From Geobacter sp. AOG1 (GTDB lineage Bacteria; Desulfobacterota; Desulfuromonadia; Geobacterales; Geobacteraceae): a DNA stretch of 64,000 bases. The position numbers and the translations under genes are program-made. The notes under the pieces were generated by a model that saw only the letters and a list, made by a program, of their open reading frames with translations, made no database searches and was not told the origin of the DNA. This document shows, piece by piece, positions 1-64,000 of the stretch (positions are counted from its first letter, which is position 1; each line of letters starts with the position of its first letter). The stretch lies in assembly GCF_019972315.1 (NCBI RefSeq), contig NZ_BLIZ01000001.1, positions 310,001-374,000 on the forward strand, given 5' to 3'.

Positions 1-38
1 TGCTGGAGCGGGTGGGGGGATAAAAGGAGCATGCTGCC

Positions 39-3011
39 ATGAGCGAACCGACAATAGACGGCAAGGCGGGGGTCGGCGGGAAACATGAGAACCGCCGCTG
101 GCTCCGGGAGCAGATGAATCCCTACTTCTTCATCACCATGAAAGACGAACCGGAAGCGCTCGGCATCCTGGAACGGGAACTGGGGAGCCTAAAGGGGAAC
201 CGGCGGCTGATCCTGGCCGACCGGGACAAGGCCCAAATACTCGCCGTTCGTAACTATGCGGGATCGCTCTACGAGACCCTCACCCTGCGCGAGGTCCAGG
301 AGCGGGAGATTTCCTTCGCCATGTTCGTCCACTCGGAGGGACCGCTGCCGGGGCTTCCCGAGTCCCTGGAGATACAGCGGTTCGAATTCGACCGGAAGAG
401 CAACGAAGAGATCAACGCCGGCAGAGAGATCACCGTCCCTGCAGCTGTCCGGAGAAAGGTGCGGAAGGAACTACGCCGGAACTATCCCGGTTTCGACATG
501 GGGGATTTCGACCGGCTTCTCAGGCTCATCTGGCTGAACCACGAGCGGTATGTCCGGGTGGCACCGCCGGTCCGCATCGCCCAGGTTCTGAACCTTTTCC
601 AGAAAGGGAATCAGGGAGGTGGTCTCTATCTGGATGTGGAACCGATCGCCGCGGGCAACGAATCCCGGGTCCACTTCGCCGTGGGAAACCCTCCTCAGAA
701 GGATTTTCTCATTCAGGTAATGGAGGTGTTCAAACGTCTGGAACTGGGGGTAAACCGCGCCTACTGCCTCACCATCTCCAACGGCGTCCACCCCTATTTC
801 CTCGGGACCTTTTACGTGCGAAGTCAGGATGGCGCGCCTCTCGACAGCGGGGCCAGGCCCTATGTCAGACTTCGGCAGGAACTCGCCACCACCCAGATGC
901 TTTCGACCCGCTCGTACACCTATCGGGAACTCGTGATCAACGATCTCATGTCCGGAGAGGATGCCTCCCTTGTCAACGCCTTTATCGCCTTCTGCCATTC
1001 CAACCTGGCCCATAACCAGCCGGACCGCTTCGGCCTCGACGACGTACAGGGGGCATTCCACAGCCATCCGGAAATGGGGCTCCAGCTCATCAAACTCTTC
1101 CGGGTCCGGTTCGACCCCAGCATAACCGACCGTGACCACCTCTATCCCAAGGTTTTTTCCGAAACGGCACAGGAAGTGGAAGGATACAACACCGGCCACC
1201 GCCACCTGGATGAAGTGCGGCGCACCATTTTCCGCTGCTGCCTCACCTTCATCACCCATATCCTGAAGACCAACTTCTTCGTCCCGGAAAAACAGGCGCT
1301 CGCCTTCCGCCTCAACCCTGCCTACCTGGCCGACCTGGGCACAGAATTCACCGCCGACCTCCCCCCGGCAACACCGTTCAGAGTCACTTTTTTCTTCAGC
1401 CGGTACGGCTTCGGCTACCACATCGGCTTTTCGGACATCGCCCGGGGGGGATGGCGCACCGTCATAGCCCGTTCGCCGGACGACTTCACCACCAACGCCG
1501 CCACCCTTTTCCGGGAAAACTTCGTCCTAGCCCATACCCAGCACTTCAAGAACAAGGACATCTACGAAGGTGGCTCCAAACTGGTGATGCTCCTGGACGC
1601 CTCCGACCTGATGCGGGCAAAGGAGCGGGAACTGGAAATCTGGCGCCTCTACAAGCTCCAGTATGGGATAACCAACGCGTTCCTCGACATTTTCGTCACC
1701 GAGAACGGCGTGGCACGGAACCCTGCCGTAGTCGACTACTACCGGGAAGACGAACCGCTCGAACTTGGCCCCGACGAGAACATGCATGACGGCATGATCG
1801 AAGCGATAGCCCGTCTTTCCCAGCGCCGCGGCTATATGCTCGGAATCGGCATCATGTCGAGCAAGCGGGTGGGAATCAACCACAAGGAGTACGGCGTCAC
1901 CTCCACCGGCGTGGTGACGTTCGCCGAAATAACCATGGAAGAGCTGGGAGTCGACATCCGCCGGGACCCTTTCGCCGTCAAGTTCACCGGTGGTACCAAC
2001 GGCGATGTGGCGGGCAACGCCATGCGGATCATGCTGGAGCGTTGCCCGAAGATGAAAATCACCCTGATTCTGGACGGTACCGCTGCAGTGGCAGACCCCC
2101 AAGGGGCCGATCCCGGAGAACTCAGGCGCATACTCCTCGCGCAGGACCTGGATGCCTTCGATCCAGCGACACTCAATCCCGGCGGGAGCATGCTCTTCCG
2201 GACCGGCAGCAGAAAGGAAGGGCTGCGCGAACTCTTCCGGAAGGTGACTCGAGACACTGCAGGTCTCCACGAAGAATGGATATCCATCGACGAATTCTCC
2301 CGGGAGTACGGTGAACTCCCCTTTACCGTCCCGGCGGATATCTTCATTCCCGCCGGCGGCCGCCCCGAAAGCATCGACGAAGCGAACTGGGGGCGGTTCA
2401 TCCTTCCGGACGGCACCCCCTCGGCACGGGCCATCGTGGAGGGGGCCAACTCCTTCATCACCCCCGCGGCAAGGGTCGAGCTCCAGAAAAAAGGTATCAT
2501 CATCATGCGCGATGCCTCGGCCAACAAGTGCGGGGTCATCTCCTCCTCCTACGAGATCATCGCCAATCTGCTTCTCTCGGAGGAGGAGTTCATGGCGGAA
2601 AAAGAGCGGTACGTCCGCGATGTCCTGGAAATCCTGGAAAACCGGGCGAGCGACGAGGCACGCCTCATTCTGAAAAGGCACCGAGAGCAGCCGGCAATGC
2701 TCTTCACCGATATTTCAAACGCCTTGAGTACTGAGATCAACGGCAACTACTCTCGTCTCTTTCGATTTTTCCAGGAGCGGCCGGGACTCTGCCGACAACC
2801 GTTATACCGCCGCGCTATCCTCAGCCACCTGCCGCGCATCCTCCGGGAAGAGCCCCGGTACCGGAGACGTCTTACCAGGCTTCCCCCAAAGTACCTGTAC
2901 GCCATTCTGGCCGCCGAGATCGGCTCTTCCATGGTCTACAAGGGAGACCGGGAAGCGGAATTCGAGGATGCCATCAGGCTGCATCTAACCCGGAACTTCC
3001 CGGCCGAATGA
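39..3011 (+). CDS. NAD-dependent glutamate dehydrogenase, large (about 115 kDa) type
   Basis: The 990-residue protein oxidatively deaminates glutamate to 2-oxoglutarate and ammonium with NAD. The Glu/Leu/Phe/Val dehydrogenase core is visible: GFSDIARGGWRTV near residue 462, NKDIYEGGSK (substrate-binding lysine region) near 503, and the dinucleotide-binding glycine-rich FTGGTNGDVAGNA near 648, followed by SANKCGVISSSYEI near 826. The long N-terminal extension of about 400 residues and the total length fit the 115-kDa class better than the 450-residue hexameric enzymes or the 1600-residue bacterial GDH. An AAAGGAG ribosome site lies about 9 bases before the ATG. It is followed after 100 bp by a separate hydrolase gene, so no operon partner is obvious. 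Family assignment is firm; the direction of the reaction in vivo is inferred. Confidence 0.9.
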   Translation: MSEPTIDGKAGVGGKHENRRWLREQMNPYFFITMKDEPEALGILERELGSLKGNRRLILADRDKAQILAVRNYAGSLYETLTLREVQEREISFAMFVHSEGPLPGLPESLEIQRFEFDRKSNEEINAGREITVPAAVRRKVRKELRRNYPGFDMGDFDRLLRLIWLNHERYVRVAPPVRIAQVLNLFQKGNQGGGLYLDVEPIAAGNESRVHFAVGNPPQKDFLIQVMEVFKRLELGVNRAYCLTISNGVHPYFLGTFYVRSQDGAPLDSGARPYVRLRQELATTQMLSTRSYTYRELVINDLMSGEDASLVNAFIAFCHSNLAHNQPDRFGLDDVQGAFHSHPEMGLQLIKLFRVRFDPSITDRDHLYPKVFSETAQEVEGYNTGHRHLDEVRRTIFRCCLTFITHILKTNFFVPEKQALAFRLNPAYLADLGTEFTADLPPATPFRVTFFFSRYGFGYHIGFSDIARGGWRTVIARSPDDFTTNAATLFRENFVLAHTQHFKNKDIYEGGSKLVMLLDASDLMRAKERELEIWRLYKLQYGITNAFLDIFVTENGVARNPAVVDYYREDEPLELGPDENMHDGMIEAIARLSQRRGYMLGIGIMSSKRVGINHKEYGVTSTGVVTFAEITMEELGVDIRRDPFAVKFTGGTNGDVAGNAMRIMLERCPKMKITLILDGTAAVADPQGADPGELRRILLAQDLDAFDPATLNPGGSMLFRTGSRKEGLRELFRKVTRDTAGLHEEWISIDEFSREYGELPFTVPADIFIPAGGRPESIDEANWGRFILPDGTPSARAIVEGANSFITPAARVELQKKGIIIMRDASANKCGVISSSYEIIANLLLSEEEFMAEKERYVRDVLEILENRASDEARLILKRHREQPAMLFTDISNALSTEINGNYSRLFRFFQERPGLCRQPLYRRAILSHLPRILREEPRYRRRLTRLPPKYLYAILAAEIGSSMVYKGDREAEFEDAIRLHLTRNFPAE

Positions 3012-3111
3012 GCGGCATAGTTGTCCCCTAAGTATCGGGAAACCGGACAAACTCCTTGCCTGCGGGGGGCAATCATGCTATGTAGTAGCATCCGAGCCGG
3101 AGTAACTGTCC

Positions 3112-3864
3112 ATGAAAATAACCGTTCTCGGCAGCGGAACGTCCACCGGTGTGCCGATGGTCGGCTGTCGCTGCCCGGTCTGCACCTCAGACGACCCGCG
3201 GGACAAGAGGACACGTGCCTCGATCATCGTCGAGATCGCTGGCCGCTATATCCTGGTGGACACCTCCACTGACCTGAGAAAACAGGCCATCCGTGAACAC
3301 CTCCCGCATATCGACGCGGTGCTGTTCACCCATTCCCACGCCGACCATATCCACGGGATAGACGACCTGCGCGGCTTCCATTTCATCCACAAGCGGGTTA
3401 TCTCCTGTTACGGCAGCGCGGAAACCATGGCGACCATCGGCCGGAACTTCGCGTATATTTTCCAGGGGCAGGCATCGGCGGGGTACGCCCCCCTCCTGGA
3501 GCCCCATGTCGTTGCGGGGCCATTCACCCTTTTCGGCACCACCATCGTCCCGATTCCGCTCCTCCACGGAGGAATGCCCGCGACCGGTTACCGATTCGGT
3601 GACATGGCGTACCTGACTGACTGCAGCAGTATCCCGTCAGGCTCCCTCCCCCTTCTCACCGGCCTGCGGATTCTGATAATCGACGCACTGCGCTACACCC
3701 CCCACGAGAACCACTTCAACATCGCGGGGGCGCTGGACGTTGTTGCCCGGCTCAGGCCGGAACGGGCCATCTTTACCCATCTGACCCACGAAGTCCCCTA
3801 CCGGGAAGGGTCAAAGCTTCCAGCAGGAGTGGAATTCGCCTACGACGGCATGAGGCTGGAGTGA
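3112..3864 (+). CDS. MBL-fold metallo-hydrolase, PhnP-like
   Basis: This 250-residue protein has the metallo-beta-lactamase metal motif HSHADH (residues about 74-79), followed by GIDDLR, the arrangement seen in PhnP-type phosphoribosyl cyclic phosphodiesterases. An N-terminal GSGTSTGVPMVGCRCPVC segment supplies the typical first strand and cysteine pair. A later aspartate (YLTDCSSIP, about 165) and a C-terminal THLTHE histidine cluster complete a two-metal site. No phosphonate genes are adjacent, so a general cyclic-phosphate or nucleotide phosphodiesterase role is as likely as a phosphonate role. It probably has its own promoter in the 100-bp gap after the dehydrogenase. Fold assignment is strong, substrate unknown. 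Confidence 0.8.
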   Translation: MKITVLGSGTSTGVPMVGCRCPVCTSDDPRDKRTRASIIVEIAGRYILVDTSTDLRKQAIREHLPHIDAVLFTHSHADHIHGIDDLRGFHFIHKRVISCYGSAETMATIGRNFAYIFQGQASAGYAPLLEPHVVAGPFTLFGTTIVPIPLLHGGMPATGYRFGDMAYLTDCSSIPSGSLPLLTGLRILIIDALRYTPHENHFNIAGALDVVARLRPERAIFTHLTHEVPYREGSKLPAGVEFAYDGMRLE

Positions 3865-3953
3865 TCCTCCAGGAGGCCTTACGCCATGCTTTACCGGCAT
3901 CATGGACTTTTATACCGGTCTGCGCTACTCTATTTCAAAACTGACCATGGACG

Positions 3954-5804
3954 GTGCTGATGCACACTGACATCCGCCTGCACGGACAACCAGACCAGCA
4001 TATCGAATATTATGCCATTGCTGCCGGCATTGACGCCCACAAGCGGTTCTTTTTCAACTTCGATCAGTCCCGAGACGATGACCTTCGTTTCTTCTCTCCC
4101 GGCAACGAATTCACCATCGGCACGACCGGCATCAGCCACCAGGGAAACGGTGGCTCCTTCTGCGAGTATATGTTCGGGGTCGATCAGCCCATCGCCGACC
4201 TGGCCAAGGGTGACGTCATCAACCGGCTTGTCCTCTACGGCGGCCGCTACGACAAGGATGCCGGCAATCTCAGATTCAGCGATGTGACCAACGGCTCCCT
4301 CTCCTACGAAAAGATATTCTTCGAGGGGAACGCCGTCTTCAACTACTTCTTTTTCCTCCACTCGGAAAAGATCGCCGGCACCCCCCAGCAGCAGCAGGAA
4401 CTGATCCTGCGGCTTCTCGGCAAGGCGATCAAGCGATCCACCGCCGTCGGCGACCAGGACGACAACACCCTCATCAGCGAAATATTCGCCCTTCTCGACG
4501 ACCCCAAGGCCCAACTCTACCTCTTCAAACTGGTCAACAAGAAACACCAGGAATACTGCGACATCTTCAAATCCCTCTACTTCCGCAACAAAAAAATCGC
4601 CGACGAAGAGTTCGCCCGCCTCTCGGAACTCGCCAATCGTTATGGCATCGACCGCTACCAGCAGGAGCGGATCCGCATCGACGTCATGTACAAGCACCCG
4701 GACAACAAGCGGATCGTCGACGAATACAAGAACATCCTCATCGCCTGCAACCGCAAGGGAGAGATCAACAAGCTGGAAAATGCCCGCCTCACCAGGTTGA
4801 AGACCCTTTCCGTCCGGAACAAAATCCCCGGGGCACTCTTCTATACCCTGGACGAGATGCTGAAAAAAGACAAGAAGATGGTCGACCTGGAGGAAAACGA
4901 CTACATTTCCGAGACCAGGCAGATCCTCGAAGGGTTGTTTCTCACCGAAAGCCAGATCGAAAGCACCATCGACCGGGAGGATATGCTCAAGCTCCTCTTT
5001 GCCAAGAAGCAGGCAGCCGAAAACCGCGACCACACCTTCGAAGAGATTCTCCTCGACGCCAGCAAGGCCTGTGACGAAAAGATCCGCGACGGCGCCGACA
5101 TCTCCCTGCTGGAAGGGTTTTCCTACATCATCACCTACTTCGACCGGTACGATACCGCATCCTCTATCATCAGCCAGCTTGCGTTCATGGAGAACGTCAA
5201 GAGCTCCGAAGAGATGCTGCGAAGCCTCCTCGGCAACAAGAGCGAGTTCGACGCCCTCAAAGCGGGGCTGTTCAAGGAACTTTTCATCACCGGCATCCTG
5301 GAGAACAAGTACCTGGGACACTACGGGCGGAAAAAAGTCACCACCCTGACCCGCGGCCTCAATCTGATCGAGGAGAAGCGCCTCACCATCCCCGACCTCC
5401 TCCAGCAACTGCGTTCAATCGATACCGAGGAACGGATATCCCTTGTCCTCCTGGAGCATGTACGGGACCGGATACGCAACTTCTACTCCAAGTACGCCAC
5501 GAAGGCGGATCAGGATGCCCTCAAGCGTGAAGTTACCGATGAATTGCGCCACAAAAAGCTCATCGACGGGGAGATCCCGGATGCGCTGTTCCGCGAAACC
5601 ATCCTCGCTATCAAGAAAGAAGCCATCTACATCCACAACCTCCTCCCCTCCATCATCGACGCCAGGGACATCGCCCTGCGGGAGGACTTCCTGGAAAACT
5701 CAGGCCTCGACCGCTTCTACGTGGAAGAACTTGAGAGGGAGTACTACGAACTGAACGGCCTCAACATGGAAGAACTCTACCAGATCAGAAAGGGGCTTAA
5801 CTAG
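3954..5804 (+). CDS. Conserved Geobacter protein of unknown function (TIGR04442-like)
   Basis: The 616-residue soluble protein has no signal peptide, membrane segment or recognisable catalytic motif. The first 140 residues look beta-rich (FFFNFDQSRDDDLRFFSPGNEF, FCEYMFGVDQP), and the remainder is highly charged and helical with many Glu, Lys and Arg residues. I recall proteins of this shape in Geobacter genomes under the name TIGR04442, but this is from memory. The start is uncertain: GTG at 3954 or ATG at 3960, neither with a good ribosome site. It is 90 bp downstream of the hydrolase and about 100 bp upstream of the GAF/sigma-54 regulator gene. Confidence 0.6.
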   Translation: MLMHTDIRLHGQPDQHIEYYAIAAGIDAHKRFFFNFDQSRDDDLRFFSPGNEFTIGTTGISHQGNGGSFCEYMFGVDQPIADLAKGDVINRLVLYGGRYDKDAGNLRFSDVTNGSLSYEKIFFEGNAVFNYFFFLHSEKIAGTPQQQQELILRLLGKAIKRSTAVGDQDDNTLISEIFALLDDPKAQLYLFKLVNKKHQEYCDIFKSLYFRNKKIADEEFARLSELANRYGIDRYQQERIRIDVMYKHPDNKRIVDEYKNILIACNRKGEINKLENARLTRLKTLSVRNKIPGALFYTLDEMLKKDKKMVDLEENDYISETRQILEGLFLTESQIESTIDREDMLKLLFAKKQAAENRDHTFEEILLDASKACDEKIRDGADISLLEGFSYIITYFDRYDTASSIISQLAFMENVKSSEEMLRSLLGNKSEFDALKAGLFKELFITGILENKYLGHYGRKKVTTLTRGLNLIEEKRLTIPDLLQQLRSIDTEERISLVLLEHVRDRIRNFYSKYATKADQDALKREVTDELRHKKLIDGEIPDALFRETILAIKKEAIYIHNLLPSIIDARDIALREDFLENSGLDRFYVEELEREYYELNGLNMEELYQIRKGLN

Positions 5805-5826
5805 CCCCTAGCCCCACACATCCCCC

Positions 5827-5856
5827 TTGACATCCCCCCTCAGTTTCCCCTAAAGT
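5827..5856 (+). promoter_or_regulatory. Predicted sigma-70 promoter for the GAF/sigma-54 regulator
   Basis: A perfect TTGACA at 5827-5832 is followed after 18 bp by TAAAGT at 5851-5856. It lies 47 bp before the ATG at 5903, in the only intergenic gap upstream of the gene. Confidence 0.45.
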
Positions 5857-5902
5857 ATCCAGTGTGTAAAAATACTACTCAGTTAATATAGCAGAGGTAT
5901 CC

Positions 5903-8713
5903 ATGGAATCTGTGCAGGCACGCCTCGCCCAGTTGCGGGAGAAGATCGCCGGCTTTGGCAAGGAGAATCTGGATGAGATGCTCCACGCCGTGGCCGAAGG
6001 AGTCAGACTGGTGACGGAGCGAGACCAGCTCAGGGTCTACCTGGAAGACCTGACCCGCGGCGCGCTCTCCTGCGCCTACGCAACAGGCCCCCAAGCGGCT
6101 GAAATCCGCGAGGCGACCTTCCCCATCATCTCCGGTGACGCCATGGTGTCAAGCGTGTTCGTTTCCCAGTACCCGTCGGAGTTCCGCGACACCTACCGTC
6201 ACGGTTTGCCTCTGGACCGCAACTGGGCCGAGCGCTTCGGCATCGCCGCTACCTACCTGATCCCCATTACCAGCCAGGGGAAATCCATTGGCGTGGTCTG
6301 TATCGACAATGACCGGTCCGGCGAAGTGCTGCAGGCGCGCGGCAAGGCCCTCCTCGGGGAATTCGTCGCGACTGCGGCCGAACGGCTCGACCACGCCCGC
6401 AAATACCACCAGCAACTCCTCCTCGCCCGCCGCGTCGAAGAGTACAAGAAACGGGAAGCAGCCGGCTTCATGGTTCGCTCGGCGGTGCAGCTGATCGACC
6501 GGCTTTCCCTGGCATCGGTACTCGTACCGGTGAGCGATCAGGAAGGTACCCGGACCCTGGCAATTCTGGCCAGCCATTCGGACGACCCGGAACTGAAGGC
6601 TCAATACGACGCCCAGGGGGACATCGTCCTCCAGCGAGGGAAATCCCTCTTCGCCACCTACCTGCGGGACGATGCGGTCATCGCCGACAACCGCCTCCTT
6701 CGCCCGCTCTACATCGCCGACCTGACCCAGCAGACCCTCCAAAAGCGAGCACTTACCGAGCAGATGGCACTCCGTTCCCTCTACGTCGTCCCCCGTTACG
6801 AGCCGGAAACCCACAAAGTCATCTGCCTCGTCAACTACTTCACCCGAGAGCAGTACCGGTTCTCGGATTTCGAAATGGGGCTTCTCCAGACCCACGCAGA
6901 GATGGTGGAGCGGGTCATTACTGAAATCGGTGGCGAGCACCTGGAGATACAGGTGCTCGCCGAAATCACCGAACTGCTCAGGGAACGGAACGAAGAACTC
7001 CACCCCTTCCTGACCAAGGTTCTCTCCAAGGCAACCGAACTTATCGGCGCCGACACCGGTAGCATCGCGGTCGTCGCCGAGCGGGAAGGGGGGAAATGGC
7101 TCGTAGTAGAGGATGAAACCGGTGCCATCGTCGGCGCCAAAAGCAAGGAATGGCTGAAAAAGAACATTCCACCTTTCCGGGTCGGCGGTCCCGAACTTGC
7201 TGCTGCCGAACGGAGCCTGACCGGTTATGTCGCATGGGCCAAGCAGCCGAAGATCATTCCCCATGTAGAAGAAGAACAGCAGCGGGGTGGATTCCACCGT
7301 TCCATGCATGAACTCATCAAGAGTGAAATTGCCGTTCCGGTGGTGAGCGACGACGAAGTGATCGCCGTCATCTGCCTCAACTCCCTCAAACCGGCTTTTT
7401 TCACTGAAGAACACAAGCGGATACTCCAGATCATCGAGCGTCTGACCAGCCGCCACATCTCCGACCTGCAGAGGATCGAGCGACTCCAGGATGAAGTGAC
7501 ACGGCTCCAGTCGGACGTGGCCTACAAGGACCCCCACGTCTCCTCCTACCGACTCGGCAACATCATCGGCAACAGCCGCAAGGCCCAGGAGATCGTCGAC
7601 TTCATCAACACGGTGTCGGTGCCACTCTTCAACCGGATCACCCTCTGGAGCAAGAACGTACTCCAGGAGGCGACCATCGGCCTTCCCTCCATCCTCGTCC
7701 TCGGCCAGACCGGGGCAGGCAAGGAATTCTTCTTCAACAACCTCTACAACAAGCTGAACGAGATGTACCGGGTCGAGATCAACCCCAACGGTGAACTCCC
7801 GGTTAAAAAGACCAACATCGCCGCGTACAGCGGGGAACTTACCTATTCGGAGCTGTTCGGCCACAAGAAGGGGGCCTTCACCGGAGCCTACAGCGACCGG
7901 AAAGGTATACTGGAAGAGGCAGGTGGGGGTGTCGTCTTTCTCGACGAAATCGGCGACGCCGACCCGAAGACCCAGGTGCAGCTACTCCGTTTCCTGGACA
8001 ATGGCGGCTTCGTTCGCCTGGGGGACAACCTGGAACGTTACAGCCGGGTTCTGCTGGTTGCCGCCACCAACAGGAACCTGCGTGAGGAGATTGCAAAGGG
8101 GAATTTCCGGGAAGACCTCTACCACAGGCTCTCGGAACTCTCCATGCAGGTTCCGTCTCTCAACGAGCGGCGCGAGGACATCCCTGACCTTGCCGTCCAC
8201 TTCCTCGGCAAGCTGTATCGGACCTATCGCGGCAAGGATGACACGCGTGACGATCCACCGGCCCTTTCGGACGAAGCCAAGCAGGTGCTCGTCGGCCACA
8301 GTTACGAGGGGAATATCCGGGAACTGCGCAGTATACTTCTTAGGGCTCTCTTCTTCCGCAAGGGGAAAGTAGTGACGGGGGACGATATCCGCAGGGCCAT
8401 CCGGGACGGGATACGGGAGACGCTCCCCCAGGCTGCCGCAAACCTCAGCGAGCAGCTTGCGGGCGAGATCCTGACCAACATCGACAAGGGGAAGGATTTC
8501 TGGACCGCGGTCTACGAGCCCTATTCGCGCAACATGATTTCACGGGACGTGGTGCGGCTCGTGATCGAACAGAGCAGGGTGAGGGCCGGCAAGGGGATGC
8601 CCCAGATCGCCCGGGACCTCAAGGCGATCAGTGGCGACGTGAACGGAGACGAGGAAGAGAGGAAACGGTTTTTCAAGTTCAAGAATTTTCTCTACAAGAC
8701 GGTGAAGATATGA
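5903..8713 (+). CDS. Sigma-54-interacting transcriptional regulator with GAF domains
   Basis: The 936-residue regulator carries about 550 N-terminal residues of GAF-type sensing repeats (for example around 50-150, 200-330 and 350-500), then an AAA+ sigma-54 activation domain. Walker A LGQTGAGKE is near residue 600, the sigma-54 contact loop GAFTGA is near 657, and Walker B VVFLDEIGDAD is near 676, with NFREDLYHRL after it. The C-terminus has no clear Fis-type helix-turn-helix, so DNA binding may be unusual or absent. The last 11 codons plus stop are contained in the 41-bp sequence repeated at 18657-18697, which makes this gene the insertion target of the downstream element. Integration leaves the reading frame intact. 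Confidence 0.85.
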   Translation: MESVQARLAQLREKIAGFGKENLDEMLHAVAEGVRLVTERDQLRVYLEDLTRGALSCAYATGPQAAEIREATFPIISGDAMVSSVFVSQYPSEFRDTYRHGLPLDRNWAERFGIAATYLIPITSQGKSIGVVCIDNDRSGEVLQARGKALLGEFVATAAERLDHARKYHQQLLLARRVEEYKKREAAGFMVRSAVQLIDRLSLASVLVPVSDQEGTRTLAILASHSDDPELKAQYDAQGDIVLQRGKSLFATYLRDDAVIADNRLLRPLYIADLTQQTLQKRALTEQMALRSLYVVPRYEPETHKVICLVNYFTREQYRFSDFEMGLLQTHAEMVERVITEIGGEHLEIQVLAEITELLRERNEELHPFLTKVLSKATELIGADTGSIAVVAEREGGKWLVVEDETGAIVGAKSKEWLKKNIPPFRVGGPELAAAERSLTGYVAWAKQPKIIPHVEEEQQRGGFHRSMHELIKSEIAVPVVSDDEVIAVICLNSLKPAFFTEEHKRILQIIERLTSRHISDLQRIERLQDEVTRLQSDVAYKDPHVSSYRLGNIIGNSRKAQEIVDFINTVSVPLFNRITLWSKNVLQEATIGLPSILVLGQTGAGKEFFFNNLYNKLNEMYRVEINPNGELPVKKTNIAAYSGELTYSELFGHKKGAFTGAYSDRKGILEEAGGGVVFLDEIGDADPKTQVQLLRFLDNGGFVRLGDNLERYSRVLLVAATNRNLREEIAKGNFREDLYHRLSELSMQVPSLNERREDIPDLAVHFLGKLYRTYRGKDDTRDDPPALSDEAKQVLVGHSYEGNIRELRSILLRALFFRKGKVVTGDDIRRAIRDGIRETLPQAAANLSEQLAGEILTNIDKGKDFWTAVYEPYSRNMISRDVVRLVIEQSRVRAGKGMPQIARDLKAISGDVNGDEEERKRFFKFKNFLYKTVKI

Positions 8714-8719
8714 CGGGTT
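8679..8719 (+). repeat. attL: 41-bp direct repeat at the left end of the integrated element
   Basis: The 41 bases here are identical to 18657-18697, while the flanking bases differ. They cover the last codons and TGA stop of the sigma-54 regulator gene. The integrase gene begins 194 bp further on. Confidence 0.9.
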
Positions 8720-8779
8720 AAGCATGGTTTTTAATAGCTGTGAAATCAGTTGAAATATAAGCGTTTTATCTCTTGACTT

Positions 8780-8880
8780 CGTACCTTTTACCCGCTAATC
8801 TTTGGGACAGATTAAGCGGGTTTTTTAATATTCTTCGTACCTATATCGTACCTACGAAACCCAAAAACCAAATAGGTACG
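8780..8880. repeat. Cluster of CGTACCT iterons near attL (probable integrase arm sites)
   Basis: CGTACCT occurs at 8780-8786, 8836-8842 and 8847-8853, and inverted (AGGTACG) at 8874-8880. A 21-bp block at 8834-8854 containing two copies recurs exactly at 18604-18624 next to attR. This fits arm-type binding sites of the adjacent tyrosine recombinase, though iterons for a replication or excision protein are possible. Confidence 0.55.
8791..8826 (+). terminator. Rho-independent terminator downstream of attL
   Basis: CCCGCTAATCT pairs with AGATTAAGCGGG (one bulged A) around a short loop and is followed by six Ts. It lies 77 bp after the regulator stop and would isolate integrase expression from host read-through. 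Confidence 0.7.
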
Positions 8881-8913
8881 AAAATTTAAGGTAAAACCTT
8901 AATGGAGGCAGCT

Positions 8914-10230
8914 ATGCCTAAGATGAAGTTTGACAAACGCAGTATTGACAAGCTTCCACTGACTGACAAGGGGCAGGTAGACTACTTCGACACCGAGACA
9001 CCTGGGCTATGCTTGCGGGTAGGTATGACTGCAAAAACCTTCTTTGCCAAGACCGATATTCGTGATGCAAAGAAGAAGACGGGCTACCGGACAGCAAAGA
9101 AAACCCTTGGCCGGTATGGTGACATTACCTTGGAAGAAGCAAAGCGGATGATGGAAGGCCGGACAGAGATGAAGGACGGGCAAAAGGTTTTTGTCCCTGG
9201 TGCACGGATGGAGATGAAAAGCGGCCCCATTACCGACAATGGCGCGACTGTCACCCTGGACGACATGCTGGACTTCTATTTCACCGAGAAGAAACGCAAA
9301 AAAGATGGGTTGCCCCATAAAGCCGCAACAGTAAAAGGATACACCCGCATTATTCAGCGGCACTTTGAAACTTGGCTTCCCCTTACCTTGCCGGAGGTCG
9401 TCAAGCTGACACCGGAAATGGTGATAGAACGGCACAAGCAGATTGCCGGAGAGCACGGCGCGTATGGTGCACGTAATGCCTTCGTCATGCTCACGGCGAT
9501 CATCAACTATGCAATCATTCGTCACCCTGGCGTAATTACCACAAATCCCCTGAACGTCCTACGCTTGGGGAGCCACATGAAGAAGATAGAGGCGCGGAAA
9601 GATAAACTTGAGGGAAACGATTTCAAGGCTTTCTATGATGGTATCCAGAAATTTAACGAGATCACTCGCGACGCCTACCTTGTTTGTCTCTACCAGGGAC
9701 TAAGGAGCGAAGAGGCCGCCGGATTGAAATGGGAGTACGTCGAAAACGGCAAGCGGTTGGGTGGGATTGACCTTGAGAAAAAGGAAATGATTATCCCCGA
9801 CACCAAGAATCGGCAGCCGTTATGCGCCCCCCTATGCCTTCAGTCCCTTACAATCCTCAAGCGGAGACAGGAACAAAACCCCGAAGGAACTCAATTTGTG
9901 TTCCCCTCCCTCCTTCGGCCTCAATGTCTGAACAAGACCGGCCACGTCCGACTTATGGCGGCAGAACTCAAGGCAAAGACCGGCCTACAGATAACCGTAC
10001 ATGGTCTACGTCGAACCTTCATCACCACGGCGCGGAGGCTCAAAATATTTGAGGATGCGGAGCGCCTGACAAACCACGTTGACAGCACCGTAACAGGCAA
10101 GCACTACGATGGAACGAACGTCGACGACCTACGGAAACCGCTCCAGATCATAGCAAATGAGATCGAGCGGCTGATGGTTGAAGGCGTTGGAGCGAAGGTT
10201 ATTCAGTTGACGGCAGCACAAGGCGAGTAA
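8914..10230 (+). CDS. Tyrosine recombinase (phage-type integrase)
   Basis: The 438-residue integrase catalyses integration and excision of the element. The N-terminus (residues 1-100, KRSIDKLPLTDKGQVDYFDTETPGLCLRV) resembles the DUF4102 arm-binding domain of P4-type integrases, followed by a core-binding domain (about 110-210). Catalytic residues are visible: the first Arg in YQGLRSEEAAGLKW near 262, HGLRR near 363, a His in TNHVDS near 388 and the Tyr in GKHYDG near 396. The ATG at 8914 is chosen because GGAGG sits at 8904-8908, overlapping the alternative ATG at 8902. Its position just inside attL is standard for such elements. Confidence 0.92.
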   Translation: MPKMKFDKRSIDKLPLTDKGQVDYFDTETPGLCLRVGMTAKTFFAKTDIRDAKKKTGYRTAKKTLGRYGDITLEEAKRMMEGRTEMKDGQKVFVPGARMEMKSGPITDNGATVTLDDMLDFYFTEKKRKKDGLPHKAATVKGYTRIIQRHFETWLPLTLPEVVKLTPEMVIERHKQIAGEHGAYGARNAFVMLTAIINYAIIRHPGVITTNPLNVLRLGSHMKKIEARKDKLEGNDFKAFYDGIQKFNEITRDAYLVCLYQGLRSEEAAGLKWEYVENGKRLGGIDLEKKEMIIPDTKNRQPLCAPLCLQSLTILKRRQEQNPEGTQFVFPSLLRPQCLNKTGHVRLMAAELKAKTGLQITVHGLRRTFITTARRLKIFEDAERLTNHVDSTVTGKHYDGTNVDDLRKPLQIIANEIERLMVEGVGAKVIQLTAAQGE

Positions 10231-10323
10231 CCCACTTCACGGGGATAGGGGGCACCTGATAAGCCGGTTATCCTGGCCGGTTTCCCCGTGATACTGCACA
10301 GGAGCGCTACAGGAGGCGCTAAA

Positions 10324-11466
10324 ATGGAACTACCAAGAGAATGGTATAGCATTACCGATCTAACAGAACGTTGGGAATGCTCGCGAGAAGACATTGAACA
10401 CCTATTCGAATCAAAGCACCTGTATCCTTGCTGCCGGTTCAAGACCCCAATCAATGCGCGCCTTCTTGCTGAAGGGGCTGACGGAATGGTGGTGTCAAAA
10501 CAAATTGTCCGTATAGAAGGACAGCATGTGATCATAGATTATGACCTCATTGAGTGGAAGTGGAATGGTGGCGATATCAGCAGCTGCCGTCTTTACAGCC
10601 AGGAGCGAGACCAGTTTTTCTTGGCAGTTAATCACCAGATTAAAAAAACCGAACTCATTGTAACGAAAAAAGCTGTGCTTCGGTTTGAGGTTGAAAATAA
10701 TACAAAGGCCGACACAGACGACACGAAGAGCCTTTTTAAACGAGGCGAAGGGATGCAATACTGCACGCTTGAAGAAGCTGCAGAACTACTTTCAAACAAG
10801 CCCACACCTGAATGGTTGCTTCAACAAATGGTTTCCCCTGATATAGGTGATGACAAACTCCCTGGATCATTCCCCACCCCCTCTGTCTACTTTGGAGAAC
10901 CGATCCTGCTAAGGGCGAGGAATACAGAACCAGCATTGTTTTCTGGTTGGTTCAACGTGGAAGGGATGGAGGAAGTAGGCAAGCTGCGTAATGGAGAAAT
11001 CTGCTTTGACCACTCTTCACGGTATCTGTGCCTCACGCGGGATAACGAAAGGTATATTCCTGAAGGTCAGTTAAAAATCCCCGTCTCAAAGCTGCATATT
11101 CAGAAAGAAGAACTCGAACTTTTTGCTCGGTTGACCGGGCGAGAAATTGAAATCCTGTTCAATCCACCATCCCCAGCAAGCGAAGCAGCTAGAACGTTGA
11201 AATCGAGACAGACGGCCGAAGTAGATGGCATAGTCGAAAAGATCATGGAAACGATTAATGGTTTGGTGCAGACAGCAGCCAAGAGCCGAAGCAACGACAG
11301 GACCATAAATCACATTCGGATAATAAAAGAGGCTGGTGTACCACCCGAAAAGTTTGATTCCGTCCGGGAAAAGGTGAAACGCGAAATCAAAGCGAAATAT
11401 GAAGCTGTAGGGTTTAAACCCTTGTCGAGACGGCCAAAAGACAATGACCCCTACTTTCTCCCGTAA
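10324..11466 (+). CDS. Hypothetical protein of the integrated element
   Basis: The 380-residue protein is not recognised. Its first 40 residues (WYSITDLTERWECSREDIEHLFESKHLYP) look like a small helix-turn-helix of the AlpA/MerR style. The C-terminal quarter is charged and helical (TAEVDGIVEKIMETINGL, REKVKREIKAKYEAVG) and could be a second DNA-binding or oligomerisation helix set. An AGGAGG ribosome site at 10311-10316 fixes the ATG at 10324. It stands alone between the integrase and a terminator at 11515, so it may be a regulator of the element. No catalytic motif is visible. Confidence 0.6.
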   Translation: MELPREWYSITDLTERWECSREDIEHLFESKHLYPCCRFKTPINARLLAEGADGMVVSKQIVRIEGQHVIIDYDLIEWKWNGGDISSCRLYSQERDQFFLAVNHQIKKTELIVTKKAVLRFEVENNTKADTDDTKSLFKRGEGMQYCTLEEAAELLSNKPTPEWLLQQMVSPDIGDDKLPGSFPTPSVYFGEPILLRARNTEPALFSGWFNVEGMEEVGKLRNGEICFDHSSRYLCLTRDNERYIPEGQLKIPVSKLHIQKEELELFARLTGREIEILFNPPSPASEAARTLKSRQTAEVDGIVEKIMETINGLVQTAAKSRSNDRTINHIRIIKEAGVPPEKFDSVREKVKREIKAKYEAVGFKPLSRRPKDNDPYFLP

Positions 11467-11514
11467 GGTACACTACAAGGTCATTCGATAAGGTATAAGG
11501 TACCTTCTGCGCAA

Positions 11515-11550
11515 CTCCCCCTTAACTCATTGAGTTTTGGGGGTTTTTTG
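11515..11550 (+). terminator. Rho-independent terminator
   Basis: CCCCC and GGGGG arms, extended by AACTCA pairing with TGAGTT, are followed by TTTTTTG. It closes the integrase/10324 transcription unit before the AlpA-like gene. Confidence 0.75.
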
Positions 11551-11643
11551 TTGTCTTTTCATCGACAAACCCCTCCGCGTCGTTCTATGGTTTTCGCAAC
11601 GAATAGGGTGGCCACCCAAAACAACTAAACACAGGAGCGGAAA

Positions 11644-11847
11644 ATGGAAAAGCTCAACCTGAATGAAGTCGAGGCAGCGGAAAGATACGGCCTCAGTGTT
11701 CATTGGTTTCGTCGGGCAAGATGGGCGGGTGGTGGTCCGCAGTTTATCAAAATGGGATCAAAGGTTCTGTACCCGATAGCCGAAACCGACGCCTTCTTTA
11801 AGTCTCGCATGAGGTCAAGCACCAGCGACCCCGGCCAAGCTGCGTAG
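11644..11847 (+). CDS. AlpA/excisionase-like helix-turn-helix protein
   Basis: The 67-residue protein matches the HTH_17 pattern: LNEVEAAERYGLSVHWFRRARWAGGGPQFIKMGSKVLYPIAETDAFF, in which a helix-turn-helix is followed by a wing containing GGGPxxIKxGSKVxY. Such proteins act as AlpA activators or excisionases (Xis) in satellites and prophages. The ribosome site is ACAGGAGCG. It is the first gene of the replication module, and a second protein of the same fold is encoded at 17329-17535. The specific role, excision or transcription control, is inferred. Confidence 0.75.
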   Translation: MEKLNLNEVEAAERYGLSVHWFRRARWAGGGPQFIKMGSKVLYPIAETDAFFKSRMRSSTSDPGQAA

Positions 11848-11856
11848 GGGGCGACC

Positions 11857-12120
11857 ATGAGACCAGCAGAAGAACTGAAATTCACCACCGACCAGATCGA
11901 CGTTGCCGCAGCCATAAGTGTGGCCACCGGTCACTCTCCGGCTGTTTACCCTGGGAAACGCTTGATGATGTTTGACTTCCCAAGGACAGAAGAAGTGGTT
12001 CAAGCCGCTGCAAACTTCGCCGCTGGCAGTCTTGTGCTTTCCGCCTCACAGCTCTTGAAATGCAGGAGCGGTCTCTATCGTCGGATGAGAGAGGCGGAGG
12101 CAGCAGGGGGTGTAAGGTGA
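11857..12120 (+). CDS. Small DUF5659-like protein
   Basis: The 87-residue protein follows the DUF5659 layout as I remember it: F-T-T-D followed by an AAA helix (KFTTDQIDVAAAISVATG), a beta pair ending in MMFDFPRTEEV, a second helix, then a C-terminal LKCRSGLYRRMREAE helix. Function is unknown. It sits between the AlpA-like gene and the replication genes. Its TGA overlaps the GTG start of the next gene, so they are translationally coupled. A protein of similar design lies outside the element at 26714-26995. Confidence 0.55.
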   Translation: MRPAEELKFTTDQIDVAAAISVATGHSPAVYPGKRLMMFDFPRTEEVVQAAANFAAGSLVLSASQLLKCRSGLYRRMREAEAAGGVR

Positions 12121-12779
12121 CAAGCTATGGTGGATGGATACCACTACATAAAGGGCTTGTCCGCGAGCTTCCCCACAACAGGGCATACACAAGGCTTGAG
12201 GCCATGTTTTCCCTCTCTCTGGACTATGACCAGGGGAATACAGTGACGGTGCGTGGTTATGCCGACCAGTGGAGATGGTCTCGCGGCAAGGTCGAACGAT
12301 TTTTTTGTGAGATCGGAGTGGAAATCACTTACCCGCAAAACACCACGGATTTAAGGAATCAGCGCGGACATATAATGATGCCAAACCCGAGCCAAAAACG
12401 GACCAATAACGGACAAATAAAAGCTATTGATTCCAAGTGGTTGTCACGTGAAGCAGACATAAAACGGGCCAATGACGAGCCAAAAACGGGCCAATCGCAA
12501 GGCACTACTATAAAACCTAAACCTAAACCAACTTCTATACCGACCATCGAAGAAGTCAAAACCTATTGCCTTGAGAGAAATAAAGGTGTCGACCCTCAGC
12601 GGTGGTTTGATTTCTACGAGGCAAAAGGCTGGATGATTGGCAAAAATAGTATGAAGGATTGGAAGGCAGCGGTAAGGACCTGGGAAAAAGGTGCAGAGCC
12701 AGCACCACAACCGCAAGCGTTGCCTGATAACTCATACATGAATGACCCCGCTTACCAAGGGGGAAACTATGCAGCCTAG
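12117..12779 (+). CDS. DnaD-like phage replication / helicase-loader protein
   Basis: From the GTG at 12117 (GTGA overlap with the upstream stop) the protein has 220 residues. The N-terminus (GGWIPLHKGLVRELPHNRAYTRLEAMFSLSL) has the look of a winged-helix replication initiator domain. A basic, Gln/Lys-rich linker follows. The C-terminus VDPQRWFDFYEAKGWMIGKNSMKDWKAAVRTWEK is the tail motif of phage DnaD-like proteins (YxxxGWxxGKNxMxDWxxAxRxW). It overlaps the DnaB-type helicase gene by 11 bp, which supports a role in loading that helicase at the element's origin. An earlier in-frame ATG at 12060 lies wholly inside the upstream gene and is disfavoured. Confidence 0.75.
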   Translation: MTSYGGWIPLHKGLVRELPHNRAYTRLEAMFSLSLDYDQGNTVTVRGYADQWRWSRGKVERFFCEIGVEITYPQNTTDLRNQRGHIMMPNPSQKRTNNGQIKAIDSKWLSREADIKRANDEPKTGQSQGTTIKPKPKPTSIPTIEEVKTYCLERNKGVDPQRWFDFYEAKGWMIGKNSMKDWKAAVRTWEKGAEPAPQPQALPDNSYMNDPAYQGGNYAA

Positions 12780-14115
12780 AACTCCTGAGATCATTCAAGA
12801 TGCCATAATCGGCTCCCTTATCACCTGGCCAGGGGAACGCGAAACGGTTGCTTCTATCCTCCAGGCGTCGGACTTCATCTCAGGAAAGCACCGGGCTGTT
12901 TACGAATGGATGCTTTCCTCTTCTACCTATGACCTCGTAACTCTCGCCCACGCCATGAGCAGCAAGGTATCAGCCGGGGAACTGGTGGAATGGATGAGCG
13001 TTGAAAGCACTTCCGCATTTCTCCCCCGCTACTGCCGGGAGTTGAAAGAGGAAGCTAACCGGGTACGTCTTCACGACCTCAGCGCCAATATACGAGCCAT
13101 GTTTGCGGATGGCCGGCCCTACCTTGAAATACGTGAGCACGTTGAATCGACCCTTGCACAAATGACAGTCGGAACAAAGCGCAAGACAATGTTGAGCGCT
13201 GCCGATCTTGCCAGTCAGGCTTACACACGGGTCGAAAAGAGGTATGAGCGGAAAGGAGAGTTGACCGGCATTCCCTACGGCTGGCCAGACCTGGACAACA
13301 AGACCAACGGGATGCACCGGGGGGATTTAATTATCATCGCCGGTCGTCCCTCCATGGGAAAGACCGCCTTTGCTCTCAACATCTTTGAGGCTGTGACCAG
13401 TAACGGTTATCGTGGCGCCTTCTTCTCCCTGGAGATGGGAACGGATCAGGTAATGGACCGCATGACCGCCAGTGTGGGACGGGTGAAGTATGGGAACATC
13501 CGGAGCGGGATGCTTGAACAAGAGCGTGACGAATGGCAACGATTCCAGTCAGCATGTGAACGGATGAACCGCCACACCATGATGATTGACGATACGCCGA
13601 GCCTATCCCTTGCCGACCTCAAGAGCAGATGCAGGAAGCTCAAAGCAGAGGAAGGGCTTGACCTCGTGGTGGTCGACTACCTCCAGTTGATGAAGATTCC
13701 GGCCAAAGAAAACCGGGTCCAGGCGATAGGGGAGATCAGCCGTGGTTTAAAATTGCTTGCCAGGGAGCTGGACTTTGCCGTCATAGCCATTTCCCAACTT
13801 AGCCGAGGGGTAGACAGCCGTATAGACAAGCGACCCACCATGAGCGATTTACGGGATTCAGGAGAACTTGAACAGGATGCAGACGTTATCCTCTTTCCCT
13901 TCCGACCAGCGGCATACTGCGACAAGTGCCGGGACCGGAAAAACGACAGCGATCATGACAGCACAAAGCACAACATGGTTGCTGAGATCATCATCGAGAA
14001 GCAGCGCAACGGGGAGCGCAACACATCATTGCCAATGGTATGGCTTGGGCAGTTCCAACGGTTCGAACAGCGAAAAAATTTCATCACAGGTCAAAGACAG
14101 GAGACAGGGAAATGA
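12769..14115 (+). CDS. DnaB-like replicative DNA helicase
   Basis: The 448-residue protein has a DnaB N-terminal domain (TPEIIQDAIIGSLITWPGE through about residue 100) and a RecA-like helicase domain. Walker A GRPSMGKT is near residue 191, Walker B VVVDYLQLM near 300, and ISQLSRGVDSR with DLRDSGELEQDADVI after it. It would unwind DNA for autonomous replication of the excised element. A CDKC pair near 382 (YCDKCRDRK) is unusual. The ATG at 12769 with AAGGGGGA before it is preferred over 12742. It ends in an ATGA overlap with the next small gene. Confidence 0.9.
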   Translation: MQPRTPEIIQDAIIGSLITWPGERETVASILQASDFISGKHRAVYEWMLSSSTYDLVTLAHAMSSKVSAGELVEWMSVESTSAFLPRYCRELKEEANRVRLHDLSANIRAMFADGRPYLEIREHVESTLAQMTVGTKRKTMLSAADLASQAYTRVEKRYERKGELTGIPYGWPDLDNKTNGMHRGDLIIIAGRPSMGKTAFALNIFEAVTSNGYRGAFFSLEMGTDQVMDRMTASVGRVKYGNIRSGMLEQERDEWQRFQSACERMNRHTMMIDDTPSLSLADLKSRCRKLKAEEGLDLVVVDYLQLMKIPAKENRVQAIGEISRGLKLLARELDFAVIAISQLSRGVDSRIDKRPTMSDLRDSGELEQDADVILFPFRPAAYCDKCRDRKNDSDHDSTKHNMVAEIIIEKQRNGERNTSLPMVWLGQFQRFEQRKNFITGQRQETGK

Positions 14116-14297
14116 CAACTATCACCGTTATCAACAACACAGAGAAGGCGGGGAAATGCAGCAAAGGTTCTTGCGAAGGGTTTCTGCTGGACTGGCTCCA
14201 CGAAGCTCACAAGGCTTCACAAATCGGCAATGTAAGGAGGGCCGCGCTTATCCTTAACAACCTATTGGAGCATATGGGTAGGAATTTAGCTGCGTAG
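14112..14297 (+). CDS. Small protein with a GKCSKGSC motif
   Basis: This 61-residue protein starts at an ATG that overlaps the helicase stop (ATGA), so it is translationally coupled. It begins MTTITVINNTEKAGKCSKGSC and continues with an amphipathic helix. The GKCS and Cys-rich opening is shared with the next gene's GKCSGC, and the two look like diverged paralogues. The cysteines might bind a metal. No known family is recognised. Confidence 0.55.
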   Translation: MTTITVINNTEKAGKCSKGSCEGFLLDWLHEAHKASQIGNVRRAALILNNLLEHMGRNLAA

Positions 14298-14328
14298 GGA
14301 AATGGATATCCAACGGAAGGAGTACGGC

Positions 14329-14526
14329 ATGGCGAAGGTTATTTCCATAAATAAAGACAAGAAGGAACACGGGAAATGCAGCGGTTGCATGAATGAGGTT
14401 TTCTATCTTGAGAAGGCAGTTACCGCGCTTTCCGGTCTGCAAGGCGGAAAGCTGAAGGAAGCAGAGGCAGCGCTTCAAGACCTTTTGACGGACGTGGAAA
14501 CGGTCCTTGCCGGCGGCGAAATCTAA
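14329..14526 (+). CDS. Small protein with a GKCSGC motif
   Basis: The 65-residue protein begins MAKVISINKDKKEHGKCSGC and continues in a helical, Leu/Ala/Glu-rich tail (YLEKAVTALSGLQGGKLKEAEAAL). The ATG at 14329 is preferred because GGAAGGAG stands about 7 bases before it; an upstream ATG at 14302 lacks a site. The Cys motif and length resemble the preceding protein. The pair may be small metal-binding or adaptor proteins of the replication module. Function unknown. Confidence 0.5.
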   Translation: MAKVISINKDKKEHGKCSGCMNEVFYLEKAVTALSGLQGGKLKEAEAALQDLLTDVETVLAGGEI

Positions 14527-14549
14527 AAAAATCATGAAAGGAGAGTGAC

Positions 14550-15071
14550 ATGGAACCAAAATTGATGGCAGCGATCAGGAAGCTCGAAGCTCACCACAAG
14601 GAAAGCATTGAAGGGTTGGCCAAACTCGAAGAACAGCTTCCTCTCGTGCTGGCAGGTTGGGCATTGGGGGATTTTTCGGACGGTGATTTATCGGAGCATC
14701 GCACCGCGATTGTGCAACTTCGACAGATCGTTTCTTATCCGTGGCAAGAAGCTACAGAGCCGTTGACAGCGCGGCTGAAAGCAATCCGCCTGGAACGGCA
14801 GAGGAAGCAAGGGGCTGTGCAGGCTGTTACCGCTGAACAGGCATTCCGCAAGACGTTCAATCAGCTTCGCATGACTCCTGCCGATAACCCCTTGTGGGAA
14901 AGGGCGAGGGAGGAAGCACGAGGACCGGAACACCACCGCGCCGTTGAAGCCCTTGAGCGGTTTTGGAGTCATTTCCAAATGGCGGATTACCACTTCAAGC
15001 CTGGCTCACCAAGCTTCGATGAGTATTGCAACAGTAACGGCCTGCCGGCTATGGATACCAACATTCAATAA
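14550..15071 (+). CDS. Hypothetical helical protein of the element
   Basis: The 173-residue protein has a clear AAAGGAGAG ribosome site. It is predicted to be almost entirely helical (IRKLEAHHKESIEGLAKLEEQLPLVLAG, ERQRKQGAVQAVTAEQAFRKTFNQL), with coiled-coil-like heptads and no signal peptide or membrane segment. It precedes a larger helical protein and the small terminase gene by a few bases each, so it belongs to the late or packaging part of the operon. I do not recognise a family. Confidence 0.5.
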   Translation: MEPKLMAAIRKLEAHHKESIEGLAKLEEQLPLVLAGWALGDFSDGDLSEHRTAIVQLRQIVSYPWQEATEPLTARLKAIRLERQRKQGAVQAVTAEQAFRKTFNQLRMTPADNPLWERAREEARGPEHHRAVEALERFWSHFQMADYHFKPGSPSFDEYCNSNGLPAMDTNIQ

Positions 15072-15083
15072 AGGAGGCCCGTC

Positions 15084-16085
15084 ATGGCCGATACATCGTC
15101 AATCTGGCAATCGAATAATACAGCTTTCTCGGAACTGAAGGGGGAAGCGCTCGCAGCACTGAACCGGCTCGAATCGGCAGCCAGGGCGCAAGTTTACAAC
15201 AAGGTGGAGTATAAAGACCCTGGCGATATTCACACCCCCGGCCACTACGAGCCGATCGACATTAACTCCTTGCCTACCGTGGATGAAGTTATGTCAAAGG
15301 TCAACAGCATCAAGCCGGACATGTTCCCCGAAGCTCCCCGTGCTGATGATCTGGCGAAGTACAAAAAGCACGTCTGGGAATCAACCCAACTGGATACCAT
15401 TCAGGCAACCCTCATGTCCTATATTTCTTCCATGGGGATGCCGTCGCAGGAGTTTCAGGACAGTATCTTCAATGAAGACAAAGAACGGCGACAGAAAGCG
15501 TTGAACGACAGTATTGATCTGATTAAGGCGCAGACTTCCGCACGTGGGTTTAAGTACGCCACTGGCCAGACTAACGCCCTGATTGCCGACCTTATCCAGA
15601 AAGACCAGTTCGACAGGGAGAATTTAAATCGGGAAATTGACAAGCTCATGACGCAGTGGGCAACGACCAACCTTCAGTTTGCGCTTCAGCAGGGGGCCTC
15701 TGTGGAAGTGGCGCATATGGACTTTGCCCACAAATACGCGATCACCTTCCGGGAGCTCTACATGACGCAGCTTAACGGCATTCTGGAGAAGTTCAGAATC
15801 CAAGTGCAGCAGGAGCTTTCCAAGCTTGACGCCGTGGTGAGGATTGTCGGAGCGAGGGCGGACGTGCTCAATGCCAATGCAGGGATTGTCGGGAAAGAGG
15901 ACGCGGCATGGCACGAAAAGAACCGCCTGGAGATCACCGAGGCTTTGGGCCGTTACAGCACCGCAGTTCAGGCCATGCTCGGTCAGGGAACTATCGAGAT
16001 CAATGCTTCTGCCAAATTCGCCGAGGTTGCTACAGGCTTGGCGCAATCGGTTACAAACTCGGTTCTTGGCCTCTCGTCAAAATAG
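15084..16085 (+). CDS. Hypothetical protein, possibly virion-associated
   Basis: The 333-residue protein is rich in Ala, Gln and Asn and long helices, with a GHYEPIDINSLPTVDEV segment near 50 and a C-terminal small-residue tail (INASAKFAEVATGLAQSVTNSVLGLSSK). Phage structural or DNA-ejection proteins often have this composition, and the gene sits directly before the terminase small subunit. AAGGAGG precedes the ATG. Assignment as a virion component is an inference from composition and position only. If true it would be unusual for a minimal satellite. Confidence 0.4.
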   Translation: MADTSSIWQSNNTAFSELKGEALAALNRLESAARAQVYNKVEYKDPGDIHTPGHYEPIDINSLPTVDEVMSKVNSIKPDMFPEAPRADDLAKYKKHVWESTQLDTIQATLMSYISSMGMPSQEFQDSIFNEDKERRQKALNDSIDLIKAQTSARGFKYATGQTNALIADLIQKDQFDRENLNREIDKLMTQWATTNLQFALQQGASVEVAHMDFAHKYAITFRELYMTQLNGILEKFRIQVQQELSKLDAVVRIVGARADVLNANAGIVGKEDAAWHEKNRLEITEALGRYSTAVQAMLGQGTIEINASAKFAEVATGLAQSVTNSVLGLSSK

Positions 16086-16097
16086 TGGAGGTGTGAA

Positions 16098-16571
16098 ATG
16101 ACCCCTAAACAGGAGTTATTCGTCGTAGAGTATCTGAAGGACCTGAACGCAACTCAGGCCGCTATCCGTGCGGGGTACAGTGCAAAGACGGCACGACAGA
16201 TAGCTGAAGAAAACTTGTCAAAACCTTACATCATGGCCGCAATCAACGAAGCGAAGAAGGAGCGCATCGAGGAAGTCAAGCTTGATGCCAATTACGTGCT
16301 CACCAACCTTCAGAAAGTCGTTGAACGCTGCATGCAGGCGGTCCCTGTATTGAAAAAGGAAGGCGGTGAATGGGTAGAGACAGGAGAGTTCCGATTCGAT
16401 TCTTCCGGGGCAAACAGAGCATTGGAGCTGATCGGCAAACACAACAAGATGTTCACCGATGTTGTTGAGATGAACAACTTTGACAATTTGACCGAGGAAC
16501 AACTGTTCGAGAGAATCGCCAAGCTGCATGAAAAGCTGGGTTTCGGGGTCTTGCTCCCTAAGAAATCCTAA
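16098..16571 (+). CDS. Phage terminase small subunit
   Basis: The 157-residue protein opens with MTPKQELFVVEYLKDLNATQAAIRAGYSAKTARQIAEENLSKP in which the helix-turn-helix of the Terminase_2 family is plain (LNATQAAIRAGYS). A C-terminal helical part follows (ANRALELIGKHNKMF). Small subunits recognise the packaging site and recruit the ATPase/nuclease large subunit. No large subunit is encoded here, so in a satellite it would redirect a helper phage's packaging machinery. It ends the first long plus-strand operon and is followed by a terminator at 16713. Confidence 0.85.
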   Translation: MTPKQELFVVEYLKDLNATQAAIRAGYSAKTARQIAEENLSKPYIMAAINEAKKERIEEVKLDANYVLTNLQKVVERCMQAVPVLKKEGGEWVETGEFRFDSSGANRALELIGKHNKMFTDVVEMNNFDNLTEEQLFERIAKLHEKLGFGVLLPKKS

Positions 16572-16712
16572 GATTTTCCTGACAAAGCCTGACATCCTGG
16601 ATTTCGTCAAGGTAGTTTTCAAAGCAGTACGCGCGCGCGTATATGTCGGAAAACTCCCAACCTTCTCTGTTCGAGTGTTCAGAATTATACTTCAACGATT
16701 CATCAAGACCAC

Positions 16713-16745
16713 CGGGGGCGTCGTGAATAGCGACCCCCTTTTTTG
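16713..16745 (+). terminator. Rho-independent terminator after terS
   Basis: GGGG and GTCG pair with CGAC and CCCC, with a small internal bulge, and are followed by six Ts. The 140 bases between the terS stop and this hairpin hold no gene that I can support. Confidence 0.65.
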
Positions 16746-16786
16746 TACTCGTTTCCCGCAATGCCCCTGCATTCCCTAAGTCAGGT

Positions 16787-16805
16787 GTTCATAATAATTA
16801 TGAAC
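16787..16805. promoter_or_regulatory. Perfect palindrome, candidate operator
   Basis: GTTCATAATAATTATGAAC has 9-bp perfectly inverted arms around a single A. It lies 30 bp upstream of the -35 box of the next promoter, in an AT-rich stretch. It may be the binding site of one of the AlpA-like proteins or a repressor. Confidence 0.55.
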
Positions 16806-16835
16806 ATAACTATTTGATATTATTAAATAAAAAGC

Positions 16836-16865
16836 TTGACATGGGTTTATTGAAAGGGATATAAC
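16836..16865 (+). promoter_or_regulatory. Predicted sigma-70 promoter for the second small-gene module
   Basis: TTGACA at 16836-16841 and TATAAC at 16860-16865 are separated by 18 bp. It is 36 bp before the start at 16902 and downstream of a terminator and a palindrome. Confidence 0.6.
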
Positions 16866-16901
16866 GGCAACATATTAAATTCAATTCTGGAGGGTATCAT
16901 C

Positions 16902-17174
16902 ATGCAGACAATTCAGCGTTACGGAATGGCTTTAAAATCAATCGGGGACACGATGGAAAGGGCGCATCTGCTTCTAGGGGCGCTTTCTGATCGGTGCGGT
17001 AGCAGCGCAGTCATGTTTTCAGAGCTTTCAGGTCAGGGCATAGACATGAAACCGGAACAGTCACTTGAGGTATCGGAATTGCTTTACGAGCTCGGTCACA
17101 CATTGGGCTTTGTTTCTGAGTCCCTGGAAACCCAAAAAGACCGACTTTGCCGCTGTCTTGAATCTTCCAAATGA
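16902..17174 (+). CDS. Small hypothetical protein
   Basis: The 90-residue protein is predicted to be helical (YGMALKSIGDTMERAHLLLGAL, SLEVSELLYELGHTLGFVSESLE) with two cysteines near the end (CRC). TGGAGGG precedes its ATG. It is the first gene of a short operon controlled by the promoter at 16836, with the palindrome upstream, so it is likely expressed separately from the replication and packaging genes. No family recognised. Confidence 0.55.
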   Translation: MQTIQRYGMALKSIGDTMERAHLLLGALSDRCGSSAVMFSELSGQGIDMKPEQSLEVSELLYELGHTLGFVSESLETQKDRLCRCLESSK

Positions 17175-17185
17175 CAGGAGGGGTT

Positions 17186-17332
17186 ATGAAAAAGCTTGCC
17201 TTCGTATCACTGGCACTGCACACCATGACGGAGAACAAGATCACCCTCGAACTTCCCGAACAGCAGGGGCTTCTTGAAATCCTCGAAGACGCATATATTG
17301 AATTACGGGCGAAAGGACTTGTCCGGAAATGA
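17186..17332 (+). CDS. 48-residue small protein
   Basis: A perfect AGGAGGGG ribosome site precedes the ATG, and the stop overlaps the start of the next gene as ATGA. The sequence begins MKKLAFVSLALHTMTENK and continues as a helical, acidic segment (LPEQQGLLEILEDAYIELRAKG). It is not hydrophobic enough for a secure signal peptide. The tight coupling suggests a partner or regulator of the downstream AlpA-like protein. No family recognised. Confidence 0.55.
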   Translation: MKKLAFVSLALHTMTENKITLELPEQQGLLEILEDAYIELRAKGLVRK

Positions 17333-17535
17333 CCATCTACATGACCGACCACGAAGTATCCGCATACCTGCATAACCTGGGGCTGGAAATCAAGCGGTCT
17401 ACCCTCCAGCAATGGAGACACACCGGAGGCGGTCCCAGCTACATCAAGATCAAGTCAAAGGTTCGTTACACCCAAGAGTCAGTAGACGCATGGCTCAATT
17501 CGTTCAAGTTGCAGAAATCTACAAGCGAGGAATAG
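17329..17535 (+). CDS. Second AlpA/excisionase-like helix-turn-helix protein
   Basis: The 68-residue protein has the same HTH_17 plan as the protein at 11644: helix-turn-helix (MTDHEVSAYLHNLGLEIKRSTLQQWRHT), then GGGPSYIKIKSKVRYTQESVDAWL. It is translationally coupled to the 48-residue gene before it. With two such proteins in one element, one may serve as excisionase and the other as a transcription switch; which does which cannot be told from sequence. Confidence 0.7.
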   Translation: MTIYMTDHEVSAYLHNLGLEIKRSTLQQWRHTGGGPSYIKIKSKVRYTQESVDAWLNSFKLQKSTSEE

Positions 17536-17619
17536 GGCAGGAACTACCGCAGTGAGTTTTCTGACATTGTAAAAAAAGCGAAGGCCAAGATTGAAACACA
17601 GGGGAAGAGAGAGCCAAGA

Positions 17620-17645
17620 GGGGTATGGGAAACCATGCCCCTTTT
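17620..17645 (+). terminator. Hairpin terminator
   Basis: GGGGTATGG and CCATGCCCC (one G-U pair) enclose a GAAA loop and are followed by TTTTCTT. It lies between the second AlpA-like gene and the gene at 17691. The rest of 17536-17690 shows no supported gene. Confidence 0.55.
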
Positions 17646-17690
17646 CTTGTGGTACACTTGGAGCGTCCTCACGAAAAGGAGGGGCCGGCT

Positions 17691-17996
17691 ATGCTAATCA
17701 ATCAGGAGCAGCGACTACAGATGATCGAGCAGGCGATGAAGGACAAAGCGCCGAAGATGTTCCGGGAACTGAAGGCAGCGGGGAAACTCCAATCGTTTCT
17801 AGGGGACCACGAAGCGGCAATGATGGAGAGCTTCTACGAAGCTTACGCGGAAGCCAGGACACCGATACTGAGTCGGACGGACCCCGACCAGTTGAAGAGG
17901 GAACAGGACTTGTTCGCGGCACAGCGGGAAGCGTGGGACGACGCAATAGCGACGTGGACGGAGTTTCAGGACGAGACTACCGAATCCATCATGTAG
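17691..17996 (+). CDS. Small hypothetical protein
   Basis: The 101-residue protein is helical and acidic (EQRLQMIEQAMKDKAPKMFRELKAAGKLQSFL, QREAWDDAIATWTEFQDE). AAGGAGG at 17676-17682 selects the ATG at 17691 over an in-frame start 66 bases earlier. Its end overlaps by 8 bp the end of the convergent gene on the other strand. No known family is recognised. Confidence 0.5.
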   Translation: MLINQEQRLQMIEQAMKDKAPKMFRELKAAGKLQSFLGDHEAAMMESFYEAYAEARTPILSRTDPDQLKREQDLFAAQREAWDDAIATWTEFQDETTESIM

Positions 17997-18387
17997 AGAT
18001 TGTTATGGTAACACCGTATTTTCTCTTGATTTCATTTATGGCTAGAACGATTTCATCACTTGCACCGGTTAAGGCCACAAGCGGATTATCAACAGAGTTC
18101 CATCGACCTCCAGGAAACAAATTCGACATGCTTGGATCCATCCCGTAGCAAGAAAATGCCATAGCAACCATTCCATAGTAAGCACCTTCGGGCATAGTTT
18201 CCGCGTAAGACTGTAATTGGCTCAGAGGGATACCCCCGGCCACAAGTAATTCTGCTGTCTTGGCACAGATAATACGTTGCTCTTCTTCACTGAGGGATAG
18301 AAACATGTGTTTCGCCGCAAGAGCGTTCTTTGCTGCTGCGAGTTTACCAGGTCCTGTTCTCCCGAACAATGCATTCAAGAATCCCAT
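17989..18387 (-). CDS. Hypothetical protein, only minus-strand gene of the element
   Basis: The 132-residue protein has a GGAGGGG ribosome site before its ATG. It begins MGFLNALFGRTGPGKLAAAKNALAAKHMF, with a helical SLSEEEQRIICAKTAELLVAGG region and a C-terminal NPLVALTGASDEIVLAINEIKRKYG segment. No membrane span or catalytic motif is evident. As the only gene facing away from attR, and with its own AT-rich upstream region, it fits the place where satellites and prophages carry accessory (often anti-phage) cargo; this is position-based inference only. Confidence 0.5.
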   Translation of the reverse strand: MGFLNALFGRTGPGKLAAAKNALAAKHMFLSLSEEEQRIICAKTAELLVAGGIPLSQLQSYAETMPEGAYYGMVAMAFSCYGMDPSMSNLFPGGRWNSVDNPLVALTGASDEIVLAINEIKRKYGVTITIST

Positions 18388-18656
18388 TACCTCTCCCCTC
18401 CTTGCACATATTTATATTTAAATTGTCTTAATACTCTTCCTCTGTATACGAGTCAAGGAAGTACAAGGATGAAAACAAAAAAAGCCGGCTCACTCTTGGG
18501 AAAGTGGTCGCTTTTTTCGTTCCTGGCGGGTCGATCAGATTGTCAGGAATTGTCAGGAATGAGTGAAAATCCTGGGGGATAAAAAGAGGGGGTTTTCTGC
18601 CTGTTCGTACCTATATCGTACCTATGAATTATAACTTGCTGTTATTACGCAAACTA
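18388..18656. other. Right-end non-coding region of the element
   Basis: This 269-bp stretch holds an AT-rich probable promoter region for the minus-strand gene, a tandem repeat ATTGTCAGGA at 18539-18558, and two CGTACCT iterons (18606-18612 and 18617-18623) in a 21-bp block identical to 8834-8854. A 37-codon frame at 18469 exists but lacks support. Confidence 0.5.
18604..18624. repeat. CGTACCT iteron block near attR
   Basis: This 21-bp block is identical to 8834-8854 and contains two CGTACCT heptamers. It lies 32 bp from the att repeat, so it is likely a recombinase arm site. Confidence 0.6.
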
Positions 18657-18697
18657 TCAAGAATTTTCTCTACAAGACGGTGAAGATATGACGGGTT
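18657..18697 (+). repeat. attR: 41-bp direct repeat at the right end of the element
   Basis: Identical to 8679-8719. It contains a displaced copy of the final codons and stop of the sigma-54 regulator gene, with no coding sequence before it. Confidence 0.9.
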
Positions 18698-18706
18698 TGC
18701 ACTAGC

Positions 18707-18973
18707 CTAAAGTTTCCGTATTTCGTTGAACGTCAAGGCAATAGAGGAAGGCTCAACCCGTACAACTTTACAGGAATATTCGTGAAGAGGTTTCACCTCT
18801 ACTCTAAATTCGCAATTATCACCAACGTGAATGTCGGTGTGCGGGACCGATATATTCAAAAGAGCACCACTATAAGAAATATTCTTGACCTTGGCAGGGT
18901 AATACCAATCTTCCAGGTACAGTCGACAGTTCTCTTCACAATCGACCCTGCAGTGGTGCCTGTGTTCTCGCAT
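18707..18973 (-). CDS. PilZ domain protein
   Basis: The 88-residue protein is a stand-alone PilZ domain, which binds cyclic di-GMP. RHHCR near residue 5 supplies RxxxR, and NISYSGAL near residue 30 supplies NxSxxG. The ATG at 18973 is chosen because GGAGGG lies 7 bases before it and because it aligns with the start of the neighbouring paralogue; an earlier in-frame ATG at 19012 overlaps that gene. Its stop is only 10 bp from attR, so before integration it directly followed the sigma-54 regulator gene in convergent orientation. Confidence 0.8.
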   Translation of the reverse strand: MREHRHHCRVDCEENCRLYLEDWYYPAKVKNISYSGALLNISVPHTDIHVGDNCEFRVEVKPLHEYSCKVVRVEPSSIALTFNEIRKL

Positions 18974-19008
18974 AGCACACCCTCCAGTCCCTACATGATT
19001 ATACGGAC

Positions 19009-19296
19009 TCAATGCACAACAGCTTTAAGTTTATTCACGCCGGTAAACTTTAAGGCAATATTTGAAGCCTCTACCCGTACAACTTCACAAGAATATTCAC
19101 CAAGGGAATCCCCATCCATACTCATGCTAACTTCACAAGAATCACCAATGTGAAGGTCCGGGGGCGGAGCGTAGAAATTCACAAGAGCGCCCTCAGAAGA
19201 GATATTCTTGATTCTGGCCAAGTAATACCAATTCCCCAGACGCAGTTGACAGTTCTTTACGTAATCTGCCCTATTGTGATGCCTATGTTTTGACAT
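19009..19296 (-). CDS. PilZ domain protein (paralogue)
   Basis: This 95-residue protein is clearly paralogous to the one at 18707 (HRHHNR, WYYLARIKNISSEGALVNF, HIGDSCEV, EYSCEVVRVEASNIAL). Both c-di-GMP motifs, RxxxR and NxSxxG, are intact. The two genes are 35 bp apart and probably co-transcribed, suggesting a tandem duplication of a c-di-GMP effector. No partner domain is present, so the output is unknown. The 233 bp upstream contain no gene, only a terminator for the next gene and an AT-rich probable promoter. Confidence 0.8.
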   Translation of the reverse strand: MSKHRHHNRADYVKNCQLRLGNWYYLARIKNISSEGALVNFYAPPPDLHIGDSCEVSMSMDGDSLGEYSCEVVRVEASNIALKFTGVNKLKAVVH

Positions 19297-19466
19297 GACA
19301 ACCCATCAATTCACAAAGCTTTTTGTTAAACCGTATTAATTACAAAAGTACCATAGCATCAAATTATAGCAACTCAAGAGCAATAAAGAGGCCGGAGCCC
19401 ACGACAGGAAGCCACCCCACCGCCACAATCTGGTGGGGAGAGTTGTGTCAGACCTTCGAACCACAT

Positions 19467-19505
19467 AAAAAAAACCGGCTCCCCTAGGGGAAAGGGGCCG
19501 GTTCT
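19467..19505 (-). terminator. Rho-independent terminator of the receiver-like gene
   Basis: On the minus strand GAACCGGCCCC pairs with GGGGAGCCGGTT, followed by a run of Ts (As at 19467-19473 on the plus strand). It lies just after the stop at 19530. Confidence 0.75.
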
Positions 19506-19529
19506 TCTCATGAACTATCAAGAACTTTT

Positions 19530-20267
19530 TCAGGCGCGCCGACGAAGGTAAGAAAGAAACTCCTCCTGAGAAAGTTCCTTCTTCCGGACCAGGTGTTCGA
19601 TCTGACGACTCATGGCTCCTCGTTCTCCCTGCTTCATCCCGTCCTTCACGAGAACGAAGAAGGGAATGTTGCGGGTCTGGGGATAGAGGCGGTAGCGGTC
19701 GATAAGCTCGAAGGCCGACATGTCGGGAAGCATGAGGGTACAAAAGATCAGGTACTGGCGGCCGGTGGTGGCGAGCGCCATTCCTTCCTTGCCGGTGTAG
19801 GCGTTGACCACCTCGAAACCGAGGGCCTCCATCGCCTTGGAAACTTTTTCCTCACCCTTGCGGGAGATGAGGAGAGCCTGCAGGTCGTAGTCTTCCACGT
19901 CTTCGGTGAGGCCAAGCACCGCAAGCCGCTCGGCGAGATAATCACCCTCCACCGGGAGGGTGAAGAAACCCGATACGGGAAAGACCCCGCCGACCCTTCC
20001 TTTCTCGCTGAGGAACACCGGAAGGACCGGAATATCGCGGGTTGCAGGATCGTGCTTCATGGCAAGCAGGATTCCCCAACCGTCGGTGGAATGGGGAGAC
20101 AGGTCGAGGACCACCCCAAGCGGCCTTCCGTTGGCCAGTTCGTTGAGCTCCGCAACGCGGGTGCCGTAGCCGGCAACCGCCAGATAGCGCCCCACGATTT
20201 CGCCCCGTTCCGGCCGGTCGCCCAGCCCCAGTATCCAGAGTTCCCGTTCAATCGCTGTTGCAGCCAT
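19530..20267 (-). CDS. Tandem receiver-like (response-regulator fold) protein
   Basis: The 245-residue protein appears to hold two receiver-like units, about residues 8-105 and 120-240, with no output domain. The second unit is the clearer: ALLISRKGEEKVSKAMEALGFEVVNAYTGKEGMALATTGRQYLIFCTLMLPDMSAFELIDRYRLYPQTRNIPFFVLVKD. The usual phospho-acceptor position reads CTLMLPDM rather than D-x-x-M-P, so phosphorylation is doubtful. The ATG at 20267 follows GGGAG by 6 bases. It may be a signalling adaptor or pseudo-receiver. It is divergent from the DUF362 gene. Confidence 0.65.
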   Translation of the reverse strand: MAATAIERELWILGLGDRPERGEIVGRYLAVAGYGTRVAELNELANGRPLGVVLDLSPHSTDGWGILLAMKHDPATRDIPVLPVFLSEKGRVGGVFPVSGFFTLPVEGDYLAERLAVLGLTEDVEDYDLQALLISRKGEEKVSKAMEALGFEVVNAYTGKEGMALATTGRQYLIFCTLMLPDMSAFELIDRYRLYPQTRNIPFFVLVKDGMKQGERGAMSRQIEHLVRKKELSQEEFLSYLRRRA

Positions 20268-20342
20268 AGACGCTCCCGTCATGTCAGCGTTCATCGTCCT
20301 TAATGTAAGTAGATACCACATTTTCCGCCCGCCGCAAAGAAA

Positions 20343-20407
20343 GTTTCTCCGCGAACGCCTCTGCCCCGTTGAAAACGGCGCCGGTATGTGGTAGCGTTCG
20401 GAGAAAC
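20343..20407. promoter_or_regulatory. Imperfect long inverted repeat upstream of the DUF362 gene
   Basis: GTTTCTCC-GC-GAACG at 20343-20357 is matched by CGTTC-GGAGAAAC at 20395-20407, with 13 paired bases and a 37-bp spacer. It lies 60 bp before the DUF362 start in the divergent intergenic region and could be an operator pair or a leader hairpin. Confidence 0.35.
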
Positions 20408-20467
20408 GCGATCGGAAAGTTTACATCGGTCACTGGTCCCGATCCCGGCTTTCAAGGAGAAACAGCC

Positions 20468-21574
20468 ATGTCAAGCAACGTTTATTTCGCCGATATGCGC
20501 GCCGGCCACAAGGAAAATCTGTTCAGCAAGATCGGCCGGCTCATGCAGGAGTGCGGTATCAGGGAGCGGGTCGCCCCCGGCGACCTGGTGGCGGTCAAGG
20601 TCCATTTCGGCGAGCGGGGAAACCATGCCTTCGTCCGCCCCATATTCGTCCGGCGAGTGGTGGAGGAGATCAATAACTGCGGCGCCAGCCCTTTCCTGAC
20701 CGATTCATCCACCCTTTATCCGGGGGAACGGAAAGAGGCGGTTTCAGCCCTCACCTGCGCCATCGAAAACGGTTTTGCCTATGCGGTGGTCGGTGCCCCC
20801 CTCATCATGAGTGATGGGCTGCGCGGCCACACGGCAGTTAAGGTCTCCATCCCCGGAGAATTGCTCCAGACCGTTGAAATCGGAGCGGAGATCGTGGAGG
20901 CGGACGCCCTCGTGGCAGTCTCTCACTTCAAGTGCCACGAACTGACCGGGTTCGGCGGCGTGCTGAAGAATCTCGGCATGGGATGCGCCAGCCGGCAGGG
21001 AAAACTGACTCAGCACTCCAACGTGGCCCCCAAGGTAGCGGAAAAGTTCTGCACCGGCTGCGCCCTCTGCCTCAAGGCCTGCGTCCACGACGCCATCGCC
21101 ATCATCGAGGGAAAGGCCCGAATCGACGCGGAAAAGTGCACCGGCTGCGGCCGCTGCATCACCACCTGCCAGGTTAAGGCAATCAACATCCAGTGGAACG
21201 AGGCCGCTCCTCTGGTCATGAAGAAGATGAGCGAGTTCGCCATGGGGGCAGTCCGGGGGAAGGAGCACAAGTCCCTGTTCATAAACTTCATCACCCAGGT
21301 ATCCCCCGCCTGCGACTGTTACGGTCACGCCGACGCCCCCATCGTCAACGACATCGGCATCTGCGCCTCCACCGACCCGGTGGCCCTCGACCAAGCCTGT
21401 GCCGACCTGGTCAACGCCGCACGCGGCAACCCGGACACGGCCCTCACCAGCGGCCTTGAGCCGGGGGGAGACAAGTTCCGCGGCGTCCACCCCGACATCG
21501 ACTGGGAGATTCAGCTGGAGCACGGCGAAACAATCGGCCTGGGAACACGGAAGTACGAACTGGTGAAAATTTAA
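20468..21574 (+). CDS. DUF362 domain protein with two [4Fe-4S] ferredoxin motifs
   Basis: The 368-residue protein has a DUF362 domain split by a ferredoxin insert. SSNVYFADMRAGHKENLFSKIGRL and VKVHFGERGNHAFVRP begin the DUF362 part. CTGCALCLKAC (about 194) and CTGCGRCITTC (about 224) are classical 2[4Fe-4S] binding motifs. The C-terminal part SPACDCYGHADAPIVNDIGICASTDPVALDQACADL is the conserved DUF362 end. It is a cytoplasmic iron-sulfur protein, probably electron transfer; the substrate is unknown. AAGGAG at 20454 selects the ATG at 20468 over a longer in-frame start. Confidence 0.85.
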   Translation: MSSNVYFADMRAGHKENLFSKIGRLMQECGIRERVAPGDLVAVKVHFGERGNHAFVRPIFVRRVVEEINNCGASPFLTDSSTLYPGERKEAVSALTCAIENGFAYAVVGAPLIMSDGLRGHTAVKVSIPGELLQTVEIGAEIVEADALVAVSHFKCHELTGFGGVLKNLGMGCASRQGKLTQHSNVAPKVAEKFCTGCALCLKACVHDAIAIIEGKARIDAEKCTGCGRCITTCQVKAINIQWNEAAPLVMKKMSEFAMGAVRGKEHKSLFINFITQVSPACDCYGHADAPIVNDIGICASTDPVALDQACADLVNAARGNPDTALTSGLEPGGDKFRGVHPDIDWEIQLEHGETIGLGTRKYELVKI

Positions 21575-21593
21575 CCGCAACTTGCCAAGGACG

Positions 21594-21626
21594 AAAAAGG
21601 CCGGGGATTATTCCCCCGGCCTTTTT
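21594..21626 (+). terminator. Bidirectional rho-independent terminator
   Basis: AAAAAGGCCGGGG and CCCCGGCCTTTTT are perfect 13-bp arms around a 7-base loop. It terminates the DUF362 gene and can also act on the minus-strand peptide/cytochrome unit. Confidence 0.85.
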
Positions 21627-21687
21627 CGTATTGGTTCATGCACATCAGGTTTACAAACGGAAGTGCATTACAAGTTAACCAAATAAC

Positions 21688-21717
21688 AAGAGGTGGAGCC
21701 TTCAGGCCCCACCTCTT
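21688..21717 (-). terminator. Hairpin downstream of peptide gene 1
   Basis: AAGAGGTGG-GCCT pairs with AGGC-CCACCTCTT, with one central mismatch. It is 30 bp past the peptide stop and resembles the hairpin after peptide gene 3 at 61520-61545. The T-run on the minus strand is weak. Confidence 0.5.
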
Positions 21718-21747
21718 TGAATTACGACACAACATGGTGCACCTTAT

Positions 21748-21810
21748 TTAGCAGGGATGCACATTCGCTGAACCAACCACCTTCGGTTTCGTGTAGGTCT
21801 GCTTTTTCAT
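21748..21810 (-). CDS. 20-residue HPC peptide 1, candidate GeoRSP precursor peptide
   Basis: The frame encodes MKKQTYTKPKVVGSANVHPC and ends TGC TAA. AAAGGAGA precedes the ATG by about 8 bases, which is a strong ribosome site. Three related peptides of identical length occur in the window (40365, 41572, 61585), and the one at 61585 has the same amino-acid sequence. This conservation at the protein level makes it a real gene despite its size. The YTKPKV segment resembles the YxxPxL recognition motif in leaders bound by PqqD-like domains, and a PqqD/radical-SAM pair is encoded at 31809-33135. It lies 70 bp downstream of a giant cytochrome gene and is probably co-transcribed with it. Confidence 0.75.
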   Translation of the reverse strand: MKKQTYTKPKVVGSANVHPC

Positions 21811-21880
21811 CGTTTCATCTCCTTTCCGCACTCACTTGCCGTTTGTGCAAGAGTTGGACCTCGTCTCTCTTCAAGTCACC

Positions 21881-24800
21881 TTACCATGGTGTTTTTGAGT
21901 TCCAGCGCTGCTTCATGGGATAGGTGGTATCTATTGTGTTGGCGTTGTCATGGCAGCTGTTGAACGCCCCGGTAGATGTATTGCCCCACCACCACTGTCC
22001 CGGATTCTGGGCCGACTGGCGTGGGTTGGATGGCGGCAGCGGACTGTAGTACCCGCCACCGATCGGGAACCGGCCCCGCCCTTTCCCGCACTGGCCGGTT
22101 GTTACTTCATGAAAACCATCATCGGTCGGGCTGGCGTAGCCGGTTGAACTTACGACACCGGCAACAGTCGCTACACCAACTATGCCAGTGGTCCCCTTTT
22201 GCCCCCGGTGCTCGAAGTTGAGACAGTTGACGGCCATGAGGCGGGGCAACCGGTAGTTGTGGGGGGCATGGCACTTGGAACAGGTATAGGAGTGAACCTT
22301 GTTGTTCGCATTGCCATCCGCCGCCGTGGATGTCGTTGCCCATCCCTTTACCGTGCCATGAATTCTGGACCGCGATTTCCAGGCGTCCGGCGCCACGTTC
22401 TGGCCCGCCTTGGGTGCCAGTAGCGTCTTGCTGTGGCAGTTGAGGCAGAGACCGCCAAACTGGGTGTCCGTCTCCTTAATCCGGTTCGTGGTATCGGCGA
22501 GGTTCCATTTCGTGGCGGTTTGCGCGGTCCCGAAGTTGACCTCGTTTGCGGTGGTGGAGCCGCCGAAGGTGTTCTGGTCGATATGGTACCGTGGTGTACT
22601 GCTCACATTCTGCTGGTTTGGCCGCGTTGTGTTTGAACCGCCATGGTTCGTCCCGCCACGCGACTCATTGGTATTCACCGGAGTGGCGTCCTCCTTGTAG
22701 GGAGAGGTCATCCAGGTCCCTTTCAGCAACGGTACCGAGTACGCCTGGTTGAGGGTCGGACTGACACCGTGCGGGTCGTGGCACGGCGTGCAGAGCCCGT
22801 TGATCTGGTGCTGGGCGTCGGGAGGGTTGTCCAGCACCGATGAGGCGCCGAAATGGCCACCCTTGTTTGCAACTACGGTGGCTTTATAGGCAAACCTCTG
22901 GGCGGGGCCGAAATAATCGCCGGCAACGGTCGGGGTTTTGAAATACGGAGAATCCCAGTACCCCATGATGCGCTGCGATGCGCCAAATGTACCGCTATAT
23001 CCCCACGGCAGTGTCGCGCCGGCGGTGGAGTTCAGGTGGCAGTCGAAGCAGAGTCCCGCGCCCGGATTGTATTTGGCGTTGGCAGTGGTGGAATCGGACG
23101 AGGGCTGGTAATTGGCGGTGTAGCCGCCGATACCGTTGTCCGTGTCCTTCAGAAGCGCGCCATGGTTGCGCCCCGTGGCGCTGGAATAGTTGCTGGTGAT
23201 CCCTTTGACCGTCGAACCGTGGGAGTTGTGGCAGTCATAGCAAAGGACGTTCACGGACCCGCCCGTGTTGGTTATTGGACCGTCCGTACCATTGGTAGTG
23301 TCCCAGCCACGCTTGTTGAGCGCAGAGTTGCCATGGGCTGAGAACGCCTTTATCACCGTATCCTTGGCATTGACGTTATGGGCGTTGGTCCCGGAGCTGG
23401 AGTACTTGCCCCATTTCACGCCGGCTGTCTGGGAATACCGCTCGTCGATGCTTTTGCCGTCCCACGCGTACTGCTGGGGGGTTTTCCCATCGCCGAATGG
23501 CTGGGCTGTGGCGCTCGCCGCACTATGGCAGCCGAGGCAGACTGCGTTGAGTTTCTGCATATCATGGCGTGTGCCGGTGGCGGAATATGGTACGAATGTC
23601 GTCGTGTTGCGCACCACGGGGCGTGCACCGCTCTGGTAAACGGCCAGATTGACCGGTGCACCCGATATTCTCATATCGTGATAGTTGACGTTGACCGTGC
23701 CGTCGCTGTTCGCTTCCCAGTGGCACTGGTAACAGTTCTGGTCCGCCACGCCGGCACCTTGGATATGGTGAGAATTGCCGCTGCTGAAAAAGCCCATGAC
23801 GGGAGCCCGCTTGTTGCGTTGAACGAACTTGTGGCAAACAGTACAGCCACCGATGGCCTTGAACCCCTGGTCATGCGGATGGCAGACGATGCAATCCACC
23901 TGCTGCGCCTTGTTCTCGTGGCTGACGGCCGCAGACATGTTCTGTCGGTGGTAGTTGGTCTGGGAGTGGCACACCTCGCAAATCTTGGTGGAACTGGTTA
24001 TTGCCGCCGAATAGACCCCGAAGCTCGGGTTCGTCCCATCATTGATCGTCGTCTTTGACTGGAACAGCACCGCGCTGCCGGGGAACGTGGTAGCATCCGG
24101 CGGAGTGAGCGTCACTCTGATCCGGGAGATGTTGGACGATCCCGGAATGTGGCAGGTGGTGCAGTCGAAGGCACCGTACTTGGCGCCAGGGATTCCCCAG
24201 CCGCCGTTGGCGCTCCAGTATGAAGCGCTCTTGGAACTGTTGGTCGCGTTGGTGCTGTTGTGGAGGAGTGCATTGTTGGCCCAGGCCGTCGCAATGAAGG
24301 TCGTCGCACTGTCGGACTGGGTGGTATGCCCCGAGCCACTCACGTTGACAGTCGACGTGAGGTTGTTGCCGCCAACAGCTGCCGCCTGGGCTTTTACCGT
24401 TAGGGTGGTGTTATATGTCGCTCCCGGAGCAAGTGCGCCGGTGGTAGCGCTCCCCAGAACGGACGGGAGAACGAAGCTTGCCGTGTTCCCCGTTTCCGTG
24501 CCAATAGCGATAGTGAAGGTGGTGCTGCCGCAGAACGCACTGTCGTTGTTCGTGACGGATAGCGTATAGACCGCCTGCTGACCAGGCTGAACGTTCGCAT
24601 TGGCGCTTAGGGTCACGGTCGGTGCGTTCGCCGTGCAGGTCCCTGCCGTGACGGTGAAGACCCCCGTGCCGGTGGCGGTGCCGCCAGGAGTCGTCACGGA
24701 CACGTTTTTGGCACCGGTCGTAGTTGCAGGAAGAACGGTAACCGGAACCGTGATCGTCGTTGCATTGACGACAGTGAAGGCGCCAAGTGCTATGTTGGCA

Positions 24801-26575
24801 TCATTGAAGCTGACCGCCGTGGCTCCGGTAAAATTGGTGCCGGTGATGGTAACCGTCGTTGGTCCTGTTCCCTGGGACATGGTGTTAGGCGATGTAGACG
24901 TAACCGTTGGCGGAGCGGGGGCATTGACCGTGAAGACCCCTGTGCCAGTCCCGGTTTGGCCGCCGGGAAGGGTGACCGTCACGTTGCGCGCCCCTGTTGT
25001 GGCTCCCGCTGCGACTGTTACCGGCACAGTCAAGGTGGTGGCGTTAACATACGTTACCGCCCCCAGTGTTATCCCCGTACCACTGAATGCCACCGTGGCG
25101 CCGTTCAGGAAGTTTGTGCCGGTGATGGTCACCGTGGTCGGCCCTGCGCCTTGTGTCATGCTGTTTGGCGATGTTGAAGTTACCGTCGGTGTCGGCGCCG
25201 CGTTGACCGTGAAGGCGCCAGTACTGATGGCATTCCCCCCATCAGGGTTGGTGACCGTCACGTTACCCGCACCGGTAGTAGCAGCCGGGCCGATGCTTAT
25301 GTTCACGGTCAGCTGGGTTGAAGTGTTGAACGTCGTGGAATTGACCGTTATGCCGCTACCGCTGAAGCTCGCCGTTGCACCGCTCTGAAAGTTGGTGCCG
25401 GTGATGACGACGTTCAGGGTGGTACCCTGGTTGCCGCTGCTCGGATTGAGCGGCGTCGATATGGTCGGGGGCGTGACCGTTCGCTTCGCAAGGATGACAT
25501 CGCGGTACACAGGATAGGAGCTTACCGAGGAAACCGTGTAGGTGACATTGGCATGGGTATGGGCGCTCGCTGAACCACCGGCGGTGCCAGTAGCTGAGGC
25601 ATAATTTCCAGTAGCTGCTCCTGATGTAGCATACACTTCGGTGCCACCATGGTTGAACGTGGCGCTGCCGCCGGTCGTGCCAGGGGTCGTTGCCGTACCC
25701 AGCAACAGGTTATTCGTATACGGCGCTGCATTGGAGATAACGGTCCACCCTCCTGTCGGGGTCGTATCGAACATGGCGATCAAGCCAACCGGGATGGGCG
25801 TGCTGGCGCCGGAACTGTTGTAGGCAAAAACCACCTGGACGTAGGGAGGCGCGTTGTTGTCGGCCGTAAAGGCGGCGGTTTGTGCGGCAAGCGTGTGGGT
25901 GTGGGTAGCGGACGCACGGTTAGTAGCCCCGGCATTGGTGCTTACCGTCCCGGATACCGCGCTGGTTGTCACCGCTCCGGTGTCATGGTTGTGGGTCGCC
26001 GCCCCTCCCGTTGCATTGTCGCTGAAGCCACGCAGGTAGTTACCATTGAGTGCCGCGTACTGGGTCCAGCCGGCGGGGAGGGTTGTAGTGTCGAATATGG
26101 CAATGGCGTTCGCAGGTATCTGTGTAGGGTTGGATGCTTTAATGAACACCAGGTTCTTGAAGGGGGGTTTATGATCCACCGTGGTCACGGTTGGAGACGG
26201 CCAGGTGTGTGTGTGGGCAACCGCCGCAGCCGCTGTACCACCCGGAGCGTATGTGCCTGTTGCGCCAGCTCCGGCCGATGAGAACGTCATGGTATGTGTA
26301 TGGGTGTCCGACCCTGCCGTCGCGGCACCGTAGGATGCGGCGGCACGGGGAAAGACTCCGTAAAACGCATCACCGGCTACGCTGGAGATGCTGGTCCATC
26401 CCGCGGGCACGGCACCGTTGGCGGTGTCCCAGAGCAGGATGACGTCTCCCGACGCGGCCTTTACCGGTTTTTCCTGGTACATGACTATGGTTGCCAGCAA
26501 GGTCGCCATTACTACCAGCCCTACCTTGACCCACAGATTCATCCCCCTAATTTTTTTCGCCATCGCTTTTCCCAT
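21881..26575 (-). CDS. Giant multiheme c-type cytochrome with tail-collar-like and IPT/TIG domains
   Basis: The 1564-residue protein begins with a membrane/signal segment (VGLVVMATLLATIVMY, about 17-32). About 330 residues follow in three repeats of the phage-tail-collar type (PAGWTSIS, PAGWTQYA, GGWTVIS with HTHT or HNH pairs), then three IPT/TIG Ig-like repeats (about 380-650, each with TSPNxMxQGxGPTTVTITGTNF) and a CARDB-like segment. From about residue 803 on there are 11 CxxCH heme motifs (CTTCH, CEVCH, CIVCH, CTVCH, CYQCH, CLGCH, CYDCH, CFDCH, CTPCH, CLNCH, CSKCH). It is an exported, probably surface electron-transfer protein. The heme half is nearly duplicated at 61718-64000. Confidence 0.85.
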   Translation of the reverse strand: MGKAMAKKIRGMNLWVKVGLVVMATLLATIVMYQEKPVKAASGDVILLWDTANGAVPAGWTSISSVAGDAFYGVFPRAAASYGAATAGSDTHTHTMTFSSAGAGATGTYAPGGTAAAAVAHTHTWPSPTVTTVDHKPPFKNLVFIKASNPTQIPANAIAIFDTTTLPAGWTQYAALNGNYLRGFSDNATGGAATHNHDTGAVTTSAVSGTVSTNAGATNRASATHTHTLAAQTAAFTADNNAPPYVQVVFAYNSSGASTPIPVGLIAMFDTTPTGGWTVISNAAPYTNNLLLGTATTPGTTGGSATFNHGGTEVYATSGAATGNYASATGTAGGSASAHTHANVTYTVSSVSSYPVYRDVILAKRTVTPPTISTPLNPSSGNQGTTLNVVITGTNFQSGATASFSGSGITVNSTTFNTSTQLTVNISIGPAATTGAGNVTVTNPDGGNAISTGAFTVNAAPTPTVTSTSPNSMTQGAGPTTVTITGTNFLNGATVAFSGTGITLGAVTYVNATTLTVPVTVAAGATTGARNVTVTLPGGQTGTGTGVFTVNAPAPPTVTSTSPNTMSQGTGPTTVTITGTNFTGATAVSFNDANIALGAFTVVNATTITVPVTVLPATTTGAKNVSVTTPGGTATGTGVFTVTAGTCTANAPTVTLSANANVQPGQQAVYTLSVTNNDSAFCGSTTFTIAIGTETGNTASFVLPSVLGSATTGALAPGATYNTTLTVKAQAAAVGGNNLTSTVNVSGSGHTTQSDSATTFIATAWANNALLHNSTNATNSSKSASYWSANGGWGIPGAKYGAFDCTTCHIPGSSNISRIRVTLTPPDATTFPGSAVLFQSKTTINDGTNPSFGVYSAAITSSTKICEVCHSQTNYHRQNMSAAVSHENKAQQVDCIVCHPHDQGFKAIGGCTVCHKFVQRNKRAPVMGFFSSGNSHHIQGAGVADQNCYQCHWEANSDGTVNVNYHDMRISGAPVNLAVYQSGARPVVRNTTTFVPYSATGTRHDMQKLNAVCLGCHSAASATAQPFGDGKTPQQYAWDGKSIDERYSQTAGVKWGKYSSSGTNAHNVNAKDTVIKAFSAHGNSALNKRGWDTTNGTDGPITNTGGSVNVLCYDCHNSHGSTVKGITSNYSSATGRNHGALLKDTDNGIGGYTANYQPSSDSTTANAKYNPGAGLCFDCHLNSTAGATLPWGYSGTFGASQRIMGYWDSPYFKTPTVAGDYFGPAQRFAYKATVVANKGGHFGASSVLDNPPDAQHQINGLCTPCHDPHGVSPTLNQAYSVPLLKGTWMTSPYKEDATPVNTNESRGGTNHGGSNTTRPNQQNVSSTPRYHIDQNTFGGSTTANEVNFGTAQTATKWNLADTTNRIKETDTQFGGLCLNCHSKTLLAPKAGQNVAPDAWKSRSRIHGTVKGWATTSTAADGNANNKVHSYTCSKCHAPHNYRLPRLMAVNCLNFEHRGQKGTTGIVGVATVAGVVSSTGYASPTDDGFHEVTTGQCGKGRGRFPIGGGYYSPLPPSNPRQSAQNPGQWWWGNTSTGAFNSCHDNANTIDTTYPMKQRWNSKTPW

Positions 26576-26671
26576 ATCAGGTCCTTCCCTCTGAAGAGTT
26601 AGTGTTTTTCTCTATTACTGACAGCCCACCCATTTGTCGGGGCAGGAGAGTATTCAGTGTTGGCACAACGT

Positions 26672-26707
26672 GTCTCCCTGCCCGTCCGCAGCGACGGGCA
26701 GGGAGAC
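26672..26707. repeat. Perfect 15-bp inverted repeat upstream of the cytochrome gene
   Basis: GTCTCCCTGCCCGTC and its exact complement GACGGGCAGGGAGAC flank a 6-base loop. There is no T-run on either side, so it is more likely an mRNA stabiliser, processing site or attenuator between the gene at 26714 and the cytochrome than a simple terminator. Confidence 0.6.
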
Positions 26708-26713
26708 CACTGT

Positions 26714-26995
26714 CTATCTTCTGAACGTGCTCTTCAACGCAAAGATCGCCGATCTCAGCGCTTTCAGATTACTTATATAGCTGCTGACCGGGGCAGGCTC
26801 TCCATCGTAGAACCGCCGCATCTGGTCCGATATCTTTCCATAGACTTCAAATGACACACGACCGCTGCTATCCCGCATCGGGTAGTACTTGATGCTGGGA
26901 TCGAAGGTCAATAGTGCCGCAAGCAGGTAGGTATCTTCGATAATCGAAGTATTCTGGTCTTTCATGACGAACGCCGAATGCTGATTCATTGCCAT
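26714..26995 (-). CDS. Small DUF5659-like hypothetical protein
   Basis: The 93-residue soluble protein reads EDTYLLAALLTFDPSIKYYPMRDSSGRVSFEVYG, then helices ISDQMRRFYDGEPAPVSSYISNLKALRSAIFAL. The order of an AALL helix, a beta pair and a final Leu-rich helix resembles the DUF5659-like protein at 11857, but similarity is weak. GGGGA lies before the start. It is 138 bp upstream of the cytochrome gene and may be co-transcribed with it. The 233 bp upstream show no gene. Confidence 0.5.
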   Translation of the reverse strand: MAMNQHSAFVMKDQNTSIIEDTYLLAALLTFDPSIKYYPMRDSSGRVSFEVYGKISDQMRRFYDGEPAPVSSYISNLKALRSAIFALKSTFRR

Positions 26996-27228
26996 TGATA
27001 TGTTCCCCTGTTCGTTATCATGCCGCGCAGAAGGCTGCGGAGGTGGTCCCTCCCCGCCTGATCACCGGCAGTTGTCGTACGTTGCTAACGGTAAATGCGT
27101 ACTGAAAAATCATCGGCTACAGGTCCTCTTCCAGCGAAGGAGACATGAGCCTGAACTGTCAGACACCGCGAATGGCACATGACAGACGGTGTTACTGAAT
27201 TGCTTAAGAGTGGGGTACTACAAGGGAA

Positions 27229-27600
27229 TCAGGCTGGGGGTGCACGTGAGGCAAGGAGGTTTATGCGCGGGTCAGATAGATAGGCAAGATGTTGCCGGGT
27301 AACTATCGTTGTTGTAAAAGAGGGTGCATGGAGGAAAAATGGATGGGGAAGGCCGGCAACAGCGAAAGAAATTTTTTTAGCAGCCGGATCGTGGGAATTA
27401 CCGGAAATCCCCCCGTAGGAGTGTACATCGTCAATATCAGCATCGTTTTGAACAAGGTTGACATGCTTACAGGTATGTGCGGAAGTGCTAGGATCTACAA
27501 AGGGCGCGAAGTAGTCAACCTCCGTACCCAGCACACCCACGGCCAGATAGAGCATGATAAAAAAATATATAAGTGGTGCTTGCAACAGCTTCTTCATCAT
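27229..27600 (-). CDS. Small secreted hypothetical protein
   Basis: The 123-residue frame starts MMKKLLQAPLIYFFIMLYLAVGVLG, a convincing signal or anchor segment, followed by a polar stretch with CKH and repeated His/Asp. Its C-terminus (YLSDPRINLLASRAPPA) recalls small periplasmic proteins found beside efflux genes, but I cannot name the family. The ribosome site is weak. Placed between AT-rich non-coding DNA and the cytochrome locus, it may be a minor member of the cytochrome unit or an orphan. Confidence 0.4.
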   Translation of the reverse strand: MMKKLLQAPLIYFFIMLYLAVGVLGTEVDYFAPFVDPSTSAHTCKHVNLVQNDADIDDVHSYGGISGNSHDPAAKKISFAVAGLPHPFFLHAPSFTTTIVTRQHLAYLSDPRINLLASRAPPA

Positions 27601-28128
27601 GACCGTCTCGCGTACTCCATGAACTTACTGCAGCTATTCCAAGAAAATATTCTGACCCGGTTAAGCAAAAGCATTTTTAGTGCCATTCGGATGTCGTTAC
27701 ATCAACAAGCACTCATTACTGGCAGGAGGGACTAACTCTCTAACCACATTTAGAAAAATTATAATTTACAAATTAAGCAAGCTATCTAATATTTATGTAG
27801 CGTTATTGCTGAATTTCCGTGTAATTTTAATGTGCGACAACACATACAACGCCATTCGCAGCAATAATTTCACTGAAATACCGCAGCTTAGTGAACATTT
27901 TCACATGTCCACCCACATTATTAATATTTTTAAACCGCTATTATGCGTATGTATTACGCAAAAAAGAGAAATCGTGTCTACTCATTTGGAAGACGTTGAC
28001 GTGGCAAAACAAATATGCTGTTTGCTGAAGATGAAAAACGTGGATTAAGAGGAGGCTCCCAGATCAGAGCACGTGGAGGGAGACCCATTTGGGAAAGAAC
28101 CAACGACCGACCGAATTATTAGACGATT
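27601..28128. other. AT-rich intergenic region
   Basis: This 528-bp stretch is conspicuously AT-rich compared with its surroundings. A 122-codon plus-strand frame at 27680 exists, but its composition (runs of Ile, Asn and Cys), lack of a ribosome site and absence of a recognisable domain argue against a gene. It probably holds promoters for the minus-strand gene at 27229, but no convincing -35/-10 pair could be fixed. Confidence 0.5.
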
Positions 28129-29190
28129 TCACGCACTCCGTTCGCGGAACAAAAGGCAACCGGCCAGGACAAAGGCGAACCCGGCAAGTACCGCAATCTT
28201 CCCCGAAAGGGGAACCCCTGCCGCCGTCGCCGCAACCCCCCAGGACTGAACGAGTGCCCCGCCGATGAACATCCCGACCACCACGAGACCTGCGTCCCCA
28301 TCCCCCTCGCCAGCCTTGATCAACTGCCGGAACGGGCACCCCCCGATGAGTACGGAAATCCAACCAGTTAGTCCCATGCCGAGAAAACTCCAGAGGGCAT
28401 CGAGGTGCGCGCCGGGTTGGCCGTAGTACCCCGGATTGAACCTTCCACTTGCAAGGTTGAACCCGGCCGCTGCGACGAGGAAGGCCATGAATCCCCAGAG
28501 CATGTAGGACCTACGCCCCATGAGCATGATGTCGCGGATGCTGCCGGTAATACAGAAACGGCTGCGTTGCGCGGCAACGCCAAGGGACAATCCCGCTGCA
28601 AGGGAGATGAGCAGGGGAGCATGCTGGGCCGCGCTCCCCCGCCCCGAGAAGAGGAGAAATCCGGGCTGGACGAAAAGGAACGCCAGCATAACGATGAACC
28701 CGACGGGGACAAGGAGTCCTTCCCCCCTCCCCTTTTGTTCGGGAGGTCCGGGCTCCACGCCGTTGGCAAGGCTTCGCACCCCTGCCCAGACACCGGCCAC
28801 CAGACCGGCCACACCAGCCAGGGCGGTCAGATCGCCGGCGGTCAGGCGGAGAAAGAGCTTGATGGGACAGCCGATAAATACCGCACAGCCGACCATCATA
28901 AAGATACCGGCAAAAAGCCGCGGCAGGGGCGCGCTGCCGCCGCGGGAGCGAAATTCGCGAAACAGGATGGCGCTCGCCGCCGAACCGAGGACGAAACCGA
29001 TCAACTCGGGACGCAGGTACTGCATGCGGGAATTATCATGGAAACCGAGTGCCCCTGCACTGTTTTCGATGAAGCAGGAAACACAGATCCCCGAATTCTC
29101 CGGGTTCCCCCACACCGCCAGGAGCACGCCGAGCCCCCCGAGAAGCACCCCCGCAGCAACCACTAGCCAGAAATGCCGGTCGCGCATCAT
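28129..29190 (-). CDS. yedE: YedE/FdhT-type selenium metabolism membrane protein
   Basis: The 353-residue protein has about ten hydrophobic segments and two YeeE/YedE (sulf_transp) repeats. The signature GNPENSGICVSCFIENSAGALGFH with YLRPELIGFVLGS near residues 28-72 is typical of the selenium-associated YedE subfamily. GCPIKLFLRL (about 107) and GGCPFRQLIKAG (about 290) are the paired conserved GCP motifs. It is thought to import a selenium or sulfur species. The ATG directly follows the upstream TPR gene's stop, placing it at the 3' end of the long GeoRSP operon. Confidence 0.8.
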   Translation of the reverse strand: MMRDRHFWLVVAAGVLLGGLGVLLAVWGNPENSGICVSCFIENSAGALGFHDNSRMQYLRPELIGFVLGSAASAILFREFRSRGGSAPLPRLFAGIFMMVGCAVFIGCPIKLFLRLTAGDLTALAGVAGLVAGVWAGVRSLANGVEPGPPEQKGRGEGLLVPVGFIVMLAFLFVQPGFLLFSGRGSAAQHAPLLISLAAGLSLGVAAQRSRFCITGSIRDIMLMGRRSYMLWGFMAFLVAAAGFNLASGRFNPGYYGQPGAHLDALWSFLGMGLTGWISVLIGGCPFRQLIKAGEGDGDAGLVVVGMFIGGALVQSWGVAATAAGVPLSGKIAVLAGFAFVLAGCLLFRERSA

Positions 29191-29733
29191 CTACTCGCAC
29201 CCCCCTGCCAGCCGGCTCCTGAGATAGTTGACCTTTTGCAGCGAAGCGGCAATGGTCCGGTTACCCGGATTGGCCGCAGCCCGTGTACCGATGTTCTTCA
29301 GCCCCTCATCCACGAGCCGCTGGATGTCGCCTCGCCGTGACAGGGGGCTTTTGTCGTCCAGGTAATCGCCATTCAGCTTGACACCGGCCACGTAGGATGT
29401 CACTGCCTCGTCCAGCGCCCCCATCTCCCGGAGTATTTCCCCCTGGAGGATATGACCATGGGCCTCGCCAGGATACTTGCGGATGAGTTCGTCCAGCTTC
29501 AGAAGGGCTTCCTGGTTTTTCCCCTCCTTGCGCAACCCTTCAACCGGCCCGTAGAGCTTGGCAATGAGTTCCACGCGGGCGTGGTAGGCCATCTCTCGCT
29601 CCACTGCCTTGTCGAGGCCGGAGGCGGCTTTCCCTTCTCCCGAGCCGGCTTTCATGCCGAGAAGGACGAGAAGGGCGATAAGGACGAGCGCCAGGCATGC
29701 CCAGCATAGTTTGTCGAAGGTGTCTTTGAACAT
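29191..29733 (-). CDS. Membrane-anchored TPR protein
   Basis: The 180-residue protein has one N-terminal membrane span (LCWACLALVLIALLVLLGM, about 9-27) and about three TPR-like helix pairs (KEGKNQEALLKLDELIRKYPGEAHGHILQGEILREMGALDEAVTSYVAGVKL). It is likely a periplasmic scaffold anchored in the inner membrane. It is immediately upstream of yedE with no intergenic base and 209 bp downstream of the PhnD-like lipoprotein gene; that 209-bp gap holds nothing recognisable. A specific partner cannot be named. Confidence 0.65.
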   Translation of the reverse strand: MFKDTFDKLCWACLALVLIALLVLLGMKAGSGEGKAASGLDKAVEREMAYHARVELIAKLYGPVEGLRKEGKNQEALLKLDELIRKYPGEAHGHILQGEILREMGALDEAVTSYVAGVKLNGDYLDDKSPLSRRGDIQRLVDEGLKNIGTRAAANPGNRTIAASLQKVNYLRSRLAGGCE

Positions 29734-29942
29734 AGCATCTCAGTAGTTAGTCTGTGAGGGGGGAGTGTCCCGTGGAGCGAATGTGCCCGAGTGTCAGCCG
29801 CTGTAGACGAAATTGAGCAAAGACGGACGATCATGTTCGAACCCTTCAGGGTGAGTTGATCGGCCGGCACTCAATGAGCCGTACAGCGGCGACGTGAGGG
29901 GACTCTGAGCGTAACGGGGCGCTCACCCCTCACAGGTTCAGG

Positions 29943-30848
29943 TCAATATTTCTGATACGGCGGCATGTTCACCCGCTTCGCCATCTCCCGGATCGGATCA
30001 TAGTCGCTGTCGGGAAGTTCTTCGTAACCGTCGATCCAGGCCGCCTTCATTACCTTCAGCCGTTCACCGTCAACCTCGGCGGTGTCCGCCGACTTCAAGG
30101 CAAGAAGCGCCTCCTTCACCTTCTTCACCAGCGCGGGGTCGGTCCCCTTGGCCACGGCAAAGGTGCAGTAGGGTATCGGCTTGCTCTGGGCAAGGACGAC
30201 AAAATCATCGGGGGTTATCTTCCCCTCCCGCGCCATGGTCTCCAGGTCGAGAACAGGTGCTGCAGCCACGTCGTACTTGCCGTAGAGGACCCCGTAGATC
30301 AGCTTTTCGTGCTTGTAGGAACCCGGCGGAATCGAGTAGAACGCCAGGTCGTGCTCCGGATTGATCCCCGCGGCGAGCATCAGGTCATACTCGGCAAGAT
30401 ATCCGGTCGGCGCGAGCATCGGGCCGAACGCCAGCCGTTTCCCCCGGATGTCGGCCAGCTTTTCAATGCCGCTCCCCTTCCGGGCGATAATGGCACCGGC
30501 GGTACGGGCGCCGAACTTACCCCGCTTTTCGGAAGCGACGATCTGTACTCCCTCGTTTTCGCGAAGGACAATGTAGAGGAGCGAGTTTGTGTGGGTAAAG
30601 GTGAACTCGCCCGCCTTGAAGCGCTTTTCGAAGTCGAGGGTATCCACCGGTACCATCACGAAATCGACCCCCACCTTGTCCGACAGGTAGCGGGTCAGGG
30701 GGAGAAACCGCTGGGTCGTCTCCTGCTCGCTGTTGCAGAGCATGTAGCCGATCTTGACGACCGGGCGTTTCCCTTCGGTCTTGCAACCGGCGACGACCAG
30801 CAGCACGGCCAGGAAGATAACGAGTCTGATCATTGGAAGTATCCGCAT
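29943..30848 (-). CDS. PhnD-family substrate-binding lipoprotein
   Basis: The protein (301 residues from the ATG at 30848) is a type-2 periplasmic binding protein of the PhnD/phosphonate family: PVVKIGYMLCNSEQETTQRFLPLTRYLSDKVGVDF, IARKGSGIEKLADIRGKRLAFG, GVLYGKYDVAAAPVLDLETMA. The N-terminus has a lipobox VVAGC, so it is a membrane-tethered lipoprotein. No ABC permease or ATPase is nearby, so it may act as a sensor or ligand carrier rather than for transport. AGGA precedes the chosen start; a longer form starting at 30893 would overlap the SPASM gene. Confidence 0.75.
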   Translation of the reverse strand: MRILPMIRLVIFLAVLLVVAGCKTEGKRPVVKIGYMLCNSEQETTQRFLPLTRYLSDKVGVDFVMVPVDTLDFEKRFKAGEFTFTHTNSLLYIVLRENEGVQIVASEKRGKFGARTAGAIIARKGSGIEKLADIRGKRLAFGPMLAPTGYLAEYDLMLAAGINPEHDLAFYSIPPGSYKHEKLIYGVLYGKYDVAAAPVLDLETMAREGKITPDDFVVLAQSKPIPYCTFAVAKGTDPALVKKVKEALLALKSADTAEVDGERLKVMKAAWIDGYEELPDSDYDPIREMAKRVNMPPYQKY

Positions 30849-30883
30849 GTTGAGGTTCCTGTTGTGATGCATCAATGTAATAT

Positions 30884-31747
30884 TCATCTGCACGCTTCAT
30901 CTATGCCGTCGAGAGTTCCATGCATGACGTATGCCCTCCCCCGACAGCCACCCCGGCATTCAGCCAGTTCCCTGCAGTCCCGGCATCCTTCGGGGTCGAG
31001 CAGGAGCCTGCGCCTGAACTCCCTTTTTTCCGACGAAGCGATGATCTCCTTCAATGATCTTGCGCCGATCTTGCCCAGACGGACCGGCAGGGACGGACAG
31101 GGGTAGACGCCACCATCCGGCGAAATGGCGATCATGGTATTGGCCGCCTGACATCCCCCCTGGGGAAACGGCACCCCCGGATTGAAGGAGCGCCAGAGAA
31201 AGGGGTCGTGAATGGTGAGATTGATTCCCTCCGTGCCACCGGAAGCCGCAAGTTCTCTCTCAAGTTCCCCCTGTTCGTCCCGCGAAAGGAGGAAGGGCGC
31301 CTCACCGTTGTACAGACGCTGCATCGGCAGCACCAGCCGGTGGAATCCGCGCGCACGGCAGGTCGCAACAGTGCCCGGGAGCAGGCGCCAGTTGTCACGG
31401 GTCACCGACCAGGATACTCCGAGGGAGACCCGACCAGCCAGGTTCCCCAGCACGTCAGGGGTGTCGATGGCCAGAAGGACCTCCTTGACGCCGAGCTCTC
31501 CGACGGCGCTGCCGCCGAGGTGCGAAAACGAGTCGGGAGTCATGGTGAGTGAAACGGCGACCGGCATCCCCCTGAACTGCTCCAGAACTGCATGCAGCGC
31601 CTCACCGGGCCGGGGTGACGGGTCGTACAGCTGGAGCATGAGCGGACGGCATGCGGCGATGTCGGCAGCTATCCGCAGGAGGTAATCGCTGCGGGGAGCA
31701 TCGGGAGCCAGGTCCCAGTAGATGGTGATCGGTGTTGCCAGTTCCAT
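30884..31747 (-). CDS. GeoRSP system SPASM domain protein (no radical SAM cluster)
   Basis: The 287-residue protein has the overall shape of a radical SAM/SPASM enzyme but lacks the CxxxCxxC motif in its N-terminal half (ITIYWDLAPDAPRSDYLLRIAADIAACRPLMLQLYD). The C-terminal SPASM-type cysteines are present: CQAANTMIAISPDGGVYPC, then CRDCRELAECRGGCRGRAYV and a last Cys two residues from the end. It is probably a partner that presents the peptide or an auxiliary [4Fe-4S] site to the active enzyme at 31809. GAGGAAC precedes the ATG. I recall this pairing as part of the Geobacter GeoRSP system. Confidence 0.8.
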   Translation of the reverse strand: MELATPITIYWDLAPDAPRSDYLLRIAADIAACRPLMLQLYDPSPRPGEALHAVLEQFRGMPVAVSLTMTPDSFSHLGGSAVGELGVKEVLLAIDTPDVLGNLAGRVSLGVSWSVTRDNWRLLPGTVATCRARGFHRLVLPMQRLYNGEAPFLLSRDEQGELERELAASGGTEGINLTIHDPFLWRSFNPGVPFPQGGCQAANTMIAISPDGGVYPCPSLPVRLGKIGARSLKEIIASSEKREFRRRLLLDPEGCRDCRELAECRGGCRGRAYVMHGTLDGIDEACR

Positions 31748-31808
31748 ACTGATGTTCCTCGGTGATGAACTGCTGCGGCTCTTGCCTTGGAAGGCGGGCC
31801 GCAGGGCG

Positions 31809-32831
31809 TCACCGGGATGGTTCGTCGTCTCCCCAGCAGTGGGGGTCGGGGCTGTTCATGTCGCCGGTCAGGGCCAGTGCCCGTGCGGTACACCCCCCCA
31901 GGCAATCTTCGTACTTGCTGCAACCGCTGCATTTGCCGGTCGGTTGCTTGTTGCGCATCTTCTCCAGCACAGCCGAATCCTTCCAGACTTGCCGGAGGTC
32001 ATCCTGGACGATGTTGCCGATGACGATCGGAATAAAACCGCAGGGGGTCATATCGCCGTTGGCCTTGATGTTGAGCGAAAGCTTGCCGCAGACGCTCCCC
32101 TTGACGAGACTTCCCACGTTCCGCTCGCCGAGCAGTGCGATGATCGGGTCATCGAGGGAGATATCGAGCCCCTTCACGCTCTTTTTCGCAACGATGGCAT
32201 GACGGTAGAACTCTTTCCACTCTTCGGCAGTCAGGTCCAGATCGTCCTTGTTGGCCAGACCAAGTCCGGAGCACTTGAAGTTGTGGAAATTGAGCTGTCC
32301 CGCCCCATGCGTGAGGGCCATCGCCACGAGTTCATCGATGGCCGTGCTGTTGATGCGGCAGATAACCGTGGAAATGGAGGTGGCGATGCCCACCGCCTGA
32401 AGATGGCCAAGTGCGGCAAGAGCACGGCCGTGGCTTCCGGCGACGCCGCGGAAGGTGTCGTGAACGGCAGCGACGTGGCTGTCGATGCTGATCCCGACCT
32501 TGGTAAAGCCAGCCGTTTTGAGGGCGATCGCCTTGTCGCGGTCAAGCAGCCAGCCGTTGCTGTTCATGGAAACGCGCAGCCCCAGTCCGCTGGCAAACGC
32601 GGCAATCTCCAAAAGATGGGGGTGGAGCAGCGGTTCGCCGCCACCGAAGTTGATAGAAAAGACCCCTGCCTTGGCAACCTTTTCCAAGCACGCGTAGAGC
32701 ACATCCTGCGGCAGTTCCTCGTGGGTGTCCTCGCGGCTGTAGCAGTGGCTACAGGCAAAATTGCAGCTGTTGTTGATGGCCCAATTGATGGTAAGGGGTG
32801 CCTGCAGCTGGGGCATGGTATCATTCTGCAT
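31809..32831 (-). CDS. GeoRSP system radical SAM/SPASM peptide-modifying enzyme
   Basis: The 340-residue enzyme has the radical SAM motif CNFACSHC at residues about 22-29, a glycine-rich SAM-binding FGGGEPLLHP near 65, and a C-terminal SPASM domain: CGKLSLNIKANGDMTPCGFIP, then CSGCSKYEDCLGGC, with a further Cys in PDPHCWGD. SPASM enzymes of this size modify ribosomal peptides by thioether or C-C crosslinks. The gene overlaps the PqqD gene by 11 bp, so the two are made together. The likely substrates are the HPC peptides at 40365, 41572, 21748 and 61585; this link is inferred. Confidence 0.85.
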   Translation of the reverse strand: MQNDTMPQLQAPLTINWAINNSCNFACSHCYSREDTHEELPQDVLYACLEKVAKAGVFSINFGGGEPLLHPHLLEIAAFASGLGLRVSMNSNGWLLDRDKAIALKTAGFTKVGISIDSHVAAVHDTFRGVAGSHGRALAALGHLQAVGIATSISTVICRINSTAIDELVAMALTHGAGQLNFHNFKCSGLGLANKDDLDLTAEEWKEFYRHAIVAKKSVKGLDISLDDPIIALLGERNVGSLVKGSVCGKLSLNIKANGDMTPCGFIPIVIGNIVQDDLRQVWKDSAVLEKMRNKQPTGKCSGCSKYEDCLGGCTARALALTGDMNSPDPHCWGDDEPSR

Positions 32832-33135
32832 AGACGATGAAACCTTTCACGGCCAGTTCGTCGAGAAATGCACGAACATCGGCACGAAGCACGTCTTCTT
32901 CCACCTCAAACTGCTCCAGCAGTGCGGCCACGATCCCGTCGACAGTCCGGTTGTCACACAGTTTCCAAATTTCCATACCGAGGTAATTGACCGACAGCAT
33001 GGTGCCGCCGGAAAAGAGCACCGCGGTACCGATCTCGCCGGCATCCTCGCCGCGGGCAAGGGCGTCGCTCGCTTCGGCAAGGGCATCATCTTCCTCGCGC
33101 CACATGACATTGGGGTTGCGGTGTATGGTGGACAT
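32821..33135 (-). CDS. GeoRSP system PqqD-family peptide chaperone
   Basis: The 104-residue protein shows the PqqD/RRE fold: RNPNVMWREEDDALA, TMLSVNYLGMEIWKLCDNRTVDGIVAALLEQFEVEEDVLRADVRAFLDELAVKGFIVYAE. The winged-helix beta sheet would bind a precursor peptide and present it to the radical SAM enzyme. An insert (RGEDAGEIGTAVLFSGG) lengthens the first hairpin. AGGAGT lies about 7 bases before the ATG. It is 9 bp downstream of a beta-helix gene and overlaps the enzyme gene. Confidence 0.8.
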   Translation of the reverse strand: MSTIHRNPNVMWREEDDALAEASDALARGEDAGEIGTAVLFSGGTMLSVNYLGMEIWKLCDNRTVDGIVAALLEQFEVEEDVLRADVRAFLDELAVKGFIVYAE

Positions 33136-33144
33136 GCGTAACTC

Positions 33145-34128
33145 CTACCTCCCCGCATCCCCGACACGCTCCGCCAGGAACGGCGCGACAATGATCCGGG
33201 CAATAGACGGGTCTGCCTTGCCGTCGAAGATTAACTCCTCGATCTTCGACCGGTCCGTCATACCGAACCAGTTGCCGGCAGCAGGGATATCCGTCCCCTG
33301 CTCGTCGGCGATGGCGAGGTTGTAGTCAATGTTGCCGAAGATGTTGTTATCCTTGATGGTCATCCCCCCGGCCTTGTAGAAGAAGATTCCCTTCTGGTTG
33401 GCGGTAATTTCGTTGCGGCTGATCTCCCCCTCGCACTTTCCCTTGAGCCAAATGCCGAAGAACTTGTTGCCGCGGATAGTGTTGCGGGTGATGACCGCCT
33501 TTGAGATGCGAACGTTGATGCCACCCTTGTTGTCCTCGATGAGATTGCCGGTGACCGTGATGTCCGCAGGGATGCCGAAGCCGGGAGTTCCGACCGCCTC
33601 GTCTTCTTTCTTGACGCTGATGGCGACGGCGTTTTTCACGAAGGTGTCATCTTTGATGAGAACCTGTCCGCCGTGGGAATGGACACCGTTATAGGCATAT
33701 TCAACCCGGCAGTGTTCGACCACGTTCCCTTTACTCCCCAGGAAATTGAGGGACCCCCAGTCGGCAGGCTGGGGGTTAGCTTCTGCTGACGTGAAGAGAA
33801 TCGGTTTCTCGGCCGTCCCCTTGGCGATGAGCCTGCCCGTGACAATGATCTCGGCCTGGGGGTAATAGGGAGATTCGACCCCGAAGAGGTTCCGGTCGCC
33901 GACAGGTGCTATCTTTTTAAACCTTACCGTCGTCCCCGGAGCAATGGTGAGGGTACTACCCACCGGAACATGGACATCACCGGTAATAACAATATCACCC
34001 TCCCAGGTGGTGTCCTTTGTGATGGTTGCCATGCCTATTTCCCGCATTGCCGCCCGGCACTCTCCGGACAGTGTGATGAGAACTACGGTAACAACGGCAA
34101 GCAGCATCTGCCGCACGGTTGCGTGCAT
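33145..34128 (-). CDS. Secreted right-handed beta-helix (NosD-like) protein
   Basis: The protein (327 residues from 34128) has a signal peptide (MHATVRQMLLAVVTVVLITLSGECRAA) and about ten parallel beta-helix rungs, for example VTGNLIEDNKGGINVRISKAVITRNTIRGNKFFGIWLKG. The opening TKDTTWEGDIVITGDVHVPVGSTLTIAPGTTVRFKK recurs three times in the larger protein at 37787. It is periplasmic or surface-exposed and probably binds a polymer, peptide or metal. The ATG at 34128 is preferred over 34134 because GGGGGG lies 8 bases before it. Confidence 0.75.
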   Translation of the reverse strand: MHATVRQMLLAVVTVVLITLSGECRAAMREIGMATITKDTTWEGDIVITGDVHVPVGSTLTIAPGTTVRFKKIAPVGDRNLFGVESPYYPQAEIIVTGRLIAKGTAEKPILFTSAEANPQPADWGSLNFLGSKGNVVEHCRVEYAYNGVHSHGGQVLIKDDTFVKNAVAISVKKEDEAVGTPGFGIPADITVTGNLIEDNKGGINVRISKAVITRNTIRGNKFFGIWLKGKCEGEISRNEITANQKGIFFYKAGGMTIKDNNIFGNIDYNLAIADEQGTDIPAAGNWFGMTDRSKIEELIFDGKADPSIARIIVAPFLAERVGDAGR

Positions 34129-34130
34129 GG

Positions 34131-34685
34131 TCATATCCCCCCTCGCGATGTTTTCAACCTGGCCTGGACACCCTGTAGTGCCGAAAGAAGCGTAGCCTTC
34201 CGCTCCGTCTCCTTCTCCCTGTTGGCTCCCTTGCGGAGCAGCCTGTCGTTGACCTCCAGCCCCCGACGGTAGGACGCCTCGGCCTCCCGGTACAGCCCGG
34301 TCTGCTCGAACGCAAGACCGAGACTGTGATGCACCATAGTATCTTCGCTTTTTATGGCGATGGCTTTCTGAAACCAGACAATGGCCTCGGCCGGTTTTTT
34401 CCCCTTCAGCCTGATAAGTCCCATGACATCATGGGCATCGAAATCCTTCGGAGCCAACCTCAATGCCTCGGCAATCTGCTGTTCCGCCTCATTGAGCTTG
34501 TTTTTCCGGCATAACACCATCCCGAGTTTGGTTCTGGTCGCGATATCCTTGGGGTTGATCTCCAGAACGATCTTGTATTCGGTCTCGGCAATGGCGTCGG
34601 GGAGCAGGCCGGTCTCAGGGTGGGCCCAAACCGCGTGCGGAGCTAAGAGGAGAGCGCTTATGAAAAGAACGGTGAAATATTTCAT
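34131..34685 (-). CDS. Periplasmic TPR protein
   Basis: The 184-residue protein begins with a signal peptide (MKYFTVLFISALLLAPHAVWA) and carries four TPR-like helix pairs (EINPKDIATRTKLGMVLCRKNKLNEAEQQIAEALRLAPKDFDAHDVMGLIRLKGKKPAEAIVWFQKAIAIKSED). It starts in an ATGA overlap with the transporter gene and is followed within 2 bp by the beta-helix gene, so all three are one translational unit. Likely a scaffold in the periplasm; partner unknown. Confidence 0.75.
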   Translation of the reverse strand: MKYFTVLFISALLLAPHAVWAHPETGLLPDAIAETEYKIVLEINPKDIATRTKLGMVLCRKNKLNEAEQQIAEALRLAPKDFDAHDVMGLIRLKGKKPAEAIVWFQKAIAIKSEDTMVHHSLGLAFEQTGLYREAEASYRRGLEVNDRLLRKGANREKETERKATLLSALQGVQARLKTSRGGI

Positions 34686-35551
34686 AGCTGCCTGAAATGC
34701 GTGATCGACGTATACATGGTGACAATGCCGATGAGGGTAACGATGACAGCACTTGCAAACGCGATCTTCGGCGCATATCGTTCAGTATCCAGGAAGCGCT
34801 TTGTCGCCTTCACGCCATTGACCACCGCAAGCCCTATGGCAACGAGGCAGACGGCAAGGCCGAGACTGAAGACAAGGACCATGGCAAGACCTCTTCCAAG
34901 CTGTCCGACGGAAACCGATGCGAGTAGAATAGCCAGCGCCGCCGGGCAGGGGACGATCCCGCCGGATATACCCAGCAAAATCAGCCCCACCGGACCGAGG
35001 GGCTTGTCGCCGGCAGCGTGGTGATGGTCGTGGGAGTGATGATCGTGGGAATGACCGTGTGCATCCCCATGGTCGTGGTCGTGGTCATGGACATGGTCCG
35101 GGGCATCATGGGTGTGCGAATGGTCATGGGGGTGATCATGTCCATGATCGTGGTTGTGATTGGGGCCATGGTGACTGTGGCTGTGACCGAACAGGTGAAA
35201 ATGGTCGTGGGCACGTGCAGGGTCCTTCAGGCAGATCCACCTCTGCCGCAGCATCCAGAGACCGATGCCAAGAATAATGAGGCTTGCTACAATTCCGAGA
35301 TAGGCATGAATTTCCTGTTCTGACAGATACCGCGCGGAAAATTTCGCCAGAAGCCCCAAGAGAATGATGCTGAAGGAGTGGGTAAAGGTAACGACGATTC
35401 CAAGGATGATGGCGTCGATATTTCTTCCCCGGGAGCCGACCAGATAGGCGGCCACCACCGTTTTACCATGTCCCGGTTCCAGGGAATGGGCAGCACCAAG
35501 AAAAAAAGCGGCAATATAGATGCCGAACATCCCCGAACTCGTTATTTCCAT
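34682..35551 (-). CDS. NicO/RcnA-like nickel/cobalt-type transporter
   Basis: The 289-residue membrane protein has six to seven spans and the conserved HSLEPGHGKTVVAAYLVG motif near residues 22-40 typical of this family. A very His/Asp-rich cytoplasmic loop (about residues 120-175, with runs of HDH and HSH) lies in the middle, followed by GGIVPCPAALAILLASVSVGQ. Family members export or import Ni(II) or Co(II); direction cannot be decided here. Overlap with the ResB-like gene (10 bp) and TPR gene (4 bp) places it firmly in the GeoRSP operon. Confidence 0.85.
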   Translation of the reverse strand: MEITSSGMFGIYIAAFFLGAAHSLEPGHGKTVVAAYLVGSRGRNIDAIILGIVVTFTHSFSIILLGLLAKFSARYLSEQEIHAYLGIVASLIILGIGLWMLRQRWICLKDPARAHDHFHLFGHSHSHHGPNHNHDHGHDHPHDHSHTHDAPDHVHDHDHDHGDAHGHSHDHHSHDHHHAAGDKPLGPVGLILLGISGGIVPCPAALAILLASVSVGQLGRGLAMVLVFSLGLAVCLVAIGLAVVNGVKATKRFLDTERYAPKIAFASAVIVTLIGIVTMYTSITHFRQL

Positions 35552-36468
35552 AGAACCTTCCCGTAAAAGCGCCTTATGAAGGACAATACCGCCCCAAGGC
35601 CCATGATGGCAAAACCGGCAAAGACATAGGGTCTTCCCGGATCCCGCACAATTTGAATACCGGCATACACCGCGCCGGCAGCATCCCGGTCAACCCGTGT
35701 ATTGTAGAAATAGAGGCCGTTCCACTGAAACGGGTTGTTGACCTCGGAAGTCCCCTCGGCCAGTTTTTCGGAATTGCTGGCAAGGGCCAGGTCAACCCAG
35801 AGCCTTTTCAGCGAAGGGTTCTGGTAGGCCACCAGCTTGAATGCATAGGGGAAGTCGGGGGGGAGGTCAGATGTCCCTGCCGTATCACAGACCCCCAACA
35901 AGCGGCCCTGATCAAACACGGAAAGCCTCAGGTTTTCCGACGGGAATTCCAGGGACTCGACCTTTATCCGGTAGTTTTTCAGGTCGAAGCTTTCTCCCGT
36001 CTTCAGGACAAAAAGCCCTTCCTTCTCTCCCCCCCGCAGAACACCAACCTTTACCGGTATGGGGTAAAACTCGCGATTGACCTTTTTCACGACCAGTTCC
36101 GCCCCGAGAGGGACGTCTTGATTCCTGTCCCATCGATAGACTTGGTCCACCATACTCCCTTCGTAGACATTGACGGTCGCCACATAGCCGAACGACGTGG
36201 CAATACACCCCGCCAGCGTGAGGAGTACGCCGCCATGCATGATCAGGACAGGTTTTGACAGGGTCTTGAGCCGCTTCATGGTACAGAACAGAAGGTTCAA
36301 CCCAAAACAGCCCAGAAGCGACAGAAACGGGGGACTCGAATAGATGGTCCTGCTTTCGGTAAAGGTCCCAGGAATGGCCAAAATGGCAATCGCCAGGAAC
36401 AGTACAACCGCACATTCGGTTGACGCCAGCCAGGATATTTTCTTCTTCATTCCCTCGGGTATCGTCAT
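35542..36468 (-). CDS. ResB-like cytochrome c biogenesis protein
   Basis: The 308-residue protein has three N-terminal membrane spans (about 13-33, 48-65, 75-95), a periplasmic domain rich in beta strands, and one C-terminal span (YVFAGFAIMGLGAVLSFIRRF). This is the ResB/Ccs1 topology, including the FQWNGLYFYNTR and IQIVRDPGRPYVFAGFAIMGLG segments. ResB proteins deliver heme or reduced apocytochrome c. No ResC partner is visible. Its presence in an operon with metal transporter, beta-helix and SPASM genes may mean a specialised role in heme or thiol handling. It starts 4 bp after the preceding stop. Confidence 0.7.
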   Translation of the reverse strand: MTIPEGMKKKISWLASTECAVVLFLAIAILAIPGTFTESRTIYSSPPFLSLLGCFGLNLLFCTMKRLKTLSKPVLIMHGGVLLTLAGCIATSFGYVATVNVYEGSMVDQVYRWDRNQDVPLGAELVVKKVNREFYPIPVKVGVLRGGEKEGLFVLKTGESFDLKNYRIKVESLEFPSENLRLSVFDQGRLLGVCDTAGTSDLPPDFPYAFKLVAYQNPSLKRLWVDLALASNSEKLAEGTSEVNNPFQWNGLYFYNTRVDRDAAGAVYAGIQIVRDPGRPYVFAGFAIMGLGAVLSFIRRFYGKVLWK

Positions 36469-36472
36469 CCCG

Positions 36473-37021
36473 TTATATTAACTTCTTTCCCTTCAGGAAT
36501 TCTTTTGCCGTCTTTTTCGATTTTTCATTCGACTCGGCGGACTTGAGCAGCTTCGCATAGGTGTCGTTTACCAGAACCCCCGAAAGCTTGTTCAACAGTT
36601 TGGGGAGGGCCGGATAGTTGGAGAGTGTGTCCGCCGTCAGGACCGGTGCAAACTTCAGGGAGCCGCCGATCGGCTCAAGCCATGTCAGGTTCAGCCTGGT
36701 TTTGTACTCGCTCTTGATCTGGTCGTATGTTGAATCCTTGGGCTTCCCGACAATCTCCGCCCCACGACCGGTGTTTTCGAAAATTACGTTCACGCTCCCC
36801 TGCTTGACAGCGTTGTACAGTTCTTTTGAGTCCTTGTAGACATCGATCTTGACCGAGGAACCGGTCCGCTCGGTGATCAGGATGGATGCCATCTCTGCCA
36901 ACAACCGTTCACTGGCGGCGCTGGTGACCCCAAGGTGGATTGTCTTGCCGACACAGGCAGACGATATCTGGACGACAGCAAGAATTGATACGACGAGGCA
37001 CCATGAAATGACCTGTTTCAT
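36473..37021 (-). CDS. Periplasmic substrate-binding protein (OpuAC / PBP type)
   Basis: The protein (182 residues from 37021) has a signal sequence (MKQVISWCLVVSILAVVQISSACVG) and the opening KTIHLGVTSAASERLLAEMASILITERTGSSVKIDVYKDSKELYNAVKQGSVNVIFENTGRGAEIVG, typical of quaternary-amine/glycine-betaine binding proteins. At 182 residues it is shorter than usual (about 280) and seems to lack much of the second lobe. No ABC transporter subunits are present. The ligand is unknown. GGGAGTG before 37021 supports that start over 37063. Confidence 0.65.
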   Translation of the reverse strand: MKQVISWCLVVSILAVVQISSACVGKTIHLGVTSAASERLLAEMASILITERTGSSVKIDVYKDSKELYNAVKQGSVNVIFENTGRGAEIVGKPKDSTYDQIKSEYKTRLNLTWLEPIGGSLKFAPVLTADTLSNYPALPKLLNKLSGVLVNDTYAKLLKSAESNEKSKKTAKEFLKGKKLI

Positions 37022-37085
37022 TTTTTCACTCCCATCTAAGTTTGCGACAATTGAAGCGCTCATTGTTGAGCACGACGCTACTGAG

Positions 37086-37790
37086 TTAATATACTATTAG
37101 TTGAATATCCAAGGCAATATCTGATTTCCCCGGTTCAAGCACAACCTCCCTCGTCACGGTGATTTTGGAAGGAAGTGGAAATTGCCGGGAGCTCCCGATG
37201 AAATATTTCCCGGCCGAAGGGATGGAAAGCGCGTAATTGCCCGCCTCGTCGGTCCATGCCGAGAGATAGTCCGGAACGTAGTCAACATCCCTGGAACGGT
37301 GGGCGAATACATAGGCGTTGGCAACGGGATTCCCCTGGGCATCGACGACCCGACCGCGCAACCTCACCGAATCGTCTGCATTGGTGCGTTTCTTCTGGCC
37401 GACCTCGCGAATATCGGCAACCGTAAAACTGGCCTCGGTCTCCCTGCCCGCTTCCATTTCGATCTCAACCGGCTCACCCGAATGCTTGTCCCCCGGCATG
37501 AGCGGCCCATAATTGCCATCCTTTTTCAGGCGCGCCACTGCCCAGTATTTTCCCGCCGGCAAGGCAATCAGGATGCGTCCGTCACTGCCGGACATGGGGG
37601 ATATGAAGTCTGCCGGTTTTCTCACATTCGAACTGCCATAGAGAAACAGCTTGGCCCCCTCGGCAGGCCTCCCTTCGCTATCGAGAACCTTTCCCTTCAG
37701 AAGGGAGGTTTCCGCTGCAACGCCATTGAGAGACAAGGCCAGGACACAGACTGCCATCGATAGAACACCGTACAGAAATACCCGTTTCAT
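37086..37790 (-). CDS. Secreted protein with two carboxypeptidase-regulatory-like domains
   Basis: The 234-residue protein has a signal peptide (MKRVFLYGVLSMAVCVLALSLNGVAA) and two repeats of the CarboxypepD_reg-like fold: LKGKVLDSEGRPAEGAKLFLYGS with an ALPAGKYWAVARLKKDG end, then LRGRVVDAQGNPVANAYVFAHRSRDVDY with SIPSAGKYFIGS. Such domains are Ig-like spacers or binders on the cell surface. It starts in an ATGA overlap with the large beta-helix gene upstream. A related protein with the same fold is encoded at 40559-41347, next to peptides 2 and 4. Confidence 0.75.
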   Translation of the reverse strand: MKRVFLYGVLSMAVCVLALSLNGVAAETSLLKGKVLDSEGRPAEGAKLFLYGSSNVRKPADFISPMSGSDGRILIALPAGKYWAVARLKKDGNYGPLMPGDKHSGEPVEIEMEAGRETEASFTVADIREVGQKKRTNADDSVRLRGRVVDAQGNPVANAYVFAHRSRDVDYVPDYLSAWTDEAGNYALSIPSAGKYFIGSSRQFPLPSKITVTREVVLEPGKSDIALDIQLIVY

Positions 37791-40285
37791 GGCAGCTCTT
37801 TCACCCCCGGTTTTACCGGCTCCTTGAGGGCTGGCTCGAACAGGACATTTCCTATGCCGGGCTCATTTCTTCCATCGAATATGGTCTGAGGCGGGTTGTC
37901 GGTTCCCCACCAGTTTCCCTTGGCGTCGATATCTTCGTTATTGAAATCCCCAACGCGGATGTTGTAGTTGCTGTTGTCAAAGATGTCATTCCGCGTGATG
38001 GTCAGCCCCCCCCCTTTTTCCCTGACAAAAATACCCGTTTCATTCCTGGTGATGCGGTTTTCCCGGATCACGGCATTTCCTATGTACGCCCTGATGCCGA
38101 TCACGTTATCTTCAAATACCGAACGGGTAACCTGAACGGGGCCGCTTCTGAACCGCATTCCCCCGTAGTTTTTCTTGAAATGACAGTCCGTAATGGAAAG
38201 ATTGGTGAAATGACAGTGGATACCCCACGTGGCATATTCAAAAACAGCGTGGGCTATCTCGCTGCCGGTGGCATATTCAAGGAGGATCTCATCCCAATCG
38301 GACGCACCGGTTCTTTGCACCGATGTGAAAATGATCTTCCCGTCATCCCTTCCCTTTGCAATTATTCTGCCTTTAACGGCAAGACCGGTTCCCTGGGAAA
38401 AGGCCACCTTTGTCCCCGGAGCAACCGTCAGGACCGCTCCGGGAAGGACGGTCAGGGCAGTATTGACGGTGATGACGCCTCGCCAGATCGTATCCGTCGA
38501 CACGAACCGTAATGGCCAGGCAAAGGGAATGGGGCTGGCACTTGCCTTTTCATGGGCGACCCGGCCTCGTGAAGCGTCATCCTTCCTGTCAAAGATAACC
38601 GTGTTGACGTCTGCACCACCCCACCAGTTGGAGGGCGCGGATACGTCTTTTGGGCCGTCAAGATCGATGGCATACTGGCCATTGGCGATGAAATTGTTTT
38701 CCGTGATAACCCCGTCAAAAGAGATGATCCCCATCCCCCGTTCGCCGTTGTCGGATATCTGATTCCCCTTGATGACCGCCCGTGTGTCCTGGACGTTCAA
38801 GCCATTGATACCGTTTGCCGCGACAATGTTCCCCAGTATTTCCACATTGTCGACATTCTTGAGGGAGAGACCGGTTTCCAGGTTGTTGGTGATACTGTTG
38901 CGGCTGTAGTCACCGTAATAGGTATCCGCCACCATGAGACCGTACCGGTTGCCGTCGATGAGGTTTTCCTGCAATGACGACACCCCTTCCCGGATCCGCA
39001 GCCCTTCTTTCCAGTTCCCCACAATCCTGTTGCCACGGGCGGTAATGTTGGTGCGGAAAAAATTGGCACCGACATAGTTGTCGGCGATGACGTTATCGGA
39101 GAATGTTATGTCGGAGTCCCTCCCCTGCACGCCACTTTTATTGGCGTAGAGGTGGTTCCCCTTTATGTCAACCGACGACTCCTGGAACTGGACACCGCGA
39201 TAGTTGTTCGTCAGCACCGAATTCTGCACCACAACCGTGGAAAAATGGAAATGGAGCCCGCGATACGCGTGCTCTATCCGGCAATACTCGATGAGGTTCT
39301 GGGCTCCGGCACTGTTCATGATGTTAATGGCGTCCCAGTCCCCCATCCCCTTCTCTTTTTCGGCGGACCGGAAAATGATGGGGTGCTCCCTGGTCCCCTT
39401 GGCGATGAGACGTCCCTGTATCAGGAGCCCGTTCTCGCCGATACCGTCACCATTGGTATCCTTTTTTGAGAATTCGACAATCGTTCCCGGCATGACAATC
39501 AGCCTGCTCCCCTCCGGCACCCGGACAATTCCGCCGACTTCCACTCTCCCCTGCCAGACGGTGTCCCCCCGTAAGGCTTCGTCTTTATATCGCCTGTCGA
39601 CAGGGGGTTCCCCCGCGCTTACAGGTGGCACTTCCGGCCGGTACTCCTTGACAGAGGCGGAATAGACGTCCTTTTTCCTGTTCCCCTTGACGACGGCGGT
39701 CGTTGTTACCACGTGGGGCCCCTGAAGGGTAAACAGGCCATAGTCATTGTCGGCGATACGGGAATTTTCGACCGTAATTCCGCTCTTCTCCCCCTGGGCT
39801 ACCACACCATAACGGTTTTCCCTGATGGTTGAGTCCAATAGCCGGAGAGTCCCATCAAACACGTGTAACGCGGTCTCCGCATGCGCTATCCGACACCCCG
39901 CCACCGTAGCAGTGCCATGGTCGACCACGATCCCTGCCCAGCTTCCCGCCTTCTTCTCTTCGCCGGAAAAATCCACGGGGGATGTTGCCGTCCCCTCCAC
40001 CCTGAGCGTTCCTCGAACCGTTATTTCCGTCAAGGGGGACACATATTCGGGGTCGGTCTTCGTACTTTCCGCCGCAACGACCTTGATGGTAGTGCCAGGC
40101 CTGATGGTAAGGGTAATCCCTTCCGGCACCAGGACATCCTCGGCGACCCTGACCTCCCCCTGCCAGACGGTGTCCGCCGTAATAACGCCGGCACGCACAC
40201 CGCACGGAGAAACGACAATAAAAAACGCAAGCATCATTGCATTGCGTAACCATGCACCTGAAAGTTTATTCACGAGTTTTTTCAT
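37787..40285 (-). CDS. Large secreted right-handed beta-helix (NosD-like) protein
   Basis: From the ATG at 40285 the protein has 832 residues, opening with a signal peptide (MKKLVNKLSGAWLRNAMMLAFFIVVSPCGVRA). It consists of three units, each beginning with DTVWQGxVxVxxxxxVPxGxxLxxxPGTxxxF and continuing into parallel beta-helix rungs (VQNSVLTNNYRGVQFQESSVDIKGNHLYANKSGV). A longer reading starting at 40411 would run through the peptide gene and the hairpin and is rejected. It is the first large gene after peptide 4 and likely a surface or periplasmic platform of the system. Confidence 0.8.
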   Translation of the reverse strand: MKKLVNKLSGAWLRNAMMLAFFIVVSPCGVRAGVITADTVWQGEVRVAEDVLVPEGITLTIRPGTTIKVVAAESTKTDPEYVSPLTEITVRGTLRVEGTATSPVDFSGEEKKAGSWAGIVVDHGTATVAGCRIAHAETALHVFDGTLRLLDSTIRENRYGVVAQGEKSGITVENSRIADNDYGLFTLQGPHVVTTTAVVKGNRKKDVYSASVKEYRPEVPPVSAGEPPVDRRYKDEALRGDTVWQGRVEVGGIVRVPEGSRLIVMPGTIVEFSKKDTNGDGIGENGLLIQGRLIAKGTREHPIIFRSAEKEKGMGDWDAINIMNSAGAQNLIEYCRIEHAYRGLHFHFSTVVVQNSVLTNNYRGVQFQESSVDIKGNHLYANKSGVQGRDSDITFSDNVIADNYVGANFFRTNITARGNRIVGNWKEGLRIREGVSSLQENLIDGNRYGLMVADTYYGDYSRNSITNNLETGLSLKNVDNVEILGNIVAANGINGLNVQDTRAVIKGNQISDNGERGMGIISFDGVITENNFIANGQYAIDLDGPKDVSAPSNWWGGADVNTVIFDRKDDASRGRVAHEKASASPIPFAWPLRFVSTDTIWRGVITVNTALTVLPGAVLTVAPGTKVAFSQGTGLAVKGRIIAKGRDDGKIIFTSVQRTGASDWDEILLEYATGSEIAHAVFEYATWGIHCHFTNLSITDCHFKKNYGGMRFRSGPVQVTRSVFEDNVIGIRAYIGNAVIRENRITRNETGIFVREKGGGLTITRNDIFDNSNYNIRVGDFNNEDIDAKGNWWGTDNPPQTIFDGRNEPGIGNVLFEPALKEPVKPGVKELP

Positions 40286-40310
40286 TGATCGCAGAGTACC
40301 TGAAAATAAT

Positions 40311-40346
40311 AGAGAGGCACCGAAAACAGTATGTCGGTGCCTCTCT
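40311..40346 (-). terminator. Strong hairpin between peptide gene 4 and the operon (attenuator candidate)
   Basis: AGAGAGGCACCGA and TCGGTGCCTCTCT are perfect 13-bp arms around a 10-base loop, followed on the minus strand by ATTATTTT. It lies 18 bp after the peptide stop and 25 bp before the beta-helix start. Partial termination here would make peptide mRNA more abundant than the enzyme mRNA, as seen in many RiPP operons. Confidence 0.75.
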
Positions 40347-40364
40347 CCAAAGGTCACGAAGGTA

Positions 40365-40427
40365 TCAGCAGGGATGTACCACGGCATTTCCCACGACTCT
40401 TGGACGGACATATTTACACCTTTTCAT
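40365..40427 (-). CDS. 20-residue HPC peptide 4, candidate precursor at the head of the GeoRSP operon
   Basis: The frame encodes MKRCKYVRPRVVGNAVVHPC, followed by TGA. GGAAGGAGGT precedes the ATG by about 10 bases. It is the most diverged of the four peptides but keeps length, Y-x-[KR]-P, VVG and the C-terminal VHPC, which is good evidence of selection. It has an extra Cys at position 4. It is the first gene after a predicted promoter (40503-40532) and is followed by a strong hairpin, then the beta-helix gene and, 7 kb on, the PqqD and radical SAM genes. Confidence 0.75.
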   Translation of the reverse strand: MKRCKYVRPRVVGNAVVHPC

Positions 40428-40502
40428 CGCTTGGGATACCTCCTTCCGTGGTAATTAGGTGCAGCTTGTGAACTGGCCACTGAAAATAGCATTATTGGGG
40501 GT

Positions 40503-40532
40503 AGTATACACTGTCTGGACGTCAAAGGTAAA
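40503..40532 (-). promoter_or_regulatory. Predicted sigma-70 promoter of the GeoRSP operon
   Basis: On the minus strand TTTACC (40527-40532) and TATACT (40503-40508) are spaced by 18 bp. Transcription would begin near 40496 and reach the peptide 4 ATG after about 70 bases. Confidence 0.5.
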
Positions 40533-40558
40533 TACAGAATAAATGGAAACGGAATTTG

Positions 40559-41347
40559 TTACTGATTCGGGCCGCGCCCGAGAAAGCGTATCCCTTTTAT
40601 GTCTATCCCTTTTACCGTCGTCCCTGTTTTTGCGGTAACCGGCACGGGCTTATCCTGTCCATACCCTCCCATAATCTCTCCTACTTTCGGCGCTCCACCA
40701 CCATACACATCCCTGATCTTGAGGTAATAATTCCCTCCTTGATTGACCCTGAGAAGGTATTTCCCATCCTTTCCCGTTCGCTCGGAGACAAAGAGAGGTT
40801 TCCCCACCATGGCAGGAGTCAGAAAAGCAAACACCATGGCCCTTTCCAGAGGTTTTCCGTCAGCGTCGGTAATGGTCCCTTCGATGGCGGTAATGCCGTT
40901 ACTGGTCTTGACGGTTGTTTTGGCGAAAGGGACCGCTTCCGCTATGGTGCCGACATCGGTCGCCTTGCCTTTATCCACACGGAATGTCTTGGGAATGCCC
41001 TTCTCTTCCATCGCCGGCAGGAAATAGTCCCCTTCCTGGGGAGGACCCACCTCCTGTCCCGATTTCCGCTTGCTTGCCCCCAGATAGTACTTCCCTTCAA
41101 CGAGCACCGCCTTGAAATTGCCGCCGGCATCGGTACCGACTATCTCATCGGGCACCCGCCAGTATTTTTCGGGCGACGGTGGAGGCCCGGAAGCCTCATT
41201 GAAAAAGAAGACGACCCCGTTCGCCAATGGGCCTCCATTCTTTACCATCATTTTACCGGTAATGGTTCCCGTCCTGACATCCTCTGCAAAAGCCATGGTT
41301 GCCATACACATGAGCACAGCGGTTACAAAACACCCCATTTTCCCCAT
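40559..41347 (-). CDS. Secreted protein with carboxypeptidase-regulatory-like domains
   Basis: From the ATG at 41347 the protein has 262 residues. A signal peptide (MGKMGCFVTAVLMCMATMAFA) precedes two Ig-like units: TGTITGKMMVKNGGPLANGVVFFFNEASG with GNFKAVLVEGKYYLGASKRKSG, and AIEGTITDADGKPLERAMVFAFLTPAMVGKPLFVSERTGKDGKYLLRVNQGGNYYLKIRD. It parallels the protein at 37086. GGAGGA lies 7 bases before the start. A terminator at 41521-41555 separates it from the cytochrome/peptide 2 unit, and the promoter of peptide 4 lies just past its end, so it is probably its own unit. Confidence 0.75.
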   Translation of the reverse strand: MGKMGCFVTAVLMCMATMAFAEDVRTGTITGKMMVKNGGPLANGVVFFFNEASGPPPSPEKYWRVPDEIVGTDAGGNFKAVLVEGKYYLGASKRKSGQEVGPPQEGDYFLPAMEEKGIPKTFRVDKGKATDVGTIAEAVPFAKTTVKTSNGITAIEGTITDADGKPLERAMVFAFLTPAMVGKPLFVSERTGKDGKYLLRVNQGGNYYLKIRDVYGGGAPKVGEIMGGYGQDKPVPVTAKTGTTVKGIDIKGIRFLGRGPNQ

Positions 41348-41520
41348 TGTATTCCTCCTCTCCCACCACCGTGTATTTCTGACAACGCCACAAAACTTGG
41401 CAAAACTTCTCTCCATGAATCACTGCCAATATACTACAGAAGCGGCCAGTCGAGCGCTTTTTTTCTTTAGCTTCATCTTTTAACCTAAAATCAGATTTGG
41501 GCTTCTGTAGACGAGAAACC

Positions 41521-41555
41521 CAAAAAAAAGTGAGGCCGATTTGATCGGCCTCACT
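41521..41555 (-). terminator. Rho-independent terminator after peptide gene 2
   Basis: On the minus strand GTGAGGCCGAT and ATCGGCCTCAC form a perfect stem with a 3-base loop, followed by eight Ts. It closes the NHL/cytochrome/peptide unit, showing that the peptide is its last gene. Confidence 0.9.
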
Positions 41556-41571
41556 CCTCACCCCATGGTAA

Positions 41572-41634
41572 TCAGCATGGATGAACGTCTGCCGAGCCAA
41601 CGATTCTCGGCTTAACATAGGCCTGCTTTTTCAT
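41572..41634 (-). CDS. 20-residue HPC peptide 2, candidate GeoRSP precursor peptide
   Basis: The frame encodes MKKQAYVKPRIVGSADVHPC and ends TGC TGA. AGGAGG lies about 8 bases before the ATG. Compared with peptides 1 and 3 it differs by Thr-Ala, Thr-Val, Lys-Arg, Val-Ile and Asn-Asp exchanges, all conservative or at variable sites, while Y, KP, VGSA and VHPC are kept. It is 44 bp downstream of the 38-heme-motif cytochrome gene and just before a perfect terminator, so it is the last cistron of that mRNA. Confidence 0.78.
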   Translation of the reverse strand: MKKQAYVKPRIVGSADVHPC

Positions 41635-41678
41635 CTGTTCACCCTCCTTTCCGTTGTTGTCGGGAATCAGACCGCCCT

Positions 41679-44600
41679 TTAATAACGACTGAGCACAAAG
41701 GAATCGACCGTGGACCAGGGTGACGTTTTTTGGCTCGTTGCATCCCGGGCCTGGACGCGCCAGTACCAGGTCCCGCTCGGCAGCGTAGCGTTCCAGCTGG
41801 TTCCGGTCTGCCAGGACGATTGAGTCTTGATGGAAGAGAACGAGGAACTGGAACTGACCTGTACCAGGTACTGTATCGATCCTCCGCTTGGGTTCGTGGA
41901 GGGACTCCACGTCAGGCCAATGGAACAACCTGAGTAAGTCGAGCATCTCCCATTCGGTTCCGCCGCCAGAACTGGAGCTGTGGGCGGATTGGCTGTTGCC
42001 GGGGCTGAGATGACAAAGCTGTCGACTGTCGACCAGGACGAAACGAGCGATGTGCTGGTTGCATTGCGGGCCTGGACACGCCAGTACCAGGTGCCGGCAC
42101 CCAGGTTCGGTGTCCAGCTTGTGGCGTTGATCCATCCGGACGATGCCGTGACGGTCGAGAAGGATGAACTGGAACTGACCTGCACCGAGTACTGAATCGT
42201 TCCACTGGAGATGGTCGAAGCGTTCCATGCCAGCGTTGTTGCACACGACCCGGAACAGGTGCTGTCTGCTTCAGCTATCAGCACAGGGGTTGTTGGTGTG
42301 GAGGAGGAACTGGATGATGAGAGAGTGAAGTTCCCAACGGTTGACCATGCCGACACCCTGGTGATGGCAACGGCGTCACGGGCCTGAACGCGCCAGTACC
42401 AGGTGCCGTTAGCCAATGTTCGCGTATAGCTCGTGCCGGAGATCCAGCCCGATGAGTAGTTGACCGTCGCAAATGTGGAGCTGGAACTTACCTGCACCAG
42501 GTACTGCATCGCCCCACCGCCTGGGTTGGTGGAGGCGTTCCACTGCAAGGTGACAGAACAGGAGCTTGAGCAGATGCCGTTGGGCTCGCTGATCAGCACC
42601 GGTACCGAGGGGTCGGTGGTTGTAGTAGCAGAACCCCACGGGGTCTTCACGTTCCACTGCTGGGTGGTGTCGTTCCCCTCGTGGCATGAGCCGACGCTCG
42701 GAGATGGCTTGACGGCCGGAGCATCACTGGAACTCGTGCTGTACCCGCCGTGATCGCCTTCTCTGCCGCCTGCCCAGAAGCCCGGCATCCCTCCGGACCC
42801 ATTACCCTTTGAGCCTGTACCACTGCCAGACGTGATGGAGTTAGAGTTGTATGGTACTTGGCCGCGGTGGCGGCCGTCGAGGCAGTTGGTAACCATGAGC
42901 CGCGGGAGGGTCGCATTGTGGGGCGCGTGGCACTTGGAACAGGAGTAGGTGTGCTTGACGGTGGCGTTGGCGGTCTTCCACCCCTTCACCGACTCGTGAA
43001 TCCTGTCCTTGCTCTTCCAGGTGTGGTTCGTGCCGTCGGTCAGGGTCTGCTTGGCATGGCAGTTGAGGCAAAGTCCCGCGAACTGCTGGTCCGTCTCGGT
43101 GATGGAACCCGAGGCAAAGGTGTTCTGATCGATCTTGTATGAGTTCTTCGCTGCAAGGTACGCGTTGGCGGTGCCGGATGCCGGCTGTGGCGCATCGTCT
43201 CCGCTTGCGCTGGCGTTCATGTACCTGTACGCTACGTTGTCGGCAGTTGCCACATCCTCCTTGTAGGGAGAAGTGAGCCAGGTCCCCTTGAGGAGGGGTA
43301 CGCTGTACTGCTTGTTGGTCCCGAGGGTCGGGCTGACGCCGTGCGGATCATGGCACGGGGTGCAGAGACCTTGGATGGATCGGGAGGCGTTGACGGAAAG
43401 CGGCGACGACGCACCGAAGTGCCCCCCCATGTTGCCCAATGCTGCCTTGTAAGGATACCGATGTCCGGGCCCGGAGGTATAGTTGCCGAAGTAGGCCGTA
43501 TCGAAGTAATTCATGATCTGCTGCGTGGAGTTAAAGGTAGTGTTGTATCCCCACGGGGTAGAGCCCAGACTGGGATTGAGGTGACAGTCGAAGCAGAGGC
43601 CCGCCCCCGGGTTATAGGCGTTGAGGGTAGCCGCGGAGCCGCCTGAAGCCGGTTTGTACGTTACCGAATACCCACCGTTTCCAGCTACCGTTTCTTTCAG
43701 GATACCGCCGTTGTAAGTAGCGCTGGTGTAGCTGGTGGTGGTGCCGTTTATGTTCGAACCATGGGAGTTGTGGCAGTCGAAACAGAGGACATTTGCCGTG
43801 GCATTCCGATCGGTCCAGGTTTCGCTGGTGTCCCAGCCGCCTTTGTTGTTCACGGCGTTGCCATGGGCGGAGAAGGCCTTCGTCACGGAGTCTTTCGGCG
43901 TAGTATTCCCACCGTTGTATTTGCCCCACGGGGTGGTTCCCGCATCACCGTACTTCGCGCCGATGCTGCTGGCATCCCATGCATACACACTCGGGGTCTT
44001 GCCGTCGCCGAAAGGTTGGATCGCCTTGTTCTGGTCGTTGTGACAACCGAGGCAGACAGCATTGATCTTCGCCATCTCGGTTCTCGAGCCGTTTGCCGTG
44101 TACTGCACGGCAGTTGTCCCGACCGTATAGGTCATCGGCCGTGCGCCGGCACCATAGACGACCAGTTCCACTGGCGCGTCAGGTGTTGAGGAGTGATGAT
44201 AGGCGTGGTTGATGCTGCCATCGCTGTTTGCCTCCCAGTGACACTGGTAGCAATGCGTACCATCGACATTGGGCCCCTGGACGTGGTGCGAATTTCCGCT
44301 GAACTGCGGCGTGATCGCTGCGCGACCTCCGATGGAGACGGCATGGCAGCCGAGACAGCCGGCCTTGTCCCCCCACTGGGCGGGTGCATTGCCATGGCAG
44401 GAGATGTTAGCGCACCGACCGGTTGTCGGATCGTAGCTCGCGTTCGCCCCGGCAACCGCCGGGTTGAATACGACGTTGACAACCCTGTTGAGGTGAGCTG
44501 AATTGTTGACCAGTTTGCCACCGGTGGTGCTGGCAGTAATGAAGTGGCAGTTGGAGCAGACGCTCGTATCGGTGTAGCCTGCGGTATGGGCGTTGTGGCT

Positions 44601-47600
44601 GTTGGCGGTGCCTGTCGCGGATCCGCCATTAGCATAGTCAGGGGCGCCCAAGGCGTTGCTCGTGCCGTGGCAACCGTTGCAGCCATAGGTCGTGGCAGAA
44701 TTCCAGGCAGCCGGATTGCTGTAGAGCAGAGCCCCCTTGTTTCCATTGGAATGGCAATAGAAGTTCGAGCACTCCCTGGTCGTCGCATTGTAGTTGGCAC
44801 TGCCGCCGGCCTTGGCACCGGAGTAATCCTTGAACTTGTTGACATGATTCTGCGGATTGCTGATGTGGGTATCGCTGTCGACCGTCTTGGCATGGCACTC
44901 CACGCAGCCGAAAGCATTGCCTGTCCCCAGCATGGCGGTACTGGTATGTGCCGTGTGCTTGCCGGTCGTAATCGGATTGCTGCTCGCCGCGTTGTTGCCA
45001 TGGCACCCTGTGCAGCCAAGGGTTCCCTGCGGCGACGACCAGGTGAAGGTGGTGTTGTTCGGCCCTGCTCCATTGCCATTGCTGTGGCAATAGATATTGG
45101 TGCACGAGCCGGTCACCAGGGCGCCCGTACCGGAACCGTTCAGCGGTCCGGTATATGCGGCGGGAATGGTGCTGTTGGTCCAGATTGTCGGGTCAAGAGT
45201 AACATTGAGGCTCTTCTGTTGAAGCGGCATAATCATGCGGTGCTTGGACGAATCATGGCAAACACCGCAGTTGGTCCAGGCCTGCTGCCATACCGCATTC
45301 GGATTGACGTGGGCGGAGACGGTATGGGCACCGCCGCCGTTGGTATAACCGCCACCGTTGAAAACTTCCAGGCGGGCGCTGGAGTAATTTCCGCCGACAC
45401 CACGGCCTGCCATCGAGGAGACCGGCGGGTAGCCGTGACACGTATCGCAGTTGCCGTTTGGCTTGAAAGCGTAAGAATCTTTATGATCATGGCAGGCGAG
45501 ACATGTCTTGGTCGGGTGACTCGTTTCTGCCACATCGCGTTTGTAATGATTGGTCTGGGTGTGACAGATCTGGCAGAGGCCGCGATTGGTTTTCGTATTT
45601 ACGAAGCCGGTCGACGTGTTGGTGAAGGCAATGATTGCCGTCGAACCGGGTTTGAAGGCAATCTGCGCGTTGATGGCATTGAGGTTCGTCGACCCGTGAA
45701 CGTCATGGCAGGCGGAACAGAGATTCGGCTGCGGGGGGTCAGTCTTGGTGGACACGTGGGTCGACATGTTCTGGCGGGCGGTGGTCGTCACGATGGCCGC
45801 GTTATTGTGGCAGGAGGCACAGAGGTCGTTCTGACCAATCCCCTGGTAGCTGCTGCCAAGACGGGTGACATGGGTTCCCGGCACAGAGGTGATATGCCGG
45901 TCGCTGCGCACATGGCAGTTGAGGCACTGATCGCTTTTGCCCGTGAACTGCCCATGGCCGAGATTGGTAAACCGGGACTTGTCCGGTGCCGTGACGCCGT
46001 TGATCTCGGACAGGATACCGGTATGACAGCTTTCACAGGAAACCGGCCCTGTCGTCCAGACGTACGTACCCGCCTGGCGGTGGCAGGGATTACAGGAGGA
46101 GATGACCTGAACGGTCCCGTCCACATGGGTCGCGCCGAACTCGCCGGTAAATGCTGTATGACAGGTCTGGCAACTGGTGGCATTTCGCGGAGTCAGCATC
46201 GGCCCGTAGGAGCTTCCGTTAGAACTGAAATGGGGGAAGTGGGCATTGCTGCTGATGAAGGGGCCACCGATGTACGGCGTTGTGGCATGACAGGTCCCGC
46301 AGGCGCCGGTCGATGCATTTGACCAGAGGGGAGACGCGTAGCTCTGTCGCCCATTGCTGTGACAGTAGACATTGCTGCAGGTACCGGTGCTTGCGTTATA
46401 CATCGGGGTAGCGCCACCGGTGGCAGCGATAATGTTAGAGGTTGCTTTGAAGACCTGCTGGAAGTTGCCTGAACCGTGAGTGTTACCGGCATGGCACTCG
46501 TTACAGCCGTAACTTAACAGCACCTTCCCGGCATGGGTACGGTGACCGGCGTTGGATTCATCCTTGAAATAGGGATCGTTCGCATAAGAATTGTTTCCGG
46601 CAACTGCATAACCGTTCGGACCACCGGGGGTATTCTGCACCGGCGGGAACCCGTGGCACCCCTGGCAATCTGCCGAGAAGGATCCAATCTTGCTGCCGTG
46701 GGAATGGCACGACCGGCAGACATCCGGATTGGTGCTGGTATGTTCGGTGGGATAGCTATTGCCTACCGGAACATTGTGGCATCCCTGACAGACACCATAG
46801 CCGCCGGCCCAATTACTCTGGGCATCCGTAAACTGGTTAAGGACCTTTCGCCGGTAAGAATCCAGCTTTACCCCACCCGAGTAGTTCATGTAGCGGCGTA
46901 CGAGCCACACGTTAGGAGTCGTGCCGTCACCCGGATCCACGTGGGCGGCATGGCAGTCGGCGCACTGGATATTCTGTCCCTTGTTGTTGTGGGCCGTCTT
47001 GTTGGCATGACAGTTGGTGCAGATGTTCACTCCATTGGCCGTCCCGCTCCGCATGTCGGTACGGAGCAGGTATCCCTGGGACGACGACAGCCTGCCGAAG
47101 ATGGCAGAAGACGCATTATCGAAGGTGCGTGCATTGGAATCGGTGAAGTGGACACCATGGCAGGTTGTGCAGAGCACCTGCCCAGCCGGCAGCTTCATGG
47201 CTGCCGTAGGATTGGCGGAGTTGGCGTTCAACGGCAGGGGAAGATAGTCTGCCGGTTTGAGTTTGACCTTCGAAGTGGCACTCGTATAGGTGAAGTTGAC
47301 CGGGTGGGTGCCGGTCATCTGGTCTCGTTTATTGCGGGACCGGTGACAGTCGAAGCAGAGCAGGTCAGTATCGTTCGGGAACCGGAGAAGGTTGTTACCC
47401 GCGGTGGCATGCTTGGAATGGCAGCTGGCACAACTTATGACACCTTGCTGGGTAGCCATGGTAGCGCTCATGTAGGGATCGACCGGCGTTGCCGCTCCTG
47501 CGGCGGGAACGTTGACGGGGGCCGCCCAGTTATGGGAAGTCTGCATCTGTCCCGACGTAACACCCGTATTCGTGCTGCCAAATGGATTGGCAATGTCCTT

Positions 47601-47828
47601 CGGGCTGAAGGATTTTGTGAGCAATCCCGGATTATGGCAGGAAAGGCAGAGATTGTTGACTCCGGTTACATTTGAAGAGTAATCGATCGTGTAGCCACCC
47701 GCACCATTTGAGATGAGAACGTGACAGCCCGCACAACTAGCAGAAGGATTTACGTGCGGCGAGTCGACCGCCTGTGCCATCGATGTCACCAGCAGGACAA
47801 ATAACCAAGCTGCAATCAGTCTTTTCAT
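41679..47828 (-). CDS. Giant multiheme c-type cytochrome with about 38 heme motifs and three FnIII-like domains
   Basis: From the ATG at 47828 the protein has 2049 residues with a signal peptide (MKRLIAAWLFVLLVTSMAQA). I count 34 CxxCH and four CX4CH motifs (CSNVYCH, CTNIYCH, CSNFYCH, CANISCH), the latter being the Geobacter CxxxxCH/CxxCH type. The last heme motif is CSKCH. The C-terminal 330 residues hold three fibronectin-III-like repeats, each with SVTLQWNAS or similar and GTWYWRVQARD. It is an exported electron-transfer protein, probably outer-surface. The part from CYQCHWEANSDG to CSKCHAPHN aligns with the two other cytochromes. Codons before 47828 lack a signal sequence and are excluded. 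Confidence 0.88.
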   Translation of the reverse strand: MKRLIAAWLFVLLVTSMAQAVDSPHVNPSASCAGCHVLISNGAGGYTIDYSSNVTGVNNLCLSCHNPGLLTKSFSPKDIANPFGSTNTGVTSGQMQTSHNWAAPVNVPAAGAATPVDPYMSATMATQQGVISCASCHSKHATAGNNLLRFPNDTDLLCFDCHRSRNKRDQMTGTHPVNFTYTSATSKVKLKPADYLPLPLNANSANPTAAMKLPAGQVLCTTCHGVHFTDSNARTFDNASSAIFGRLSSSQGYLLRTDMRSGTANGVNICTNCHANKTAHNNKGQNIQCADCHAAHVDPGDGTTPNVWLVRRYMNYSGGVKLDSYRRKVLNQFTDAQSNWAGGYGVCQGCHNVPVGNSYPTEHTSTNPDVCRSCHSHGSKIGSFSADCQGCHGFPPVQNTPGGPNGYAVAGNNSYANDPYFKDESNAGHRTHAGKVLLSYGCNECHAGNTHGSGNFQQVFKATSNIIAATGGATPMYNASTGTCSNVYCHSNGRQSYASPLWSNASTGACGTCHATTPYIGGPFISSNAHFPHFSSNGSSYGPMLTPRNATSCQTCHTAFTGEFGATHVDGTVQVISSCNPCHRQAGTYVWTTGPVSCESCHTGILSEINGVTAPDKSRFTNLGHGQFTGKSDQCLNCHVRSDRHITSVPGTHVTRLGSSYQGIGQNDLCASCHNNAAIVTTTARQNMSTHVSTKTDPPQPNLCSACHDVHGSTNLNAINAQIAFKPGSTAIIAFTNTSTGFVNTKTNRGLCQICHTQTNHYKRDVAETSHPTKTCLACHDHKDSYAFKPNGNCDTCHGYPPVSSMAGRGVGGNYSSARLEVFNGGGYTNGGGAHTVSAHVNPNAVWQQAWTNCGVCHDSSKHRMIMPLQQKSLNVTLDPTIWTNSTIPAAYTGPLNGSGTGALVTGSCTNIYCHSNGNGAGPNNTTFTWSSPQGTLGCTGCHGNNAASSNPITTGKHTAHTSTAMLGTGNAFGCVECHAKTVDSDTHISNPQNHVNKFKDYSGAKAGGSANYNATTRECSNFYCHSNGNKGALLYSNPAAWNSATTYGCNGCHGTSNALGAPDYANGGSATGTANSHNAHTAGYTDTSVCSNCHFITASTTGGKLVNNSAHLNRVVNVVFNPAVAGANASYDPTTGRCANISCHGNAPAQWGDKAGCLGCHAVSIGGRAAITPQFSGNSHHVQGPNVDGTHCYQCHWEANSDGSINHAYHHSSTPDAPVELVVYGAGARPMTYTVGTTAVQYTANGSRTEMAKINAVCLGCHNDQNKAIQPFGDGKTPSVYAWDASSIGAKYGDAGTTPWGKYNGGNTTPKDSVTKAFSAHGNAVNNKGGWDTSETWTDRNATANVLCFDCHNSHGSNINGTTTSYTSATYNGGILKETVAGNGGYSVTYKPASGGSAATLNAYNPGAGLCFDCHLNPSLGSTPWGYNTTFNSTQQIMNYFDTAYFGNYTSGPGHRYPYKAALGNMGGHFGASSPLSVNASRSIQGLCTPCHDPHGVSPTLGTNKQYSVPLLKGTWLTSPYKEDVATADNVAYRYMNASASGDDAPQPASGTANAYLAAKNSYKIDQNTFASGSITETDQQFAGLCLNCHAKQTLTDGTNHTWKSKDRIHESVKGWKTANATVKHTYSCSKCHAPHNATLPRLMVTNCLDGRHRGQVPYNSNSITSGSGTGSKGNGSGGMPGFWAGGREGDHGGYSTSSSDAPAVKPSPSVGSCHEGNDTTQQWNVKTPWGSATTTTDPSVPVLISEPNGICSSSCSVTLQWNASTNPGGGAMQYLVQVSSSSTFATVNYSSGWISGTSYTRTLANGTWYWRVQARDAVAITRVSAWSTVGNFTLSSSSSSSTPTTPVLIAEADSTCSGSCATTLAWNASTISSGTIQYSVQVSSSSSFSTVTASSGWINATSWTPNLGAGTWYWRVQARNATSTSLVSSWSTVDSFVISAPATANPPTAPVLAAEPNGRCSTYSGCSIGLTWSPSTNPSGGSIQYLVQVSSSSSFSSIKTQSSWQTGTSWNATLPSGTWYWRVQARDATSQKTSPWSTVDSFVLSRY

Positions 47829-47904
47829 CTGTTCAGCCCCCGAAAATTTATAAATTAATCGAATCTTATTAATGGTTGCGCGGGAACAGGCCGCTACCGG
47901 ATCA

Positions 47905-48864
47905 CTAACGGGTACTGGAGGGGGTAGGATTGGCTCCACCGTCAATACCGAACATGACCAGGTTACCATTGCCATTCACGACGATGAGCCGCCTATTGAT
48001 CTGACCGAATGCCACGTCCTGCGGCACCGCGAGTTGGCCATTGGCGGCGCCGTTACTGCCGATAGAGGAAAGGAACCTGCCGCTTCCTTCGGGGGCTATC
48101 ACCTGGACGGTGTTTGCGTACATGTCGGCCACATACATCCTGGTCATCTGGCCTGCCACGTCGTACTCGAAGGTGACGCCGACCGGCATCCTGAATTGAA
48201 GTGGCTGATTCCCCAACGAACCAATGCTTTTTACGAAATCGAAATTACCCGTGGCGCTAAAGAATTGCACCCGCCCGTTCTGGGTGTCTGCAACCGCAAT
48301 CTGGTTGGCTGACTTCTCATACGCTATACCGGTCGGATGGGACAACTGGCCTTCACCACCCCCCTGACACCCAATCGCCTGCACAAAGTGCCCGGTTGCG
48401 GTGAACACCTTGACGTTGTTATCCAGAGTATCGACGACATACACGTAGCCGGCAGCGTCTACGGCAATTCCGTTCGCCTTCCTGAACTGGCCAGCACCGG
48501 AACCGAGCCGTCCGATCTCCCTGCCGCTCTGGTCAAGGATGACGACCGAATCGCCCTGGCTCACCAGCAGATTTCCCTTGTCGTTGAGGGCAATCCCCTG
48601 GGGCGGAGCAGGGGTCTTCAGCACTCCGATCAGCTGGCCAGAGGCGCTGAACTTGGAGATTCCTCCCTTGCGGGGATCGGTCACATAGTAATTCTCCTGG
48701 CCGTCGAACACGAGGCGAAGCGGCGAGCCGACATTCTCCGTCACCGGCTTCAGAACGGTCACCATCGGCACCGTTGCTCCGTATGCAACGGCTGCCAGCG
48801 AAATTGCCGGGACGGCCACCAGGGTGGCGACAGTAGCAATGAGTTTGCGCAATCTGGTTAGCAT
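47905..48864 (-). CDS. Secreted NHL-repeat beta-propeller protein
   Basis: The protein (319 residues from 48864) has a signal peptide (LIATVATLVAVPAISLAAVAYG) and about six NHL-type blades: GQFRKANGIAVDAAGYVYVVDTLDNNVKVFTATG and GQLSHPTGIAYEKSANQIAVADTQNGRVQFFSATG are the clearest. Such propellers accompany multiheme cytochromes in Geobacter and may scaffold or dock them. The start at 48864 follows GGAGG by 7 bases, whereas 48870 is only one base after it. It is 76 bp upstream of the giant cytochrome and shares its transcript, driven from 48998-49026. Confidence 0.8.
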   Translation of the reverse strand: MLTRLRKLIATVATLVAVPAISLAAVAYGATVPMVTVLKPVTENVGSPLRLVFDGQENYYVTDPRKGGISKFSASGQLIGVLKTPAPPQGIALNDKGNLLVSQGDSVVILDQSGREIGRLGSGAGQFRKANGIAVDAAGYVYVVDTLDNNVKVFTATGHFVQAIGCQGGGEGQLSHPTGIAYEKSANQIAVADTQNGRVQFFSATGNFDFVKSIGSLGNQPLQFRMPVGVTFEYDVAGQMTRMYVADMYANTVQVIAPEGSGRFLSSIGSNGAANGQLAVPQDVAFGQINRRLIVVNGNGNLVMFGIDGGANPTPSSTR

Positions 48865-48997
48865 GTGCATGCCTCCGGACGTTAAATATTTTTACAGCTA
48901 AACAATTAGGGTTAGCCCCGGTCCGACGTGAATGAAGTTGTTGATAGGAGTTCGCATAGAGGAGCAAGGGGGGAAATGCGCATGTGCCGGTTATAGT

Positions 48998-49026
48998 TTT
49001 ATACTAAAAATTATCTAATTTGACAA
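48998..49026 (-). promoter_or_regulatory. Predicted sigma-70 promoter of the NHL/cytochrome/peptide operon
   Basis: On the minus strand TTGTCA (49021-49026) and TATAAA (48998-49003) are spaced by 17 bp, an excellent match, in an AT-rich island. Its -35 box overlaps that of the divergent promoter. Confidence 0.6.
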
Positions 49027-49049
49027 TAAAAATTAATATTTTTTATAGT
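49020..49049 (+). promoter_or_regulatory. Predicted sigma-70 promoter of the membrane TPR / glycosylation cluster
   Basis: TTGACA at 49020-49025 and TATAGT at 49044-49049 are spaced by 18 bp. It faces the gene at 49219 and overlaps the -35 box of the opposite promoter. Confidence 0.55.
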
Positions 49050-49218
49050 TACTATTTTGCATCGAAGTTGAACGGAATAAATTCCTGGGATATGGGTCGT
49101 GCTTGCTTTATTTCGTCAGTTTCTGTAGGATTTAACCTTTAAATACAATCTATTCCGCTAGAAGCTGATATCCTCGTCAGAATGCGATCTAGCTTGTGCG
49201 TCACTAAATGAGAACCCC

Positions 49219-50889
49219 TTGAGAATTGCCAATAAAACCACATTTATTGCTGCACTCACTGCGGCGACTATCTGCCTGATAGTGTACCTGCGGGCGCTTT
49301 CATGCGATTTCGTAAATTTCGACGATCAGGAATTCATCGTCGGGAACAGTGCTATCAGACACCTTGACGGAAACCTTCTCGTCTGGGCATTCACGAAAGG
49401 GCTCGATATATGGATTCCGCTGACATGGCTTTCCTTTGCGGTCGATTATCACTTTTGGCAACTGAACCCGATGGGATACCACCTGACAAACATCCTGCTG
49501 CATGCCGTCAATACGGCGGTGGTGGTACTCATTGCCGACCGGCTGTTGAGACGAGAACCAGGACTAACGAGCGGAACTGAAGGGATCGGGGACCAGCAAA
49601 GACATCCTTATTGTTATCCCGCCATGCTACTTCTGGCCGGGCTGTTGTGGGGCATACATCCACTGCGGGTGGAATCGGTAGCATGGGCCACGGAACGGAA
49701 AGACGTTCTGAACGGCGTATTTTCCCTCAGCACCATTCTCTTCTATCTCCGGCACACCCAACAGACAGAAGCGGCTGGCTCCAGAGCCATCGTTACCCGT
49801 GATTACCTGCTTTCCCTCACTCTTTTCCTGCTGTCGCTCATGGCAAAACCGGTAAGCGTCGTTATTCCTGCCATGCTGCTCGTAGCCGATTGGTACCCCC
49901 TGGGGCGCTTGCGGAAAGAAAACCTGCGCCTCGTTCTTGTCGAAAAAATCCCCTACGTGGTTCTTTCTGCGACAGTGGCAGGTGCCACTATCTTCCTTGC
50001 GGCACACAAGCATATTCTCGCTTCTGCCAGCTCGCTATCCATTGGTCAACGTTTCATTATTTCCGGCAATGCCGTATTCGAATACTGCCGATTGCTGCTG
50101 TACCCCGCGGGAATCCTCCCCCTCCATATACTCCCCTTCCCCATACCTCCTGCCTTTGCCGTAAAAACCGCTGCCGTCGCTCTGATCACCTGTTGCTGCA
50201 TCTATGCCGGCAAAAAGTATCGGTTCGTCCCGGCAACATGGTTCTCCTTTGTTATTCCGCTCCTACCGGTACTCGGTTTACTCCAGAATGGTTCCCAGGC
50301 ATTTGCCGCCCGCTATTCCTACCTCCCCTCCGTCGTGCCGTGCATCGTTGCCGCTGCACTCATCGCAGTGGCATACAGAAAACTTGTAGGAGGAGAAAAG
50401 CGTTATCCGCGCTTTTTAGCAGCGGCACTTATCGTAGCCCTTCCTCTTTTTTATGCCGGCATGACACAACGGCACATCAACATATGGAACAACTCTGGGG
50501 CACTCTGGACGAGGGTTATCGACTATCAACCCCTGGGAAGGGCGTACAAATCGCGCGGGGCCTATTACCTGGCAAACGGAGACTACCCTGCCGCCATCAG
50601 GGATTTCACTGCAGCAATCGATATTGCAGTAGGATACGAAATGCGCGAAGAGACCTTCAATCTTTTTGCCGGCCGTGGAGCAGCGTATGGCAATGAGGGA
50701 CAACACGAAAATGCGGTGAAGGATTTTTCCACTGCCATCGAACTGTATCCTCACCCCCTCTATTACTATCACCGCGGCCTTTCATTGCAAGCACTGGGTA
50801 AAGAGAATGAGGCCGCAAGAGATTTTGAACGGGCAGGGGGAGAGGAAGGGCCAATAGTGTGGTTCAAAATGAAGTATGGCGAAAATTGA
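49219..50889 (+). CDS. Multi-spanning membrane protein with C-terminal TPRs (glycosyltransferase-like)
   Basis: The 556-residue protein has about 10 membrane spans followed by two to three TPR units (AYKSRGAYYLANGDYPAAIRDFTAAIDI, AVKDFSTAIELYPHPLYYYHRGLSLQALGKENEAARDF). The N-terminal loop VYLRALSCDFVNFDDQEFIVGN with a conserved DD pair is typical of GT-C-type O-glycosyltransferase-like/TMTC proteins, where the acidic pair is catalytic. ESVAWATERKDVL and LSLMAKPVSVVIPAMLL are shared with three other proteins here. TTG at 49219 is used as the start, with a weak ribosome site. It is a close paralogue of the protein at 59860. Confidence 0.75.
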   Translation: MRIANKTTFIAALTAATICLIVYLRALSCDFVNFDDQEFIVGNSAIRHLDGNLLVWAFTKGLDIWIPLTWLSFAVDYHFWQLNPMGYHLTNILLHAVNTAVVVLIADRLLRREPGLTSGTEGIGDQQRHPYCYPAMLLLAGLLWGIHPLRVESVAWATERKDVLNGVFSLSTILFYLRHTQQTEAAGSRAIVTRDYLLSLTLFLLSLMAKPVSVVIPAMLLVADWYPLGRLRKENLRLVLVEKIPYVVLSATVAGATIFLAAHKHILASASSLSIGQRFIISGNAVFEYCRLLLYPAGILPLHILPFPIPPAFAVKTAAVALITCCCIYAGKKYRFVPATWFSFVIPLLPVLGLLQNGSQAFAARYSYLPSVVPCIVAAALIAVAYRKLVGGEKRYPRFLAAALIVALPLFYAGMTQRHINIWNNSGALWTRVIDYQPLGRAYKSRGAYYLANGDYPAAIRDFTAAIDIAVGYEMREETFNLFAGRGAAYGNEGQHENAVKDFSTAIELYPHPLYYYHRGLSLQALGKENEAARDFERAGGEEGPIVWFKMKYGEN

Positions 50890-50979
50890 CGGAACAAGAG
50901 TAGCTCTCTTTCCTGCGGTACAGGGGGAGATGCTTTGCGGCGCCCTAATCACTGCTGGATAAAATTGCGATAGGTCACA

Positions 50980-52191
50980 ATGAACTGGAAGTTGATACGC
51001 ATCATCGATACCTATTTGGGAATACCACTGCTGCTCGCACTTTCCCTGGCGAGACGGTTTGGGAGGCATCCGGCGTCGCCATCGGTCGGTGTAAAGAGAA
51101 TTCTCCTCATCAAGTTCTGGGGCATCGGCAATATATTCATGATCATCCCTTCCATCCTGGCACTGAGGAAGGCATATCCGGATGCCATCCTGGATTTTCT
51201 GACACTGGAGAGCAACCGGCAAGCCCTGGAGATAAGTGGTGCAGCGGATACCATCGTCACCATCGATACCGGCACCATTCCCCGGTTCATCAGCACCTGG
51301 CAACGTGCCGTCTCGCGGTTGAAACACAATGACTACGACATCATCGTCGACTTCGAGCAGTTCGCCCGTTTCTCCGCTCTGGTCGCGAACCAGGTAGGGG
51401 CACGGGAAATCATCGGTTTCGCTACCCGCGGCCAGCATCGCAGCTATCTCTACACCCATGCTATTCCCTACGATAATACCATTCATATCACTCGCTCGTT
51501 TTTCGCTCTCTCCACAGCCGCCGGGACAGCAAATATCCCATTCCCCACGGAAATCAGCCTTCCCGGCATCGAGGGGCTGCAGAAACGGGGTCGTGAAATC
51601 CTGGCCGAATCGGGCATCGGGGCGGACGAGGTCTGCGTGGTCATGCATGTCGGGACCAGCGATAATTTCCGTGAACGCCGTTGGCTGCCGGAACGGTATG
51701 CCGCCCTTGCCGACCTTCTGACAAGTCGGTTCCAGGTGCGGGTCATCTTCACCGGCCTGGCCGAAGAGTCGTTCCTTATCCGGGAGGTCTTCCGTCACCT
51801 GCGTGCACAGGAGGCAGTCGCAGATTTGAGCGGACGGCTTCAGTTCGATGATTATTTTGCCCTTGTCGCCGCTACCGATCTGGTGATATCCGCTGATACG
51901 GCGGCCGTGCATCTGGCGTCGGCTCTCGACATCCCCGTGGTTGGCCTGTACGGCCCGAACACCCCGACCCTCTATGGGCCGTGGGGAAGTAACGGAATCG
52001 CTGTTTACCCACAGTTCGACTGCAGCCCATGTATCACGAATTTCAATGCCAAGCTCCATACCTGCCGACACCCGGCCGGAAGGGGGGCATGCATGCGCGC
52101 CATTGAGGTCGAGGATGTCTTCACCGCCATCCAGCAACACTATTTCAGCCCGACAGCCCCCTGTCGGCTCAAGAAACTGGGGGGAGACTAG
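50980..52191 (+). CDS. Glycosyltransferase family 9 (heptosyltransferase-like)
   Basis: The 403-residue cytoplasmic or peripheral protein has the ADP-heptose:LPS heptosyltransferase plan: KRILLIKFWGIGNIFMIIPSILALRKAYPDAILDFLT, then VVMHVGTSDNFRERRWLPERYAALADLL, DLSGRLQFDDYFALVAATDLVISADTAAVHLASALDIPVVGLYGPNTPTLYGPWG (the nucleotide-sugar site). It probably adds a sugar to a surface glycan. The two radical SAM genes follow at once (2 bp), suggesting they act on the same product. Confidence 0.85.
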   Translation: MNWKLIRIIDTYLGIPLLLALSLARRFGRHPASPSVGVKRILLIKFWGIGNIFMIIPSILALRKAYPDAILDFLTLESNRQALEISGAADTIVTIDTGTIPRFISTWQRAVSRLKHNDYDIIVDFEQFARFSALVANQVGAREIIGFATRGQHRSYLYTHAIPYDNTIHITRSFFALSTAAGTANIPFPTEISLPGIEGLQKRGREILAESGIGADEVCVVMHVGTSDNFRERRWLPERYAALADLLTSRFQVRVIFTGLAEESFLIREVFRHLRAQEAVADLSGRLQFDDYFALVAATDLVISADTAAVHLASALDIPVVGLYGPNTPTLYGPWGSNGIAVYPQFDCSPCITNFNAKLHTCRHPAGRGACMRAIEVEDVFTAIQQHYFSPTAPCRLKKLGGD

Positions 52192-52193
52192 CG

Positions 52194-53255
52194 GTGCGCC
52201 GTCTTGCAAAGCTCGCCCGCCAAATCGTCCAGAGCAATCTGGCCGAGCTCCCCTACCCCTACCGCTTGACCTATGCGGTAACCGGTCGTTGCCAGGCACG
52301 CTGCATCATGTGCAACATCTGGCAGAAGCCGCCGGCCGACGAACTTTCACTGGCGGAGATCGACGCCTTCTTTACCCGTGCCAACAAGTTCTCGTGGATC
52401 AACCTTACCGGCGGGGAACTGTTTCTGCGTGACGATATTGCCGACATCGTCCGTTCCATATCTACCCATTGCCGCGGCCTGTATCTCCTCAATTTCCCCA
52501 CGAACGGCTACCAGACGGAAAAAATCGTGGCAACGGTACGAGAGATACTGGACCACCTCACCATTTCGCGCTTCATGGTCACCGTGAGCCTCGACGGCCC
52601 ACGTGACCTCCACGACACGATCCGTAACCTCCCCGGGTCGTGGGACCGGGCGCTAGCCACATTCCGCCAACTCAGAACGCTGCAATCCCGGCGGTTTTCG
52701 GTCTATCTCGGTTATACCCTACAGAAGGCCAACCTCCATGCCTTGCCCGAAATGCTGGCAGCTGCTCGGCATGAGATCGGATCGCTGTCCTATGACGATA
52801 TACATGTCAATCTGGCCCATATTTCAGGTCACTACTATGCCAATGCCAGTTTTACCGGTATGCCCGCCCCCCACGAGGCAGGACCGCTGCTCGACCGGAT
52901 ACGGATGGCACGGCGACGGAAGCTCTTCAATCCGGTTGCCTTCCTCGAACACCGCTATCAACGACTGGCCCAGGAGTATCTGCTGACCGGAACGCCCCCG
53001 CTTCCCTGTCAGGCGGCAGCAGCATCCTGCTTCCTCGACCCGACAGGAATCGTCTATCCCTGCTCAGTCTTTGCCACCCCCGTCGGTTCCCTGCGGGAGA
53101 ATGACTATGACCTCTACCGCATCTGGAACGGTCCGAAGCGGCATGCCGTACGGAAAGCAGTCTGTGACGGCACCTGCCCCGGCTGCTGGACGCCGTGCGA
53201 GGCATACCAGACCATCCTTGCAAACCTGCTGACGGCCGGGAGGAGAGCGCCGTGA
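52194..53255 (+). CDS. Radical SAM/SPASM protein A of the glycan-type cluster
   Basis: The 353-residue protein starts with GTG. The radical SAM motif CQARCIMC lies at about residues 33-40, with LTGGELFLRDD near 68 as the SAM-binding segment. The C-terminal region CQAAAASCFLDPTGIVYPCSVF, then CDGTCPGCWTPCEAYQ supplies SPASM-like auxiliary cysteines. No PqqD domain or peptide gene is adjacent, so the substrate may not be a peptide. It overlaps the next radical SAM gene by 4 bp (GTGA). Confidence 0.8.
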   Translation: MRRLAKLARQIVQSNLAELPYPYRLTYAVTGRCQARCIMCNIWQKPPADELSLAEIDAFFTRANKFSWINLTGGELFLRDDIADIVRSISTHCRGLYLLNFPTNGYQTEKIVATVREILDHLTISRFMVTVSLDGPRDLHDTIRNLPGSWDRALATFRQLRTLQSRRFSVYLGYTLQKANLHALPEMLAAARHEIGSLSYDDIHVNLAHISGHYYANASFTGMPAPHEAGPLLDRIRMARRRKLFNPVAFLEHRYQRLAQEYLLTGTPPLPCQAAAASCFLDPTGIVYPCSVFATPVGSLRENDYDLYRIWNGPKRHAVRKAVCDGTCPGCWTPCEAYQTILANLLTAGRRAP

Positions 53256-54382
53256 TCAGAAGAAACCTGCGGGATATCATTGCGAAAAAGGTCAGCAAGA
53301 ACGGCCTAGGATGGCTGGCCAGACGCAGCCAGCAATATCTGCTCCTTCACCTTTCCGACCTTCTCCATCGACCCCTGTGCGGCCCCGCCCTCGGGACGAT
53401 CATGGTCACCTACCGCTGCAATTATGACTGCGCCATGTGCGACATGCCCCGGAAAGGGGCGACACAAGCAATGGAAGGATTGCAAGAGTTCGACACCGAG
53501 CGGTTCCGCAGAATCATCAGCGAGTTTGCCCGGCTCGGAACGGCAGGCATCGGCTTTACCGGTGGAGAGCCGCTGCTGCGGGAGGACATCTTCGAACTGC
53601 TCGCCTGCACCCGCAAACACGGGATGATCGCCCACCTGAACACCAACGGCTATTACCTCGGCGACACTGAGGCCCGTCGGATAATCGAGGCCGGAACCGA
53701 CTCCGTCAACATTTCCCTGGATGGGGCAACACCGGCCACCCACGACCGGATCAGAAATCGGAGCGGTGCCTTCGAACGGGCGGCAACAGCCATCGACCGC
53801 CTCCACCGCCTGCGACGGCAGCAAAAATCGCCGCTGCGTCTCAAAATCGTTGCGGTCATCGACGAAACGAATATCGAGGAAGCACCGGAATTGATCCATC
53901 TTTCCCGTGAACTCGGGGCCGACAGCATGGACTTCATCCCTCGCCAGCCCTTTGCCCCCAACCTTTCCGGTTCTGGCAACCTCCCCGATGACATGCTCCT
54001 GGCCAGGGTCGACCGCTTGGTCGATGCGCTGCTCCAGGCACGGGAAGAAGGGGCAAGTATCGAAAATTCACCGGCACACTTGCGGCTCTTCCGGTCCTCC
54101 TTCGCCGGGCGTCCTTCCCCCGTACGCTGCAGGGCCGGTTACAACTCCCTTGCCGTTGACTGCTACGGCCGGGTCTTCCCCTGTGTTCCCTGGATAAACT
54201 GGGGGAAATTCATCGCCAACGTCCAGCAGGGGAGTCTTGTCGATGTGTGGCACTCAGCTGAATACCAGCAGCATCGAACCGTCGTCTCGCGGTGTCGGGA
54301 TTGTTATCTGAACTGCCAGACGGAGTTGAACCTGCTGTTCGATCCGTTGGCACATCTGCGGATTCGCTGGAGGAAGAACTAG
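53252..54382 (+). CDS. Radical SAM/SPASM protein B of the glycan-type cluster
   Basis: From the GTG at 53252 (GGAGGAG before it, GTGA overlap with the upstream stop) the protein has 376 residues. The radical SAM motif CNYDCAMC is near residue 56, IGFTGGEPLLREDIF near 108, and the SPASM part CRAGYNSLAVDCYGRVFPCVPW with CRDCYLNCQ near the end. It is homologous to protein A but not a recent duplicate. Its stop overlaps the next start by one base. The function is unknown; pairing with a GT9 and membrane TPR proteins suggests surface-glycan or glycopeptide modification. Confidence 0.8.
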   Translation: MIRRNLRDIIAKKVSKNGLGWLARRSQQYLLLHLSDLLHRPLCGPALGTIMVTYRCNYDCAMCDMPRKGATQAMEGLQEFDTERFRRIISEFARLGTAGIGFTGGEPLLREDIFELLACTRKHGMIAHLNTNGYYLGDTEARRIIEAGTDSVNISLDGATPATHDRIRNRSGAFERAATAIDRLHRLRRQQKSPLRLKIVAVIDETNIEEAPELIHLSRELGADSMDFIPRQPFAPNLSGSGNLPDDMLLARVDRLVDALLQAREEGASIENSPAHLRLFRSSFAGRPSPVRCRAGYNSLAVDCYGRVFPCVPWINWGKFIANVQQGSLVDVWHSAEYQQHRTVVSRCRDCYLNCQTELNLLFDPLAHLRIRWRKN

Positions 54383-56223
54383 TGGAGGCGACGACTCACC
54401 GGCAGGAGAAATTGATTGATTTTGCCATGCTCGCCATCATGGTCGCTGTGGTGTATGGCAGGATACTCGGGCACGATTTCCTGATCAACTGGGACGACAA
54501 CTGGTGCGTGCTCTACGACGAGTCCATACGCGGCTTTTCCTGGGGGCATCTCCGGAAGGCATTCACCAGCGATGTCATCGGCTCCTATGTACCGGTGGAG
54601 ACCGTTTCCTACATGCTGGACTACACCCTCTGGGGTCTCAGGGCCGGCGGCTTTCTCCTCACCAACATCATCCTCCATGCCATCAATGGCCTGCTCGTGT
54701 ACCGGCTTGTCATCCGCTGGTACGGGGAGAGACTGTCCGCCCTCGTTACCGCGGCGCTCTTCCTGCTCCACCCCGTCCAGGTGGAGTCGGTAGCCTGGAT
54801 AACCCAGCGCAGGCTCACCTTGGCCATGCTCTTTTTCCTCCTGGCCTGGGAAGCTTATTGCCGGTACCGCGAGTCCGCTCCCGGCAAGGGGCGACTCGCC
54901 TATGCCGCATCCGTGGCCGCTTTCGTACTGGCCCTGCTGTCCAAGTCCATAACCGTGATCTTCCCGGTGGTCCTGGTGCTGTACGACCTCTGCTTTCCCG
55001 AGGGAGGCCGGCGTTTGCGGCTGAAGGACAAGATTCCGTTCATCCTTGCCGCCGGCGTCATAGCTGTCGCCACCCTGAATGTACACTCCCAGTGGGAAAG
55101 CGAGGGGACCCGGATGGACTATCCCGGTGGGAGCCCCGTGGCAACATTCTTCACCATGCTGTCGGTCTTCTGCCGATACCTGGGAATGGTGGTCTGGCCG
55201 TCAGGATTGAGCGCCATCTATGCCCCCACCATCCACCATTCTTTTGATGCCACCGTGGCCATGGCAGCATTCCTCCTTGCCATGGTGACCCTGTCGGGGG
55301 TATGGCTTTTCAGAAGAGATCGGCGACTCGGTTTCTGGGTGCTCGTCTTCTGGATTGGCCTTCTGCCCGTGTCCCAGATCGTCCCCATCAGCTTCATCAT
55401 GAGCGACCGCTATCTCTACTTCCCCATGCTCGGAGTTGCAGCACTGGCCGGCGCGGGGGCAACAGTGCTGCGGGACCGGCTTGGACCGGGACGCCGTTGG
55501 ATGCTTTACCTGTTGCTGGCGCTGCCGCTTGTGGCCCTGTCAGTTGCTTCGTTCCAGCGGGCAGGGGCCTGGCGCAACCCTCTGACGCTCTGGAGCGATG
55601 CCACCGCCAAGGTTCCGGCAAGTGACCGCGCCTGGGAACTCCTCGGCGAAACATACCGGCTTTCCGGAAACAAAGAGGCGGCTTTCCAGGCTTACGGGCG
55701 CGGACTCGACCTCAATCCGGCGAACACCGAGATACTGTATGGGCTGGGAGAAATGTACACCGGCTTGGGGGAACTGGACAAGGGGGCGGAGTTTTTAGAG
55801 AAACTCCTCCGGATAAAGCCGGACTATGCCGTTGGTTGGGCCGCTCTTGGCAACAACTATCAGAAACGGAGTGATTATCCGGCTGCTGAAAAAGCCTATC
55901 GACAGGCTCTCGCCATACAGCCGGATGCCATGCAGGTCGTTGCCATGCTGGGAAATCTGGCCCTTGCGCAGGGGCACCTTGATGAGGCCCGCTCCTGGTA
56001 TGGCCAGATAGAGGCAAAGGGGTGGAACGATCCCGCCGCCGCCTATCAACTGGCATGTATCGAATCGGAGGCCGGCCACCGTGATGAGGCCCTGAATTGG
56101 CTGGAGAAAGCTTTGCAGCGCGGCTATAATGATTACGGCAAACTTGTCGGCGACCGGCATCTGTCGGCCATCAGGGGAGAACCCCGTTTCGACGACATTG
56201 TGCGTCGGTACGCCCCTAAATAG
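54382..56223 (+). CDS. Multi-spanning membrane protein with C-terminal TPRs
   Basis: From the GTG at 54382 (GGAGGAAG before it) the protein has 613 residues, with about ten membrane spans and a long TPR tail (VPASDRAWELLGETYRLSGNKEAAFQAYGRGLDLNPANTEILYGLGEMYTGLGELDKGAEFLEKLLRIKPDYAVGWAALGNNYQKRSDYPAAEKAYRQALAIQPDA). The YGRILGHDFLINWDDNWCVLYDE loop has the DD pair of GT-C-type enzymes. HAINGLLVYRLVIRW, VESVAWITQRRLTLA and ALLSKSITVIFPVVLVLYDL are shared with the proteins at 49219 and 59860. It is translationally coupled to the preceding radical SAM gene. Confidence 0.75.
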   Translation: MEATTHRQEKLIDFAMLAIMVAVVYGRILGHDFLINWDDNWCVLYDESIRGFSWGHLRKAFTSDVIGSYVPVETVSYMLDYTLWGLRAGGFLLTNIILHAINGLLVYRLVIRWYGERLSALVTAALFLLHPVQVESVAWITQRRLTLAMLFFLLAWEAYCRYRESAPGKGRLAYAASVAAFVLALLSKSITVIFPVVLVLYDLCFPEGGRRLRLKDKIPFILAAGVIAVATLNVHSQWESEGTRMDYPGGSPVATFFTMLSVFCRYLGMVVWPSGLSAIYAPTIHHSFDATVAMAAFLLAMVTLSGVWLFRRDRRLGFWVLVFWIGLLPVSQIVPISFIMSDRYLYFPMLGVAALAGAGATVLRDRLGPGRRWMLYLLLALPLVALSVASFQRAGAWRNPLTLWSDATAKVPASDRAWELLGETYRLSGNKEAAFQAYGRGLDLNPANTEILYGLGEMYTGLGELDKGAEFLEKLLRIKPDYAVGWAALGNNYQKRSDYPAAEKAYRQALAIQPDAMQVVAMLGNLALAQGHLDEARSWYGQIEAKGWNDPAAAYQLACIESEAGHRDEALNWLEKALQRGYNDYGKLVGDRHLSAIRGEPRFDDIVRRYAPK

Positions 56224-56254
56224 AACCATCGGACAACCAACTCTGGATTTCGTC

Positions 56255-57694
56255 ATGAAAGTAAGCCTGATCTTCACCCCCAACCAGCTCAATCCCAACT
56301 ACAAGGAAGTCGCCTTCAGGGATGAAAGCCTCGGTTTCGTCCCGCCGTTGAGTCTCCTGTGCGTGGCCGCGCTCCTGGAAAAGGAAGGGGTCAACGTCGA
56401 TCTCATCGATATGGATGCGGAGAGGCTCGGCTATCCCGAGGTCCTGGAGCGGATAACGACATTCGCCCCTGATCTATTGGGCTTCACGATCACCACCATG
56501 AGCTTCCATCCGGTATTGAAATGGATTCGAAGGTTCAAGGAGGGGACAGGGCTGCCGGTTCTGGTCGGGGGGGAGCATGTCCGCCTCTATCCCCATGAAA
56601 CCATGTCCCATCCTGCCATAGATTTCTGCATCGTCGGCGAGGCGGAACGGCCGCTTCCCGAGTTCGTTCGGGCGTTCCGGGACGGGAGTCCATTCGACGG
56701 CATCAGATCGCTCGGTTTCCGGAAAAACGGTGAACTGTACATAGACAGGACGATCCAAGCGGTCGATGATATCGACGCCATCCCCTTCCCCGCCCGGCAT
56801 CTGATCAGGAATGAGCTGTACGAAAACATCCTGACCCGAAAGAAAAATTTCACCGCCATGATCTCGTCGCGCGGTTGCCCCTTCAAATGCGCATTCTGCA
56901 ATGCCAACCACCAGAAATACCGCGTCAGGTCCGCCGTTAACTTTGTCGACGAAATCGAACTGAACTTCAGGCAACATGGCATCCGCGACTTCGACATCTA
57001 TGATTCCACCTTCACCGCCGACCGCCAACGGGTTATGGATATCTGCGCGGAGATCGGCCGCAGAAAGCTGGAGGTGGGGTTTTCCGTTCGCAGCAGGGTG
57101 GACGTGGTCACGAGGGAGATGATCGACAGCCTGAGGGGAGCCGGGTGCCACACGATCATGTACGGCATTGAATCCAGCAACCCGGAGATCCTTGCCAGGA
57201 TGCACAAGGGCATTTCGCCAGGACTGGTGGCGGAGACCATCCGTTACACCCGGCAAAGCGGCATCAAAACCCTTGGGTTCTTTCTCTTCGGTTTCCCAGG
57301 GGAAACCCGTGAAACCATCGAGGACACCATCCGCTTTTCCCTCGACCTTCCCCTCGATTATGCCCAGTTCTCCCTCCTCCTGCCGTTGCCCGACACGGAG
57401 ATTTATGCATACTACCGAAAACGGGGTCTGGAAGACTACTGGGCGGAATATACCCTGGATGAATCCAAAGACGAGCTGGTTGAACTCATGGATACCGGTG
57501 TCACACGCGAAGAGGTGTCAGAGTACATAACTACGGCGTACCGGCGCTTTTACTTCAGGCCAAAGATAATCTGGAATCGGTTAAAGAACCTCGGATCATT
57601 CAGGGAATTAAGACGGCTTGCAGGTGGGGCCATCGGCATTCTCACCAATGTCGGGGGGAGAAACCCTCAACACTCCCCGAGACACGAAGGCTGA
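56255..57694 (+). CDS. B12-binding domain radical SAM protein
   Basis: From the ATG at 56255 the protein has 479 residues. A cobalamin-binding-like domain comes first (LLCVAALLEKEGVNVDLIDMDAERLGYPEVL, LLGFTITTMSF, LPVLVGGEHVRLYPHETM), lacking the DxHxxG motif, so cobalamin would bind base-off without histidine or not at all. The radical SAM motif CPFKCAFC is near residue 207. The C-terminus (FLFGFPGETRETIEDTIRFSLDLPLDYAQFSLLLPLPDTEIY) is the standard radical SAM barrel end. Such enzymes often catalyse methylation or other C-C chemistry. It is followed by the membrane protein at 57697. Confidence 0.82.
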   Translation: MKVSLIFTPNQLNPNYKEVAFRDESLGFVPPLSLLCVAALLEKEGVNVDLIDMDAERLGYPEVLERITTFAPDLLGFTITTMSFHPVLKWIRRFKEGTGLPVLVGGEHVRLYPHETMSHPAIDFCIVGEAERPLPEFVRAFRDGSPFDGIRSLGFRKNGELYIDRTIQAVDDIDAIPFPARHLIRNELYENILTRKKNFTAMISSRGCPFKCAFCNANHQKYRVRSAVNFVDEIELNFRQHGIRDFDIYDSTFTADRQRVMDICAEIGRRKLEVGFSVRSRVDVVTREMIDSLRGAGCHTIMYGIESSNPEILARMHKGISPGLVAETIRYTRQSGIKTLGFFLFGFPGETRETIEDTIRFSLDLPLDYAQFSLLLPLPDTEIYAYYRKRGLEDYWAEYTLDESKDELVELMDTGVTREEVSEYITTAYRRFYFRPKIIWNRLKNLGSFRELRRLAGGAIGILTNVGGRNPQHSPRHEG

Positions 57695-57696
57695 AC

Positions 57697-59622
57697 GTGA
57701 AGAGATTGCTACGGAGTTCATCCCTTACCTGGGGAATCGGCCTGCTGGCCATGGCCATCATCGGCGTCTTCCTGGTTCGCCAGGTTTCCGAATACGATGT
57801 CTGGTTTCACCTCGCCCTCGGAAAGGAGATTCTCAGAAACGGTCTCCCTGCAACGGACCGATTTACGCTGCTCGGCATGGGACGGCCGCTCCACGACTCC
57901 CAGTGGCTTTTCCAAGTGCTGCTTACCGCGGGTTATCGCATTGCCGGTTTCTGGTGGCTGGAAGCCGTCCAGGTCATTCTCTGGGGCATGGCCTTCTGGT
58001 TTACCTACCGCTCGACACGGAAATGGACATCTCCCCTTGGCGCCTGGATGCTCCTGCTGGTAACCGCCATCGCCTGTGAAGAACGCTTCACCATTCGACC
58101 GGAAATCGTAACCTATGTGATGGTGGCAGTATTTTCATGGCGCCTCCAACAGGGAAAATACCGCTCATGGTTCGACATAGCCCTGCTGGCCGGTCTGCAA
58201 GTAATCTGGGCAAACTCCCACGGGGTATTCGTCATCGGGCCGTTCCTGGTCGGGTGCTATCTCGTGGCTGCCATCATCGAGGGGATACGGGGGGAGGGGT
58301 ATACTGAAGCATGTTCGCTGGGAATAGCGGCCGGTGCCGTAACGGCGGGCTGCCTGATGACCCCCTATGGCTGGAAGAGCCTGCAGTTCGCCTGGCTCCT
58401 CTTCACCGAAGTCGGGCCGAAAGCCTCACCGGTCCTCAAATCAATCGGGGAAATGGAATCCCCTTTTCTCGCGTCTTCGCTTTCATCCATCGCCTTCTGG
58501 TGCTACCTAACTCTCATTATCTTGCTTCTGGTCACGTGGCTGGGGATGCTGCTGAAACAGAGGCGGGAGCTGTCTCTGGCGCGGACGCTGGTGGCGTTTG
58601 CCTTGCTTGCAATCTCCATGACCGCCCGGCGCAATCTCCCCCTCTTCGCCCTTGTCGCCGCGCCACTGGTTGCTGAAAACCTGTCTCTGCTCGGCACAGA
58701 CCGTCTTCGGAGAATATGCGGAGCTCTGGCAGTTGCCGTCATGGTGACCATCGGCCTGGTCTGGTCGCCGCGCCCGGCCTTCCAGTATCTCAGGACCGAG
58801 ATACCCTACCGTTTCGGCGTGGGGATGTCGTCCGATTATGCGCCGCTGGAGCTTCCCGCTTTCCTCGACAGGATCGGCTTTGCGGGACAGGTTTTCAACT
58901 CCCACTCCCTAGGCGGATTCTACGGGTATTACGGCTTCCCCGACCGGATACCCTTTTACGACGCTCGCCTTGAAGCCGTAGACCAGCAGGAGATGCACAG
59001 GGTATTTGAAACAATTGACCATGCCCAAGACCAGCCTGCCCCGTGGCATGAATTCGTGCGGCATTACGATATCCGGGGGTTGCTGCTCGAACACGTATCG
59101 CGGGAAGCAGCCGGGCTGCTGCCGCTGGTGTCGTCGGATCCAGCCTGGCGGCTGGTGTATCTCGACAATGCCGCCTCCTTCTGGCTCCGCACCGATCAGT
59201 CACGCCTTCCGCCTTCTCTGGTGGAATCCGGTGTGGCTGATATCGCGACACGCACCACAAACTTTGCCCAGGAGGAAAATCTCGATGTATTCCTCGACAA
59301 GACAGGTCGCTACCCGGAAGTGCGGCTCGCGCTCCTTGAACGGTTAAGTCGCCGATACGGGAAGAGCAAGTCCGTCCTGACTGAACTGGGGTTGCTCCAG
59401 GTGCGGTTGGGAAGGTTGACTGAGGCGGACCGGACGTTCCATAAGCTTCTTGCTTCGAACCCCAAAGAGCGCACGACACTGACGACGTTGGCACAAATTG
59501 CGCTGATGCGTGGCGACGAGAGTAGTGCGGAAAGTTATCTCCTCAAAGCTCTCAGCTACTATCCTGACGATCCTGACCTGAAAGACAATCTAGCCAAAGT
59601 CCGTGCAGCCGCCCTTAGATAG
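57697..59622 (+). CDS. Multi-spanning membrane protein with C-terminal TPRs
   Basis: The 641-residue protein starts with GTG 2 bp after the previous stop. It has about 11 membrane spans (first at 10-27), an early EYDVWFHLALGKEIL segment typical of polymer-linking membrane proteins, and a C-terminal TPR pair (LTELGLLQVRLGRLTEADRTFHKLLASNPKERTTLTTLAQIALMRGDESSAESYLLKALSYYPDDPDL). A large soluble domain lies at about residues 380-530. It is less similar to the other three TPR membrane proteins, and I cannot assign a reaction. The stop codon coincides with the start of a MITE-like repeat. Confidence 0.7.
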   Translation: MKRLLRSSSLTWGIGLLAMAIIGVFLVRQVSEYDVWFHLALGKEILRNGLPATDRFTLLGMGRPLHDSQWLFQVLLTAGYRIAGFWWLEAVQVILWGMAFWFTYRSTRKWTSPLGAWMLLLVTAIACEERFTIRPEIVTYVMVAVFSWRLQQGKYRSWFDIALLAGLQVIWANSHGVFVIGPFLVGCYLVAAIIEGIRGEGYTEACSLGIAAGAVTAGCLMTPYGWKSLQFAWLLFTEVGPKASPVLKSIGEMESPFLASSLSSIAFWCYLTLIILLLVTWLGMLLKQRRELSLARTLVAFALLAISMTARRNLPLFALVAAPLVAENLSLLGTDRLRRICGALAVAVMVTIGLVWSPRPAFQYLRTEIPYRFGVGMSSDYAPLELPAFLDRIGFAGQVFNSHSLGGFYGYYGFPDRIPFYDARLEAVDQQEMHRVFETIDHAQDQPAPWHEFVRHYDIRGLLLEHVSREAAGLLPLVSSDPAWRLVYLDNAASFWLRTDQSRLPPSLVESGVADIATRTTNFAQEENLDVFLDKTGRYPEVRLALLERLSRRYGKSKSVLTELGLLQVRLGRLTEADRTFHKLLASNPKERTTLTTLAQIALMRGDESSAESYLLKALSYYPDDPDLKDNLAKVRAAALR

Positions 59623-59799
59623 TGTCCATCCGGAAACTCCGGATGAGACACTATCAGTTTCCAATTCGGAAACGAGGAGTTTTTCGTTCTGGCAAGGAAA
59701 ACGAGGGATTGCGCGGAGGCGTACGTCGGTACGCCGCACAAGCAAACCCGATGGTTGACGCCGCCAGGGCGGAAAAGAACTGTTTCCGGATGAAAACTA
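59620..59799. repeat. MITE/REP-like palindromic repeat element
   Basis: The 180-bp segment has 18-bp terminal inverted repeats with two mismatches (core CATCCGGAAAC at 59627-59637 and GTTTCCGGATG at 59782-59792). A further hairpin at 59620-59654 (TAGTGTC-CATCCGGA against TCCGGATG-AGACACTA) lies inside its left end. It carries no gene and lies between two convergent genes. I recall related sequences dispersed in Geobacter genomes, but copy number cannot be tested here. Confidence 0.65.
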
Positions 59800-59859
59800 G
59801 ATAATTCCACAAACACCGGTAAAGACTGACTGTGGTCTCAAGGGTCAAGAAGCTTTCCT

Positions 59860-61497
59860 TTACGGCAGCGTATGCCACTCTAACGGCCCCGTATCCTCTC
59901 CCGCCCGGCTAAAATCCGCCGCCGCCTCCCGCTCTCGCCCCAGCGCCTTGAGCGCGCCCCCTCGATGATAGTAGAAGTTCGGATGGGGATACATGCCAAT
60001 TGCGGTCGTGAAATCCCTTACCGCGTCATCGTAACGCCCACTTTTACTGAGCGCGTCTCCACGCATGGCGTAGAGGTTGAAGACTTCCGGATTCCCCGCC
60101 TCCAGCGCCAGACGGATGGACGTGGTCAAGTCTTTCTCGGCGGCTACATAATTACCGATCACAAGGTAATAATCCCCCCGGAAGAAATAAGCCCTCCCTA
60201 TGGGCCGGAAGCTGATAAGCCTCGACCAGAGGGTTTCCGAGTTTGTCCAGCTGGCGATAAGCCGTTCCGTCGTGGCAACGTAGAAAACCAATAGAGATGC
60301 AATGAGCACGGAAAGGAGAATAGCAGGATATCGTTGAGCAGAGGCCTTTGACTTCTTATGAACAAAGGCAATGCCGGCCGCCGCCGCGATGCTCGGAGCA
60401 ACTGAAGGAAGATAGGTAAAGCGGGCGGCATACGCCTGCACACCGTTCTGAAAAAATGCCAGAACTGGCACTAGCGGGATGATGAAAAAGAACCACGTTG
60501 CTGGCAACCATGGGGTCTTACGACCAGCATAGATGACGCTGCAAGTGAAGCCAGCCACCAGTGCCGTTATTACGGCGTAACGGGAAGGGACCGGGATGGG
60601 GATGAGATACAGATGGATGATTCCCACGGGATAGAGCAGCATCCTGCAGTATTCCACTATTGCGCTGCCGGAGAGCATGAGTCTCTGGTAGAAGGAAAGG
60701 TCGGCGGTTGAAATGAGTATGCGGCTCTCCGCCGCAAAATGAAGGGTCAGCAGGGAAATGGCTGCCGCAATAAGCAGGTAGGGAATCTTCTCCACCAGTA
60801 CTGACCGTATATTCTCCCGCCTGAAGCGCCCCAGGGGATACCAGTCGGCGATGAGCAGCATGGCAGGAATAACCACACTCACCGATTTCGCCATGAGCGA
60901 CAGAAGGAACAGCACGAGGGAAACGACATACCAACGGCCGGCTGCATCTTTCAACCCATGAAGCTCCCTGTCTCCCACGTAGCGCAGATAACAGAGAATG
61001 GAGCCAAGGGAGAACAGGCCATTCAGCACATCCTTCCGCTCCGTTACCCATGCCACCGACTCTACCCGCAACGGGTGAATCCCCCACAATAGGCCGGCGA
61101 GAAGTAGCATCAAGAAGCTTATATAATCAGGCTGTTCCCGGTCCCCGGTCACCGGTCCCCGCTTTATGAGCCGGTCTGCAATCAACACCACCAGCCCTGT
61201 ATTGATAGCATGGAGAAGGATATTGGTCAGATGGTAGCCAACGGGGTTCAGCCCCCAGAAACGATAATCCAGGGCAAGGGAAAGCCAGGTGAGCGGCATC
61301 CAGAAACCGACATGGGGTTGGGTGAACACGGAGAAAAGGAGATTCCCGTCAAGCTGACGTATGATCGGATTGTTCTGGACGTACGCGGGATCGTCGTAGT
61401 TGACGAAATCGCACCCCAGTGCCCGCAGATAGACCAGCAGGCAAACAAGCCCGGCAGCCAGCGCAGCGGTAACAGTAGGATTGGTGGTACGCTTCAC
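59860..61497 (-). CDS. Multi-spanning membrane protein with C-terminal TPRs (paralogue of the 49219 gene)
   Basis: From the GTG at 61497 (GGGAG before it) the protein has 545 residues. LVYLRALGCDFVNYDDPAYVQNNPIIRQLDGNLLFSVF, LLWGIHPLRVESVAWVTERKDVLNGLFSLGSILCYL, AARFTYLPSVAPSIAAAAGIAF and the TPR tail match the protein at 49219 along nearly the whole length. An upstream reading from 61542 runs through a hairpin and is rejected. It follows the peptide 3 gene and a terminator-like hairpin. Its paralogue is on the other strand 9 kb away, bracketing the GT9/radical SAM block. Confidence 0.75.
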   Translation of the reverse strand: MKRTTNPTVTAALAAGLVCLLVYLRALGCDFVNYDDPAYVQNNPIIRQLDGNLLFSVFTQPHVGFWMPLTWLSLALDYRFWGLNPVGYHLTNILLHAINTGLVVLIADRLIKRGPVTGDREQPDYISFLMLLLAGLLWGIHPLRVESVAWVTERKDVLNGLFSLGSILCYLRYVGDRELHGLKDAAGRWYVVSLVLFLLSLMAKSVSVVIPAMLLIADWYPLGRFRRENIRSVLVEKIPYLLIAAAISLLTLHFAAESRILISTADLSFYQRLMLSGSAIVEYCRMLLYPVGIIHLYLIPIPVPSRYAVITALVAGFTCSVIYAGRKTPWLPATWFFFIIPLVPVLAFFQNGVQAYAARFTYLPSVAPSIAAAAGIAFVHKKSKASAQRYPAILLSVLIASLLVFYVATTERLIASWTNSETLWSRLISFRPIGRAYFFRGDYYLVIGNYVAAEKDLTTSIRLALEAGNPEVFNLYAMRGDALSKSGRYDDAVRDFTTAIGMYPHPNFYYHRGGALKALGREREAAADFSRAGEDTGPLEWHTLP

Positions 61498-61519
61498 AGG
61501 GTCTCCCTGAAAAAGAATA

Positions 61520-61545
61520 GAGGCGGGGCCATCCGGCCCCACCTC
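61520..61545 (-). terminator. Hairpin between peptide gene 3 and the membrane TPR gene
   Basis: On the minus strand GAGGTGGGGCC and GGCCCCGCCTC pair, with one G-U, around a GGAT loop, followed by TATTCTTTTT. It is homologous in shape and sequence to the hairpin after peptide gene 1. It may terminate or attenuate transcription before the membrane gene. Confidence 0.65.
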
Positions 61546-61584
61546 CTCAATTCACTGCATATCAACACTATGGTTCACTTCGTT

Positions 61585-61647
61585 TCAGCAGGGATGCACA
61601 TTCGCTGAACCAACCACCTTCGGTTTCGTGTAGGTCTGCTTTTTCAT
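61585..61647 (-). CDS. 20-residue HPC peptide 3, identical to peptide 1
   Basis: The frame encodes MKKQTYTKPKVVGSANVHPC and ends TGC TGA, against TGC TAA in copy 1. The AAAGGAGA ribosome site and 70-bp spacing from the cytochrome stop match copy 1. The identical residues with a different stop codon and diverged downstream DNA show that the duplication included the peptide gene and that the peptide sequence has been kept. Probably co-transcribed with the cytochrome at 61718. It is followed by a terminator-like hairpin. Confidence 0.77.
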   Translation of the reverse strand: MKKQTYTKPKVVGSANVHPC

Positions 61648-61717
61648 CGTTTCATCTCCTTTCCGCACTCACTTGCCGTTTGTGCAAGAGTTGGACCTCG
61701 TCACTTCTCATGTCACC

Positions 61718-64000
61718 TTACCATGGCGTTTTTGAGTTCCAGCGCTGCTTCATGGGATAGGTGGTATCTATCGTGTTGGCGTTGTCATGGCAGCTGTTGA
61801 AAGCCCCGGTGGCTGTATTGCCAAACCACCATGTACCGGGATTCTGGGCCGATTGGCGTGGGCTGGTTGTCGGACTGTAGTACCCGCCACCGACCGGGAA
61901 CCGGCCCCGCCCTTTTCCGCACTGGCCGGTCGTTACTTCATGGAAACCATCATCGGTCGGATTGGCATAGCCGGTCGAACTGGCAACACCGGCAACTGTC
62001 GTTACACCGATTATGCCCGTGGTCCCCTTCTGCCCCCGGTGCTCGAAGTTGAGACAGTTGACGGCCATGAGGCGGGGCAACCGGTAGTTGTGGGGGGCAT
62101 GGCACTTGGAACAGGTATAGGAGTGAACCTTGTTGTTCGCATTGCCATCCGCCGCCGTGGATGTCGTTGCCCATCCCTTTACCGTGCCATGAATCCTGGA
62201 CCGCGATTTCCAGGCGTCCGGCGCCACGTTCTGGCCCGCCTTGGGTGCCAGTAGCGTCTTGCTGTGGCAGTCGAGGCAGAGACCGCCAAACTGGGTGTCC
62301 GTCTCCGTAACCCGGTTCGTGGTATCGGCGAGGTTCCATTCCCTGGCGGTTTGCGCAGTCCCGAAGTTGACCTGGTTCACGGTGGTAGAGCCACCGAAGG
62401 TGTTCTGGTCGATGTAGTACCGTGGTGTACTGCTCACATTCTGCTTGTTTGGCCGCTGTGTGTTTGAACCGCCATGGTTCGTCCCGCCACGCGACTCATT
62501 AGTGGCTACCGGAGTTACGTCCTCCTTGTAGGGGGAGGTCATCCAGGTCCCTTTCAGCAACGGCACCGAGTACTTCTGGTTGAGGGTCGGACTGACACCG
62601 TGCGGATCGTGGCACGGCGTGCAAAGCCCGTTGATCTGGTGCTGGGCGTCGGGAGGGTTGTCCAGCGTCGACGAGGCGCCGAAATGGCCACCCTTGTTTG
62701 CTACTATGGTGGCTTTATAGGCATACCTCTGGGCAGGGCCGAAATAATCGCCGGCAACGGTCGGAGTCTTGAAATACGGTGAATCCCAGTACCCTATGAT
62801 GCGCTGCGTTGCACCGAAGGTCCCCTGGTAACCCCATGGCACCGTCGCGCCGGCGGTGGAGTTCAGATGGCAGTCGAAGCAGAGTCCCGCGCCCGGATTG
62901 TATTTGGCGTTGGCAGTAGTGGAATCGGACGAGGGCTGGTAATTGGCAGTGTAACCGCCGATACCGTTGTCCGTGTCCTTCAGGATCGCGCCATGGTTGC
63001 GCCCCGTGGCGCTGGAATAGTTGCTGGTGATCCCTTTGACCGTCGAGCCATGAGAGTTATGGCAGTCATAGCAGAGAACGTTCACCGCCCCGCTGGTATC
63101 AGTTAGAGAACTGTCTATACCATTAGTGGTGCTCCAGCCACGCTTATTGAAAGACGTGTTACCATGGGCTGAGAACGCCTTTACCACCGTATCCTTGGCA
63201 TTGACGTTATGGGCGTTGGTTCCGGAACTGGAGTATTTGCCCCATTTCACTCCGCCTGTCTGTGAGTATCTCTCGTCGATGCTTTTGCCGTCCCACGCGT
63301 ACTTCTGGGGCGTATTACCGTCACCGAAGGGAACGGCCGTCGCACTCGCCGCGCTATGGCAGCCGATGCAGACCGTGTTCAGCTTCTGTATATCATGGCG
63401 CGTGCCGGTGGCGGAATATGGTACGAACGTTGTAGTACTGCGCGCCACAGGTCGCGCACCGCTCTGGTACACAACCAAGTCCACCGTTGAGCCGGTCTTG
63501 AGGGAACCGCCGTGATAGTTGACGTTGACCGTACCATCAATGTTCGCTTCCCAATGGCACTGGTAGCACTGTTGATCCGTAACGCCGGCACCCTGGATAT
63601 GGTGGGAATTGCCGCTGCTGAACTGGCTCATCACGGCGGACCGGTCGCTACGTTGGACGAACTTGTGGCAAATGGTACAGCCGCCGATCGCCTTGAAACC
63701 CTGGTTATGCTTATGGCAGGCGATACAGTCGACCTGTTTTGCCTGATTCTCGTGACCGACGATCGCCGTCATGCTCTGCTTGTGATACCAGGTCTGTGAA
63801 TGGCAGACCTCGCAGATCTTGGTGGAATTGGTGATCGCCGCCGAATAGACCCCGAAGCTCGGGTTGGTACCATCGTTCACCGTCGTCTTGGACTGGAACA
63901 GCACCGCGCTGCCGGGGAATGCGGTCGCATCCGGCGCCGTGAGGGTCACCTTGATGCGGGAGATGTTGGTAGACCCTGGAATATGGCAGGTGGTACAGTC
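61718..64000 (-). CDS. Giant multiheme c-type cytochrome, partial (cut by window end)
   Basis: The visible 760 residues are the C-terminal heme half of a cytochrome. The open frame continues past the window edge, where DCTTCHIPGS is read at the boundary. Eleven CxxCH motifs are visible (CTTCH, CEVCH, CIACH, CTICH, CYQCH, CIGCH, CYDCH, CFDCH, CTPCH, CLDCH, CSKCH). It is collinear and nearly identical to the protein encoded at 21881-24150 (for example WGKYSSSGTNAHNVNAKDT, QRIIGYWDSPYFKTPTVAG). Whether the missing N-terminus also carries collar-like domains is not known. Confidence 0.85.
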   Translation of the reverse strand, partial: DCTTCHIPGSTNISRIKVTLTAPDATAFPGSAVLFQSKTTVNDGTNPSFGVYSAAITNSTKICEVCHSQTWYHKQSMTAIVGHENQAKQVDCIACHKHNQGFKAIGGCTICHKFVQRSDRSAVMSQFSSGNSHHIQGAGVTDQQCYQCHWEANIDGTVNVNYHGGSLKTGSTVDLVVYQSGARPVARSTTTFVPYSATGTRHDIQKLNTVCIGCHSAASATAVPFGDGNTPQKYAWDGKSIDERYSQTGGVKWGKYSSSGTNAHNVNAKDTVVKAFSAHGNTSFNKRGWSTTNGIDSSLTDTSGAVNVLCYDCHNSHGSTVKGITSNYSSATGRNHGAILKDTDNGIGGYTANYQPSSDSTTANAKYNPGAGLCFDCHLNSTAGATVPWGYQGTFGATQRIIGYWDSPYFKTPTVAGDYFGPAQRYAYKATIVANKGGHFGASSTLDNPPDAQHQINGLCTPCHDPHGVSPTLNQKYSVPLLKGTWMTSPYKEDVTPVATNESRGGTNHGGSNTQRPNKQNVSSTPRYYIDQNTFGGSTTVNQVNFGTAQTAREWNLADTTNRVTETDTQFGGLCLDCHSKTLLAPKAGQNVAPDAWKSRSRIHGTVKGWATTSTAADGNANNKVHSYTCSKCHAPHNYRLPRLMAVNCLNFEHRGQKGTTGIIGVTTVAGVASSTGYANPTDDGFHEVTTGQCGKGRGRFPVGGGYYSPTTSPRQSAQNPGTWWFGNTATGAFNSCHDNANTIDTTYPMKQRWNSKTPW

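Follow-up and report, generated by a model that had tools for sequence, protein, structure and literature searches.

The window (the whole stretch of 64,000 nucleotides that was analysed) contains four short frames, here called HPC peptides, together with a GeoRSP gene cluster and genes for multihaem cytochromes (Table 1). The translations of the four 20-residue frames matched exactly those given in an earlier sequence-only reading, and every copy has a ribosome site (GGAG or GGAGG) about 8–11 bases before the ATG. A search of the 3.68-Mb genome with the pattern GGNNNNGCNNNNGTNCAYCCNTGYTRR gave 6 matches, and 0 for the backwards pattern used as control. Two of these six copies lie outside the window (C1:2148960 and C1:3171318). 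Conservation despite DNA differences, which had also been claimed, applies to copies 2 and 3 (35–46 of 63 bases in common in any pairwise comparison with either) but not to copies 1 and 4. These are identical at 62 of 63 bases and show ∼92% identity over 200 bases upstream, which indicates that they are recent duplicates.

Table 1. Positions of the HPC peptide genes, the GeoRSP genes and their neighbours in the window.
Feature	Position	Strand	Remarks
HPC peptide gene copy 1	21748–21810	−	MKKQTYTKPKVVGSANVHPC; 71 bp behind multihaem cytochrome gene
Giant multihaem cytochrome	21881–26575	−	11 CxxCH, TIG and CoaZ repeats; precedes copy 1
YedE-family putative selenium transporter	28129–29190	−	conserved core neighbour; TIGR04112 410 bits (cut-off 200)
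Small TPR-like protein (g29191)	29191–29733	−	weak TPR matches
PhnD-type periplasmic binding protein	29943–30893	−	conserved core neighbour
GeoRSP SPASM protein	30884–31747	−	TIGR04304 339.4 bits (cut-off 300)
GeoRSP radical SAM/SPASM enzyme	31809–32831	−	proposed maturase; TIGR04303 614.9 bits (cut-off 400)
GeoRSP PqqD-family peptide chaperone/RRE	32821–33135	−	proposed leader binder; TIGR04302 164.8 bits (cut-off 100)
NosD/beta-helix protein (NosD2)	33145–34134	−	directly upstream of PqqD
TPR protein	34131–34685	−	
NicO-type transporter	34682–35551	−	
ResB-like protein	35542–36450	−	
OpuAC-type periplasmic binding protein	36473–37021	−	
CarboxypepD_reg protein (CpD2)	37086–37790	−	
NosD/beta-helix protein (NosD1)	37787–40330	−	conserved cluster member
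HPC peptide gene copy 2	40365–40427	−	MKRCKYVRPRVVGNAVVHPC; between CarboxypepD_reg gene and beta-helix gene
CarboxypepD_reg protein (CpD1)	40559–41347	−	conserved cluster member, flanked by two peptide genes
HPC peptide gene copy 3	41572–41634	−	MKKQAYVKPRIVGSADVHPC; 45 bp behind 34-CxxCH giant cytochrome gene
Giant multihaem cytochrome	41679–47975	−	34 CxxCH; precedes copy 3
HPC peptide gene copy 4	61585–61647	−	MKKQTYTKPKVVGSANVHPC; protein identical to copy 1
Multihaem cytochrome	61718–63949	−	gene in front of copy 4

Three proteins of the window are GeoRSP members by the curated cut-offs of TIGR04302, TIGR04303 and TIGR04304. The radical SAM enzyme also matched the mycofactocin maturase model (TIGR03962, 172.5 bits), which is among the nearest families, and the PqqE model (TIGR02109, 119.5 bits), both under the respective cut-offs of 265 and 381.35 bits; the nearest solved structures are PqqE and SkfB. 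The SPASM protein has no CxxxCxxC and is probably a pseudo-radical-SAM partner. The match of its AlphaFold model to a PqqE-like fold (E = 3.9e-4) is only suggestive, because the model was built with only 3 sequences and has a mean pLDDT of 57.8. A similar gene cluster was found in Geobacterales and Nitrospirota, and at 12 of 18 further loci, all outside the order, the peptide gene immediately follows that of the radical SAM enzyme. The listed frame of NosD1 (37787–40411) overlaps copy 2; its true start is probably downstream of this copy.

HPC peptides were collected from 123 distinct places, yielding the family consensus MK[KR]x[x]YxxP[KR][VI][VT]Gx[ASG]xVHPC-stop. The length is 17–21 residues (20 in 86 and 19 in 33 of the 123 places), nearly all members share the same four C-terminal residues (VHPC), and certain other lineages have S, G or T instead of the alanine at −6. 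The consensus proposed from the sequence alone therefore describes the four window copies but is too narrow for the family, both in length and at position −6. YxxP was in place at 70 of 71 pattern sites of the fetched stretches, although it was absent from the search pattern used for the order. The codon-position entropies of the frames were 0.53, 0.54 and 1.56; the roughly threefold higher variation at third positions shows that the protein is conserved rather than the DNA. A selenocysteine at the codon after the cysteine was ruled out, the stops being TGA (77), TAA (37) and TAG (9). None of the NCBIfam and Pfam models matched the peptides, a comparison in which 20-mers can fall below the HMMER filters, and near the cluster at twelve loci (most of them peptide-less) no variant other than the one already known in L282 was found. 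Frames 20 codons long are common, and accidental matches do happen, as is shown by the single match GVAPVHPC in genome G122, which was dropped for lack of a start codon or ribosome site. The reversed pattern, however, gave 1 match in the 141 genomes of the order sample and 0 in 200 genomes of the Nitrospirota class, versus 77 and 36 for the true pattern. Together with the codon-position entropies and the co-occurrence described below, these controls refute a chance origin of the frames, and the probability of chance or an annotation artefact is practically nil.

Presence of the peptide was compared with that of the GeoRSP radical SAM enzyme. In the order sample, the peptide was found in 32 of 35 TIGR04303-positive and 6 of 106 negative genomes (Fisher p = 3e-22), and none of 20000 within-genus shuffles equalled the observed overlap. 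The corresponding numbers were 22/27 versus 0/173 for the Nitrospirota class and, using a profile (E≤1e-4), 26/27 versus 3/368 for the phylum sample. Co-occurrence, which the sequence-only reading had named as support, was thus clear in three samples and, in the order sample, also inside genera. Conversely, when genomes were chosen by a peptide-only scan of their contigs, the radical SAM enzyme was present at E≤1e-60 in 20 of 23. Exceptions occurred on both sides. Genomes G046 (one contig, 100% complete), G090 and G196 encode a radical SAM enzyme over the cut-off and a full-length SPASM protein (under its cut-off in G196), and no peptide was found in them by pattern or profile; nor was one found in G518, where the radical SAM match is below the cut-off. 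Ten genomes carry the peptide without the radical SAM enzyme (G014, G017, G021, G100, G103, G147, G160, G542, G587 and G702), and no SPASM protein in them reached the TIGR04304 cut-off. Five of these are 66–81% complete, three (G103, G587 and G702) are 96–98% complete and two are unrated.

A strict intrinsic terminator was present within 120 bases downstream at 53 of the 123 places, versus a mean of 0.2 in shuffled sequence; a loose count (106 of 123 versus 83 shuffled) was discarded as uninformative. Such terminators would be expected if the frames were regulatory leader peptides (attenuators), in which ribosome stalling controls a downstream terminator, but they suit the last gene of an operon equally well. 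Moreover, the residues are fixed while codon choice at third positions is free, the frames contain no single-residue run, and both the tail and YxxP persist though the downstream genes vary in length and strand. Regulation of a neighbour would also leave the genome-by-genome tracking of GeoRSP unexplained, and we consider attenuation very improbable.

The leader motif of discrete lasso RREs is given as [Y/W]xxPx[L/V/I/F/A] in PMC13381572, and the YxxP[KR][VI] of the HPC peptides matches this motif, which is bound by lasso-type PqqD/RRE domains. When the GeoRSP PqqD protein was compared with the PDB, the sole matches up to E 0.1 were two RREs solved with leaders, i.e. TbiB1 (5v1u/5v1v, with TbiA) and LppB (9x8z, with the YxxP leader LppA), both weak (E = 0.004 and 0.043). 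Residues N33, D70 and F74 of LppB touch the leader motif; they align with N50, D86 and F90 of GeoRSP PqqD, which are kept in 54, 53 and 53 of 55, respectively. Motif and residues fit RRE recognition, and binding of the HPC leader by GeoRSP PqqD is predicted.

The nearest upstream gene was on the same strand and encoded at least 4 CxxCH motifs at 36 of 97 peptide sites, as judged with a crude gene caller. Adjacency to multihaem cytochromes, as proposed from the sequence alone, is thus frequent but not universal; other giant neighbours of the peptide genes are fibronectin-type proteins. Both kinds of neighbour could be taken to indicate that the peptides are unmodified small partners or metal-binding subunits of the giant cytochromes, GeoRSP being a mere fellow traveller of an electron-transfer gene set. 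However, the GSu_C4xC__C2xCH cytochrome family (frames up to 2218 aa) was found in 18 of 23 chosen genomes that lack both GeoRSP and the peptide, indicating that the peptide follows GeoRSP and not these cytochromes, which were therefore rejected as its true associate. The position directly behind the radical SAM gene itself, outside the order, also argues against a subunit role, to which we give very little credence. A WN..W tail was present in 22 of 36 multihaem genes adjoining a peptide versus 3 of 26 multihaem genes of the same stretches that do not adjoin one, and a cysteine occurred in the last four residues of 10 of 13 large non-haem neighbours versus 39 of 470 in a background set of which these 10 are part; both counts are post hoc and uncorrected for related sequences.

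Because the HPC peptides travel with GeoRSP, often beside giant secreted proteins, it is very probable that they supply the starting material that this system had lacked. We assign a probability of about 0.88 to the reading that they are its precursor peptides; the earlier proposal that they are substrates of the enzymes at 31809–33135 is strongly supported by co-occurrence, linkage and the RRE-type leader motif. The product of GeoRSP would then be a ribosomally synthesised, post-translationally modified peptide. The leader would comprise the first 15–16 residues (MKKx[x]YxxP[KR][VI][VT]GxA), of which YxxP[KR][VI] would be bound in the RRE cleft of the PqqD-like protein, so that the tail would reach the radical SAM/SPASM enzyme. 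This enzyme would pair with the second SPASM protein, which has lost the radical SAM cluster motif, and would modify VHPC, the conserved tail. As to the chemistry, radical cross-linking of the C-terminal cysteine (to a neighbour, as a thioether) is the likeliest, at roughly even odds. The main alternative would be that the last residue is oxidatively decarboxylated, the reaction that is carried out by MftC. We infer that the peptides are translated, bound, modified and exported.

Because many peptide copies form the last gene after one for a giant secreted protein, the modified product is most likely to act outside the cytoplasm, together with these proteins, a proposal held with middling confidence. 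A somewhat less probable reading, which we take seriously, is that GeoRSP does act on the peptide but that a diffusible small molecule like PQQ (a redox carrier, metallophore or signal) is the final product, the giants being only co-regulated. The relation of the radical SAM enzyme to PqqE and the mycofactocin maturase is in line with this, as are the periplasmic binding proteins and the YedE-type transporter that recur in the cluster. On the other hand, a genome can hold up to six separate copies, most of which follow different large genes, which suggests supply in step with those proteins, and among the cluster genes of the window neither a peptidase for release of the core nor a peptide exporter was recognised. 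Returning to a product that acts with the giants, the modified VHPC peptide might serve giant secreted proteins, both those of electron transfer and those of the fibronectin type, as a covalent cap or as a new kind of prosthetic group derived from a peptide, with copies made beside the protein served and a special C-terminal tail being recognised. The counts of WN..W and C-terminal cysteine tails are in line with this idea, which we nevertheless regard as unlikely.

In the literature searched, no paper was found on GeoRSP, TIGR04303 or a geopeptide, and none linking VHPC to radical SAM; for Geobacter radical SAM/PqqD precursor peptides, only a mycofactocin paper was found, and for radical SAM RiPPs and cytochromes of Geobacter, one on mercury. 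A substrate makes GeoRSP directly testable, with three proteins and one 20-residue peptide that is small enough for synthesis. If correct, the assignment describes a very small peptide-modification system that has a conserved tail of four residues and occurs in two phyla or more; it also points to a modification linked to giant secreted cytochromes.

All three GeoRSP proteins (NCBIfam TIGR04302, TIGR04303 and TIGR04304) are present in the window, and the peptide family is newly added to them. With lasso leaders and the LPP family, the system shares the YxxPx[VI] leader motif and the RRE residues N, D and F. It differs from lasso systems in having a radical SAM enzyme and a core of only ∼4–5 residues, and neither a lasso cyclase (asparagine-synthetase-like) nor a B2 protease was recognised from Pfam and NCBIfam matches among the cluster genes of the window (28129–41416). 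SPASM radical SAM enzymes and a conserved core cysteine are shared with sactipeptides and ranthipeptides (SkfB, SCIFF), whereas the HPC peptides have, as a rule, a single C-terminal cysteine, and their thioether is putative. Mycofactocin and PQQ are made with the components MftA/B/C and PqqA/D/E, respectively, and resemble the HPC system in the short precursor, the PqqD-type chaperone and the SPASM radical SAM enzyme. The mycofactocin precursor has a strongly conserved C-terminal region, and PqqA averages 23 residues, as stated in PMC3023750; the HPC precursor is thus short, but not exceptionally so as had been claimed. In contrast to mycofactocin and PQQ, the HPC tail is VHPC, the partner SPASM protein is without the cluster motif, the precursor copies are several and scattered, and the cluster is rich in periplasmic and secreted proteins.

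The four 20-residue frames that the sequence-only reading had described on the minus strand were all present, each with a clear ribosome site. In the 3.68-Mb genome the DNA pattern GxAxVHPC-stop occurred at six places, and the same pattern reversed, used as a control, at none; copies 5 (MKKAKYVAPKVVGSATVHPC) and 6 (MKKQAYAKPRIVGSAVVHPC) lie outside the window. Copies 1 and 4 must be recent duplicates, since 62 of 63 bases and about 92% of the 200 bases upstream are identical, whereas the DNA of copies 2 and 3 diverges far more. The near identity (21748-22010 versus 61585-61850) takes in some 200 upstream bases, the ends of cytochrome genes, and declines further upstream; a 3' module has apparently been duplicated or has undergone gene conversion. 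In six loci (L131, L132, L133, L102, L104 and L147) the draft contig ends about 60–500 bases 5' of a peptide gene, as if the module of giant gene end and peptide were an assembly-breaking repeat.

Features of the window referred to in the text
Feature	Position	Strand	Annotation
Peptide copy 1	21748-21810	-	
Cytochrome	21881-26575		CoaZ repeats and IPT/TIG domain
YedE-family putative selenium transporter	28129-29190		TIGR04112, 410 bits
SPASM protein	30884-31747	-	TIGR04304
Radical SAM/SPASM enzyme (rSAM)	31809-32831	-	TIGR04303
PqqD	32821-33135	-	TIGR04302
Peptide copy 2	40365-40427	-	
Peptide copy 3	41572-41634	-	
Peptide copy 4	61585-61647	-	

The exact pattern YxxPxxxGxAxVHPC-stop, which is blind to variants without A at -6, matched 104 stretches in genome_contigs (257 billion bases). 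The 80 named ones were all labeled Geobacter-type, Desulfuromonadales-type, unspecified Deltaproteobacteria or Nitrospirota/Thermodesulfovibrionia, and the frames inspected among the matches listed mostly had 19–20 codons and a ribosome site. The collected family comprised 123 distinct places and 100 distinct proteins, with lengths of 20 (86 places), 19 (33), 18 (2), 17 (1) and 21 residues (1). C, P, H, G, P and Y were invariant in all 123, and V at -4 was found in 121; this conservation is only partly independent, as G, H, P and C were required by the search, and V, A, Y and P too in part of the collection or by the script that read the frames. The search of the order (Geobacterales) imposed no requirement for Y or P, and Y..P was in place at 70 of the 71 pattern sites of L068-L147, the exception being a chance match in genome G122. 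Mean entropies at codon positions 1, 2 and 3 were 0.53, 0.54 and 1.56 bits. Other lineages have S, G or T instead of A at -6, and Y can be replaced by F. One contig (C69 of G625, locus L376) holds three peptide-like frames in about 2 kb, one with an LHPC end, near a match 26% identical to the rSAM protein of the window.

Co-occurrence with GeoRSP (rSAM, PqqD and SPASM protein) was assessed in several genome samples. Among 141 Geobacterales genomes, TIGR04303 was present in 35, the peptide pattern in 38 and both in 32 (raw table 32/3/6/100, Fisher p 3e-22; this and the other p values assume independent genomes, which related genomes are not). GeoRSP occurred without the pattern in G046, G055 and G090, and the pattern without GeoRSP in G014, G017, G021, G100, G103 and G122. 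The G122 match lacks a start codon and was dropped, and a peptide of G055, MKKKKYVRPRIVGASVVHPC, was added, giving 33/2/5/101 (p 1.7e-24). In 20000 within-genus shuffles of the peptide labels the observed overlap was never equaled (raw mean 21.4, maximum 29, versus 32). In the Nitrospirota class sample of 200 genomes, TIGR04303 was found in 27 and the pattern in 22, all among those 27 (p 7e-25), the 173 GeoRSP-negative genomes being examined by pattern alone. Five GeoRSP genomes lacked the pattern; the peptide profile found a variant in four of them (G165, G171, G208 and G225) and none in G196. In a trial on 14 genomes this profile gave true matches at E < 1e-6 and all others at E > 0.1. The phylum sample of 395 genomes, sharing five GeoRSP genomes with the order sample, had TIGR04303 (E<=1e-60) in 27, six of them below the curated cut-off, the peptide profile (E<=1e-4) in 29, with five more at E 0.01–0.05 left uncounted, and both in 26 (p 3e-36). 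GeoRSP without peptide was seen in G518 alone, where rSAM is below the cut-off and the SPASM matches are weak; the peptide occurred without GeoRSP in G542, G587 and G702. Starting from the peptide, 23 genomes were picked from the genome_contigs pattern loci (21 Nitrospirota, one Desulfuromonadales and G163, which is G103 again); TIGR04303 was found at E<=1e-60 in 20, 19 of them above the cut-off, the others being G147, G160 and G163. The cytochrome family GSu_C4xC__C2xCH was present, with frames of up to 2218 aa, in 18 of 23 chosen genomes lacking both GeoRSP and the peptide pattern, and the peptide thus tracks GeoRSP and not just cytochromes.

YxxP is described as a characterized RRE motif in the part of PMC12710340 consulted. 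Excerpts of PMC10368454 give YxxPxL for lasso leaders, and those of PMC13381572 give [Y/W]xxPx[L/V/I/F/A] for discrete lasso RREs; the LppB residues involved are, according to the same excerpts, D70, which bonds to the Tyr, N33, which holds the kink at Pro in place, and F74, which packs against it. The only PDB matches of the GeoRSP PqqD up to E 0.1 were TbiB1 (E 0.004) and LppB (E 0.043). In an alignment read by hand, N33, D70 and F74 of LppB align with N50, D86 and F90; chain numbering differs from that of the paper by 18, an offset that also fits T30, L32, V35, C39, I56, Y60, V63, V67 and M78. Of 55 distinct PqqD-like sequences, collected at E<=1e-3 and some possibly outside GeoRSP, 54 retain N50, 53 D86 and 53 F90. 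Because many RREs of PQQ and lasso systems share N33 and D70 (PMC13381572, in part), the equivalents of these two residues mark YxxP-type binding generally and not GeoRSP.

The gene order near rSAM in 36 fetched loci was largely alike in Geobacterales and Nitrospirota: [giant protein]-PEP-CpD1-PEP-NosD1-CpD2-OpuAC-ResB-(NicO-TPR)-(PhnD-small TPR-YedE)-NosD2-PqqD-rSAM-SPASM, where PEP is the peptide, CpD a CarboxypepD_reg protein and NosD a NosD/beta-helix protein. In many loci parts of the cluster were absent or relocated, and Geobacterales often have PhnD and YedE after SPASM. A peptide lay in the same stretch (<=20 kb) as rSAM in 23 of the 36, some stretches having been selected to contain one. 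In 18 further rSAM-centered loci (17 from elsewhere in the phylum, one Nitrospirota) the peptide followed immediately behind rSAM in 12 (L357-L367, L373) and was elsewhere in the genome in six; PhnD and YedE, judged by similarity to the window genes, were neighbors in 16, the remaining two having a short flank. With a crude gene caller, the nearest gene upstream of 97 peptide sites was on the same strand in 81 and had at least four CxxCH in 36; at eight sites the contig ended. Other genes scanned upstream encode giant proteins of the fibronectin type as well as CarboxypepD_reg, rhodanese and OmpA proteins. In L107 (Pfam) and, by eye only, in L093 the peptide gene is preceded by one for a rhodanese-domain protein; in L100 and L103 it follows a 139-aa protein, NikR-like by eye, which together with the NicO transporter hints at a nickel connection. 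A strict terminator followed the peptide gene at 53 of 123 places.

The CxxxCxxC motif was present in 27 of 30 frames assigned to rSAM (two exceptions are misassigned SPASM-protein frames, one is truncated) and in none of 27 SPASM-protein frames, several of them shortened by start choice. The nearest solved structures to rSAM by sequence are PqqE (6c8v) and SkfB (6efn). Matches of the SPASM protein to solved structures were confined to the SPASM region, and its low-confidence structure model matched PqqE best; the two look like a pair of active enzyme and pseudo-enzyme. Genes similar to the YedE gene of the window, the one gene on which the YedE model was run, are repeatedly found close to GeoRSP in Geobacterales, in other Desulfobacterota and in Nitrospirota. 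A YedE-type transporter with binding proteins suggests transport of the product or of a small compound containing sulfur or selenium, and the GeoRSP system may have a link to either element. No peptidase was recognized among the cluster genes of the window.

Two kinds of C-terminal end are frequent among genes in front of peptides (for example 21881-26575, L116, L126 and L136). A WN..W end was found in 22 of 36 multihaem genes adjoining a peptide versus 3 of 26 not adjoining one, and a Cys among the last four residues in 10 of 13 large non-haem neighbors versus 39 of 470 in the background. The window cytochrome also matches domain III of the quinohemoprotein amine dehydrogenase alpha subunit (29.8 bits, cut-off 22).

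From the YxxP-type RRE motif and the matching PqqD residues we propose a split in which MKKx[x]YxxP[KR][VI][VT]GxA would be the leader and approximately xVHPC the core. A family-model scan of the peptides gave no matches, and no paper on HPC peptides or GeoRSP was found in the literature covered, subscription papers and preprints being outside its scope. Peptides modified by radical SAM/PqqD systems are known as a kind; new to us are the precursor family, its scattered multi-copy layout and the link to giant secreted proteins. To our knowledge, a nearly fixed four-residue tail ending in cysteine is unusual. The nearest analogy is mycofactocin, for which excerpts of PMC3023750 give seven invariant residues among the last eight positions.
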